From: a virus
Strand: one strand, 5' to 3'
IMG/VR virus record: IMGVR_UViG_3300037882_001547
Span: 1 to 42,867 of that record
DNA length: 42,867 bases
Translations under genes and position numbers: made by a program
The notes under the pieces: generated by a model
Databases searched by the model: none
Told to the model about the DNA's origin: nothing
Seen by the model: only the letters and a program-made list of their open reading frames with translations
Part shown: positions 1-42,867 of the stretch, in pieces
Layout of the letters: each line of letters starts with the position of its first letter
How positions within the stretch are numbered: position 1 is the stretch's first letter

Positions 1-24
1 CTGATGTCTGATGTCTGATGTCTG
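1..24. repeat. 7-bp tandem repeat CTGATGT
   Basis: Three perfect head-to-tail copies of CTGATGT followed by a partial copy (CTGA). It begins at the window edge, so the array may be longer outside. No function can be assigned. It lies upstream of the first promoter of the small-gene block. Confidence 0.7.
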
Positions 25-65
25 AAGGCGAGACGACGAGAGAAACCGAACCCCGAAAATACCGG

Positions 66-93
66 TTGACAGATACCGCGGAGTGACTAAGAT
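66..93 (+). promoter_or_regulatory. sigma70-type promoter
   Basis: TTGACA at 66-71, a 16-nt spacer, then TAAGAT at 88-93. The flanks (aaaataccgg before the -35 box, gagtgactaag around the -10 box) recur almost unchanged at 567-604, so this is a repeated promoter cassette. The -10 box overlaps the first ATG of the following ORF, so the mapping of box to start is uncertain. Confidence 0.6.
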
Positions 94-307
94 GAAAGCA
101 CAGAAGAGAGTCGCGAAACCGGCGGAGAAGCCCGCGACACCGCAGGGAACGTATAAGTACCAAGTGAGTTTGAAACACCCGATTACCCGAGCGGACTTTC
201 GGCAGCCGTTCACCACAACCAAAGATGAGGCTTACGCTTTCGCAGATGTAATCGCCTCGCGTAGTGTCGTCGTCGATATCAAACGCATTCGAACGGTGAG
301 CAAATGA
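92..307 (+). CDS. small basic hypothetical protein
   Basis: Encodes about 71 residues from ATG 92 (GTG 83 is in frame) to TGA. The N-terminus is rich in Lys, Ala and Pro; the rest is mixed alpha/beta-like with no known motif. The stop overlaps the ATG of the next gene (ATGA), which supports the frame. The start is doubtful because the predicted -10 box covers it; GTG at 163 is an alternative. I do not recognise the protein. Confidence 0.55.
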   Translation: MKAQKRVAKPAEKPATPQGTYKYQVSLKHPITRADFRQPFTTTKDEAYAFADVIASRSVVVDIKRIRTVSK

Positions 308-567
308 AAACTGTTAAATCCGTTGCCAAGGTTCACGCTACGTCGCATTTCACCGCGGAGGAAACTGATACGCACAATGACGTTGTCTCGGCGCTTAGCA
401 GGCGAGCGCAGGCACTTAGGGTTGTTGAGGAATGCCGGGCTAAGGTGGCGGAACTCAAGGTTAGCTTGACGGAAGCGGAGAAAGTCTTGTCGTGCGCCGA
501 GTTCAATTTTGAGCACGTAAGCGGCGGCGCTCGCGCCACGCTCGAACGCGCAGCTAGCAAGCTCTGA
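304..567 (+). CDS. hypothetical coiled-coil protein
   Basis: An 87-residue ORF overlapping the previous gene by 4 nt. The central part (about residues 30-65) is a charged, Ala/Glu/Leu-rich helix with heptad-like spacing, suggesting a coiled coil. Leucine is encoded by CTT, CTC and TTG, never TTA, and the gene ends in TGA. The next promoter cassette starts immediately after the stop. Function unknown. Confidence 0.6.
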   Translation: MKTVKSVAKVHATSHFTAEETDTHNDVVSALSRRAQALRVVEECRAKVAELKVSLTEAEKVLSCAEFNFEHVSGGARATLERAASKL

Positions 568-576
568 AAATACCGG

Positions 577-604
577 TTGACAAGTTCGAACGAGTGACTA
601 AGGT
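577..604 (+). promoter_or_regulatory. sigma70-type promoter, repeat of the 66-93 cassette
   Basis: TTGACA at 577-582, a 16-nt spacer, TAAGGT at 599-604. It shares aaaataccgg and gagtgactaag with the promoter at 66-93. Predicted transcription start is near 611, only a few nt before ATG 618. Confidence 0.65.
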
Positions 605-617
605 AAGGAAACAGAAA

Positions 618-755
618 ATGAAGCTCCCTGAAGTGAAGTGCCAGCTAGAAATCGCAAGTGAAATGATTCGCAAGGAGCGTGCCAAGCTTCCTATTACGTT
701 CGGTGAAATCATCCGCTCGAAAAATCAAAGCCTCACTGTCTCGCGTTCGAAGTTA
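618..755 (+). CDS. hypothetical protein, TTA-terminated
   Basis: Start ATG 618 is preceded by an AAGGAAA ribosome-binding-like stretch. The basic 45-residue product ends at TTA 753-755; read with the standard code it would gain ten residues and end at TAA 780-782. This is the first of many genes whose only in-frame TTA lies near the end. Function not recognised. Confidence 0.5.
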
Positions 756-808
756 GTGCTCACGTTTACCCAACCCGTCTAAGAACTCGTTTAAGAAAGA
801 AAAATCAA

Positions 809-1348
809 ATGACTACCTCGAATCTCATCAATGCCGCCTGTCTCGTGAATCTCGCTTTCCCCGTCAAGGCGCCCGGCGTTTACGGTTCGGTTATCGGCAC
901 CATGCTTAGCGAAGTTTCGGGAGAGGAGATGTATATCATCCACCTTCAAAATCCCGATGCGAACGGTAACTATGGTGTGTGCGTGCCGGACGGTGCGGTT
1001 TTCCTTCTGCCTGCTAAGCCCGGCAAGGGCGAACCTGGTAGCAAGCGCACGTATGATCGTTCTTTCGCGAATCTTAAGGACGCGCTTTCGGCTTGGACGT
1101 CTAGCACTCACAAGAATACCGGTGCGGATAAGAACGACTGGCGTTTCACCGTTATTGACGGCAGCCAGCTTAGTGAAGTGCAAAGCTTCTTGCATGAGCG
1201 AGGCTACACGACTAAGCTCGTTTCGAAAACTGAAATGCGCGTGAATCCTCCCGTTGCGGTTGCAGTCAGCGTCGAGAACGATAAGGCTCCCACGAATACT
1301 GCGCCCGCCGAAACCGATTCGGAAGAAACGGCGGCGGATTCTGAGTTA
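809..1348 (+). CDS. hypothetical protein, TTA-terminated
   Basis: A 179-residue protein from ATG 809, preceded by AAGAAAG. It is mixed alpha/beta with an acidic, low-complexity C-terminus rich in Thr, Ala and Glu from about residue 155. The standard code would run it on to 1687 as one 292-residue protein. At 1346-1348 an in-frame TTA is followed after three bases by an ATG whose context (TACCAATGAA) is copied at the next gene start, 1684. I therefore read two genes. Function unknown. Confidence 0.6.
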
Positions 1349-1351
1349 CCA

Positions 1352-1687
1352 ATGAATATCCGTCAAGAGGAGTCGCGAGATATTCTCGAAGACTTGGCAG
1401 AAGAGAACGGTTGGGAGATCGATACACATAGCTCGTCCGATACGGTGTATGTCGAACTTGTAGACGACGACGTTACGATCGAAGTGGTTATCGTCGAAAG
1501 CGGCGACATCGAAGCAAAGAACGAGGATGAGCACGACGACGACCAGCAAGATTTCTATCTTGAAGTTGTAGAGAAGTTCTACGAAATCCTTGAAGGCTTA
1601 GGTTTCGAATCGACGCGCTCGAATCCGTTCGGGTGCGTACTCCGCAATCTAACCCAATCGCAAAACCAACTGAGATACTACCAATGA
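1352..1687 (+). CDS. acidic hypothetical protein
   Basis: A 111-residue, strongly acidic protein (many Asp and Glu, including a DEHDDD run) beginning 3 nt after the TTA that ends the preceding gene and ending at TGA overlapping the next ATG. In the standard code it is the C-terminal half of a fused 292-residue ORF. The abrupt change in composition at the junction favours two polypeptides. It could be a DNA mimic or a chaperone-like small protein, but nothing specific supports either. Confidence 0.5.
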   Translation: MNIRQEESRDILEDLAEENGWEIDTHSSSDTVYVELVDDDVTIEVVIVESGDIEAKNEDEHDDDQQDFYLEVVEKFYEILEGLGFESTRSNPFGCVLRNLTQSQNQLRYYQ

Positions 1688-2202
1688 AAACCGTTATCAC
1701 GTCGCAAGGTTCTTTCGTTCGCAACAACGCTACCGGTTTGAATGATCTCGCGTACGTTCGAACGTATTCGCAGACTTACGTTGCTAAGTATGCTCGTGCT
1801 CGTTATGCGGGTAAGCTTCCTGAGTTTCGGGGCGATGCTGAACGCGCCGAGAAGATTGCGAAGGGTAAGGCTGGTGTCGAGGCAACCCGAGCGCAACGTC
1901 AACCTACGGCTAAGTCCCTGCCTGTTAATACCACGTGGCGCCAGCCACGGCGCGTTGTAGAACCGAAGGGTGCTAAGGTTCGGCTCACTACCGCGCGCGA
2001 GGTTAGCATGGTTCGGTATCGGTTGCGTGACTTGTTCGTCAAGGTTAGCAAGCATCCGACGCTTGACGCTGTTTTGGTTGAATCGAAAATGCCGAAACGA
2101 CTAGCTCACTTGGACGCTCATATTGCGCTCGCATACAACAGATTGAACGGTTCGTGGCAAGTCAATCAAATCGATTTCAAATCTTTCATGGCGGTGTTGT
2201 GA
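1684..2202 (+). CDS. basic hypothetical protein
   Basis: A 172-residue, Arg/Lys-rich protein overlapping the previous gene by ATGA. About 14 leucines use CTC, CTT, CTG, CTA and TTG with no TTA; it ends in TGA that overlaps the next ATG (TGATG). Its high basic charge suggests nucleic-acid contact, which is inference only. No family recognised. Confidence 0.6.
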   Translation: MKTVITSQGSFVRNNATGLNDLAYVRTYSQTYVAKYARARYAGKLPEFRGDAERAEKIAKGKAGVEATRAQRQPTAKSLPVNTTWRQPRRVVEPKGAKVRLTTAREVSMVRYRLRDLFVKVSKHPTLDAVLVESKMPKRLAHLDAHIALAYNRLNGSWQVNQIDFKSFMAVL

Positions 2203-2414
2203 TGAATGAATCGGATCTCGAACGACTCAAACGGTTGGTTGACGAATACGGCTTGTCCAAAGTTGTCACGTCGTTGGGAGTCATTGCCGCGAATAAGGCG
2301 CAGAAGCTAAGAGCCGATGACAATGAAAACATTGTTTGGCTTGATTGGGAAAGCGCTGCACGTTGGCTGATTCGAACCGCTGATTACATTTCAATCAAGA
2401 TGGTTTCCCCTTGA
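2202..2414 (+). CDS. small hypothetical protein
   Basis: A 70-residue ORF starting in the TGATG overlap with the upstream gene. The N-terminal half is a predicted helix pair with a helix-turn-helix-like spacing, and a Trp-rich segment (WLDW...WLI) follows. It ends in TGA. The chain of stop-start overlaps indicates one operon from about 809. Function unknown. Confidence 0.55.
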   Translation: MNESDLERLKRLVDEYGLSKVVTSLGVIAANKAQKLRADDNENIVWLDWESAARWLIRTADYISIKMVSP

Positions 2415-2716
2415 TACCCGCGGAACAGAAATGCAGGTCATGCGGTTTGACGAAAGTCAACGTAGATTTCGAAATAATCAGCGCAACCAAGATCAGTAAG
2501 AAATGTTTGGAATGCATCTCGAAACCGAACATTCCTGACGTTCCACGTGGAACATCCGAACCGAGTGTGAAACGCACCCGAACCAAACGCGAGCCGAAGG
2601 GCACTGGAAAGCCTTACGTGGCGCCTAGCGGTAGCAGCGTGCTTACCTGCGCGAAGAGACAGCTAGACGATCTAAAGTACATCCGAGAAGCTAACCGGAA
2701 GTTCAAACCGATCTAG
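2411..2716 (+). CDS. zinc-ribbon-like protein
   Basis: A 101-residue ORF beginning with TTG 2411 (TTGA overlap with the upstream stop). Two CxxC pairs, CRSC at residues 8-11 and CLEC at about 35-38, form a likely zinc site. The spacing and surrounding residues resemble the N-terminal zinc part of the EndoVII-like HNH proteins at 39946 and 42307, but the HNH core is missing. The C-terminal half is basic and Pro/Gly-rich, consistent with nucleic-acid binding. It ends in TAG just before a strong terminator. Confidence 0.55.
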   Translation: MIPAEQKCRSCGLTKVNVDFEIISATKISKKCLECISKPNIPDVPRGTSEPSVKRTRTKREPKGTGKPYVAPSGSSVLTCAKRQLDDLKYIREANRKFKPI

Positions 2717-2734
2717 ACAAGTGAAACACTGATT

Positions 2735-2778
2735 TGGCACGTGATTTGCATTAGGCAGATTCCGTGCCATTTTTATTT
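2735..2778 (+). terminator. Rho-independent terminator
   Basis: TGGCACG (2735-2741) pairs with CGTGCCA (2763-2769). An inner arm, ATTTGC with GCAGAT, extends the stem. The hairpin is followed by TTTTTATTT. It lies 18 nt after the TAG of the zinc-ribbon-like gene and just ahead of the next promoter. Confidence 0.85.
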
Positions 2779-2799
2779 CAACCGAAGGCAAAATACCGT

Positions 2800-2828
2800 T
2801 TGCACGTCTCCGAATCGTCTGTCATTCT
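2800..2828 (+). promoter_or_regulatory. sigma70-type promoter
   Basis: TTGCAC at 2800-2805, a 17-nt spacer, CATTCT at 2823-2828. The upstream aaaataccg matches the other left-end promoters. A GAGGGAG ribosome-binding site follows before ATG 2862. Confidence 0.65.
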
Positions 2829-2861
2829 TAGGGTGCAGAGTGAGTGAGGGAGAAAAGCAAA

Positions 2862-3128
2862 ATGAAAGAATACATCGTTATGTCACAGGTGGAAAGTTTC
2901 GGCAGGAAAGGTGCGGCGACGTGCAACAACGTGACGTTCGAAAATGAAGAATCGGTTAGGGAATACGCCCTCGAAATCTGCGGCTCTCTTGGTTCGGGCG
3001 AATCTTGGAAAGTAGTAAGTGTGCACGACTCCGATCCTGATGGTGACGGCGAAATCTGCGCCTACCAAACGACGACTAAGAACGGGGTAACCAAAACCAA
3101 AGAGATTACCCGACGCACGAGCAAGTTA
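2862..3128 (+). CDS. hypothetical protein, TTA-terminated
   Basis: Start ATG 2862 follows a good GAGGGAG ribosome-binding site. The 88-residue product has alternating charged and beta-prone segments and no recognised motif. The only TTA is at 3126-3128, three codons before the standard TGA at 3135-3137. A further small gene starts at 3134. Function unknown. Confidence 0.6.
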
Positions 3129-3133
3129 CCTAC

Positions 3134-3214
3134 ATGAGGGTTTATTCCCTCCGTTCGGGAGATCAGTATAAGCTCATCGTACTGGAATCCCGAACCGAGC
3201 GAATAAGCGCTTGA
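3134..3214 (+). CDS. 26-residue small protein
   Basis: ATG 3134 begins 5 nt after the TTA ending the previous gene and runs 26 codons to TGA 3212-3214 with a balanced, protein-like composition. The end overlaps the -35 box of the next promoter. There is no separate ribosome-binding site, so translation would depend on coupling. Low confidence because of its length. Confidence 0.35.
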   Translation: MRVYSLRSGDQYKLIVLESRTERISA

Positions 3215-3238
3215 CAACCGAATCGGAGCGATTATGCT
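3211..3238 (+). promoter_or_regulatory. sigma70-type promoter
   Basis: TTGACA at 3211-3216, a 16-nt spacer with the recurrent GAATCGG word, TATGCT at 3233-3238. ATG 3249 lies 10 nt after the -10 box, giving a leader of only a few bases. Confidence 0.7.
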
Positions 3239-3248
3239 TCCTAGTGAA

Positions 3249-3518
3249 ATGCACCCGAAGTTTCGAGCGTATGCGCGTCAGTACCGAAACTATCCGACCA
3301 CTGAAGTCGAGCCTGCAAATCACACCTTGCGTGATTACCTCGACTATGATACGGAAAGCTTGCTCGAATATCGGAATGAAGAGAACGAGTATCCAGGGAC
3401 TTACCATGACAACGTAATCGCGGTTGTTGACACAATTCTAGCGGCACGGGAATGTCGAGCGGCGGGTAAGCCGAACGAAAGTGCCGAATCCGACGTTTTC
3501 AACATGTTGTTTGGTTTA
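3249..3518 (+). CDS. hypothetical protein, TTA-terminated
   Basis: An 89-residue ORF from ATG 3249, chosen because the earlier in-frame ATG at 3234 lies inside the -10 box. It is Tyr/Glu/Arg-rich with no known domain. The sole TTA (3516-3518) runs directly into AGGAG, the ribosome-binding site of the next gene. Standard reading would extend it over the next gene start to 3584 through an odd Cys-rich tail. Confidence 0.55.
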
Positions 3519-3529
3519 GGAGTAACTAC

Positions 3530-3721
3530 ATGTCACACATGCTGCCGAAACATCGTTCGATTCCGCGCCAGCTTCCCACCCTAGCAGGCATGGCGCTTAG
3601 CGCCCGCAGGAGGCGCCTAGCAGCCGCTTCGGATGCAGTCCGCTACTCCCGTACGGCTCGTGAGGCAAAGGCTGATGAGGCTCTGTTTAGCGAGCTCGCC
3701 GTCAAGGCGCCGACGAAGTTA
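3530..3721 (+). CDS. small basic protein, TTA-terminated
   Basis: ATG 3530 has an AGGAG site 7 nt upstream. The 63-residue product is very Ala/Arg-rich, with several Arg clusters. It ends at TTA 3719-3721. The standard code would carry it 36 more codons, straight through a promoter (3762-3789) and the ribosome-binding site of the next gene. That makes this one of the clearest cases for TTA termination. Confidence 0.5.
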
Positions 3722-3761
3722 GTTCGAGTTCCCATATTTTCGGTTCGACTGACGAATCACG

Positions 3762-3789
3762 TTGCCCCTTCGAACCGATCTGATAAGCT
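3762..3789 (+). promoter_or_regulatory. sigma70-type promoter
   Basis: TTGCCC at 3762-3767, a 16-nt spacer starting cTTCGAACCG like the other left-end promoters, TAAGCT at 3784-3789. It lies in the gap created when the upstream gene stops at TTA. ATG 3829 has a GGAG site. Confidence 0.6.
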
Positions 3790-3828
3790 CTGTCTTGTCG
3801 GTTGGTTGAAACGGAACGGAGAAATCAA

Positions 3829-4023
3829 ATGAACAATATCGTCGCCGCCAAATCCTATGCCAAGCTCTCAGGTGGTTCGCTTAAGGTTTCGGTTAGTGAA
3901 GATGCTGCTATGCTCCGCGGTTCTATTCGCGCCGCTATTCGTGCGGCTAACACGCTCGAACTTGCGGGGTTCAGCGTTGGGTTCGGCTTCAATTCGTGCG
4001 AGGGCGAGGTTTACGTCCGCTTA
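3829..4023 (+). CDS. hypothetical protein, TTA-terminated
   Basis: A 64-residue Ala/Ser-rich ORF with a GGAG site before ATG 3829. It ends at TTA 4021-4023, with a second TTA at 4030-4032. Standard reading would continue to 4140 through a perfect 8-bp inverted repeat. No family recognised; the segment AAIRAANTLELAG looks helical. Confidence 0.5.
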
Positions 4024-4047
4024 CGTTCGTTAGTTCGAATGTTGGGG

Positions 4048-4073
4048 GTAGGATATCTAAGCAGGTATCCTAC
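4048..4073 (+). terminator. stem-loop after TTA-terminated gene
   Basis: Perfect 8-bp inverted repeat GTAGGATA / TATCCTAC with a 10-nt loop, lying 24 nt after the TTA at 4021-4023. There is no T-run, so it could be an mRNA-stabilising or regulatory hairpin rather than a terminator. A second small hairpin (GGCGAATCGCC) lies near 4127. Confidence 0.4.
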
Positions 4074-4149
4074 ACCGAGCACCCGAACTATTTCGCGTCA
4101 TTCGATAAATAGTCTTTGCGTTCGGCGAATCGCCTGGTAAGGTAATCAC

Positions 4150-4389
4150 ATGACGAACGAGATGGCTCAGACGATCGATTGCGGCGAAACCATCGTGCCG
4201 GAATGCTGCGCCGACACCGAAATCGTCGAACTTTACAATCCCGAGATTCCGGCACTCAACATTCCGAAGGCTCCCAAATCGATTGGCACGTCTTTTGAAT
4301 CGGTTGGGTTCTACCGCTCTTCCCCGGCGATTTGGCGCACGCTCGACATGCGCGGCATCATGGTTGAACAGTATTTTCGGAGCGCCTGA
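4150..4389 (+). CDS. hypothetical protein
   Basis: A 79-residue ORF with an AAGG ribosome-binding site and TGA end. The first half is acidic with three Cys residues; the second half is basic and aromatic. It precedes the strong promoter at 4399. Unknown function. Confidence 0.55.
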   Translation: MTNEMAQTIDCGETIVPECCADTEIVELYNPEIPALNIPKAPKSIGTSFESVGFYRSSPAIWRTLDMRGIMVEQYFRSA

Positions 4390-4398
4390 AAATAGTTG

Positions 4399-4426
4399 TT
4401 GCACTTCGAATCGGCTGGGCTATAAT
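4399..4426 (+). promoter_or_regulatory. sigma70-type promoter
   Basis: TTGCAC at 4399-4404, a 16-nt spacer containing TTCGAATCGG, and a perfect TATAAT at 4421-4426. This is the best -10 box of the left arm. A GAGGTGA ribosome-binding site follows before ATG 4447. Confidence 0.8.
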
Positions 4427-4446
4427 CTAAATCAGAGGTGAACGAG

Positions 4447-4545
4447 ATGGCTACCTACCTGATTATCGGCGCGCTGGTGGTTGTGATGTTCCTGTGCACT
4501 GTGTGGCTTGTTAGGTGGTGCCTGGATAAGAGCACCGGACTGTAG
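4447..4545 (+). CDS. 32-residue membrane peptide
   Basis: ATG 4447 follows a consensus-like GAGGTGA site; TAG ends it at 4545. Almost the whole product is one hydrophobic segment (residues 4-24) followed by a short basic/charged tail ending DKSTGL. A single-pass small membrane protein expressed from its own strong promoter; its role is not evident. Confidence 0.6.
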   Translation: MATYLIIGALVVVMFLCTVWLVRWCLDKSTGL

Positions 4546-4646
4546 GCGCCTGATAACCGGCGGGTGCCCGGCAAAGCACCCACCCTACCAACCCTCTCCC
4601 GAAACCCTCCCCAAAGCGAGCATAGCGCCCGCAAAAGGTGCCTCCC

Positions 4647-4856
4647 ATGAACGCTGCCGCTCTGATCATCGTCGCCATTCACTTGCTGGGCAAAACGCCC
4701 GACAACATCTCGCGTCGAGATTACGAAGTCCTCAAAACCAACATTGGCACGAAATCGTGCTCAGAGAACAATGGCACGTGTGTTGCAACCGTGGTTACCG
4801 AAGCGACGAAGGCTGTCAAAGCGGATCGTAAGTCGCGCAAGGAAGGTGCGAAGTGA
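4647..4856 (+). CDS. hypothetical protein
   Basis: A 69-residue ORF from ATG 4647 to TGA. The N-terminus (AAALIIVAIHLLG) is hydrophobic, then the protein becomes charged with a Lys/Arg-rich end. The 100-nt gap before it contains a GGGTGC/GCACCC hairpin (4562-4581). It overlaps the next GTG start by 4 nt (GTGA). Possibly membrane-anchored. Confidence 0.55.
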   Translation: MNAAALIIVAIHLLGKTPDNISRRDYEVLKTNIGTKSCSENNGTCVATVVTEATKAVKADRKSRKEGAK

Positions 4857-5086
4857 ATCTCTATCTCATCTGCTATCTCGCAATATCCAATTCGTTCGTT
4901 CAGATCTCACCTCGCATTACCATGTTCGAATCAATCTCAATTCCCCAATGCGATTACGTTTACGCTCCGGGTAATCCTGATACAGACGACGATATCTATT
5001 ACGATGTTGTGCTCGAACTTCAAACCCGATACGGTGTTGACGAAACCCCATTCACTTCGGTTGAATTGATCGCAGGTGCCGAATGA
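4853..5086 (+). CDS. hypothetical protein
   Basis: A 77-residue ORF starting with GTG 4853 in a GTGA overlap. The first 15 residues are hydrophobic and aromatic; residues 40-50 are an acidic TDDDIYYD-like stretch. It ends in TGA overlapping the next ATG (GAATGA). Not recognised. Confidence 0.5.
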   Translation: MNLYLICYLAISNSFVQISPRITMFESISIPQCDYVYAPGNPDTDDDIYYDVVLELQTRYGVDETPFTSVELIAGAE

Positions 5087-5427
5087 ATGAACCGTGGTTT
5101 GCTGAAACTACCGAACGCGAGCCGTCTGGTTACATTCCGGAAGAATCTAGGTGGGAAAACTACGTGTCTGTTACTGGCGGCACATTCCCCACCTTCTGGA
5201 ACTTCTACACGGCTTTCAATACGGTGTGCGCAAAATCCGACTATGTATTCAAATTCACCAACGATCAGTACGTTGGCACCGACGAGTTCACATGTGAGGA
5301 ATTGTGGAACAAGCTGGTAGAGGTGTGGAATGGCTCACATTGTATCGACGTGTCGGAGGATGAAACAGAAGCGGAGCAAAGGTGGGTTAGTGACGTACTA
5401 GGTAAGCTCGGGTGGGAGTGGGAGTGA
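5083..5427 (+). CDS. acidic hypothetical protein
   Basis: A 114-residue, Trp/Glu-rich ORF overlapping the previous gene by ATGA and ending in TGA. The C-terminal part (DETEAEQRWVSDVLGKLGW) is a predicted amphipathic helix. No TTA codons. No family recognised. Confidence 0.55.
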   Translation: MNEPWFAETTEREPSGYIPEESRWENYVSVTGGTFPTFWNFYTAFNTVCAKSDYVFKFTNDQYVGTDEFTCEELWNKLVEVWNGSHCIDVSEDETEAEQRWVSDVLGKLGWEWE

Positions 5428-5428
5428 T

Positions 5429-5647
5429 ATGTCAGACTATACAATACAGCACCTTGCACATGACGGCATGTGGTACACCGACGCATATTCGAGATTGCGA
5501 ACGTACGACAATGCCGCTGATGTAGAGTCAACGGCTCGGTGGCTTAGTGAGCTAGATGTTTACAAGGATACACCTATACGCACACTGTACGGTGATTCAC
5601 TTACACCTGTGCATGTGTACTACAACGGCGACGAAGTAACACCCTAA
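5429..5647 (+). CDS. small tyrosine-rich protein, family A
   Basis: A 72-residue ORF beginning MSDYTIQ and containing WYTDAYSRLRTYDNAADVE. The gene at 6017 begins MSDYNIQ and has WYTCAHCGSLDDAREFA at the matching place, so the two are paralogues. It is one of the few genes that appear to end in TAA (5645-5647), 5 nt before the next ATG. Confidence 0.55.
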   Translation: MSDYTIQHLAHDGMWYTDAYSRLRTYDNAADVESTARWLSELDVYKDTPIRTLYGDSLTPVHVYYNGDEVTP

Positions 5648-5652
5648 CACAC

Positions 5653-5844
5653 ATGTACAAGATTGAGTTCAATGGTATCACGTGTAGTTATGTTGCCTAC
5701 GCTAGCGGCGACACTATGGGTTGGTGGGAGTATGCCGCAGCGTGTAGGGTAGTCTACCTACACTACCCACAAGGTAATGTAAAGCTCTACATGCTCATCG
5801 AAGGCGACACATACGCACCCTTGAGCTCCTATTGTCTTACCTAG
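5653..5844 (+). CDS. small tyrosine-rich protein, family B
   Basis: A 63-residue ORF ending in TAG. It shares with the gene at 6199 a pattern of a short beta-prone N-terminus, a central EYA/EYE segment and a Tyr-rich end; similarity is weak. Base use is dominated by TAC, GTA and CTAC words, unlike the genes before 5.4 kb. Confidence 0.5.
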   Translation: MYKIEFNGITCSYVAYASGDTMGWWEYAAACRVVYLHYPQGNVKLYMLIEGDTYAPLSSYCLT

Positions 5845-6020
5845 CCGTACTATACCTGATACGTAGTATGTATCCTACACTGTCGTTGCTAGAGATACAT
5901 CATGTTGCAGATACCCACGTTCTATGGCACGAACGGAACGACATTAACGAAACCGACGTAACTGTCAAACAGTGCAAACGCCAGATATCTAACATCGTCG
6001 AGGGAGATGTAGGACAGTGA
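5832..6020 (+). CDS. hypothetical protein, TTG start
   Basis: A 62-residue ORF from TTG 5832, overlapping the previous gene by 13 nt; an in-frame ATG at 5868 would give a shorter product. The first half is hydrophobic, the rest charged. It overlaps the GTG of the next gene by 4 nt, which supports the reading frame. The start is uncertain. Confidence 0.4.
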   Translation: MSYLAVLYLIRSMYPTLSLLEIHHVADTHVLWHERNDINETDVTVKQCKRQISNIVEGDVGQ

Positions 6021-6202
6021 GCGACTATAACATACAGGCACTAGACAGTGAGGGTGAGTGGTATACCTGCGCACACTGCGGTTCTCTCGACGATGCGCGA
6101 GAGTTCGCTAAAGACTACAGTAGCGACGGTGAACGTATCTATCGTGTCAGGTGGGGCGTTGTAGTACGTGGTGTGTACGTGAAGGGCAAGCTATACCAAT
6201 GA
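6017..6202 (+). CDS. small tyrosine-rich protein, family A
   Basis: A 61-residue ORF from GTG 6017. A paralogue of the 5429 product (MSDYNIQ, EWYTC, a DDAREFA helix). The arrangement A-B at 5429/5653 and 6017/6199 suggests duplication of a gene pair. It ends in TGA overlapping the next ATG (ATGA). Confidence 0.5.
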   Translation: MSDYNIQALDSEGEWYTCAHCGSLDDAREFAKDYSSDGERIYRVRWGVVVRGVYVKGKLYQ

Positions 6203-6393
6203 GCTACATGCTCGAGCTACGTGTAGGCAACACACCTACCGTGGACGTATTCGTAGGCGAAGGTATGTTTCCTACCTACCAAGCGCTCTACATCCTCGTT
6301 CGAGAGTACGAATGTGCGTCAGTCAGCGCCGAATGTAGTCTGTGGTACGACTATGGCACAGGTTGGGAGCGTATCTCGTACCTAGTGGTTTGA
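6199..6393 (+). CDS. small protein, family B
   Basis: A 64-residue ORF starting ATG 6199 in an ATGA overlap. It is weakly similar to the 5653 product in layout: beta-prone start, central REYE segment, aromatic end. It ends TGA. Function unknown. Confidence 0.45.
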   Translation: MSYMLELRVGNTPTVDVFVGEGMFPTYQALYILVREYECASVSAECSLWYDYGTGWERISYLVV

Positions 6394-6396
6394 TGT

Positions 6397-6609
6397 ATGA
6401 CTACATACCACATAGAGGGATACGATGCGCAGGTGTGGGAGTACGTACACCCTACGTTCCCATGTAGGACATCAGCTTGCATCGAAGCACAACGTAAGTC
6501 TACGCATGGTGCGGTTCGGGTATACCGTCGTACATGTGTGCAAGGGTATCCAAAACACACTACTGTAGCACTCTACGCAGAAGGTGAAGCAATCTATGTC
6601 AAGGGATTA
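6397..6609 (+). CDS. small protein, family A-like, TTA-terminated
   Basis: A 70-residue ORF from ATG 6397 starting MTTYHIEGYDAQ, resembling the family A N-terminus. It ends at TTA 6607-6609, two codons before a TAA. The last codons overlap the next gene start. Cys and Tyr rich; no function inferred. Confidence 0.45.
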
Positions 6610-6853
6610 CACTAAGCTGAATCGTAAGCTCTATACCTACACTGTAGAGACACGTACGTCTAAGGACGTGCCTTGGATACATCTGTGCTCAGGTATTACA
6701 TCTGAGTATGATTCGATACGTACTGCGAAAGTGTGCTCTAAGTCGGAGATGTACGCACGTGTGCTATGGTGCGGTATGAGTAGCACACGTCAGGTAGCTG
6801 TGTACCATGTAGGTGTATATGTGGAGTCTAGTCCTATGTGGGTGAATGATTAG
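6596..6853 (+). CDS. small protein, family A-like
   Basis: An 85-residue ORF from ATG 6596 (GTG 6584 in frame) to TAG. It contains a YTVETRTSKDVPWIHLCSG segment reminiscent of family A (x-W-x-x-C). Last gene before the long non-coding region. Function unknown. Confidence 0.45.
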   Translation: MSRDYTKLNRKLYTYTVETRTSKDVPWIHLCSGITSEYDSIRTAKVCSKSEMYARVLWCGMSSTRQVAVYHVGVYVESSPMWVND

Positions 6854-6875
6854 AGAATTGTTACCTATTTGAGGG

Positions 6876-7464
6876 GTATAAGGTATGTAAAAAATTATAG
6901 TTGACTATTCAGTCAAGTATTCGAGTCTTCACGTTTCTTTGAAACTTGTGAACCCTAACATACCTAACATACCCCCTTCGTTCGGCTAAGCAACACCCTA
7001 CCCTAAGACACCCCAACGGTGAGGCGCTAAGGTACCTAGGAAGCCGTTCTACCTAGGGGTAGCTACCCCCGTAGCTCCCTACCATGCTAGCCTGGTAATG
7101 AGGCGCCTAGAGGCATACTACACTATGCGAAGCATACCCACACAGTACGTAAGCATCCCACGTAGTGGGTGCGTATACAACATTGTGTATATGTACCTAC
7201 CTACTAGGGTATAGTATGATGTATACCCACTACACCTACATAGTACGTATGTGTACTAGTACGTAGTACACGTAGACTAACCACTTACTAAAGCCACCTG
7301 AGCACACTACGTGTGCGAACGTAGTATCACAGCGCTAGCTGTGTCAGTAAAGAGTACAGGTAGGTATGATGTAGTATACAGGGTATATAGTAGTTACTAT
7401 GTATACATGTAGTACAATGTATTTGTTAGATACGTTGTATATGTAAGGAGTATAAGGTATGTAA
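6876..7464. repeat. 15-bp direct repeat pair GTATAAGGTATGTAA
   Basis: Identical copies at 6876-6890 and 7450-7464. Within the same interval CCTAACATACCC (6963-6974) and its exact complement GGGTATGTTAGG (7490-7501) form a 12-bp inverted pair just outside the second copy. Together they bracket about 600 bp of the non-coding region. Confidence 0.65.
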
Positions 7465-7566
7465 TGTAAGTTAGATATGTGAGTATGTTGGGTATGTTAG
7501 GAATCAATGTTAGGAAAAGTAAGTAGGAGTCCCGGAAATGCTAAATTCAGGACTACTGTGTACTTC

Positions 7567-7635
7567 CGTTATTATTATTACTAATTATACACATTGAGTG
7601 ACTATAATTACTTAACATTCGTTATTATTATTACT
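7567..7635. repeat. 16-bp AT-rich direct repeat
   Basis: CGTTATTATTATTACT occurs at 7567-7582 and again at 7620-7635, 53 bp apart, in the most AT-rich stretch of the region. It would be easily unwound and could form part of an origin. Confidence 0.6.
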
Positions 7636-7789
7636 CTAGTATACCTATTAGCTTTTTATACCGTCTTAGGCTTCATTTTTATTATTACGTAGGATCCTTA
7701 TACGTGAGTTCTATCCTACACCCTACTACCTACTTTTACTAGGTATTACGTAACTGTATTAATAGCGTTGTTCATGACAGTAACTTCAC

Positions 7790-7818
7790 TTGACATAGAT
7801 GTGCGATCGGTACATAAT
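7790..7818 (+). promoter_or_regulatory. promoter inside the non-coding region
   Basis: TTGACA at 7790-7795, a 17-nt spacer, CATAAT at 7813-7818. No gene starts until 8020, so the first about 195 nt of its transcript would be untranslated. It could drive a small RNA or a long leader. Confidence 0.5.
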
Positions 7819-7884
7819 TACATAAGTTAAGTACGAGACAGAACGTAGTGATGTCGATGTACGCAAACTATGTAATTATTATGT
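7812..7884. repeat. inverted repeat flanking a 44-nt loop
   Basis: ACATAATTACATA (7812-7824) and TATGTAATTATTATGT (7869-7884) are inverted copies apart from a small insertion. The left arm overlaps the -10 box of the promoter at 7790-7818, so the repeat could be an operator pair or a hairpin at the start of a transcript. Confidence 0.55.
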
Positions 7885-7985
7885 AGTCTTACTCTGCCTC
7901 TCAGTGAATCTTATATTTGATTTTACTGGTGTTAGAGTGCGAACAACGATTACTCAGTGAGCGCTAGCGAACACCTTACTAAGGG

Positions 7986-8013
7986 TTGACTTGGTTTAGT
8001 TAGTGGTTATGAT
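7986..8013 (+). promoter_or_regulatory. leaderless promoter
   Basis: TTGACT at 7986-7991, a 16-nt spacer, TATGAT at 8008-8013, then exactly 6 nt to ATG 8020. Transcription should start at or next to the A of the start codon. Confidence 0.75.
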
Positions 8014-8019
8014 TTGTAG

Positions 8020-8445
8020 ATGCTCGCTCTACAGGAAAATAGTTCGTACCTGCAAACCACCAGTAATGTTCATGGAACATTCGCACTTTGTGTTAAGTGT
8101 AGACATTCAGTGAATATTGAATCATTCGAACCGGATGCGGAATCTACCGGTGTTAATGAGAATTCGATTGATTGGTTTAGTAAGTTTAAGATTTATCAAC
8201 CAGTAATGTTGAAGTTGTTGAATACCAGTTATTCAGAACTATCCTCTGTCTGGAATGTAAGCATAGATGACATTCGAATCGCCGTAGATTCTCAGAGACT
8301 TGTCTTTGATGAACGCGGTGATATGTATATCAATTCGAAAGCTTGTGAGCCGCAATCAATTTGTTATGATTGTCGTCATCCTCGAATTGAAGAATCAATC
8401 GACGATCCGCTTCGTGCGTACCTCGACTTGCTAGAAGCTGCCTGA
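8020..8445 (+). CDS. CxxC protein with possible helix-turn-helix
   Basis: A 141-residue protein with two CxxC pairs, CVKC (about residue 28) and CYDC (about residue 118), suggesting a bound metal. Between them a segment (YSELSSVWNVSIDDIR) has the spacing of a helix-turn-helix. It is preceded by a leaderless promoter and no ribosome-binding site. It could be a regulator of the following operon; that is inference. It ends in TGA. Confidence 0.6.
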   Translation: MLALQENSSYLQTTSNVHGTFALCVKCRHSVNIESFEPDAESTGVNENSIDWFSKFKIYQPVMLKLLNTSYSELSSVWNVSIDDIRIAVDSQRLVFDERGDMYINSKACEPQSICYDCRHPRIEESIDDPLRAYLDLLEAA

Positions 8446-8563
8446 CGTAGTTTTACCGACGCTAACCTACCCACGTAAATCTGTAGCGGAGGGTAGGAGC
8501 TACCCTGGTAGCTGTAGCGTTAGGTGAGACGATAACCTCGAGGGTAAAGTAACTAACGTAGGG
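8446..8563 (+). other. structured intergenic segment with alternative hairpins
   Basis: GGGTAG-GAG-CTACCC (8491-8505) and AGCTACC-CT-GGTAGCT (8498-8513) share bases, so only one can form at a time. ACGCTAAC and GTAGCGTTAG words surround them. The layout resembles an attenuator or a protein-binding RNA, but no known riboswitch pattern is visible. Confidence 0.4.
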
Positions 8564-8591
8564 TTGACACGCTTAGCAGGGTGGTTACAGT
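8564..8591 (+). promoter_or_regulatory. leaderless promoter
   Basis: TTGACA at 8564-8569, a 16-nt spacer, TACAGT at 8586-8591, 6 nt to ATG 8598. Confidence 0.75.
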
Positions 8592-8597
8592 GAGCGT

Positions 8598-8792
8598 ATG
8601 AGTGAAAACATCGTACCAGTGCTTATCGACGAAGATCTGAATAGCGTGAAAGATCTGCTACTGGAATTGGAAGGTAGATACTATTCACCTGATACGAAGC
8701 GGATCGATACGCTAGAAAAGATCGTGAATCTGTTGTCGAACATCGTAAAAACTCAGAATGATGAGATTAACATGTTGCGAGGTGTGAAATGA
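8598..8792 (+). CDS. small coiled-coil-like protein
   Basis: A 64-residue acidic ORF, Leu/Ile-rich with heptad-like spacing over much of its length. All 11 leucines avoid TTA. It overlaps the next gene by ATGA. First gene of a tightly overlapped cassette to 10746 driven by the leaderless promoter. Function unknown. Confidence 0.6.
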   Translation: MSENIVPVLIDEDLNSVKDLLLELEGRYYSPDTKRIDTLEKIVNLLSNIVKTQNDEINMLRGVK

Positions 8793-9037
8793 TTCATAAT
8801 ACGTTCGATGATGCGGCTTTTACTTTGAAGCGGTTTCTCCCTAATTGGGAAATTCCCGATCCGACTAGGATTGATATTGCTAGCGGAGTTTACGATATGC
8901 ATTGGGGTAACGCAGAATACGACGAATATTCTGCGTTCGTTCGCGTCGACTGCAATCGAGATTTTATTAGCGGAGTGTTCTACAATTACGGTAAGACGTT
9001 GTACACGTTTACGTGGGATGTTAGAAAGGAGAGTTGA
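8789..9037 (+). CDS. hypothetical protein
   Basis: An 82-residue ORF with ATGA overlap at its start and TGA end. Aromatic-rich with alternating polarity, suggesting a small beta domain. Two bases separate it from the next ATG. Not recognised. Confidence 0.55.
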   Translation: MIHNTFDDAAFTLKRFLPNWEIPDPTRIDIASGVYDMHWGNAEYDEYSAFVRVDCNRDFISGVFYNYGKTLYTFTWDVRKES

Positions 9038-9038
9038 T

Positions 9039-9434
9039 ATGAAATTTAAGGTTGGCGACGTTTGTGAGATTGTGCAGAATAATACGCTTCACGATTTTGA
9101 GGTTGGAGATAACGTTAAGATTACGGCGCTACCTGAATTTTCTGGTAGAGCGTACACGTGCATTATAGCTACAGGTAAAGATCCTAACGATTGGCGGTAT
9201 TGCCACGAAGACGATCTGAAAGAGATTAGTCCTACAGTCGATAATAAGCCGACGAAAACCGCTTACGATTATTACTACGAATTCATAGATGCGAAAGGCA
9301 GCGATCCGCAAGTTGCTCTGATTAAGGCGTGTCAAGCATTGGTTGAACGTGACACCGAAGTAGAGGAATGGAAGCGAATTGCCAGACGAGAAGCCGCAGC
9401 AGTTTCCGATCTAGAAACTCGAAGAAACTACTTA
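9039..9434 (+). CDS. hypothetical protein, SH3-like N-terminus, TTA-terminated
   Basis: ATG 9039 has an AGGAGAG site. The N-terminal about 60 residues (FKVGDVCEI, VGDNVKIT, WRYCHEDDL) look like a small SH3-like beta-barrel as seen in many phage accessory proteins. The C-terminus (ALVERDTEVEEWKRIARRE) is helical. It ends at TTA 9432-9434, which shares its A with the next ATG (TTATGA). Confidence 0.6.
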
Positions 9435-9664
9435 TGAAAACTAAGTACGAATATAGAGACGAGGTTTCTACCCTGGCTTATGAACGAGGGATGATCTCAG
9501 CCATCTTTCACGTAGCAGGAATGCTGGAAGAAAAAGATAAGCAGATCCAAGAGCTAAAGAAGAAACTGGATGAGCTTACGGCTAATGACGCGGAAACCTC
9601 TATCTCGCACAGAGTTCGGGCTTATGAAGATTGGATAAATGGCTACGCAAGGGATTTCTCGTGA
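9434..9664 (+). CDS. coiled-coil hypothetical protein
   Basis: A 76-residue ORF beginning in the TTATG overlap. Residues 33-55 (EEKDKQIQELKKKLDELTA) form a strong coiled coil. It ends in TGA, overlapping GTG 9661. Probably oligomeric; role unknown. Confidence 0.6.
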   Translation: MKTKYEYRDEVSTLAYERGMISAIFHVAGMLEEKDKQIQELKKKLDELTANDAETSISHRVRAYEDWINGYARDFS

Positions 9665-9915
9665 ACAAAGAAGAACACGATAAGCTGATTAATAGCGAAG
9701 AGTATAAGTATTACGACGCACTATGTAGCGGAGATGCAATCACATCGCCTGGATTTGAATCCAGTTACGACATTGCTATCAAGATTATCCTAGATAAGGA
9801 TAATGAAATTAAACGTGCGCAAGCTCTTATTATTCGGATGAACAATCTAATTAATAAGCTATACGCCGACGTTGATAATATTCACGTAGAAATAGACAGG
9901 GTTAGTAACCCATGA
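9661..9915 (+). CDS. hypothetical protein, GTG start
   Basis: An 84-residue ORF starting GTG 9661 in a GTGA overlap. It is helical with Asn/Lys/Asp enrichment and a coiled-coil-like C-terminal half. It ends in TGA overlapping ATG 9912. Function unknown. Confidence 0.55.
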   Translation: MNKEEHDKLINSEEYKYYDALCSGDAITSPGFESSYDIAIKIILDKDNEIKRAQALIIRMNNLINKLYADVDNIHVEIDRVSNP

Positions 9916-10082
9916 AAACCCTTAGACTACAATTCGACGTAATTTCAGAAGACGGAAAGATTCTGGTGATCCAAAGAAGTCTACGCTCCGTAGACGACGT
10001 ATCGCAGAAATCTTCTATTTTCCGAAGTGAGAAAGCCGCCGCGGATTTTGTGTATACTTGTTTGATGGGATCTTGTGAATGA
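9912..10082 (+). CDS. small hypothetical protein (56 aa)
   Basis: ATG 9912 in an ATGA overlap to TGA overlapping ATG 10079, so the frame is fixed by both neighbours. The 56 residues have a beta-hairpin-like N-terminal part and a helical SEKAAADFVY segment. Not recognised. Confidence 0.6.
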   Translation: MKTLRLQFDVISEDGKILVIQRSLRSVDDVSQKSSIFRSEKAAADFVYTCLMGSCE

Positions 10083-10519
10083 TCCTAATTATAACCGGAG
10101 GCAGAGATTTTGAAGATACTGAATTCGCTTATAAAGTACTGGACGAAATAAATAGCAAAACCAAAGTACGTTTGCTAATTCACGGGGGTTGCGAAGTTTG
10201 GGATCGTGATTGCAAAGCCTATCGTAAGGCAGGTGCCGATTGGATCGGTAATGATTGGGCAGCCGAGAGAAAGATACGGATCATTGTGCGATCTGGCATT
10301 CCGTATTTTAAGAAGTACGGCAAAGTAGGATTTCTCATGCGAAACGAATTGATGGCAGAATGTGCGCTTAGTATTCAACAAGGATACAAGTTCGCGCATA
10401 GTCTGATTACGATTCCTATCAAATGCGTCGCGTTTAAAGGTGGTAGCGGCACTAAGCATATGTGCGAAGCAGCCGCGACACGTGGAATTGAAGTAATGAG
10501 AACGTGGGAATACAAATGA
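10079..10519 (+). CDS. SLOG-superfamily (DUF2493-like) protein
   Basis: 146 residues. It starts MILIITGGRDF, with the GGRDF nucleotide-binding loop, followed by LLIHGG and a later AFKGGSGTKHM loop. These are the hallmarks of the YAcAr/DUF2493 branch of the SLOG Rossmann-like fold, which binds nucleotides or derivatives. In phages such proteins are common but their substrates are mostly unknown. A WAAER segment and LMRNELMAE helix match the usual layout, with a small insertion. Translationally coupled on both sides. Confidence 0.8.
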   Translation: MILIITGGRDFEDTEFAYKVLDEINSKTKVRLLIHGGCEVWDRDCKAYRKAGADWIGNDWAAERKIRIIVRSGIPYFKKYGKVGFLMRNELMAECALSIQQGYKFAHSLITIPIKCVAFKGGSGTKHMCEAAATRGIEVMRTWEYK

Positions 10520-10746
10520 TTCAGTATCAAGAATTTAATTGGTTTGGTACTAACAAAACTAATATAGAAGAGGTTATCGAAGAACTTCAGAATACGGTTA
10601 TTGCTCAACAGAAGCGGATCGAAGCATTGGAAGCTAAGGTGATTAGTAATATGCCGGTTTCCGTATCGGAACGTATTCTTCCACCTAGTCCTTATATTAG
10701 TGGTACGCGTATTCCAATTTACGATTACAGTGACTTTGATTTGTTA
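10516..10746 (+). CDS. coiled-coil hypothetical protein, TTA-terminated
   Basis: A 76-residue ORF from ATG 10516 (ATGA overlap). Residues about 15-42 form a helix/coiled coil (EEVIEELQNTVIAQQKR), followed by a Pro-rich tail. It ends at TTA 10744-10746; the standard code adds Phe-Cys before TAG. The promoter of the baseplate hub gene overlaps its last codons. Confidence 0.55.
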
Positions 10747-10758
10747 TTCTGCTAGCAT
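10730..10758 (+). promoter_or_regulatory. leaderless promoter of the hub gene
   Basis: GTGACT at 10730-10735, a 17-nt spacer, TAGCAT at 10753-10758, 6 nt to GTG 10765. The -35 box is weak, but the 6-nt rule fits the other promoters. Confidence 0.5.
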
Positions 10759-10764
10759 GTCTAG

Positions 10765-11925
10765 GTGCCGCTAAGAATTGATGAGAGTGATGTAACGCTA
10801 TCTATTGACGGATATCAAATCGGTTACGTTCATAGGTATGAAGTAGAGTACGGTATTTTCACTCAACCCGGAACGTTTACGATAAGCGTGGGTTGGAGTC
10901 AAAGTGCTGGTAAGCTAATCAAATCAATCAAGCCGTATATGCCGTTTAAGCTGAACGTGGGTGGCAAACCCGCGTTTTCCGGCAGGCTTGATTCTATTGT
11001 TGTTCGCGAAGGCGGAGAAGGAACCGAAGTAGTTCTCACCGGACGCGATAACATTGGAGATTTGTTTCGCTACAAAATTGATCGAGATATACATTTCAGC
11101 AAATCGACTTACGTTGGTTTGCTGAATGACGTACTCGAGTATATAAACATTTCTCCTAGGGTAGTTCTAGGTGACGCTACCGAAATCGCGAATAAGCGGT
11201 TGGGAAAGCCTGTTCGCAGATACGGTATTGCGTTGGATCCAGATACAGAGCAATTCCTAATTAAGGAGTCTGTATCTACGATCAATTCTAACATTTCAGC
11301 GAAACTAGGAGATACCTTCTACAGTTTCCTGAAAGCCTATTTCGATCGTTCTAATCTGTTTCTATGGAGTGGAACGGATAATGAATTCATTTTGTCACGT
11401 CCAAACACGAAACAAGATCCAGTTTGTCAACTGCTTCGTGGAAGGGACTTGGATTCACTTAAGAACCGCGCTAACTGCAAACTTGTAGAATACAAGAACG
11501 ACATCTCCGATAGGCACGCATTCATTCATACCAATGTGCGCGTTGGAACTACAAAGGCAGGTAGAACATCAATGATAGGATCCGTTACGGATGAGGAAGT
11601 TCTAGCGCTTGGATTGCGTAATTTCCGATCTGTACGTGATAAGAAAACAAACAACGCTAAGCAAGCCGAAGATATGGGTAAGCGTATTCTTGCGGAAGAA
11701 CGTCGCAAGAGTAATCGCCTGATTTACGTCACGGCAGGACATCGCACGAAAAGCACAGGCGGAGCAGAGATAGTTTACACGCCAGATACTATAGTTCGAA
11801 TTCTAGACGAAGAGCTAGGAATTGATGCGCCGTATTACCTAGAGACAGTTAAACACAAACGTGATATAGGCTCTGGCACAACGTCACAGCTAACGTTTGT
11901 TAAACCAGAACACATGGTATTCTGA
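10765..11925 (+). CDS. baseplate hub protein (Mu gp44 / P2 gpD-like)
   Basis: 386 residues from GTG 10765. The opening layout (DGYQIGYVHRYEVEYG, then F.I.VGWS and a GRLDSIVV strand, then LTGRDNIGDLF near residue 92) is that of the tail hub proteins of the Mu gp44/P2 gpD family, which form the trimeric hub holding the central spike. The C-terminus ends in a typical strand pair. Leucine codons (over 25) never use TTA; the stop is TGA. Unusually it lies upstream of the chaperones and tape measure and is separated from the other baseplate genes at 28.9-32 kb. Confidence 0.8.
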   Translation: MPLRIDESDVTLSIDGYQIGYVHRYEVEYGIFTQPGTFTISVGWSQSAGKLIKSIKPYMPFKLNVGGKPAFSGRLDSIVVREGGEGTEVVLTGRDNIGDLFRYKIDRDIHFSKSTYVGLLNDVLEYINISPRVVLGDATEIANKRLGKPVRRYGIALDPDTEQFLIKESVSTINSNISAKLGDTFYSFLKAYFDRSNLFLWSGTDNEFILSRPNTKQDPVCQLLRGRDLDSLKNRANCKLVEYKNDISDRHAFIHTNVRVGTTKAGRTSMIGSVTDEEVLALGLRNFRSVRDKKTNNAKQAEDMGKRILAEERRKSNRLIYVTAGHRTKSTGGAEIVYTPDTIVRILDEELGIDAPYYLETVKHKRDIGSGTTSQLTFVKPEHMVF

Positions 11926-11954
11926 TTGACATTACACACGGCTTAGGGCATTCT
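11926..11954 (+). promoter_or_regulatory. leaderless promoter
   Basis: TTGACA at 11926-11931, directly after the hub stop codon, a 17-nt spacer, CATTCT at 11949-11954, 6 nt to ATG 11961. Confidence 0.7.
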
Positions 11955-11960
11955 CACGTA

Positions 11961-12557
11961 ATGAGTAGTTTCTCTGAGCTGAAGAAAGCTAAGGGCAGAC
12001 AGATAATTATAGATTTCCCTTATGACGACACGGAAATCAAAGTCTGCCTTAAAGTGCTTAGCGTAATAGAGGATTTGACAGCAGCGACAAAAGCGCGTGA
12101 GTATGCTAAGCAACAAGGCGTAGAAGACATCAACGATAAGCAACCAGAATACTCGCTACGTTTGATGGCGGAGATAGTTGCACGTTGCACCTACGAATGT
12201 GTAAAGGTTAAAGATGAATGGCAAGCAACGGATCGTAAATTCTTTGCTAATGCAGATGAAATTCTAGAAGGACTGGATCAGGATTGTTTGCTATTCGTTC
12301 ACGAGTATTACCAAAACTTTCGTTCGATCTCTAGCAAGAATCAAGAATTCACTCCTGAAAACATTGCTGTAATCTCGCATGAGATGGGAGGAGAGGGTGA
12401 TGAAGAAAAGCGCGCAAATTTTTTCTATCACTTGCCGCGGCATTCTGTGTACAGCTATGTGCGTTTTACGGCAAGCCTAGTAAAGAATGCAGCAGAGAAG
12501 AACTTCTTGCTTACCTCGAGTGCTATAACAGAGCCCACAAACGATTCCCCGGTTTGA
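11961..12557 (+). CDS. tail assembly chaperone, zero-frame product
   Basis: 198 residues ending at TGA 12555-12557. By position (just before a second chaperone-like ORF and the tape measure) and by its acidic helical character it is the tail assembly chaperone, which coats the tape measure during tube assembly. A slippery run (A AAT TTT TTC at 12416-12425) lies in the C-terminal part. After it the zero-frame sequence becomes poor while the -1 frame is open and protein-like. This is the shorter of two expected products. The start is set by the leaderless promoter. Confidence 0.7.
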   Translation: MSSFSELKKAKGRQIIIDFPYDDTEIKVCLKVLSVIEDLTAATKAREYAKQQGVEDINDKQPEYSLRLMAEIVARCTYECVKVKDEWQATDRKFFANADEILEGLDQDCLLFVHEYYQNFRSISSKNQEFTPENIAVISHEMGGEGDEEKRANFFYHLPRHSVYSYVRFTASLVKNAAEKNFLLTSSAITEPTNDSPV

Positions 12558-12631
12558 TGTACACGGTAGGATTTAAGCCTATTCCAGAAAAGAAACCTGA
12601 TAATGCTATTCCAGAATCTGAAGAAGACTAA
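11961..12631 (+). CDS. tail assembly chaperone, predicted -1 frameshift product
   Basis: Slipping one base back at 12416-12425 joins the first about 154 codons to a -1 frame that is open for 70 codons to TAA 12629-12631. The new tail contains CSREELLAYLECYNRAHKRF and FKPIPEKKP, far more protein-like than the zero-frame tail. Phage tail chaperones commonly make G and GT forms by exactly such a -1 shift. The combined product would be about 223 residues. No mass-spectrometry evidence is available here; the exact slip codon is inferred. Confidence 0.65.
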
Positions 12632-13079
12632 GCCCCCGCGTATTATCGAGCTTCCGGAAGGCATGTTTAGGGAAGGTTCCGAATCGCCACTACCTGGAAC
12701 GCGCGTAGGTTTGCGACGTTTGTCGGTAATGGAGCTTCAGTATTGCCGCGACGAAGCGAAAATGTACGAATCGGAAGGACAAGGTTCGTACGAAAACGCT
12801 ATGGCTGTAAATGTTGTAGCACAATCGCTTACATTTCCCGAAGATGTAACCAAACCGCTGCTAAAAGCAGGCGATCTTGAAGCTAGATGTATATTTACAC
12901 CCCAAGGTATACAATTTCTCTACGACGTAGTTCTTCAGCTACACGTCACTACAACAGGAGTTTATGACGAAATTAGCGACGAAAACCTAGAAAAAGTCAT
13001 AAAATTGCTAAAAACGGTGAAATTGAGCAAAAAAGTGAAGAGACTGTTGTCTTATTTGCTGGATGAGCTATGCCAGTAG
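12603..13079 (+). CDS. second tail chaperone-like protein
   Basis: 158 residues from ATG 12603, which lies inside the -1 extension of the chaperone, so the two are coupled. Segments PRIIELPEG, PGTRVGLRRLSVMELQYC and a helical C-terminus are typical of small acidic tail-assembly proteins found next to the tape measure. ATG 12663 is an alternative start. It ends in TAG and overlaps the next gene by 10 nt. Assignment is by position and layout. Confidence 0.55.
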   Translation: MLFQNLKKTKPPRIIELPEGMFREGSESPLPGTRVGLRRLSVMELQYCRDEAKMYESEGQGSYENAMAVNVVAQSLTFPEDVTKPLLKAGDLEARCIFTPQGIQFLYDVVLQLHVTTTGVYDEISDENLEKVIKLLKTVKLSKKVKRLLSYLLDELCQ

Positions 13080-13504
13080 TTCGTCCACCACTGCATAAGA
13101 AGTGTATTAACGCAAGCTGTGAAAATCCTAAGAACCCATTGTCGTATAATGACGATTTTTACAACGATAACTCCCAAAAAGACTATAAAGACGTTATTTG
13201 CAAGCTTTGCAGGAAAAAAAGAGTATATGCAGGGGAAGCTAGATACAAGTATAAGAAAACTCCCTCGGCTCGTGTGACTAAGCGTAGAGCCGCAAAAGAG
13301 ATAAATAACAGAATGCTAGGCGAAAACGTACCTATTACCGCTACAGAGCTAGAAGAGCTTGTAATTTGGTTGCAACATCCTGATGCTTGGGAAGGCGTCA
13401 CAACGTGCAGAAGACGAATTATCCTATGCGGGTTGAAAAGAATCCTAAATCAGATCAAGTATTTCTCAACTTGGCATCCTAGACGTAGTGTTCACGTAAA
13501 ATAA
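13070..13504 (+). CDS. Cys-rich hypothetical protein
   Basis: 144 basic residues beginning in the overlap with the previous gene. N-terminal CINASC and later CKLC pairs suggest a zinc site, resembling the N-terminal zinc region of EndoVII-type proteins without the HNH core. The second half is helical (ITATELEELVIWLQHP). It ends in TAA 13502-13504, one of the few TAA ends. It sits between chaperone and tape measure, where a tail component or a regulatory insert are both possible. Confidence 0.55.
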   Translation: MPVVRPPLHKKCINASCENPKNPLSYNDDFYNDNSQKDYKDVICKLCRKKRVYAGEARYKYKKTPSARVTKRRAAKEINNRMLGENVPITATELEELVIWLQHPDAWEGVTTCRRRIILCGLKRILNQIKYFSTWHPRRSVHVK

Positions 13505-13505
13505 C

Positions 13506-13514
13506 TGATATACT
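13506..13514 (+). promoter_or_regulatory. extended -10, leaderless promoter
   Basis: TGATATACT (TG-N-TATACT), with 6 nt to GTG 13521. No convincing -35 box is visible; extended -10 promoters do not need one. Confidence 0.5.
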
Positions 13515-13520
13515 TTCGGG

Positions 13521-15635
13521 GTGTCGGAAACTATCAAGATTCCAGTCGAACCTGAAGTAAAATTCGATCCGTCTGTATTCGCTTCATTTCAAAATGCCGC
13601 TGTTCGTGCGGCTTCGAACGTAGTTGCAGCTACGAATCGAGCTTCGAAGGCGCAGCAAACCCTCGGATTTAATATCCAAACGACCGGTTTGCACGCCACT
13701 AAGGCAGCCGCACAAGTCGTTGCAGCGCAGCAAGCTATGACGGGCGCTACGCAGCAACAGACTGCGCGTAGAATCGCGGCTATTCAACAGCAAATTACTG
13801 CGATTCAACAGCTTACAGAAGCTACGAAGGGGTTGAATCAAGCTGCGGGTAGTGCTCCACAAATCAACGTTATTCGTCCAGGTAGGGGTGGATCTGGCGG
13901 GAGTATTACCACGCCTCCTACGAATCAGCTAATGGCTGGTAATCAAATATCCGGAGCCATAAGCAGGGGAACGAATAACGTTCTAGGAATTGGAAGAGAA
14001 ATAGGCAGAGGCATGGGAATTGACATGGACGTGTCAAATTCGATGCAACGCAATATAAGCATCAATAGAGAAGCTACGCAGCTAGCTATTCAGGGACAGG
14101 CTACAGATGTACCAGGAACCGCTAAGAACATAGAATCTGAAGCTCGTAGAATAGCTCTTGCAACAGGTGCTAATGTAGAAGACATAGTAAAAGCGCTTCG
14201 TTCGTTCCACGCTTATACAGGTGACTTGAAAGGAGGTATGGATCAACTAGGTAATATGGCTCAAAGCTCTGTTGCTTACGACACGGATATCAAGGATATT
14301 GCTTCTCTGTATGCGGTTATTACCAAATACATGGGTAAGGAGGGCACAAAAGAAGGCGTAGACGCATTGGTGCGCACAATAGCGACTCAAGGCAGAGAGG
14401 GCGCCGTTGAGGTAAGAGATCAAATTAAGCAAGATCCTAAGATCCTCGTGGGAGCCTCGCAGTTTGGCGTGACTGACAGTACCTTGAAGGCTTTTGGTGG
14501 CGATAAGCGGGCAGCACAAGCAGGCGTTGCGCTAGGTTTGCAACAGGCTATCATGGGCGTGTCAGGCGAAAGCGCTAACCAATCTGGTAACGCTGTAAAA
14601 TCGTTCATGGATACGCTTTCACAGAAAAATACCCAAGAGGGTATGAAAAAGCACGGAATCGATCTGTTTACGCAGGATAAAGAAACCGGCAAAAAGGTAT
14701 ATAAGCCCCTCGAGGAGATTATTCCTATGATGGCAGCCAAAATGCAAGAAGATCCCACGTTTCTACGTGAAATGATGGGAAACGTTCGAGGCAGAAAGGT
14801 TGTACAAGCCTTTTCCTCGAAGGGAATGCAAGCCTACGACGACTCTTTGAAAGGCGGAAATTCTAAAGAAGAAGCGGAAAAAGCTGCCGCAACCGTCGTT
14901 TTGCAAGATATTCGTGATGTAGGGCTGAAATTTCAATCTGCGCTAGATAGAACGGGCGACGTAAACAATTTCCTAGCTTCAGAAGCAGGTAAAACCGCTC
15001 AAATGCAAGCGGAAGTAAGAGAAATGCTAGATCAGGCAACAAAAGGCATTGTGACGTCTATACACGATCACAGAACTCAAGTTGATTCTGCTGTCAAAAC
15101 ATTCGGATCTGCCATTAGTCTGGCGGCTGAATACCCTAAAAGCGCCGCCGCGCTAGCATTCAGCGTTCCAATGCTACAACAAGTTCTAGCTAATGCTGCG
15201 GCTGGCGCCCTTCCTTCAGTATTCGCTGCTGCTGCGCCTGCGCTAGCCGCGGCTGCGGCTGGAATAGCGCCTGCTTTGGTTGTTGCGGCTGTTGGCGCGT
15301 CTATTATCGCTCTCGTGGGAGCCTACGATAAGGGCACGGTAGAAGATCCGCAAGGCGCCGACGGGGGATCTAACCAAGGCGACGTAGAAGCTAAGGCGGA
15401 ACAACGCGCAAAAGATCTGGCTCACGAAAATGGTTGGCAAGACAGATTCACGGCTAAGCCGCCAACACCTGAATCAGAGGGTTTTACCTCGAATCCGCAA
15501 GCTCCGGCAGGCGTAACAATCGATATTAAGTACGAAAAGATTAAGCAAGCAATGAGCGACGCACTAAGAGAGAATCAACCTCAAATGCCGTTCCCTAACT
15601 CGCCTTTGCGCCAGGACGGAGTTTCGATTGAATTA
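13521..15635 (+). CDS. tail tape measure protein, TTA-terminated
   Basis: 704 residues from GTG 13521. Long, Ala/Gln-rich and helical at the N-terminus. The middle has the tape-measure core (IESEARRIALATGANVEDI to about residue 320), as in TP901-type tape measures, and a hydrophobic Ala-rich segment lies at about 545-600. It sets tail length and is ejected with DNA. About 40 leucines contain no TTA until GAA-TTA at 15633-15635; the standard code would add six residues to TAG 15651-15653. It is short for a myovirus, implying a short tail. Confidence 0.85.
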
Positions 15636-15786
15636 CCGGGATTAGCTCAATAGAGGAACCCCAGTTTTCATACTCGAACATGATTTTAAAGGCTTCTTCA
15701 ACGTCTGTACCGCAATACAGACGTTTTCCTTTATTCGTAACAACTGCTTTAACGGTAAAAGTTATAGTAATGGGATCCAGACTCAT
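15595..15786 (-). CDS. small hypothetical protein
   Basis: A 63-residue ORF, convergent with the tape measure gene and overlapping its 3' end by about 40 nt. It begins 17 nt after the stop of the LysM gene with no separate promoter, so the two form one unit. Beta-prone start (ITITFTVKAVVT), helical middle. It ends in TAG. Function unknown. Confidence 0.5.
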   Translation of the reverse strand: MSLDPITITFTVKAVVTNKGKRLYCGTDVEEAFKIMFEYENWGSSIELIPVIQSKLRPGAKAS

Positions 15787-15802
15787 ACAACAAACCTAAC
15801 CA

Positions 15803-16699
15803 TTAATCTTTGTAGATCAAGGGGGTTTGAGCAGTGATAAGAAAAGGATCGTCGATGTAATTTAGTGAGAGCAATTCTTGTGCCCTCGAGGTGTCTCCGT
15901 AAATAGCGATACACACCTCAGATAGTGTAGAATCACGTTGAACAACGTAGGGCTTAAGCAATCCTGTGCCTGCAATTGTATCTTTCAAATCTATAGATGC
16001 GAACCATAGATTCTTAACTGCTTCTATCAACGTAAGATTGTTGGGATCTTTGAACAATTCAACATCGTCCGTTGCTCTTTCCAAGATATCGGTAAGAGCA
16101 TCAATTTTCCCGGCTATCATTGAATCAAATAGTTGTGCTGTATCGATAACTGACTGGGCTCTATCTGAGAAATTCGTAATCATATCGAGAACATTCTCGA
16201 CAGACTCTAGCAAACCTACTTTCTTGATCGCATCGATCTCAATCTTCAATCCATCGTTCAATGCGTTAAATCCGCTCGCTTTTTGCTGCAAGATTGTTTC
16301 AACGCTGAACAATTCAGTCGTATCTTCTTCAAACGTAATCTCAACGTCTTCGCCGTTCTGAACTTTGCTAGACATTGAAAAATTCCAATTGAATGCGTAA
16401 GCACGAATTACGCCTAGATTAGGCACATTGAGGGGTGCAACGCGCTGTGCCTCAAATCGTCTACGCAATTCGTTAAGCGCAGTAGGGTAAAGAGATTCTC
16501 CGTAGTTCTTATAAGAGTCACAAAACACTGATTTTACTTTGATTTTATAGTTGTCTCTTGCCATCAATTCGGTAGGACCTCCTGGCGAATACGGGAATAT
16601 ATGCGTATGTCTACGAATACCTCCCATTAGAGACACTTCCATTACAGGAAAAGCTATTCCGTCAAATTCGCAGCTTTTCTTAATATCAAATGCAGACAT
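15803..16699 (-). CDS. LysM tail/baseplate protein with DNA-circularisation-type N-terminus
   Basis: 298 residues. The N-terminal about 110 residues (HTHIFPYSPGGPTELMAR and following) match the layout of Mu gpN-like DNA-circulation/tail proteins. The C-terminal about 45 residues (YVVQRDSTLSEVCIAIYGD ... IYKD) form a LysM-like module as in the phage X/LysM baseplate proteins that clamp hub and tube. No TTA codon in the gene. It ends in TAA followed two codons later by TTA. It stands alone on the minus strand between two plus-strand tail blocks. Confidence 0.75.
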   Translation of the reverse strand: MSAFDIKKSCEFDGIAFPVMEVSLMGGIRRHTHIFPYSPGGPTELMARDNYKIKVKSVFCDSYKNYGESLYPTALNELRRRFEAQRVAPLNVPNLGVIRAYAFNWNFSMSSKVQNGEDVEITFEEDTTELFSVETILQQKASGFNALNDGLKIEIDAIKKVGLLESVENVLDMITNFSDRAQSVIDTAQLFDSMIAGKIDALTDILERATDDVELFKDPNNLTLIEAVKNLWFASIDLKDTIAGTGLLKPYVVQRDSTLSEVCIAIYGDTSRAQELLSLNYIDDPFLITAQTPLIYKD

Positions 16700-16705
16700 A
16701 AATGC

Positions 16706-16734
16706 AGTATATATGCTAGCTGTATTTTTATCAA
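16706..16734 (-). promoter_or_regulatory. leaderless promoter of the LysM gene
   Basis: On the minus strand: TTGATA (16734-16729), a 17-nt spacer, TATACT (16711-16706), then 6 nt to ATG 16699. It is divergent from the sheath gene; for the sheath only a weak TGTGATACA-like -10 near 16763-16770 is visible. Confidence 0.75.
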
Positions 16735-16787
16735 CTATTCCTATTGATTACCTAACTAGATTGTGATACAAATTGTAGTTAAAGATT

Positions 16788-18314
16788 ATGGGTTTTTCTA
16801 TTGTAGGCTTTACCAGCACTGATAAAGTTCCTGGTTTCGTAGGAAAGGTTGAATACGGCGCTGGTGCTTCTTCAGCTTCAGGTATTCCTGTTGTCTGCCT
16901 TTTGGTGGGCACTAAGCTTGCTGCTGGCACTGCAACGGCTGATGCTGACGTAGTGGATATTACCACGAGTTCAGACGCAGACACCGCATTCGGCGCAGGC
17001 TCAGAGCTTGCGAGAATGTGCTATATCGCTCTTAACTCTCCGGGCGTTTTGCTAAAGGCTGCGGCGGTTTCCGAAGCGGCTGGCGCTGTTGCAGCTACCG
17101 CGGTAATCACCTTTGCGACTAACGCCTCGAGCTCGGGAACGTATAAGCTTCGCGTCGACGGCGTTGAATTGCAAGTTGGTGTTGCTAACCTAGATACACC
17201 TACCGCAGTAGCAACCGCAACGCGAGACGCTATCAACGGAAATCCTACTCTTCCTGTAACGGCTTCAAATACCGCCGGCGTTCTTACTATTACACGTAAA
17301 TCTAAGGGTGTACGAGGTAATGAGGGAACTATGGCGCTTGATTTGTCATCGGCTCCAACAGGTATGACGGCAGTGGTAAGCGTTGCAGTCGCAATGACTG
17401 GAACCAACCGCTACCGATTTGCCGGCGGCACAGGAACCGAAACTCCAACCAACATTCTTGCCGCATTGCTTCCACGTGATGATAGATTTGTAGGTATCGC
17501 ACAAAACGATCAAACAAATCTTACGAGCGCGGGATTGTGGAGAGATTGGGTAAATACCCGTTCAGGAGCGCTAGAAGGTCGTCCTGTGTTCGTAACGTTT
17601 GCGTCTACAGCTAACGCTGCTCCTACAGCGGTAGCAACCGCAGTTAATGATCAGCTATTTGCACTAGGCTGGATGAAGAATGGCGAATCACACCCTTCTG
17701 AAATTGCAGCGGGCATTGCAGCCGAACGTTCAGTACGATTCGCAGCCGATCCTGGTTTCAACACCGCGGGCATCGTCCTTAAGGGAATCAAAGCGCAAGT
17801 AAACAGTGCTGATAAGCTTAACCGTGCAGCTAAGGTTAGTGCTCTAAATTTCGGTATTACTCCAATCAATTCGTCTCCTGACGATCGTGTTTACATCGAA
17901 CGCGGTATTACTACCCACTGTCAGCGCTCGGGTTCTACGGATCCTGATTACAACACTTTGGATTGGGCTGACGCTCAAGTTCCGCAGTACGTTCGATTGG
18001 ATCTAGGAACTTATTGGACTACTGCATTCCAACCAAATAACCCTAGAAACGCAGACGATGTTCCTGAAGGCGCCGAAGAACGTAAAGCAGGTGTTGCAAC
18101 GCCTTCGCTTTGGAGCTCACAAGTATACAAGAAGTTGAAGGATTACGAAATATCGGTTAACGGCTCGCCTCCTATTATCATCGACGTAGACGATCCTACT
18201 CTTGCTGTTAAGTCATTCTTCGACAAGACGGCTAAGCGTATTATGTCGAATGTTCCGGTTCGTGTAGCCCCGGGCAATTATCAAATCGGAGTAAGCGTAC
18301 TACAAACGGTATTA
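16788..18314 (+). CDS. tail sheath protein (Mu gpL-like), TTA-terminated
   Basis: 508 residues. The N-terminus (FTSTDKVPGFVGKVEYGAG) and the C-terminal third (PDPDYN-like, VPQYVRLDLGTYWT, RVAPGNYQIGVSVLQ) follow Mu gpL-type sheath proteins, and the order sheath then tube confirms it. The contractile sheath drives the tube through the envelope. An inserted domain around residues 90-220 is Ala/Thr-rich. Roughly 35 leucines avoid TTA until 18312-18314; the standard code adds Leu-Gly to TAA 18318-18320. Confidence 0.88.
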
Positions 18315-18323
18315 GGTTAAAAC

Positions 18324-18707
18324 ATGGCAACAGTCGTTAGATCAAGCGTAGTTTATATTGACGGGTTGAAAGTACGTTTTGCCAAAAGCAATACGTACGA
18401 TCTAAACACAAACAACCAAGCACAAGTAGGTGTTGAAGGATATGTAGGGCACTCTCGTGGTGCAAACATCTCGAAACTAGATTTCGATGAAGTTGTTCCT
18501 ACTTCCAGATTGCAATCAGGTGTTTTGAAGAAGTACATTCTTCCAGGCAAAGATTGTACAGTTACTTATGCTATGGGTGGAGAAAACCTAATGTTCGAGG
18601 GCTGCTTCGAACAGGCGACATTTACCGCGGAGTCTATGAACGGCACGCTTAACGGTAAATTCACTATTGTAGGAGGAAAACCCACAGTCTTGTCGCTAAG
18701 AGCCTTA
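18324..18707 (+). CDS. tail tube protein (Mu gpM-like), TTA-terminated
   Basis: 127 residues, starting 9 nt after the sheath stop. The pattern SSVVYIDGLKVRFAK, VEGYVGHSRG, and the strand pair NGTLNGKFTIVGG fits the small Mu gpM-type tube protein that polymerises inside the sheath. Two TTAs (18705 and 18714) occur only at the end; the standard code would add five residues to TGA 18720-18722. The transcript then meets a terminator. Confidence 0.82.
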
Positions 18708-18723
18708 CATAGCTTAACGTGAA

Positions 18724-18760
18724 AACGCCCGGAAGGTAAGATCTCCGGGCGTTTTTATTT
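18724..18760 (+). terminator. strong Rho-independent terminator
   Basis: AACGCCCGGA (18724-18733) pairs perfectly with TCCGGGCGTT (18744-18753), followed by TTTATTT. It ends the sheath-tube operon and lies between the converging tail and head operons. On the minus strand the hairpin is followed by GTTTTC, so it may also stop transcription from that side. Confidence 0.9.
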
Positions 18761-18761
18761 G

Positions 18762-18835
18762 TGCTGGTACAAGGATTCGAACCCTGATCTACCTCATTAC
18801 AAAAGAGGAATAATTGCCATTTATAATATACCAGC
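18762..18835 (-). tRNA. tRNA-Thr (UGU), somewhat degenerate
   Basis: A 74-nt cloverleaf on the minus strand. Acceptor GCTGGTA pairs with TACCAGC, with A as discriminator. The T-arm CAGGG-TTCGAAT-CCTTG is canonical. The anticodon arm CCTC...GAGG carries loop TTTGTAA, giving anticodon UGU, but the innermost pair is T-T. The D-stem is weak (one T-T mismatch), although TGG in the D-loop is present. CCA is not encoded. It is not a reader of TTA or TAA. It lies beside the terminator at the end of the head operon. Confidence 0.7.
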
Positions 18836-18862
18836 GAAGCGTGCCTAGCGCACGCCTGACGA

Positions 18863-19315
18863 TTATTTGGAAGGTTTAGGCTCTTTAGCAACCTCTGGCT
18901 CGGGAGTATACCATTCTGGATACAAACCGTAAGCAGCAAAACAATCCTTCGCTGCCTTATCAGCAGCTAGTTTGAGCGCCTTTCTAAAGGGAACATAGGG
19001 AATGCCGCAAAGCTTCGCGGTAGCTTCGTCCGCAGCAAGTAGCTCACCACCTTTAACCAAGTCTTTGTAATAATTACTTAGCTGCAAGGTGACAGGCTCA
19101 AGAGTGTATTCGAACTTAACGTGTCTACGAGGCGACAGAAAATAGCCTCTGTCATAATTATCTAGCGTAGTTACCGATTTAGTCGAAGCGCCGACATATC
19201 CAGGATAGGGCTGAAGCTCTGAATCAACCGCTACCAAACCGCAAGGATCTCCGTCTTCGTCGAGATATGTATAAGGATTCGGTACAACGCTAATAGTTTG
19301 ATTTGCTAGTCTCAT
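18863..19315 (-). CDS. hypothetical structural protein
   Basis: 150 residues, starting in an ATGA overlap with the upstream 264-residue gene. The first part is Tyr/Pro/Asp-rich (LDEDGDPCGLVAVDSE); the end is a charged Glu/Lys/Pro tail. It is the last gene of the head operon, where head-tail completion proteins usually lie. No TTA; it ends in TAA 18863-18865. Family not recognised. Confidence 0.55.
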   Translation of the reverse strand: MRLANQTISVVPNPYTYLDEDGDPCGLVAVDSELQPYPGYVGASTKSVTTLDNYDRGYFLSPRRHVKFEYTLEPVTLQLSNYYKDLVKGGELLAADEATAKLCGIPYVPFRKALKLAADKAAKDCFAAYGLYPEWYTPEPEVAKEPKPSK

Positions 19316-20106
19316 GACACCAGTGTACCACGAGCAGGAGGTATTATCAACCTATTGACTCCGGTTATATCAGGATCTCCGTGATCTATAGTCATATCCA
19401 ACCCTACATTGTAGTCATATTCATCATCAGGTAGCTCGTCGTCGTCAGTAATTCCGTGCTCATATAGTTCTTCTATATTTATGTTCACTATCAAGCATGG
19501 ATATTGAGCTATTTGATCTCCGTATTCTCCATCAACGTTTCCCATATGAATGTCAATTTTACTCCACTTGCCTTCACTAACGCGAATGGTGTAAACATTC
19601 ATCAATTCTTCTCTGTAAATGTATGTACCTTCAGGGTGTTCGAATCCTTCTACTTGAAACGCGGGATCCATCCCTTTGTGCGTTGCAGCGTAAATACATC
19701 TGGCAACGGCGTTTGCGAATGAAGTTTTTATCTTACGTTCTTCGTTAATCTCAATAGGTGGTATCCAAACGATTGTAAACTGACTAGGCACAACACTAAG
19801 TTCAAGTGCCTGTTGCATTGCTTGTCCTTGATAAACCTGACGATAAATGTACATTGCAGGTAGATCTTGAACGCTCACGCCTTCGTAAGGATCATCTGGA
19901 AGGATTTCTTTAACAGGAAGTGGATCGATTGTTTCATCGAAAGTGCTTCTCCAAAGTGGTAGAACGTATTTGTTGATATATACTTTCAGATAGTTAGCGA
20001 ACAAACGCAAACTAGGATCTGCAACAAATCCGTCTCGTTCTCCCGATCTCGGTTTGAAAGGTACTGTAAGCGCGCCGAATCTTGCTCTGGTTTCGTACGA
20101 TGCCAT
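19312..20106 (-). CDS. head-tail completion or tail terminator-like protein
   Basis: 264 residues starting in a TTATG overlap with the upstream gp10-like gene. It contains aromatic, strand-rich segments (FTIVWIPPIEI, YPCLIVNINIEELY) and an acidic DDDELPDDEYDYN loop. Its place after the DUF1320-like and gp10-like genes matches where Mu-type phages carry the next connector proteins. No internal TTA across 264 codons; it ends in TGA. Assignment by position only. Confidence 0.5.
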   Translation of the reverse strand: MASYETRARFGALTVPFKPRSGERDGFVADPSLRLFANYLKVYINKYVLPLWRSTFDETIDPLPVKEILPDDPYEGVSVQDLPAMYIYRQVYQGQAMQQALELSVVPSQFTIVWIPPIEINEERKIKTSFANAVARCIYAATHKGMDPAFQVEGFEHPEGTYIYREELMNVYTIRVSEGKWSKIDIHMGNVDGEYGDQIAQYPCLIVNINIEELYEHGITDDDELPDDEYDYNVGLDMTIDHGDPDITGVNRLIIPPARGTLVS

Positions 20107-20453
20107 AACGTCTTCTCGAAAGTTGCTCCTGACAAACCACGCTTATTGCGAATTTGCTTCAACATCCACTCAATTGCAGGACGAAGATAAGGATAAGGTT
20201 TATTTTTAACTGTTCCCCATTCTACGAACGATCCGTAGAACATTCTTGCACTCAAATAAGCTCCGTCAGCAGTAGGAACCGATTGGATCGACTTGGTAAG
20301 CTTGTAGGTTCTATCTTTGTAAGGATGGTTAGATTTAGCGTAGTCAGCCGCGGCTCTAGCCGCACGTCTAATATACTCAACAGCGAATTCCTTGCTCTTG
20401 CGCTTTACCAAATTGTGTATACTTTGAGGGATAACGACACGTGCTGCTGGCAT
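20106..20453 (-). CDS. HK97 gp10-like head-tail protein, TTA-terminated
   Basis: 115 residues. Start ATG 20453 has GGGGAG 7 nt upstream. The core (AADYAKSNHPYKDRTYKL ... FYGSFVEWGTVKNKPYPYLRPA) matches HK97 gp10-type proteins, which sit at the head-tail joint. It ends at TTA 20108-20106, sharing its A with the next ATG (TTATGG). The standard code would add 40 residues running to 19986 inside the next gene, a tail with no gp10 character. Confidence 0.75.
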
Positions 20454-20914
20454 AATAGATCTCCCCAATAATTTTCCCCAAACAACTGAGGTGTGCAAGG
20501 GTACTTACCCAAGTCCGGAGACACTACGCCAGCGCCTATAAACGGCTGCGTAGCGTTGTCATAAAGGCACATTTTGTCTACTTGAACCTGACTCATGATG
20601 CTTTCTGCCTGTCTGTAGTGAGGCGATTTAGACATGTCAGAATATGTTTTTGAATGCGTCGGATCGCGTTGGTACAGCGCAGCCGTAGCATAAAGCGAAG
20701 CACAATGTTGCAAAATTGACAAACCAACAGGCGCCACAATTGGATGAGCACCACGATAAAATTGAGAGATCTTACTCAATACAAGCATATCTCCCGTCAA
20801 ACAACAATCTTCCACGACATTATCGTCAGGTGCCCCGTTTTGCATAGACAGCTTAGCAACAACTTGCTTAGTCATCTTCTTTTCCAGAGCTTCCTTATCT
20901 GTATAAATTGCCAA
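20432..20914 (-). CDS. DUF1320-like (Mu gp36) head-tail connector
   Basis: 160 residues from TTG 20914. The start IYTDKEALEKK and the helix-rich layout with conserved-looking ATAALYQRDP fit the small gp36-type connector proteins that follow the major capsid gene in Mu-like phages. The only TTA, at 20434-20432, comes nine codons before the standard TAA at 20405 and reduces the overlap with the gp10-like gene from 49 to 22 nt. Moderate confidence in the family. Confidence 0.6.
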
Positions 20915-20916
20915 AA

Positions 20917-21132
20917 TAAATCCAATCTAGTACACGAATGTACGGTAAACATTATCTCGTCGACACTATTTTGGTAAATTACTTCCATAGTTTTGAATAG
21001 TGCTTTAATTGCCTGCGCTTTTGCCTGCTTCCGGCAGATAGCTTCGTCAGATGAATAAAATATAGAAGAGCCAGTAATACTCAATCCGTCGGAATTGTCA
21101 AAAGAACTTACTGTGTAATGTATTCTGTACAT
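20917..21132 (-). CDS. small hypothetical protein, TTA-terminated
   Basis: 71 residues from ATG 21132, preceded by AGGAAAA and by a TGGTATAAT extended -10. Strand-rich N-terminus (MYRIHYTVSSFD) and a helix with Ala/Lys. It ends at TTA 20919-20917, two bases before the TTG start of the next gene. The standard reading continues another 15 codons over that gene. Function unknown; it sits right after the capsid gene. Confidence 0.55.
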
Positions 21133-21139
21133 TTTTCCT

Positions 21140-21148
21140 ATTATACCA
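21140..21148 (-). promoter_or_regulatory. extended -10 promoter behind the capsid gene
   Basis: Minus strand TGGTATAAT (21148-21140), with 7 nt to ATG 21132, so nearly leaderless. The -35 position falls in the stem of the terminator-like hairpin, which may allow re-initiation after capsid transcription ends. Confidence 0.5.
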
Positions 21149-21151
21149 CAA

Positions 21152-21181
21152 ACGACGAAAGCCGAGAATTTCTTCCCGGCT
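21152..21181 (-). terminator. stem-loop downstream of the capsid gene
   Basis: On the minus strand AGCCGGGAA and TTCTCGGCT form a 9-bp stem (one G-T pair) with a GAAA loop (21181-21160), followed by TTCGTCGTTT. The T-tract is imperfect. It would lower expression of genes behind the major capsid gene. Confidence 0.6.
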
Positions 21182-21203
21182 CTCAAATCAACTTAGTTGT
21201 GTA

Positions 21204-22313
21204 TCAGAATGCTGCTACAGCGTTCGCGATTCTGGCACCACCGAAGGTAGAAACAAGTTTCAAGTCTTCGTAGGTGAATAGCATCGTTCTATAGCCACCC
21301 AACATGCCGCGGTGATCAACCGGAATCGTTCTAACAAAGAATCCATCGCGTTGCGAGAATCCACGTAGAGGCGAATCACCAGTACCATTCCAACGGAAGC
21401 GGTAAGCAGTGGTAGAATCTTGTCCCGTAGGAGTACCTTCAGGGTAGTGAATACCAACCGCGGTGTTATTCCAGATGTAAGGGTGAGTTCCACCAGAACC
21501 TAGGCGCTTAGCCTTGGCAATCTTAATCGGAGCAACTCCGAACAAACCGCTAAAGATTGATTGAACCTGAGTCGTTGAAGGCAACGCAGGAGTACCGCTC
21601 TTGTTGATAATGTACTTTTGCACTTCAGGGTGCAAAATGAAGGCGTTAAACATCGTTGGATTCATGATCCATTGGTTAACGTCTAGCATTACGGTTTCTT
21701 GCAAACCTAGCAAATCTCTGATTGGATTTGAGTTAGGTCCTGGTTCTCCTGTAGTAAGATTCAACCAAGCGGTATCCGCAGTAAGCGTAAGCGTTTGCGA
21801 AGCGTCGTATGATGCAGCACCTTGTAGAAGAGTTTGAGTACGAATCTCGCTAGCAAGATTCATAATCGTCATTATTCTATTCATGTGCGCAGCCTGTAGA
21901 TCAAGCTGGGCATCGGCATTAGCAATCGCTTCGGTGTGAAGGAAGAATGCAGCCGCGTAAGGCGTTACTTGGTAACGGTTCGAGCTGAAGCGAGGGGTAA
22001 ATTCCGCAGGCTCGCCTTGCGCGCTCATATTTATACGCAAAGCTTCTTCGTACGAATCTTCCTTATCCCATTCGTAGTATTTGTCTGATTGCTTCGAAAC
22101 ATTCAGCGTGGGAACCGCTTCGTTCCAAATAAAGCCGCTTTGCTTAAAGCCAAACGCGATATTTGCAAGAAATTCTTCTCCGTGAACGTCTCTAGGAGCC
22201 ATATCAAGGTTAATAAGCTCGTTTCCAAGCTTCAAACCTTGAGGTGTCCATTCAGCGTTTTGATAAGTGTCATTGCCGGATTCGTCCGACACAAGCATTT
22301 TAAAAGTAGCCAT
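21204..22313 (-). CDS. major capsid protein
   Basis: 369 residues with a GGATAA ribosome-binding site. It follows a protease-scaffold gene and a DUF2190-like gene and precedes connector genes, the standard place for the shell protein. The sequence is strand-rich with P-domain-like helices (AAHMNRIMTIMNLASEIR) and an end (YRTMLFTYEDLKLVSTFGGARIAN split over two strands) typical of HK97-fold coat proteins of Mu-type and related phages. No TTA codon in 369; it ends in TGA and is followed by a hairpin. Confidence 0.85.
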   Translation of the reverse strand: MATFKMLVSDESGNDTYQNAEWTPQGLKLGNELINLDMAPRDVHGEEFLANIAFGFKQSGFIWNEAVPTLNVSKQSDKYYEWDKEDSYEEALRINMSAQGEPAEFTPRFSSNRYQVTPYAAAFFLHTEAIANADAQLDLQAAHMNRIMTIMNLASEIRTQTLLQGAASYDASQTLTLTADTAWLNLTTGEPGPNSNPIRDLLGLQETVMLDVNQWIMNPTMFNAFILHPEVQKYIINKSGTPALPSTTQVQSIFSGLFGVAPIKIAKAKRLGSGGTHPYIWNNTAVGIHYPEGTPTGQDSTTAYRFRWNGTGDSPLRGFSQRDGFFVRTIPVDHRGMLGGYRTMLFTYEDLKLVSTFGGARIANAVAAF

Positions 22314-22325
22314 TGTATTTTATCC

Positions 22326-22751
22326 TAACGCGTGAGCGCCTCTACCGAATAGTACCAGAATGTCTTCATCGGCACCAGCGGTAGCGTTCAAAGAAGATCC
22401 AACGTAAGCATCTCCATCAGCAGCAAGAATAATCTTGCCGTTTTGCCCTGCAACCGAAGACGCCTTAACGTAAACACCCTTAGCAACCGCGGCGCCTGAT
22501 TTACAGGGCACGCGCATACCAGGACGAACAGTTACGAAACCCCAAGTCTTAGAGGGAATTACTTGGGTAGTCAAACCAAGAGGAACCAAACCGGTTTCCG
22601 CGTCAGTAGGCAATCTTACCCAAGTGTCGAAAAGTGCTCCGCCACCAGCCGTATCTAGAACGACTGCTCTACCAGCAGGAATATCAGTTACTGCGTTGTT
22701 GAAAACGTTAAGATACGGCGATTCTGCCGGTTCAAGTCCTAGTTGTGCCAT
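22326..22751 (-). CDS. DUF2190-like capsid decoration protein, TTA-terminated
   Basis: 141 residues with a GAGAGGT site. The alternating Gly/Ala/Val strands (DIPAGRAVVLDTAGGG, GAAVAKGVYVKASS, GADEDILVLFGRG) are typical of DUF2190 and decoration proteins that coat or stabilise the head. It begins in the TTATG overlap with the protease gene. It ends at TTA 22328-22326 followed by GGA-TAA, where TTAGGATAA also forms the capsid ribosome-binding site. Confidence 0.7.
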
Positions 22752-23254
22752 AATTTGTTACCTCTCGCAGCCTTAGCCGCCGCAATAGCCGCAGAAGTGC
22801 TATCCATGCCTTCCTTCATAAACTTCGTGTGCAATTCAGCTTGCGAAAGTCTAACTTCACCTTCAGCCGCAGGACGACTTTCATTAGAAAGCGACGTAGT
22901 AAGATACGCAGGACGGCTTACCGCAGGCTTAGTAGCAGGCTTAGCCGCTTCAGGAGCCTTTGCAGGGAACAAACTTCTAAAGCTGTCAGCGTTAGCAAGT
23001 CTAAGCGTCTTCAAGTGAACCTTATCAGCATCCGTCAACTTACGAGAATCCTTGTAAGTATTGAATACCATTTCAACTTCGCCGTCAACGGCTTCTTTTT
23101 CAAGCTTTTCGTACTCTCTAATCTTATTGTCAAGCTTAAGTTGAACTTCCGAAAGAGCAGTCTTATGCTCCAAAGTCAACTCAGCGATTTTAAGATCCTT
23201 TTCACGAACCTTATTCTTAAGATCAGCTACTTCGGTTTCTAGTTCTTTAGTCAT
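22751..23254 (-). CDS. possible internal scaffold product (Mu gpZ-like)
   Basis: Met190 of the protease ORF (ATG 23254) follows an AAGAAAG stretch and begins exactly at the coiled-coil domain (MTKELETEVADL). In Mu and lambda-type heads the scaffold is made from an internal start of the protease gene, giving here about 167 residues. Internal initiation is inferred from position and a weak ribosome-binding site only. Confidence 0.45.
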
Positions 23255-23821
23255 GTTCGAATCTTTCTTAGTTTTATCAGGTTCAGTTTCAGGTGTCAAC
23301 GTGTTTTCTACTTCTCGCTCATCATTCGATGCGCGAACAGACGGCATATCATAAAGATGAGGATCATCAACAAGCGATACTTCTTTAACGCGCATTCCTG
23401 CTCGTTTTCCAGTAGTTCTATCTAGCGAGTCAAGGAGCAATCCAGGCGAGAACCATTGATATTTTTCCTCTAGAACGTAGGTGCGTGCAGGTTCCAAGAA
23501 ATCACACAATCCGTAAAGACATCCGTCTGCACGAACTTGCATATCGGTAATATATCCTTGTGCAGGCGAACCGACGCGTGGATCGTAACTTGGGTGTTCC
23601 GAAGAATGGTGATCGAATTTAATCGGAACCTTTCCCGTAGAACGCAATTTGAAGTTCTTTACTGCGGCGTGGAACATCTCCGTAGTAAGCTCGAAATCAC
23701 CAGCAGCGTGGGATTTACTAACGATCGGCTTAGCGATCATATTCCACTTAGGTGATTTATCCTCCTTATTACCGAGCTCAATCGGCGTGAAGGTGGCGTA
23801 ATTAACGAGTAGCTTAGTCAT
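22751..23821 (-). CDS. prohead protease-scaffold fusion (Mu gpI-like), TTA-terminated
   Basis: 356 residues. The N-terminal half (VPIKFDHHSSEHP, VGSPAQGYITDMQ, YQWFSPGLLLDS, VKEVSLVDDPHL) is a Mu gpI-type serine protease that matures the prohead. The C-terminal half is a highly charged coiled coil (DLKNKVREKDLKIAEL) typical of scaffold. It ends at TTA 22753-22751 overlapping the next ATG (TTATGG); the standard code adds three residues. No other TTA occurs in frame. Confidence 0.82.
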
Positions 23822-23822
23822 T

Positions 23823-24365
23823 TAACACCAAAGGCAATCTCTTGAAAAATACGTATACGGTGAATGAGCCTGCGGTTACGCCTACAGAACCACCTGCATT
23901 TACAACGCGCACCGAAACGTTGCCGCCTGTATGTAGGTACAACCCTTGTGCAGTCGTAGGTAGTGAAGTACCTTCTTCTGTAAGAACGTTGCCTACAGTG
24001 GCGCCGGCTGCGAGTGCTTGCGCCGCAGTAGCATCTAGCAATTCGACACCTCCTGTCGTCGTTCCAACGCTAATCGTGCTAGTAGTCAAACCAGCGCCGT
24101 TAGTCGACGCGGTATTAACAACCAAAAGCACTGATTCGACGAGCGAACGAGCAGGAAGGGTGAATGCAACAGTATCTCTCGTGCCTACCGCCGAAGTCCA
24201 GTCAATCGTGCTACCGGCAACGAAATTAGCGTCTGATCTAACAAAGACTTTCTTGATAGCATCAGACTTGTTATTCGCAGAGGCACGCAGGATTGATTTT
24301 TCAGACTCTTGAACAGCGGCGTAAAGCAATTCAACGCCTAGTCTAGAATTTTGGTTAAGTCGCAT
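23823..24365 (-). CDS. head-associated protein, TTA-terminated
   Basis: 180 residues beginning 1-2 nt after the portal TGA. After a helical start (LGVELLYAAVQESEKS) the chain is Thr/Gly/Val/Ala-rich beta structure, as in capsid fibre or decoration proteins. It lies between portal and protease, where a minor head protein is usual. TTA 23825-23823 stops it just before the next ATG (TTAAATG); the standard code adds two residues. Confidence 0.5.
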
Positions 24366-24384
24366 ATCAGACTAATGAGTAGCA

Positions 24385-25905
24385 TAAAGCTTTTTTCTTA
24401 GCAACAGCTTTAGTCTTTGAGGCAACTTTTTCTTTAACTTTGTTGTTTTCTTTATTTACCTCAAGGGTAGTTTCCGCTTTCAATTCCTCATTAGGATCGA
24501 CTTGAACCTTAGCCATTTTCTCAGGATCGTCGGTTAGCGGAATGTTCCATTCGTCGCATAGCGCCTCAATATCAATAGGAGCGCTCATATTCATCGCAGC
24601 TTCTGCCGCAAGTACCATTTGTTCCAAGGCAGGAGCATCTTGAACTTGAATAATGAAATGAGGAATTAGGTGCCAGTAATCTGGCGGAAAATTCCACATT
24701 ACAATGTACTGAATCAAGTCGCGTGTAATAGCGTCCGCTAGATTACCAGCGTCATATCGCAAAACCTGCATTAGGTTTCGCTTTAGAACTTCCGCTTTTG
24801 CTTGAGAGCCTACACCAGCAGCAATCGTAAACTCATCCGTGGTTAGGATAATACGTGCCGTTTGTTGATCTAGGTATTTGATGAAAATGGTTTGAGGCAA
24901 TTCAGCGGTGAATGAACCTGTAAGGTTTTCTTGAGGCTTAAGCTCAACCGAATCAGGTAGAACGGTATAAGTCAAACCTCCCGTTCCAAGAGCCTGCAAC
25001 GCACGCTCCGCTTTAGCAACGTCGGAATTTTCGCCATTCGTTGTAGCTACACGAGGATTACCCTTAGTTTCTTCTGATTTGGTGTTGTAGTAAGCAATTG
25101 CCCAAGGCTTAGCGAATCGTTCGATAGTCTGCGAAGCACTACGAAGCGCCATTGCCTTAAGCGCCATCATAATACAAAGCTGTCTACCCAAACCGTCGCG
25201 TGTCGGGTATTGCCCACGAATAGAAGGAGCGTGAACGATAAACTTACCAGGGTATTTATCTACCTTAACACCCCAAAATTGCTTAGTACCTGCATTAGAA
25301 GGACTTACGCCGCGATCAGCGATGTACAAATCCCACTTTTCTTGAACGGGGTACTGCAATCTACGTGAGTGTACGAAATCTAGCCGAGTAGGATGAATTT
25401 CTCCCTTAGCGTTTTCATCCCATTTTACTTCTTGCGATCCCAATCCGTAGAACATTGAATGCCATTGCAATTCTTGCAGCGATCTACGAAAGCCTTGGAT
25501 GTTGTGAACGCTTCGCCGAACAAAATCGGCAACTTCCTTAGCCTTTTCTTTGTCTTCTTCTTCTACGTATTGGTTTTCTCGGATGCTATATTGCGATGAA
25601 GTAACGCTAAGAACGCGCTGCGCCATACACGCGTACGTAGAACCGTCCTTTTCAATTAGATCATCTAGCAAATCCACGTAAGCTTCTCGTTCACCCCACG
25701 TGCATCTACGCATAATCATGCTAACCTCGTTCATGGTTAGCTTAGATCCTATCATCGTAGGGTGACGATCTAGATAAGATGCTCCCGAATATTCACCAGA
25801 CGTAACACCGTTCATAGCTTCAGAATTAACTTTAGCTTTTCTAACCTGTTTCACAGGAGAAGCAACAGTGCTTTTTGCTCGTCTATTAGCCATTTTGGGG
25901 AGCAT
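24385..25905 (-). CDS. portal protein (Mu gp29-like), TTA-terminated
   Basis: About 506 residues from ATG 25905 (ATG 25893 is in frame and possible; no ribosome-binding site helps choose). Segments YVDLLDDLIEKDG, LQELQWHSMFYGLGSQEV, and WAIAYYN with LTTDEFTIAAGVGSQA follow the DUF935/Mu gp29 portal layout. The dodecameric portal is the DNA gate of the head. It ends at TTA 24387-24385 (a second TTA at 24375-24373) before the standard TGA 24367. No TTA elsewhere in frame. Confidence 0.85.
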
Positions 25906-25913
25906 AGCACATA

Positions 25914-27395
25914 TAACCAATCGTCGCTAGGCATATCAGGCTCTATCAAACCCATCTGAATAGAAAGCTTAATAGCGTCAACCTCCCTTTCTGCTGAAAT
26001 CAATGATTTGTGCTCTCCAATGATGATTTCCTTGTTATCGCCTTGAGTATCTCGGATATATTTGCCAAGTCCAATTGCTACAGCCCACGCTCTATCACAA
26101 TGTCCGTGCATATCGCGAGGCGTGTGCATCACAACTCTTCCACCTGATGTAGACTTTTGCTCTATTTTAAGCAATTCAGTCATAAGAGTTTTAGACGGTT
26201 CTTCGCTGAAATCACCTGCGATCTTCAGAGTTTCTCTTTCAAGCATATTCTTAAGATTCATCATGTGCTTAACCTGCGAATCTTGATTAAGATCTGCCGA
26301 ATGAACTACCTCTCTGCCGTATTTAGCAATGAACGCGTCGTAGACAGAATATCCTTGCAAACCTCTATCTACACGAATCAGTGTAGGGTTATCTCCGATT
26401 TTAGCACAAAGCAATTCAGCCTGTTCGTGCATAGGCGTTCCACGTAGTTTGTACAAATCAGTTAGATACATTATGTCACCTGCCTGCACGAACTTTGCGG
26501 CGACAGTTAGATCGTGGGTTCTACCTATGTCGACACCCCAAATAACTGGATTATCCTTGTAGCGCTTATCTAGCTTGCTACCAGATTCGCTCATGATGGC
26601 ACGCTTGATAATGTGTTCGGGGAAGTAAGCATTACCAGTTTCCAACCACTTGCACATATATTCAACGTTGTAGATTTCGTCGTTGCCTACTTCTTCGCGA
26701 ATAGCCTGAGCGGATCTAACGCCCTTAAAGCCTTGTTCGATTGCCATTTGCAAATCTACTTCAAAGCAATAATAAGGCGAACCTCTGCTTAGCACTCTAT
26801 GTGCTTCTGTGCCTTTAGCCCATGGTGTACTTAGCACGCTCACAGGATAGCCTCGAGGCTCTTTCATGTTTCCTCTAGAAATCGGAATCGCGGCGCCCCA
26901 GATTTCATCGAATTTTGGCATGAAACAAACCTCGTCGAGAACCAATCTACCAGTTACACCACGAACGGCTCGTCCTGACGCCGGAAGTGCAATAATACGT
27001 TTATGCGTATGCAAGAACGTGATTTGGGTAGACTGTACTTTACATTGGAATCTAGCGTCTGAATCAGAGAAAAACTCTGCTAGCTCGCCACATTCCTTAA
27101 TAAAGTCCTTCGCTTGACGTTCTGTAGCGCTAAGAACGTAAGTATCCATCGGATCGCAGTCTGTTTGCGAACCGTAATCGATACCTACTCCTGAAAGCAC
27201 GGATTCAAGCTGACACGCAAAAGAACCGCCGATACGACGAGATTTAGTAAGGCATTTGATAGTTGCCTTCTGTTCTCGAATCGTGGTTCCTTTGGCTCTT
27301 GAACGCAGCGTTACCCAACGATAACGCGGAACTTTCAACCAAGCAATTTGGTACGGAGTCAATGTAGGTAGAGCAGTTAGCATTCTACCTACCAT
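25914..27395 (-). CDS. terminase large subunit (Mu gp28-like), TTA-terminated
   Basis: 493 residues. A Walker A-like KSRRIGGS (residues 51-58), Walker B LVLDE (151-155) and a nuclease strand VIWGVDIGRTHDLT with Asp289 show the ATPase-nuclease packaging motor. I scanned every codon: the only in-frame TTA is at 25916-25914, after ...SDDW, 8 nt before the portal ATG. The standard code extends it 21 residues to 25851 across the portal start. ATG 27383 is an alternative start. Confidence 0.88.
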
Positions 27396-27402
27396 TGTGA
27401 AC

Positions 27403-27906
27403 TAACGCAGAATCCTCGTCAACTACTTCTTCCATATCCGCATCGATACCTGCGCTTACATCGACTTTAGCTTCATTTAGCTGTTTGATGATTGGAGAAG
27501 CGGTTAGACGATTGTTTCCTTGGAAGGGGAAAATCAATCTAGCAATATCGCCTCCCATACTAGCGCCACGTTGCAATTTCAGACGTTCTATTTCAGCGTG
27601 AACCAAAGCCTTTTGCTCGTCGATTCTACCTTGTCTCCGCTTAGACATCGCATCAAGCGCCTTACCTATCTTCTCTAGAGCATTAGATACGGGTGAAAAT
27701 GCTCTTCCGTCGACGTCACCACCTTCTTCTTGGTTCATTCTAATGACGTCGATTTTGTGCTTAGCGGCTTTTCCCAAGCCTAGGGCTAGATCTCTAGTAA
27801 GATCCGCTAGCTCCATTTCTTCGTCTTCTTGAACCGCTATTTGTAGTTTACGTATAGCGTCGTTGACTTTGTCTAGTTCGTCTTTCGTATTAATGCTACC
27901 TGACAT
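27403..27906 (-). CDS. putative terminase small subunit, TTA-terminated
   Basis: 167 residues with a GAGAGAAG site. Highly charged, helical, with a central KRRQGRIDEQKALVHAEIER coiled-coil-like stretch. Immediately upstream of the large subunit, so it is probably the DNA-recognition subunit. It ends at TTA 27405-27403, 7 nt before ATG of terL; the standard code adds six residues overlapping it. Named by position; no diagnostic motif. Confidence 0.6.
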
Positions 27907-28109
27907 TCCACTTCTCTCGGTTTAGTGATTGAAAACAATTGTGTTCCTTTTCTATTGTAGAATTTAATCTTCAAATCTTCTGACTTAACAAGCATCAAGT
28001 CTCCGTCTTTACAAGACGAACGGTAGTATTCGGCATTCTCGTATACATCGTCAAGCTTGTCGATTTCTTGTTACTTGCAAACACCATTAACATTGTAAAC
28101 CAATTGCAT
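27891..28109 (-). CDS. small ORF read through an in-frame TAA, TTA-terminated
   Basis: From ATG 28109 the frame runs MQLVYNVNGVCK, then TAA (28073-28071), then a clearly protein-like stretch (QEIDKLDDVYENAEYY, later LKIKFYNRKGTQLF) to TTA 27893-27891, 72 codons in all. The part after TAA has no ATG, GTG or TTG until codons 38-39 (TTG-ATG 27998-27993), although coding character is strong throughout. Either TAA is decoded as an amino acid here, or there is a frameshift or rare start. The conservative alternative is a 40-residue ORF from ATG 27995 to TAG 27873. Confidence 0.4.
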
Positions 28110-28350
28110 TGATTTCTGCCAAAGCCTTTAGCGCTTTGGTCTCCTTACAAGAATCCATTTCAGCAGCAAACGTCATAGGTATTCCAGACATAAAAGCAAT
28201 CTTATTGTTCCAGTTATGTCTATTAGAATAAAATTCTAGAGCTTTCAAAGCTATCTCTAGCTTTTTCTTAGCCAACTCCAATTCAGGAATTGTATTAGGC
28301 AAGGCAACCTGCTTAGGGTGTGGTTCATTAGGCAATTCGTTCTTCGACAT
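28096..28350 (-). CDS. hypothetical phage protein, TTA-terminated
   Basis: 84 residues with a GAGGA site. It contains the common phage pattern LE.ALKALEFYSNRHNW followed later by KALKALAEI, seen in many small phage proteins of unknown role. It ends at TTA 28098-28096; standard TAA is three codons later. It overlaps the nuclease-like gene upstream by about 23 nt. Confidence 0.6.
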
Positions 28351-28855
28351 TCTTCAAATCCTCTGCGTATATAGCTTTCTTACCGGTAAACTTCAGCTTA
28401 GTCTGTTTAAACAAGTTATCATCGTGCAATTGCTGCAACGATACAATTTTGTGGATACTGATTGTATCATCGTTGTTTAGAACGCAAAATGCAACAATTC
28501 CTTTTCGTACTTTATGAACACCTGAGTCTCTATCTTCGAATATCCACGAAATACCGTACTTTTTACCTTGTTCTTCGGATTGGCATTTTACGTGTACTCG
28601 GGTTCCATCGGCAAGTCTCAAATCCGGAGTATACCTCTTTTTACTATTCTCGTAAATAGCAATGTCGGGCTTAGTGCAACCACGTGATTTAAGAGCTTCG
28701 TACACTGCAAATTCAGCTAGACATCCTTGATATACATCGTTGCGCGCTTTTTCTTCCGTGATCTTCGCTCTCTTAAGGTAGATGCCGACGTCGCGCTTAT
28801 TGGCAAAGTCTCGTGCTATGTTTTTATAGTCTTCAGTAAGCGTTATAGGCTGCAT
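28328..28855 (-). CDS. PD-(D/E)XK nuclease-like protein
   Basis: 175 residues. Motifs in order: Glu48 in CLAEFAVYEALK, PD at 77-78, then the strand VHVK at 87-90, the order and spacing of a PD-(D/E)XK nuclease core. The third-position acid is His here (HVK), so activity is uncertain. ATG 28855 is chosen because an in-frame TTA (28861-28859) separates it from the earlier ATG/GTG and because it lies 7 nt after a -10 box. It ends in TAA-TGA. Confidence 0.6.
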   Translation of the reverse strand: MQPITLTEDYKNIARDFANKRDVGIYLKRAKITEEKARNDVYQGCLAEFAVYEALKSRGCTKPDIAIYENSKKRYTPDLRLADGTRVHVKCQSEEQGKKYGISWIFEDRDSGVHKVRKGIVAFCVLNNDDTISIHKIVSLQQLHDDNLFKQTKLKFTGKKAIYAEDLKNVEERIA

Positions 28856-28862
28856 ATTTAAC

Positions 28863-28890
28863 AGGTTAACCATTTTAAACACCAGTGCAA
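28863..28890 (-). promoter_or_regulatory. leaderless promoter of the head operon
   Basis: Minus strand TTGCAC (28890-28885), a 16-nt spacer, TAACCT (28868-28863), 7 nt to ATG 28855. It is back to back with the plus-strand promoter at 28896-28926, so head and baseplate operons diverge from one 70-bp control region. Confidence 0.6.
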
Positions 28891-28895
28891 TAAAT

Positions 28896-28926
28896 TTGTT
28901 GTATAATCACCCGAGTAGGGTATAAT
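28896..28926 (+). promoter_or_regulatory. leaderless promoter of the baseplate operon
   Basis: TATAAT at 28921-28926 with 6 nt to GTG 28933. TTGTTG at 28896-28901 (19-nt spacer) is the best -35 box. A second TATAAT at 28902-28907 may be an alternative. Confidence 0.65.
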
Positions 28927-28932
28927 TAGTTA

Positions 28933-29352
28933 GTGGCTGCTTCAACCAGGTATTTTAGACAGGCTCATACAATACGATATGATCCTCAAATTAGAGATTA
29001 CGTTGTCCTATCTAACGGTGAAACCGATGAAATGCACTACGTTGATCAGCGTGTAGCGCTGTTGCTAAATATCGTGCAGGGAACGCTTAGCGGCGATAAT
29101 GTCCTTGGCAACCTACTTAGAACGATACCTAGGCTTCGCACGGCTAATGCAACGGCAGATGCTAAACGAGCAGTAATGAGCGCGCTAGAGCCTTCGATTA
29201 ATGACGGTGAGATAACTGTTACGGATATTGTTGTTCGTTATCCTAACTCAGGTAGAATGGATATATTTGTGACTTATCGTAACGAGGTTCTTTCTAAATC
29301 ATTGCAACCTAGAACAACTTCAATTACAATAGGGGGAAATTCTAATGGCTGA
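28933..29352 (+). CDS. baseplate wedge protein (Mu gp46 / gpW-like)
   Basis: 139 residues from GTG 28933. RVALLLNIVQGTL, LGNLLRTIPR and the end SINDGEITVTDIVVRYPNSG with MDIFVTYRN are the pattern of Mu gp46/gp25-type wedge proteins, which initiate sheath assembly. It overlaps the next gene by 8 nt, ending in TGA. No TTA. Confidence 0.82.
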   Translation: MAASTRYFRQAHTIRYDPQIRDYVVLSNGETDEMHYVDQRVALLLNIVQGTLSGDNVLGNLLRTIPRLRTANATADAKRAVMSALEPSINDGEITVTDIVVRYPNSGRMDIFVTYRNEVLSKSLQPRTTSITIGGNSNG

Positions 29353-30817
29353 TCTTATTCTGCTTAATACAGATGAACTCAGAGATCTGTATCTAAGAGA
29401 CTTCAAAATCAGGCTTCCGTCAGCATCAACGGCGCGCGGTACGGCTCCTTATGTGGACGCTGTCACCCTGGCAGGGGTTACCCCTGCTCTATTTAAAAAC
29501 GCGGTAACCGCCGCTGACAGAGCGCTAATCGGCAAAACGTTTGGCAGTGAGCTAGACATTCTAGCGACTGATAAAGGTAAGCCTCGTTTGCAAGGCTCCG
29601 GTAGTTTCGGTGCAGGTACAATTACAACAGCAACAACAGGCGCTACGGTATCTATAGGTATGCGTCTAAGACACGCCGATACAGGCGAGCTATTCGTAGT
29701 TACCTCAGCTACAGGAACGTATTTCACAGGTAATACGATTGCTGTTAAATCCGTAGGCGTAGGAAGACAAACAAATGTAAGCGGTAAATTGCTTTTCGAT
29801 AGTCCTTCCGCAGGTTTGAATCCTGAGCTTATTGTTACTGGTAAACTGGCAGGCGGAGCAGACATAGAATCTGATTCGGATCTACAGGCTAGATTGATTC
29901 AGCTAAACGCGGCGCCTCCGGCAGATGGAAATGTTGGATCTTACCTGCAATTGATCTATGCTGTAGAGCACGGCGTTCCTGTACATCAAGCATTCGTATA
30001 CCCTTCTATTCTGGCTCCTGGAACCGTAGGGGTTACATTTACCGTTACGGGAACAGGCGCAGGTAGAATTCCTACTGCACCGCAATTGGCTGCTGTAGAA
30101 ACTCATCTTAAGAATAACGTTCCTTTCGATGATTGCATTTTCATGTTGGCAGTTTCACAAATGCCTTCGGGAGACGCTAGAGCACCTATTATAGGAATCA
30201 AATTCGTAACAGGAGAAACAGGCTTTGTGGATCCTGACTATTTTCCTAAATACGATGTTCCAGCAGGCGTTACATCTTGGACGGTGAATAACTCACCAGC
30301 GCCTAGGGCTACGGTATTTAGTATTCAGAACAACACAGGGGTATATACCGATAGCGGTATTAGAGCAGGACAAACTATCGCGCTTTGGAACGGAACTAAA
30401 TTCGTAAATAAGCGCATACTATCGTTTACAGGTACAGGACCTTATACCATTACCGTAGATACCTCGGTAGACGTTTCAAATACAACCTACGTTCCATTCA
30501 ACGGACAATTGGTTTCTCCTTGGAGCAATAAGCTCAACGACATATCGGCGAGCGTTCTTGCTTATTACGATAAGCTATCACCAGGCGAGAATACCAATTC
30601 TCTTCCCGATCCAGGTTACCGTATGCGTAGATTTCCGTACGATTCTATTGATTTTCCTTACGGCGTAACCTCGCGCGTAACCGATGAAATAAGCGATCGC
30701 AGCGACATTCAAAGCGTATCAGTGCTTAGAGGTTTGACGGCTGCGCCTACACCTGGAACACCTGGAGTAAATGTATTCATGTTTGTTCTAAACGATCTAG
30801 CGTTCTACGGAATTTTA
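29345..30817 (+). CDS. baseplate J-like wedge protein (Mu gp47), TTA-terminated
   Basis: 490 residues. It follows the J layout: a helical start (ELRDLYLRDF), LAGGADIESDSDLQARL and a VPVHQAFVYPSI strand in the middle. Inserted beta domains lie around 75-160 and 295-390. About 40 leucines have no TTA until 30815-30817, 2 nt before the next ATG. Standard reading adds 13 residues overlapping the next gene to 30859. Confidence 0.85.
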
Positions 30818-30819
30818 AA

Positions 30820-31320
30820 ATGTCGTATACCCCTAAACTACAGCAAAACCCAAGTGTAAAACCTACCTACGTTGATTTTGGCGACGGAGCCAAAGAGAAC
30901 GATCCTATCTATACTCCTACTGCGCAAATGCCCAAAGCGGAAGAGTATAATGAAATGGGAGGATCCCTAGAAGGCTTGCTGATCATGTCTGATCTAGCCT
31001 CTATTCAAATGACGAATACCGCTGGAACTTATTCCAAGGTTAAAGGTAAGGCTATTAACAAAAACTTCGTAATAGGAGATTTGAACAATCTTGCAGATGG
31101 TTCGGTTACTATTACCAAGAACGGTGTGGGGGATTTGACGTTTCAATTTGACGTAGGAATCATACCTACTATTGAGTTTCCGCCTACTGTGAGCTTTAAT
31201 CATGTTACTTCCCACCAACGATCTTATAATTCCACTGTCGTAGATGGAAGAACCGTTCGTGTAATGCTCTATAATGCAGGCTCTGCCGCAGAGGCGTTGT
31301 TTACCTTGTACGTGAAATTA
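30820..31320 (+). CDS. tail protein of unknown role, TTA-terminated
   Basis: 166 residues from ATG 30820. Strand-rich (VTITKNGVGDLTFQFDVG, TVRVMLYNAG) and ending LFTLYVK. It lies between gp47- and gp48-like genes, so a baseplate or fibre-attachment protein is likely. It ends at TTA 31318-31320, overlapping ATG of the next gene (TTATGC). The standard code adds 55 Arg/Ser/Cys-rich residues that merely read the next gene in another frame. Confidence 0.55.
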
Positions 31321-32276
31321 TGCCACTTTTTTCTGCATTCGCGCCATTCGGCATGTTCTCGTTTAGTGCGCAGCCTTCGAACGCACAACGTATTTACAAC
31401 GCTATGCGAGCGTCTCAAGGCGAAGAGCAAGGCGCGTTTAGAGAGTTTGGCTACCAGGGCGCTAAGCTTTACGCAACGGCAATGATGTTGGGTAGAGTAG
31501 TTGAGCTATACTCTAGAATAACGGAACAACATTCACCTAAAACCGTTACATTCCTACTCCCCGATAAAGAGAAGGAATATGGATTGACTCCCGACGATTC
31601 TAGAACGGAACAAGAGAGAAGGAATAGACTTGGATCGAGATATCTAGCAGGAATCGGCTCGTCACAAGATGATCTAGAACAAGGATTGATTTCAATTCTA
31701 GGCAGCCATTTCCTAGAAATAGTTCCACCAAGCGATCCTAATTTCTCAGATCTAGTAGATAATTTCCCTACTACTCCGCCTAGCTACGCTAACTACCAGG
31801 ATTCAACTAGAGCAGGTAAATGGCTACTAGCTAACCACGATTGGGGATCAAACGCAGGCGCCTTGTCGGCAACCCTCATATGTGGCGAGACTCCCGTTGT
31901 TGGAGAAGAGTACGTATTTGGCTCTCACCTGGAAACCATAGTTCAAAAATGCACGCTTACCTCGGTTGTAGCAACGTCGGATCCTAAGGTGTTTCTACTT
32001 AATTTTGACGGCGTTACTAAGCCTGTTGAAAAAGGACAGGGATTTACTTCTAGTTCTTACCCAATTTGGAGTACAGGTAGACGTAGATTTCTTATTGGTA
32101 TAGCCGAAGAAGCTACAAGAAATCAAAACGAAATTACCGATACGCATAACTACTTGGAAAGAAGTGTCAGAGCGGTTACTTGTTGGAGTTTTGCTACGGA
32201 TCAATTGTTTGGATTTAGAATTGGTGGCGTAGGTGCCACCGATCCTGGATTGCTTGGTTTTACACTTATTCAGTGA
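31320..32276 (+). CDS. gp48/DUF2313-like tail protein
   Basis: 318 residues starting in a TTATG overlap. FLLPDKEKEYGLTPDD followed by QERRNRLGSRYLA resembles the LLP...WE.EFGL....ERR core of Mu gp48/YmfQ proteins, which connect baseplate and fibres. N- and C-terminal parts are longer than usual. No TTA; it ends in TGA. Confidence 0.65.
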   Translation: MPLFSAFAPFGMFSFSAQPSNAQRIYNAMRASQGEEQGAFREFGYQGAKLYATAMMLGRVVELYSRITEQHSPKTVTFLLPDKEKEYGLTPDDSRTEQERRNRLGSRYLAGIGSSQDDLEQGLISILGSHFLEIVPPSDPNFSDLVDNFPTTPPSYANYQDSTRAGKWLLANHDWGSNAGALSATLICGETPVVGEEYVFGSHLETIVQKCTLTSVVATSDPKVFLLNFDGVTKPVEKGQGFTSSSYPIWSTGRRRFLIGIAEEATRNQNEITDTHNYLERSVRAVTCWSFATDQLFGFRIGGVGATDPGLLGFTLIQ

Positions 32277-32282
32277 TATATT
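32254..32282 (+). promoter_or_regulatory. leaderless promoter of the fibre gene
   Basis: TTGGTT at 32254-32259, a 17-nt spacer, TATATT at 32277-32282, 7 nt to ATG 32290. It is located inside the 3' end of the upstream gene. Confidence 0.6.
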
Positions 32283-32289
32283 AACTAAA

Positions 32290-33309
32290 ATGGCACATTT
32301 CACAAGAGTTAGAACATTCGGTGCTTGGAGCGCAAATACCACTCTAGAAGACGAAGAACTAGAGAAATTCGACGCACAACTTAGTAAAGCAATAAATGGT
32401 GATGAAGGAGGTTCGTGGAGCCCTACGTCTAAGATTACCCTTACGGGTAGTTTTGGCTTGCAATCTATTATCCTTAACGCGGGCGGCACTATTCTAGATC
32501 CTGCGCTCTTGGTTGACGCAGACGGCAGTAGGTTTGATATGCTCGCGACGTTTAATAACGGAGCGCTATTTGATAGTACGGCAACCTTCCAGGGCGCCGA
32601 CACAATATTTACGGGCGACGTGTCTTTTACCGATACGTCGACTACGACTAATGACGGAGTTTGGGTTAACCAAGCCGATTTTAAAAACAGAGGCGACTTT
32701 ACTAATGAAGGCGCGCCGTTCGGTAATGGCAAGATTATAACTGAGGGGTCTCGTATTGAGCTAACGGACGCTACTTATCCGACGCGTCCTACAACACCGT
32801 TGATTCCGGCGGCGACAGTGCCCATCGAAATGGTAGTGTCCGCAAGTTCGGATACGTCAATATATGCTGGTAATCCTAGTCTGCGCCCGGGATCGTTTAG
32901 TATCGTGAATCCTATAGGATTGCGCACGGTTCTATTCCACGTAACTCTAAATCCTAACGTTAAATATACTCAGGTAGTTGTTTTTTTCCAAGGAGAGCCC
33001 GGCACGCACGGCGGCATTCCTGCAAATTATCCAACAGCCACTTTGCTAGAATGCGCTTCTGACGCAACATTTACGAGTCTAGGAACCGCAGCGGTTCTTT
33101 CTTCTACGCCATTTGCAACATGGGAATCGTTTGGTGCCCAAGCTCAAATAAATACTGCTGCGTTCTACCCTAAATTTAATAGGCATTACGTAATAGCCGT
33201 GACTACGGAATACGGTGCAAATGCAGTAGGCTCTCTGCTCGTTAACGGTATTAGAGGTACGGGCACAAACGGTACTGTAGGTAACTGTGGTGAGAGAACT
33301 AGCACCTAG
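32290..33309 (+). CDS. tail fibre/spike-like protein
   Basis: 339 residues from ATG 32290, the start given by the promoter. After a short helical head (LEDEELEKFDAQLSKAI) it has short repeating strands (NNGALFDSTATFQGADTIF, TGDVSFTDT, NRGDFTNEG), as in beta-helical or trimeric fibre shafts, then a globular C-terminal domain. It follows the gp48-like gene, where fibres are normally encoded. TAG end, no TTA. Confidence 0.6.
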   Translation: MAHFTRVRTFGAWSANTTLEDEELEKFDAQLSKAINGDEGGSWSPTSKITLTGSFGLQSIILNAGGTILDPALLVDADGSRFDMLATFNNGALFDSTATFQGADTIFTGDVSFTDTSTTTNDGVWVNQADFKNRGDFTNEGAPFGNGKIITEGSRIELTDATYPTRPTTPLIPAATVPIEMVVSASSDTSIYAGNPSLRPGSFSIVNPIGLRTVLFHVTLNPNVKYTQVVVFFQGEPGTHGGIPANYPTATLLECASDATFTSLGTAAVLSSTPFATWESFGAQAQINTAAFYPKFNRHYVIAVTTEYGANAVGSLLVNGIRGTGTNGTVGNCGERTST

Positions 33310-33394
33310 GTATACCCCTACGGCTAATATAGCCACTTAACACACGCTGTCAAGCGGGTAGGCTAAAACTTAAAAGTATGGTAAAAGTAACACA

Positions 33395-33757
33395 ATGACT
33401 ACGTCTCCTAATCTAGTAATTCCGAAACAACACGAAGATAGATCGATAGATGCTGTTCTAGCTCTTGTTAAGATGCAAAATAGAAATATAGATCAGCTAA
33501 CTCTAGAGATCAGAGATATGAGAAAGGATATCAGCTCAAACGGGGGTAACATCACGTTGGTTAACAATAACGTATCAGCCCTAGCTAAAGCTACGGAAGC
33601 AGGATTTACCAACGTGAACGATAGAATTAGTAAAGAATCTCAACGTACTCGTTCAGTTACTAGATTGTGGAGCTCATTTGGGTTTGGAGTGCTTACTATA
33701 GGAGGTAAAGCGCTTCTTGGTAAACTAGGAGAAGTGTGGAATAAGTTTTTTAACTTA
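33395..33757 (+). CDS. holin-like coiled-coil membrane protein, TTA-terminated
   Basis: 120 residues. A long N-terminal coiled coil (IDQLTLEIRDMRKDIS ... FTNVNDRISKESQR) is followed by one hydrophobic helix (LWSSFGFGVLTIGGKALL). This is the XhlA-like layout of membrane proteins that assist lysis. It ends at TTA 33755-33757, and the very next base starts the -35 box TTGACG of the following promoter. Standard reading would translate through that promoter to 33838. Confidence 0.55.
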
Positions 33758-33786
33758 TTGACGTTGCGTATTTGTAATGTTAAAGT
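33758..33786 (+). promoter_or_regulatory. leaderless promoter abutting a TTA stop
   Basis: TTGACG at 33758-33763, a 17-nt spacer, TAAAGT at 33781-33786, 6 nt to ATG 33793. Confidence 0.75.
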
Positions 33787-33792
33787 AGGAAT

Positions 33793-34125
33793 ATGTTTTC
33801 TGCTGCAACGGCTTGGATTCTTCTTAATAAGAAAATAATCCTATCGTCGGTAATTATACCGTTTGTAGGATTCACTATTTCTAAGTTTCCTGATCCTAGA
33901 GCCTACAAAGGTAAGTGGTATTATCCTTACTACTACGCAACGTTTATGATAGTTACTCATTATAGCGCAGGCGATTGGACAGAATGGGGAGGGAAGCTAA
34001 AGGTTCCATTCTCGCAATACCCGCGTCTAAAAGACGTTCCTGAACCTGAAGTGCTTACATTTGTAATGCCTGAGTTCCACCCAATTCGTCAATCTGAAGA
34101 GCAAACTGTGAGACTGGTAAAATGA
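33793..34125 (+). CDS. membrane protein, possible holin
   Basis: 110 residues from ATG 33793. Two hydrophobic stretches near the N-terminus (residues 4-12 and 16-30: IILSSVIIPFVGFTI) are followed by an aromatic, soluble tail. It sits with a coiled-coil membrane protein, a lipoprotein and two cell-wall hydrolases, so a lysis role is likely. ATGA overlap with the next gene. Confidence 0.5.
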   Translation: MFSAATAWILLNKKIILSSVIIPFVGFTISKFPDPRAYKGKWYYPYYYATFMIVTHYSAGDWTEWGGKLKVPFSQYPRLKDVPEPEVLTFVMPEFHPIRQSEEQTVRLVK

Positions 34126-34562
34126 GACGATACCTATTCCTAATTCCACTAGTAGCTGCATGTAATCTACTTCCTTCAGATACAAAGGATGAATACATTT
34201 CAATGCGTATCCTCAACAACGAATTGGGATCTGCGCTTACTAAGTACAAAACAAACGTAGTTGAATACGCTCAGAAGGAAGTAAACGCGCAAGCAGAGGC
34301 TAAATGCAAACCAATGACGGCTGAATGTCGTTCTGGTGTGATTGCGCAAGTTGCCAGAAAATACGGAGATAGAGAACGCACTTACAACATGTGCGTTGAA
34401 ATTCAAAATGAAGCGAAAGTACTGCTTTCAAAAGCAGATGCAGTTTGCAAAATTGACAATAGCTCTGTTTGTGATGAAGCTAAACTGAATGCGCTTGTCA
34501 AAGATGCAGCAGTTAAGAATGCGTTCGAAGTTGTCTCTCCGTGGATCGTGCAAGGTAAATTA
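34122..34562 (+). CDS. lipoprotein in the lysis cassette, TTA-terminated
   Basis: 146 residues with a clear lipoprotein signal: MRRYLFLIPLVAAC, Cys14 in an LVAAC lipobox. The mature part is helical with four more Cys (K-C-K, E-C-R, V-C-K, V-C-D), probably paired. It could act as a spanin-like outer-membrane component, which would imply a diderm host; unproven. It ends at TTA 34560-34562 overlapping the next ATG (TTATGA). Confidence 0.6.
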
Positions 34563-34789
34563 TGAACAAAGCTGAACTACTAAAAACGTTTGAACAAGGT
34601 TTGCACCAAGGAATTCAAATTGTTCTTTCTCAAGCTCTACCAATGGTTCCCGCTCAATTGCGAGCCACTGCTTCTATGTATATTGCGGATTTGGTTACGC
34701 GGGTGCTAGATTCAGGCGGCTACGAAGCACTTAAAACCGCACCTTTGGTTACTGCACCTAAGATGGACTTGAAGAAAGAACTAAAATGA
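34562..34789 (+). CDS. small hypothetical protein of the lysis block
   Basis: 75 residues beginning in a TTATG overlap and ending in ATGA with the next gene. Amphipathic helices (TFEQGLHQGIQIVLSQ, ASMYIADLVTRVL) with no true membrane span. Such small proteins between holin and endolysin genes are common; function not inferable. Confidence 0.5.
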   Translation: MNKAELLKTFEQGLHQGIQIVLSQALPMVPAQLRATASMYIADLVTRVLDSGGYEALKTAPLVTAPKMDLKKELK

Positions 34790-35361
34790 GCGGTACGCCT
34801 ATTCGGGTAATTCCTGCTAAGCGCACTGAAATGCGCATTGACGACATGATGATTATCGGCGCTGCCGCATACACAGACGTATTCAAGCGTCAGGGTATGG
34901 TTTACGAGCTCGCAACCGCTGCATCTCAGTGGACTACCGAATGCGGGATTAAACCAGGCACGTCTATTTACAAGGATGGCGGAAAAGTAATTTACCACAT
35001 TTGGAATAACAATTGGGGTAATATTACGTGCAGAGCAGATGCAGACATGGATAAGCACGTTTTCACGACAAAGGAACGCATTAAGAAAGGCGTAGTTGAG
35101 TCTGAAGACGTTTGGAAAGAGCTTAAGATGTATTTCAAGGCTTACAGTAATCCACGCGAAGGCGCTATTGATTACTGGAAGAAAATGCAAAAGTTCTTTC
35201 CTAAGTCCTTGAAGTCCTTTACTTCAGGTGATATGAATGAAGTAGCAGTAACGCTTTCTAAGGAAGGCTATTACACCGATCTAGTTTCACGCTATAAGAA
35301 GAACCTAGATTATTATTTTCCACGATACTTTAATTTGTTGACGGTAGGAAAAGAGGCATTA
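34786..35361 (+). CDS. glucosaminidase-type cell-wall hydrolase, TTA-terminated
   Basis: 191 residues. ATAASQWTTECGI, the HIWNNNWGNITC segment, FKAYSNPREGAIDYWKKM and SKEGYYTDLVSRYKKNL follow the layout of FlgJ/GH73-like glucosaminidases (x-ES-G, NNxGNI, F.AY.s.eeg..DY, GYaTDp.Y..kl). It should cut the glycan chain as endolysin. It ends at TTA 35359-35361 overlapping ATG of the next gene (TTATGT). Confidence is moderate because the catalytic Glu context (TTECG) is divergent. Confidence 0.65.
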
Positions 35362-35522
35362 TGTACAAGTCAGATTTTTTGATGAATCTAAAGCAAGCAA
35401 TCGCGGCTCTCGAAGCAACGGAAGAAGCAGGAGAGGCAACCGAACTACTAAGCACCGAAGATCAGGAATGGCTGTGCGACGTTAGATCGGAACTTTGCAG
35501 TATGCTTGATGAAAATGAATTA
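35361..35522 (+). CDS. small acidic protein, TTA-terminated
   Basis: 53 residues starting in a TTATG overlap. Strongly acidic helices (ALEATEEAGEATELL, EDQEWLCDVRSELC). It ends at TTA 35520-35522 inside the start of the next gene. Placed between two putative cell-wall hydrolases; it could be an inhibitor or chaperone of one of them, which is speculation. Confidence 0.45.
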
Positions 35523-36141
35523 CGAAAGAACTTTTTATCTAGATCCTATTGCATTCGATGACGAAGTACCCAATCGTCAATACGCTGTTGATCTAGGCAA
35601 TCTTTTCATTCCTTCAGATCAAGGCGATCCTAGACACGATTTTGTAACACAAGGTAGGCATAAAGAGTCAAACTATTCTAGCTGCGGCGATTGGTGGAAT
35701 TTCGTTCCTTGGTGTATGGGTTGTACCGAAGATGATTTGATTAACCGTGATGATGCAGAAACGCATTTGAAGTGGAGACGTGGAAAGAATATCTCTCACA
35801 CGTACAACGGAGCTAAGAAATTCAAGATTTGGCAAGCATATGTTAAAGGCGTCGAGCCGAAACCTGGTGATTTGCTGTTCATGGGAACTTACCCTAAAGA
35901 ACTCGAACACGTTTGTATGATCGAATCTGTTGAGGGAGACGTTTGGAATACGTTTGATTTCGGACAGTTTTCACCAAATACAGGCAAGTGTTCTCGTAAG
36001 GTTATCAGAACATTCAAAGATGGAAGATTGTACTCGCGCAACGGAAATTCGCGTGCTATCATCGGCTGGATTGACATCACAAAGGTACCGCTAAATAGGT
36101 ATGCGATAGCTTTGGATTCATTCAACTCTGCAAATGCTTGA
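35509..36141 (+). CDS. CHAP/NlpC-like cysteine amidase, putative endolysin
   Basis: 210 residues from ATG 35509 (ATG 35515 possible). A candidate catalytic Cys lies in YSSCGDWWNF and His in LEHVCMIES, followed by DVWNTFDFGQ; KPGDLLFMG before the His is the usual GDL/GDI strand. This is the Cys...His...Asn/Asp order of CHAP or NlpC/P60 peptidoglycan amidases. With the 34786 product it gives two different wall-cutting activities. It ends in TGA, overlapping the next ATG by 8 nt. Confidence 0.65.
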   Translation: MKMNYERTFYLDPIAFDDEVPNRQYAVDLGNLFIPSDQGDPRHDFVTQGRHKESNYSSCGDWWNFVPWCMGCTEDDLINRDDAETHLKWRRGKNISHTYNGAKKFKIWQAYVKGVEPKPGDLLFMGTYPKELEHVCMIESVEGDVWNTFDFGQFSPNTGKCSRKVIRTFKDGRLYSRNGNSRAIIGWIDITKVPLNRYAIALDSFNSANA

Positions 36142-36532
36142 CGTAACTACACCGCAATTTGAGACTCGCATTTCATATATCCACTACATGGTGGATTATT
36201 TTGTGTTTTCTAATTTTAGGCTATTCTACGTAGCCGAACCGTCTAGTGAAACTCAATATCACGTAGTGCTTTCATTTACTCTTGCCGGTTTGCCTTGTTT
36301 TGTTTCGGCTCTAGGCAATACGGCTCGTGGCGCGCAAGATCCCGATGCAGTGCTAGCTACGCTTAAATTCGCTATGATGGACGCTCACTATGTTTGGGTA
36401 AACTACGATTTTAATAACCGAATAGACATGAGTGCGGCTAAGGATACCGTAGATTACGTTCCTGTGGTTGAACTACCTGATTTGCGTGAAGTTTACCATG
36501 ACGGTGTGAACTACGTTCACGAATTGGTGTTA
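36134..36532 (+). CDS. hypothetical protein, TTA-terminated
   Basis: 132 residues, aromatic-rich in the first third (YMVDYFVFSNFRLFYV), then a soluble domain with VDYVPVVELPDLREVY. It ends at TTA 36530-36532, 4 nt before the next ATG (TTAAATCATG); the standard reading adds ten residues across that start. It lies between lysis and adhesin genes; unknown function. Confidence 0.5.
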
Positions 36533-36536
36533 AATC

Positions 36537-36974
36537 ATGGCTGGATCGGCAACAACTTTCGCTAAGGATCAATTTCTTAGCTTCGTTCGCGGCTCAACGC
36601 TTACACCTCCCGCTAATTGGTTCGTAGCGTTGTTTACTTCCGATCCAGGAATCGGCGGCTCAACCGCAGGTGAAGTTAGCACGTCAGGTACTGGTTATGC
36701 GAGAAAGCAAATAGCAGCGTCTGTAGGCGCTTGGACGTCTCCGGCTACCGTAGCGGGAAACGGCAGAAACGTAGATAACGTAGCACGTCAATCTATCGGC
36801 ACGCTTACTACTACTTGGGGAACGTTCACCCATTGGGGTTTGATGGATGCTTCAACGAGCGGTAATATGTGGTTTCGAGGCGATATCAACGGCGGCACAG
36901 GATTCAACCCCGTCGTAGGAACCGAAGTAGCAATTGACGTAGGAACTATGGATATCAGCTTTACTGAAACGTTA
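36537..36974 (+). CDS. adhesin-associated tail protein, TTA-terminated
   Basis: 145 residues. FLSFVRGSTLTPPANWFVAL followed by LFTSDPG and GTGYARKQI matches a widespread small phage protein found beside tail fibres and receptor-binding proteins (pattern FRG..f.pp...yvaLfT..P). It ends with the strands MWFRGDINGG and VGTMDISFTET. TTA 36972-36974 overlaps the next ATG (TTATGT). The standard code would add 27 hydrophobic residues. Confidence 0.6.
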
Positions 36975-37780
36975 TGTCCATTACAACCTTCGATCAGTAC
37001 GTTGATGCTAAATTCAATCGTGCTAACGCTTATATTAGCCAGTTTAGCGTACTAAACCAAATTACCGCTAACGCAGGATACTATTCATACTGGCAAAAGA
37101 ATCTAGCGCCTTCTAACGGTGTTTCGCCTTCAGGTGTTACAGGCGACGCGCTTACGAATGCTACAGCAGGAGCGATTCCACTACCTACGATTCCAGGCGG
37201 AAATACACTTTACCTAGATTGCGCTTCGCTTTCGGCTACTACAGCATTGAGCGGAACAATTTCTGATCGATTCGTACATACGAACGGATTGAACGGAACC
37301 CTAACGTCGACACAAGCCGTTAACACAGTCGCCTTGCCAGCTAGAGCTACGGGCGGCGTTGGAGTAATGATTGCTCTAGAAGCCTATATCGCTACAGGGG
37401 CAACGCCAGTAACTTTCACTGTATCTTATACCAATTCGGGCGGAACGTCAGGTAGAGTGGGGTTGGTTACAGGAACGCTAAATCTCGCCGGCAAAATGTT
37501 GCCTGTGCAGCTAGACGCTAATGACGTTGGTGTACAATCTGTTCAGTCAGTCACGCAAAGCGCTACTTCTGGAACGGCGGGTAACTACGGTGTTGTCCTT
37601 TATAAGCCTTTGGGTTGGATTAACGCCGGATCGTCGCCTGGATCTTCGTCTTTCAATTCAGCTTTTGACACGCTATTTGCACCTGTTGATCTAACCTCCT
37701 GTATTTCACTGTACGTGCATAATGCGGCTGGCGTAGCCGTAAACTCATTTCAATTTGGCATGGAGTTTATCAACGGGTTA
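36974..37780 (+). CDS. putative receptor-binding/fibre protein 1, TTA-terminated
   Basis: 268 residues, Gly/Ser/Thr-rich beta structure. It shares with the next gene NATAGA(I/L)PLP, the strand SYTN..G.SGR, and (Q/R)S(V/I)QSVT near the C-terminus, so the two are tandem paralogues. Probably capsule- or receptor-contacting fibre tips, by composition and by position after the 36537 protein. It starts in a TTATG overlap and ends in another (TTATGA, TTA 37778-37780). Confidence 0.6.
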
Positions 37781-38571
37781 TGAACGCTGCAACACTAGGA
37801 TATTTGAGCGTAAACAATCAACTAGATATACTTCTAGCATCTGTTAGCTGCACGCCTTCAAATCCAGGTTCTTCGTGGATTGCTAATGGCGGAACGACGC
37901 CTACTCTTTCAGGCAGAGTATGTAATAACGCAACAGCAGGGGCGCTGCCTTTGCCTTTGGTGTCTCCTTCTCTAGGTTCTGCGGGATTCCAGCTTGTAAA
38001 GTATAAGATGTCTATACCGGCAGGTGCGTGTAATGCCGTTGTGTATGACAGGCTCGTAGATTACGGAGGAGCGGTAGCTAATACTACTTCCGCACAAAAC
38101 TTCTCTGCGCAATCACTAACGCGCTATACCTCAGGTTTGGGTAACCAACTAATCCTAGAGGTATATTCAACGTCAACAGGATCTAGCGCAACGTCCTGCA
38201 CTATTTCGTATACTAACGAACTAGGTAATTCAGGTAGAAGCGCGACGCTCAATCTACCAGCGTCTTGGTGCAGTATTCCTAGAATTTACAATTTTAGTTT
38301 GCAATCGGGCGATTTGGGCGTACGAAGCATTCAAAGCGTCACGCTAGGGACTACTTCTACAAACGCAGGCGATTTCGGGATCAATATCGTTTATCCTATC
38401 GCTACGTTGGCAACTGGACTTTCTATAGCTAACGGTGTTGGTGGTTTTGGTTTTAGAGACATCACTCGGATTATATCAAATCCAGTGTTGTCGAATGCGT
38501 GTCTATTTTTTAGCTTCCAATGTTCAGGTTCTGTAACAGGTTCAGTAGCTCTATCTTACTCCTTGGTATGA
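37780..38571 (+). CDS. putative receptor-binding/fibre protein 2
   Basis: 263 residues, a paralogue of the upstream product (same order of shared segments: ATAGALPLP, DRLV, ISYTNELGNSGR, GVRSIQSVT). About 35 leucines, none TTA; it ends in TGA overlapping the next ATG. Divergence of the remaining sequence suggests selection on a binding surface. Confidence 0.6.
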   Translation: MNAATLGYLSVNNQLDILLASVSCTPSNPGSSWIANGGTTPTLSGRVCNNATAGALPLPLVSPSLGSAGFQLVKYKMSIPAGACNAVVYDRLVDYGGAVANTTSAQNFSAQSLTRYTSGLGNQLILEVYSTSTGSSATSCTISYTNELGNSGRSATLNLPASWCSIPRIYNFSLQSGDLGVRSIQSVTLGTTSTNAGDFGINIVYPIATLATGLSIANGVGGFGFRDITRIISNPVLSNACLFFSFQCSGSVTGSVALSYSLV

Positions 38572-39014
38572 AACGTTTTGGGTTGCCCGCGATTTCGGTA
38601 TCCGTAGATTCTTGTCTAGAATCGACGGGAGACAAACGTCTAATACTGCAATCTGCGATACTAGATACTGTTAGCGCCTTGCTATTGAATTGTTCAGCGA
38701 AGACGTTGATCAAATCGAATACGTCTGTTGCTATGAGCCTGCTACTTACGATGGGCGCTAAGACGCGCGTAATAACCGCGGCAGTGCCTAACCTGGTGCT
38801 AGTATTGGTAGCCAGCGCCAAGACGCTTAGCAAGGCTACAGCCGCTGTAAGCCTCGTTCTACCTCCCGATCCTGCTCTCCTGCTACAGCTAAGCAGCAAA
38901 ACTATAAGCAAAGTAGAAGTAATCATTACCAGACGAACACTAATGTCGCGTATAAATGGCGCGAGTATAAGGTTGATTACAGAACCTTGGTATGCTAATC
39001 TTAGAACGCAATGA
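38568..39014 (+). CDS. hypothetical protein, fibre block
   Basis: 148 residues from ATG 38568 (ATGA overlap). Very rich in Leu, Ser, Val, Ala and Lys/Arg with repeated AKT(L/I)xK motifs (about residues 45, 63, 84 and 108). These repeats, spaced about 20 residues, suggest a beta-solenoid or a repetitive stalk. None of over 30 leucines is TTA. ATGA overlap with the next gene. Confidence 0.5.
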   Translation: MKRFGLPAISVSVDSCLESTGDKRLILQSAILDTVSALLLNCSAKTLIKSNTSVAMSLLLTMGAKTRVITAAVPNLVLVLVASAKTLSKATAAVSLVLPPDPALLLQLSSKTISKVEVIITRRTLMSRINGASIRLITEPWYANLRTQ

Positions 39015-39310
39015 AATACCGTCTTGGAGACACGGCGCCGGATTTGGAGTGGGAGCTAAATCAGGACTTGACAGGAGCCGATGTAACGGCTACTTATACT
39101 AAGCCTAACGGCGAGGTGACGGCTTCTGTCTGTACAGTAATAGTGGAAAACCCCGGCACCGATCAGGTGAAATCGAGAATTCAATTCTCTTGGTTCGAGG
39201 ATGATCTAAATGTGCTAGGAATTGGTAAGATTCAATTGCGTTGGACTTCGGGACTGGAAACTGGAACAATTCATCCGGTAAACGGTTGGAATATAACGGT
39301 GGTACCATGA
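39011..39310 (+). CDS. small beta-rich tail protein
   Basis: 99 residues. It starts YRLGDTAPDLEWEL and continues DLTGADVTATYTKPNGE, a pattern common in small phage proteins resembling BppU-type baseplate N-terminal domains (DTAP...L...DLTGa.v....kPdG). Likely a structural Ig-like module near fibres. ATGA overlap with the metzincin gene. Confidence 0.55.
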   Translation: MKYRLGDTAPDLEWELNQDLTGADVTATYTKPNGEVTASVCTVIVENPGTDQVKSRIQFSWFEDDLNVLGIGKIQLRWTSGLETGTIHPVNGWNITVVP

Positions 39311-39852
39311 AACGTTTTCTATTCGTTGCTTTGTTTCTCGGTTGCGCTCAACCTGCGTACGACAATTACGATGAAATGTGTTCGGATCCTTACGGGAAAG
39401 ATAGTGTTAGTAGTTCGATTGGATTTCACTACCCGCAAGCATTTTCAATCGCACTTTCACCCAAATTCAATGAAATTGACGTTGCAGAAGCACAAAAAGG
39501 CTGCAACGCTTGGGAGCGTGCAACCAATGGGAAAATCAGGTGCTTTGCGTATCTAGATTCAGATATGAAACCAGATCACGATTCAGTGCTGGTTCATAAG
39601 TGCGCGAATACCAAGTACAGTAATGCAGACGTAGCCACGTATCCTAGTAAATACTCGCTTAGTGAGATTGTGTTTAAGGAAAACGTTCCTGCACGTGCTA
39701 AGACCTTTACTCACGAAATCGGGCACGTGCTAGGATTGTTTGACTATTATCCGTCCGAAGGTGAAGCTACGGCAATGGTTCCTGTTTACAGTCGCATGGC
39801 TGATTCACCGACTGAGATTGACGTTCAACGACTTGACAGGATTTGGCAGTAG
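39307..39852 (+). CDS. lipoprotein metzincin-type metallopeptidase
   Basis: 181 residues. MKRFLFVALFLGC is a lipoprotein signal with Cys13 in a lipobox. The zinc motif HEIGHVLGLFD (His136, Glu137, His140, Asp146) is the extended HExxHxxGxxD signature, and a Met-turn-like YSRMADSP follows before a DVQRLDRIW helix, as in matrixin-like metzincins. A membrane-anchored secreted protease is unusual for a phage. It may act on host surface proteins during lysis, exclusion or spread. It overlaps the upstream gene by ATGA and ends in TAG. Confidence 0.75.
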   Translation: MKRFLFVALFLGCAQPAYDNYDEMCSDPYGKDSVSSSIGFHYPQAFSIALSPKFNEIDVAEAQKGCNAWERATNGKIRCFAYLDSDMKPDHDSVLVHKCANTKYSNADVATYPSKYSLSEIVFKENVPARAKTFTHEIGHVLGLFDYYPSEGEATAMVPVYSRMADSPTEIDVQRLDRIWQ

Positions 39853-39949
39853 CTTCTAGAGTTTGTATTCTGTCGTTTTGAACACAATCGGTTGCGTTAT
39901 TAAGTATTACGGTAAGCCCGAGCATAAATAGAGTAAACCAGTTTTTCAT
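39767..39949 (-). CDS. small exported/membrane protein
   Basis: 60 residues starting in an ATGA overlap with the HNH gene. The hydrophobic N-terminus (FTLFMLGLTVIL) looks like a signal or membrane anchor, followed by a polar tail with three Cys ending CDCKQEPLP. It overlaps the 3' end of the convergent metzincin gene by 86 nt. It could be a small membrane peptide; function unknown. Confidence 0.45.
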   Translation of the reverse strand: MKNWFTLFMLGLTVILNNATDCVQNDRIQTLEATAKSCQVVERQSQSVNQPCDCKQEPLP

Positions 39950-40410
39950 TTGTTACTTTCTGACAAGTACGTAATTGCGTTTTGCAATATTTGAATAGAG
40001 CTAATTTGTTTATCTTTCTCTGCCATTCCTACGAGGATGTTGCATTTGCTGCACAGCAAGCCTCGTACATTACCCGTAATGTGGCAGTGATCTAGAGATA
40101 GGTTATTTCTAGTTCCGTTTTTGTGCTGCGTTTCTTGTTCTAGGCAAATGGCACATACTTCACTTTGCTTGTTTAGCAAATCATTGTAGTGTTGCAAAGT
40201 TACCCCATAGTTACGTTCTCTGTTCTTTTCGATTATTCTATTCCTAGCCCACGAGTACCTTATTTTATTGTATTCTTTCTGGCACTCTCGGCATGTCTTA
40301 CTAAGTTTTTTACCTCTTAGCGTCCAATTAAAAAATTCGTTCGTATGAGGAAGAATTCTGTTGCATTTTACATTTCTAGCAGAAACTCCCGCGCACAGTA
40401 TTTCGTTCAA
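39946..40410 (-). CDS. EndoVII-like HNH endonuclease
   Basis: 154 residues from TTG 40410 (TTGA overlap with MazG-like stop). N-terminal zinc CxxC (TCREC), then YGVTLQHYNDLLNKQ, CAIC, and the core LSLDHCHITGNVRGLLCSKCN, the conserved order of recombination endonuclease VII-type HNH proteins. Such enzymes resolve branched DNA or act as free-standing homing nucleases. Two related copies lie at 42307 and past the window end. Confidence 0.85.
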   Translation of the reverse strand: MNEILCAGVSARNVKCNRILPHTNEFFNWTLRGKKLSKTCRECQKEYNKIRYSWARNRIIEKNRERNYGVTLQHYNDLLNKQSEVCAICLEQETQHKNGTRNNLSLDHCHITGNVRGLLCSKCNILVGMAEKDKQISSIQILQNAITYLSESNK

Positions 40411-40877
40411 AAAATTTTACCGTGTTTGAAAGGACGAGTAGCGTTGTAAGCTAGCTTACGTTTAGCTTCAAATTCTAGATCAACGCCAAGTTCTCCCGCC
40501 ATATCTCCCATACGAATCAATACGTCTGCGAGCTCGCTACCAAAACCCTCAGGCTTCGGGTTATCCGAATCTTGGGGGTTTGCCGTTTGATCCGACAGAT
40601 CGCGCTCGAGCGCCCATTCGGCTAGTTCGGCAAATTCCGTGCCTAGCAAAGCTGTACGAACGATAGCACGCGATTCTAGCGATGAATCAGGTGTTGTAGC
40701 TCCGCGGGGAACAGTCTTTCTAGCAAGCTCGAAATCCTTAGCCGCAACCAGCACGATTTGAAGAAATCGAACAGCCGCACTGACTTGATCTGTATTAGGG
40801 GGCGTATCATGAAATCCCTTCGCCTTAGCTGCGTTGTGACACTCAATAGCGAATTCGTTGAATTGAAGCTTTGACAT
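40407..40877 (-). CDS. MazG-like NTP pyrophosphohydrolase
   Basis: 156 residues. EFAELAEWALERD and ELADVLIRMGDMAGELG supply the ExxE...ExxD metal-binding helices of all-alpha NTP pyrophosphatases, and KLAYNATRPFKHGK is the typical C-terminal signature. A phage MazG may adjust nucleotide or ppGpp pools. A GGAG site precedes ATG 40877, which overlaps the TTA of the Dam gene (TTATGT). No internal TTA. Confidence 0.8.
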   Translation of the reverse strand: MSKLQFNEFAIECHNAAKAKGFHDTPPNTDQVSAAVRFLQIVLVAAKDFELARKTVPRGATTPDSSLESRAIVRTALLGTEFAELAEWALERDLSDQTANPQDSDNPKPEGFGSELADVLIRMGDMAGELGVDLEFEAKRKLAYNATRPFKHGKIF

Positions 40878-41461
40878 AAAAAGTTCTCCGGATTGGTAAT
40901 TGCGCCAAACTTACGGAATGTAGTTCGAAATTTTGAAATATAAAGTAAATTATACATGCTTTTTTGCTTTAGCATTGTCTGCGCATCATTCTTAGGAGGC
41001 AAGTAAATCAACGCATTACCCTGTGCCGGTTGATTAGCCGTCTGCATGGTGTCGGGGTTTATAAACTTAAGGCGTTTTCGGAAAATCAGGAACGGGTAGT
41101 ACGTCGGCGGCGCTACGTCTTGCAAAGTCTGAAGCTGGTTAAGACTAAATAGCAAAAACATAGCCTGCGTGATCGTTCCGTCTGCGTACTCCTTAAGCGT
41201 TCGTTCCCAAAATCTTTTGGGTAGTTCTCCGCGCTTATCACCTGGCGGATTACACCAAACATTACCAAACCACGCATTTCTGTCTGCTAGTCCGTCCTGT
41301 GATTCGGTGTAATAGCGACAAGCATTGACAATTTTATTAGCTGAAGCTTCGGAAGCAGGATCCAGGCTAATGGTTCCCATTACCTCACGAGCCGATTCAA
41401 TCACGTCGCTTGGAGTTACCCAACGACACGTATTACTCATGTGTAGTGCGTCAGGCGTCAT
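40877..41461 (-). CDS. phage Dam-type N6-adenine methyltransferase
   Basis: 194 residues. TCRWVTPSDVI, SLDPAS (33-37) and NVWCNPPG (68-74) are the phage Dam pattern; the catalytic DPPY-type motif is NPPG here. Methylation probably protects the phage DNA. TTA 40879-40877 overlaps the MazG ATG; the standard code adds 67 residues through MazG. Important oddity: another in-frame TTA at 40948-40946 precedes a family-like ending (KFRTTFRKFGAI), so it would have to be read as Leu or the gene is shorter. Confidence 0.75.
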
Positions 41462-41640
41462 AGCGCGCTCTTTCTATGTTGCGCGTAGCTTTCCAATGCT
41501 CTAACAATCGCTTGATCAACATCTTCGTCTTCGTCAATGAAAATATGAAATCTTCCTCGAGGGGTTGAGTCTGAATGAATTCCGTTTTCTTCAATTTCTA
41601 TAGTCGAAATCGCTACCGTGATCTTTATACACTCAACCAT
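41458..41640 (-). CDS. small acidic hypothetical protein
   Basis: 60 residues from ATG 41640 with AGGTGG upstream. Strand-rich start (VECIKITVAISTIEIEE), an acidic IDEDEDVDQAI turn and a helical end. It overlaps the Dam gene by ATGA and begins in a TTATGG overlap with the upstream small ORF. Unknown function. Confidence 0.55.
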   Translation of the reverse strand: MVECIKITVAISTIEIEENGIHSDSTPRGRFHIFIDEDEDVDQAIVRALESYAQHRKSAL

Positions 41641-41744
41641 AAAAACCACCTATATCTGCACGAGGGTGCAATACTCCATTGAATAAGGCAGTATACTGAA
41701 TACATAACTAGAACGGCTACTATAAGCTTTTCAGCGGTTGCCAA
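41640..41744 (-). CDS. 34-residue membrane peptide, TTA-terminated
   Basis: TTG 41744 with a GGAG site. The product has one hydrophobic helix (AEKLIVAVLVMYSVYCLIQW) and a short basic tail, ending at TTA 41642-41640, which overlaps the next ATG. This gene is only visible when TTA is accepted as a stop, since the standard frame runs on through the next gene. Confidence 0.4.
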
Positions 41745-41835
41745 ATTCACTCCGTTCGTAATACTTGTTGATTCTATAGGCACCCCAAACAACGCTACCA
41801 ATTATCATAGCGCAGCACAGAAAGTCATAAATCAT
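41731..41835 (-). CDS. 34-residue membrane peptide
   Basis: ATG 41835 in an ATGA overlap with the upstream gene, ending in TGA 41733-41731. Residues 3-20 (YDFLCCAMIIGSVVWGAY) are hydrophobic, followed by a basic/aromatic tail. A pair of tiny membrane proteins with the 41640 ORF. Confidence 0.45.
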   Translation of the reverse strand: MIYDFLCCAMIIGSVVWGAYRINKYYERSEFGNR

Positions 41836-42032
41836 TTGTACACCGAAATCTTATTCAATTCTTCGTAATCTGGATGTTCTATACTAACAGTATTCCTGCA
41901 ATAACACTTATAGCACACCCAAAATAGGGACTTTGTATAAATCTGTGCACCCTTACCATCACAATACCGCTCATGTACGAGATTAGTATTTTCGGTTTCA
42001 TTGTCGTGTGAATAAAAGCATCTAATCTTCAT
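41832..42032 (-). CDS. Cys-rich small protein
   Basis: 66 residues from ATG 42032, with its start inside the end of the upstream gene. Four of five Cys sit in pairs (VCYKCYCRN), suggesting a metal site. It ends in TGA. Not recognised. Confidence 0.5.
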   Translation of the reverse strand: MKIRCFYSHDNETENTNLVHERYCDGKGAQIYTKSLFWVCYKCYCRNTVSIEHPDYEELNKISVYK

Positions 42033-42174
42033 CGTCGTAATAATTGTAGTTTTGCGAACATTCGTCGTATAGATCATCCATTTCGGCGCATATAGCGCAG
42101 TATGGATTATGTTCGCACCAAACCGTGGTGCATTCACATATTTTCGTCAGGGAAGGTTGCTCGTTCAAGTTCAT
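42022..42174 (-). CDS. Cys-rich acidic small protein
   Basis: 50 residues from ATG 42174 with an AGGA site. Cys residues CEC, WCEH and YCAIC may bind metal; the end is acidic and Tyr-rich (NYNYYDDED). It overlaps the next gene start. It ends in TAG. Unknown function. Confidence 0.45.
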   Translation of the reverse strand: MNLNEQPSLTKICECTTVWCEHNPYCAICAEMDDLYDECSQNYNYYDDED

Positions 42175-42307
42175 TAATCCTATTCTGTAGTCTTGTAATT
42201 TTGTTGTTTAGCCGGTAAACAAGCTCTCTTGTAGCTTAGTCGTCAATCATGTCAATCAATTCGTGATTATCTAGCAAAGAATAATCTTCGTCTTCGTCGT
42301 AATACAT
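42134..42307 (-). CDS. small ORF, possibly read through an in-frame TAA
   Basis: ATG 42307 starts in a TTATG overlap with the HNH gene. The first 23 codons (MYYDEDEDYSLLDNHELIDM...) end at TAA 42238-42236. The same frame continues for 33 protein-like codons with perfect heptads (ELVYRLNNKITRLQNRINEL) to TGA 42136-42134, but has no normal start codon of its own. Either TAA is decoded here, giving 57 residues, or only the 23-residue peptide is made. Confidence 0.35.
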
Positions 42308-42816
42308 AATGCTGCCTTAGCGTCGCGCCAATTAGTGGAGATTCCAAGATATTCACCCAACCTTTTTAGTTGCTCTTCAATAGGTACCGGAGATTCAAGC
42401 TCAAGTCTACCAACCGTAGTGTTGCAATTTCGGCAAAGAAGCTTTCTAATTGCACCGGTTTTGTGACAATGATCAACAGATAGCCTCGCGGGCTCACCTT
42501 TAAATGTTGCAGTTTCGGGCTTCTCACAAATATAGCAAACACCGTTTTGTCGTTTTAGCATTTCCTCGTATTCTTCCGAGGTTATACCGTACTTGTTCTT
42601 AACCCACCAATCCCTGTTATATTTTCTGAGGGCTTCCGATTTTATCCTCGGTACCTTCTTCTTATTTTCTACGATTGCTTTTTGTCTACAGTCGCGACAA
42701 GTTTTTCGTAGATTTCCGTTAGGCGCCCGCTCGAAATATTCTGCTATATGAGGCAAGCGCCTATCACAGCAAATGGAGTGTTTCTTTACTCCATGGCATT
42801 TCATTATGTTAGTCAT
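42307..42816 (-). CDS. EndoVII-like HNH endonuclease, TTA-terminated
   Basis: 169 residues from ATG 42816. N-terminal zinc pair (TCRDC), KYGITSEEYEEMLKRQ, CYIC, and LSVDHCHKTGAIRKLLCRNCN as in endonuclease VII-type HNH proteins. The end ISTNWRDAKAA is repeated in the partial gene upstream. It stops at TTA 42309-42307 (TTATGT overlap); the standard code adds 12 residues. Confidence 0.82.
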
Positions 42817-42867
42817 GCGGCTTTGGCATCGCGCCAATTAGTAGCTATACCTAGCGATCCACCAATA
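42813..42867 (-). CDS. partial HNH endonuclease paralogue (3' end)
   Basis: The last codons of a gene that enters from beyond the window end. It reads ...GIATNWRDAKAA then TGA 42815-42813, which overlaps ATG 42816. The WRDAKAA ending copies that of the neighbouring HNH gene, so a third EndoVII-like gene is likely in tandem. Confidence 0.55.
   Translation of the reverse strand, partial: IGGSLGIATNWRDAKAA

Follow-up and report, generated by a model that had tools for sequence, protein, structure and literature searches.

UUA very likely acts as a stop codon in a tailed phage with a Mu-like terminase

The codon UUA very likely ends translation in the viral record IMGVR_UViG_3300037882_001547, where TTA behaves as a termination codon by its usage in genes, by the parse of the genome into genes, by the geometry of gene junctions, by the loss of coding signal beyond it and by its alignment to the stops of a relative. 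This is sequence evidence without protein data. In all bacteria and phages described to date, the codon stands for leucine. The fuller statement, that a UUA stop code operates throughout the host and is served by an RF2-type release factor, is likely in our view, and it is an inference, as the host, the factor and the proteins remain unseen.

The genome and its gene content

The record is a linear sequence of 42,867 bases (42.9 kb; GC 45%), the whole of which was analyzed and is hereinafter called the window. It comes from a myophage with a Mu-like terminase (Caudoviricetes) and contains the tailed-phage structural module, namely TerL, portal, protease, major capsid protein, neck, sheath, tape measure, hub, baseplate J and gp48 (Table 1). 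The tape measure assignment rests on position, length and a partial match to a relative. Many early proteins of the phage have no known function. All of the evidence presented here comes from this one metagenomic record.

Table 1. Features of the window, with gene ends and supporting evidence.
Feature	Coordinates	Strand	Gene end or detail	Support
Sigma-70-type promoter-like site	66..93	+	TTGACA-16-TAAGAT; repeat at 577-604	
Early gene	902..1348	+	TTA; TTA CCA ATG, then a second gene in the same frame	
Second same-frame early gene	1352-1600	+	TTA	
Early gene	3234..3518	+	TTA, then directly GGAG and the next gene's ATG (TTAGGAGTAACTACATG)	sequence
Baseplate hub	10765..11925	+	TGA; no TTA	phrog_177
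Tape measure protein, 704 aa	13521..15635	+	TTA; 0 TTA in 704 codons	partial homology to relative's 763-aa gene
Tail sheath, 508 aa	16788..18314	+	TTA at 18312-18314	phrog_165, E=6.6e-61
Tail-tube-position gene	18324..18707	+	TTA	collinear homologue in relative
tRNA-Thr(UGU)	18761..18835	-	only tRNA in the window	
Neck1/tail-completion gene, 115 aa	20106..20453	-	TTA; TTATG junction with next gene	phrog_5 over residues 25-109
Major capsid protein	21204..22313	-	TGA; no TTA	phrog_1005
Scaffold-like gene	22326..22751	-	TTA	phrog_673 over residues 20-139 of 141
Head maturation protease	22751..23821	-	TTA, overlapping next ATG (TTATG)	phrog_328
Portal, 502 aa	24385..25893	-	TTA	phrog_113; 36% identity to relative over 421 aa
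Terminase large subunit, 493 aa	25914..27395	-	TTA; zero internal TTA	phrog_2/5909
Baseplate J/gp47-like, 490 aa	29345..30817	+	TTA at 30815-30817	PF04865
Tail gene, 166 aa	30820..31320	+	TTA at 31318-31320; TTATG overlap with gp48 ATG	relative's TGA aligns
Mu gp48-like gene	31320..32276	+	TGA; no TTA	PF10076, phrog_203
Gene	34122..34562	+	TTA; TTATG junction	
Gene	34786..35361	+	TTA; TTATG junction	
gp80-like gene, 145 aa	36537..36974	+	TTA; TTATG junction	PF23140
Fibre-region gene	36974..37780	+	TTA; TTATG junction at 37778	
Dam methyltransferase, 171 aa	40946..41461	-	TTA	PF05869

TTA marks the ends of genes

As a triplet TTA is common, occurring 748 times on one strand and 764 times on the other; among the leucine codons of the clear genes it accounts for 2 of 482, and for none once the starts are refined. 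TerL, portal, protease, sheath, tail tube, tape measure and gp47/J have it only at the gene end, and the capsid, the LysM/DNA-circ protein, the hub and gp48 lack it altogether. In naive standard-code ORFs of 120 codons or more, it makes up 33 of 1,410 codons in the last 30 positions as against 13 of 9,201 in the interior, a 16-fold enrichment (Fisher p=1.5e-19), with the next-ranked codon reaching only p=0.003. The leftover "internal" copies lie upstream of the true start, in false ORFs on the opposite strand or at the start of the next gene. One such candidate, the ORF at 809-1687, was set aside because a division into two genes, with TTA CCA ATG between them, is the better reading.

The window was also parsed with a single stop added to those of the standard code, each of the 61 sense codons taking that role in turn and the tested codon being scored neutral in both parses. 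TTA improved the parse by 160 nats, while all other codons worsened it (next best −80). Under the TTA-stop parse, the ends of the 66 genes are distributed as TTA 31, TGA 27, TAA 5 and TAG 3, and a second training set placed TTA at 33 of 68 ends. The sense codons of this parse, 11,728 in all, include no TTA where 136 would be expected from position-specific base composition, an absence built into a parse that itself excludes TTA. TGA is clearly a stop. A sense reading of TAA or TAG was considered and dropped, as omitting either from the stops barely shifts the parse score; the status of both as stops in this phage is not firmly shown, because they are too rare.

The coding signal falls after TTA just as it does after canonical stops: the mean coding score per codon is +0.23 upstream of TTA and -0.03 downstream, the corresponding values at canonical stops being +0.16 and -0.05. 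Read on in the standard code, the genes gain tails of 0-89 residues; a further tail, of 112, in fact represents a second same-frame gene. Further, 8 gene junctions of the form TTATG stand beside 11 of the form ATGA, the former being the TTA counterpart of the latter with its TGA stop. Genes of the early region end in TTA, as do those of the late region.

An earlier note, made from the sequence alone, had proposed that TTA appears to be used as a stop. As an observation this held, far beyond chance, and the reading is supported. Its count of about 35 TTA-ended genes out of some 75 came close to ours, and its lists of genes with TTA only at the end (TerL, portal, sheath, tape measure, gp47) and with none (capsid, LysM, hub, gp48) held, while its range of 1-67 residues for the standard-code tails held only in part.

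One could argue that UUA has no assignment and is not a true stop, such that in the absence of a host tRNA ribosomes stall on it and are then released by rescue (of the tmRNA, ArfA or ArfB type) or by weak release. This fits the absence of internal TTA and of a tRNA-Leu from the phage, and it remains possible. We nevertheless regard it as unlikely: no other stop is used as often as TTA, which ends many-copy virion proteins such as the sheath that rescue would tag or slow, and the TTATG junctions resemble efficient termination coupled to re-initiation.

Alignment to a collinear relative

A degenerate TerL motif recovered IMGVR_UViG_3300003323_001142 (L193/G001; 101 kb, GC 64%), a phage collinear with the window, up to 40% identical to it, and using standard stops (TGA 79, TAA 21, TAG 18). 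The earlier note had suggested seeing where homologues end, and this genome allows that. Across 4,239 aligned positions, the window has 0 TTA as opposed to 335 leucine codons of the five other kinds. TTG, used 273 times in the window, aligns to leucine (32 of 98), and TCA aligns to serine in 14 of 55 cases. The well-sampled sense codons mostly align to their standard residues; AGT, ATA, CAG, TCC, TGT and TGC, which are rare or fall in low-identity stretches, are unresolved. TTG and TCA thus remain sense codons, which would make the code of the phage equal to NCBI table 23, an equation we hold to be likely.

Two genes place TTA exactly opposite a stop of the relative. In the 166-aa tail gene it faces TGA, with the proteins ending in ...SAAEALFTLYVK and ...SAADLSFNVRIY, respectively, and in baseplate J it faces TAG (...NDLAFYGI and ...NFLAAFPQ). 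In the standard code these two proteins would be longer by 14 and 55 residues; the 55 belong to the tail gene, lie inside gp48 and would include LCHFFLHSRHSAC. The ends are near one another in three further genes: in the sheath (38–40% identity) the TAA of the relative comes 6 aa past the last aligned residue and the TTA of the phage 4 aa past it; in the tail-tube-position gene the TAA is 8 aa past the alignment, as compared to 10 aa for TTA and 15 for the standard stop; and the protease likewise ends within a few residues of the relative's stop. TAA and TAG together end 8 of the 66 genes of the phage, a smaller share than in the relative, where they end 39 of 118 (p=0.0015).

These alignments bear on a further alternative, a standard code with strong avoidance of TTA, which would be tolerated only at C-termini. 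Avoidance without reassignment does occur: related phage contigs, L173-L175 at a GC of 51%, contain TTA rarely or never inside their genes. However, their stops are the standard ones and their parse does not improve when TTA is made a stop, whereas in the present phage the coding signal ends at TTA, the tails cross into the next gene and the relative stops where TTA stands, with the exact alignments counting against avoidance in particular. This makes it very unlikely as an explanation.

Gene ends against other homologues

Under the reading of TTA as a stop, the Dam methyltransferase has 171 aa, as against 261 aa in the standard code. The homologues that we fetched have 160-203 aa, with the closest three at 167-170 aa. 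Profiles do not decide the matter: the PF05869 match stops at residue 163 with or without the tail, and versions of 171, 194 and 261 aa score 136.3, 136.7 and 135.5 bits, respectively. Dam is slightly ambiguous, as 23 codons further along another in-frame TTA joins the next gene as TTATG, and the first TTA could possibly be a recent truncation or a leaky codon. Dam as a counterexample to the TTA stop was considered and dropped, as its homology ends at residue 163. The gp80-like protein reaches 145 aa at TTA and 172 aa in the standard code, and its homologue from Xanthomonas phage X1 has 143 aa; the lengths of the homologues of both proteins fit ends at TTA. In the Neck1 gene, extending the protein by the 39 aa that the standard code would append brings no gain in score (48.3 versus 47.4 bits).

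Searches for related phages and for the host

Scans of IMG/VR with one protein at a time (TerL, capsid, sheath) returned no close relative, and none of the relatives from profile scans (24–36%) shows the TTA-stop pattern. Two candidates, L165 and L070, were positive in one statistic and were rejected as they contain internal TTA. Thus, no second phage with a TTA-stop code was found in the single-protein, profile and TerL-motif scans of IMG/VR. A search with a phage-specific promoter motif gave no matches.

For the host, we screened GTDB r220 for ribosomal signatures. S11 ending in ...RRV-TTA was found in 0 of 84,980 species, in a screen whose sensitivity is indicated by the same motif with a TRR ending, which matches 147 of 150 genomes of one phylum. 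The corresponding L36 screen (...QRQG-TTA), with a sensitivity of only 39 of 150, gave one match; this was rejected as the host, since the MAG has normal internal TTA, an S11 ending in TAA and a normal copy of L36, pointing to chance or an assembly case. The host thus likely lies outside GTDB r220, unless its S11 ends in another stop.

The window itself yielded no release-factor PCRF domain and no tRNA-Leu. Shine-Dalgarno cores precede 13 of 66 starts as compared to 7.6% of other ATGs, an enrichment. Because of these cores, present at some of the starts, and the sigma-70-like promoters, we infer that the host is probably a bacterium. The same features weigh against an origin of the record in an element with NCBI table 23 that infects organelles or derives from one. 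Our inferred code, with four stops (TTA, TAA, TAG and TGA) and everything else standard, is indeed identical to that table; but the GC of 45% and a tailed-phage structural module that is complete and runs collinear to that of a 101 kb phage also speak against such an origin, which we consider very improbable. To our knowledge, no organelle phage is known.

A proposed mechanism

Returning to the reading of UUA as a stop in a bacterial host, we posit that it would be a dedicated translation stop there, and that the code would belong to the host with the phage adapted to it, an inference rather than an observation. The host, whose tRNA set is unseen, would most likely lack tRNA-Leu(UAA), and an RF2-type release factor of its own, also unseen, with relaxed second-position recognition would read UUA besides UGA and UAA, with UUG, UCA and the other sense codons keeping their standard meaning. 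The code is most simply that of the host because the early genes also end in TTA and because the phage has no detected release-factor domain or tRNA-Leu. Stop use is dominated by UUA and UGA, which differ only in the middle base, and UAR is scarcer than in the relative. This dominance could possibly reflect an RF2 with relaxed reading of the second base, which it fits without proving. Against the model, TAA, also an RF2 codon, is rare, and the model leaves that unexplained.

Alternatively, the phage itself might reprogram translation by removing the host tRNA-Leu(UAA) and bringing its own release activity, such that the code would be confined to the phage. The many early proteins without known function leave room for this. 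However, the early genes, translated before any takeover, already have TTA ends, and no release factor family (PCRF domain) is seen in the window; hence, we judge it very unlikely.

A bolder reading, which we also hold to be likely, is that a bacterial lineage outside current genome collections has made UUA a dedicated stop, the fourth stop signal of its code, and that its phages share the code. If true, a sense-to-stop code would here be seen in a free cellular genome for the first time.

Significance

All sense-to-stop reassignments reported so far come from organelles, whose gene sets are tiny. A phage has dozens of genes, and the same change there would imply that the entire proteome of a bacterium has been rewritten to let proteins end at one of the leucine codons. 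By its own statement, Codetta, on which the largest prokaryotic code screen was based, cannot detect sense-to-stop changes (PMC9825746), and in the eLife screen new stop codons are undetectable, with stop-like codons coming out as '?' (PMC8629427). Prokaryotic cases would therefore have been missed; such codes may be overlooked because Codetta is blind to them and because gene finders hide them with short added tails. The S11-TTA screen and the terminal-enrichment test offer cheap routes to search for them, and the RF2 Ser204 mechanism becomes testable in a bacterial factor.

Comparison with known codes

The earlier note had held that a UUA stop is known only from the Thraustochytrium mitochondrial code and not from phages or bacteria. 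The first part failed: UUA and UCA are stops in peDinoflagellate plastids and UUA/UUG in Marsupiomonadales mitochondria (PMC12574857), and UUR stops occur in Pycnococcus (cited in PMC6821328). The second part held in the open-access literature searched, in which we found no sense-to-stop change outside organelles, in bacteria or phages; subscription papers were not covered. Within that literature, the code itself is known, matching table 23, while its setting is new.

NCBI genetic code 23, of Thraustochytrium/Labyrinthulea mitochondria, agrees with the phage in having a UUA stop beside UAA, UAG and UGA with UUG and UCA as sense codons. RF2-type factors with Ser204 replaced, labyrinthulean mtRF2a and peDinoflagellate pRF2, have been proposed to read UUA (PMC12574857), comparably to the factor proposed here. 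That code is mitochondrial, whereas here it belongs to a tailed phage and, as we infer, to the bacterium that it infects. The peDinoflagellate plastid code, which has been called the first sense-to-stop case outside mitochondria (PMC12574857), likewise has UUA as the stop in about half of the genes and combines the lack of a cognate tRNA with an RF2-type factor, as in our proposal; in addition to its plastid setting, it differs in that UCA is also a stop, while in the phage UCA is sense. The mitochondria of Marsupiomonadales, Pycnococcus and Pseudoscourfieldia, with UUA and UUG stops and mtRF1a variants, share the leucine-to-stop change; however, UUG, a stop there, is a normal leucine codon in the phage. 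Finally, the recoded phages of the Crassvirales and others (PMC11210395) are likewise phages with a non-standard code, but theirs runs in the opposite direction: they gain sense codons from stops, whereas here a stop is gained from a sense codon.

Additional features of the phage genome

The remaining features of the window are collected in the table. The short protein that closes the fibre region has a weak profile match and contains the zinc-binding motif HEIGHVLG. The stretch in which no genes were called (~1.2 kb) separates the early small-gene region from the late genes; TACGTA/GTAC and short repeats abound in it (GTTATTATTATTACT). It is possible that the imperfect direct repeat found where the record ends on the right belongs to a second, truncated endonuclease VII-type gene.

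Additional features of the window
Feature	Position	Strand	Context
SLOG-family protein (YAcAr, YspA-related)	10079-10519		between early genes and baseplate hub gene
Short protein, weak Peptidase_M10 (matrixin) match	39307-39852		end of fibre region
tRNA-Thr(UGU)	18761-18835	-	lone tRNA, with the tail tube gene on one side and a convergent gene on the other
Stretch with no genes called	6855-8019
Direct repeat, 49 nt	42309-42357; 42815-42863		at and adjoining endonuclease VII gene

TTA in a bacterial L36 and in related phages

In L187, the Lachnoclostridium MAG behind the single match in the L36 screen, one ribosomal protein L36 reads ...HKQRQG-TTA-TTTGTAAGC (1337-1363, minus strand); a normal L36 copy is also present in that genome. 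The TTA-ending version is likely a variant copy or contamination.

Internal TTA is nearly absent from three comparison phage contigs, the Jenst-like capsid relatives L173, L174 and L175 (GC 51-52%), yet their stops are standard. They display extreme avoidance of TTA without reassignment of the codon.
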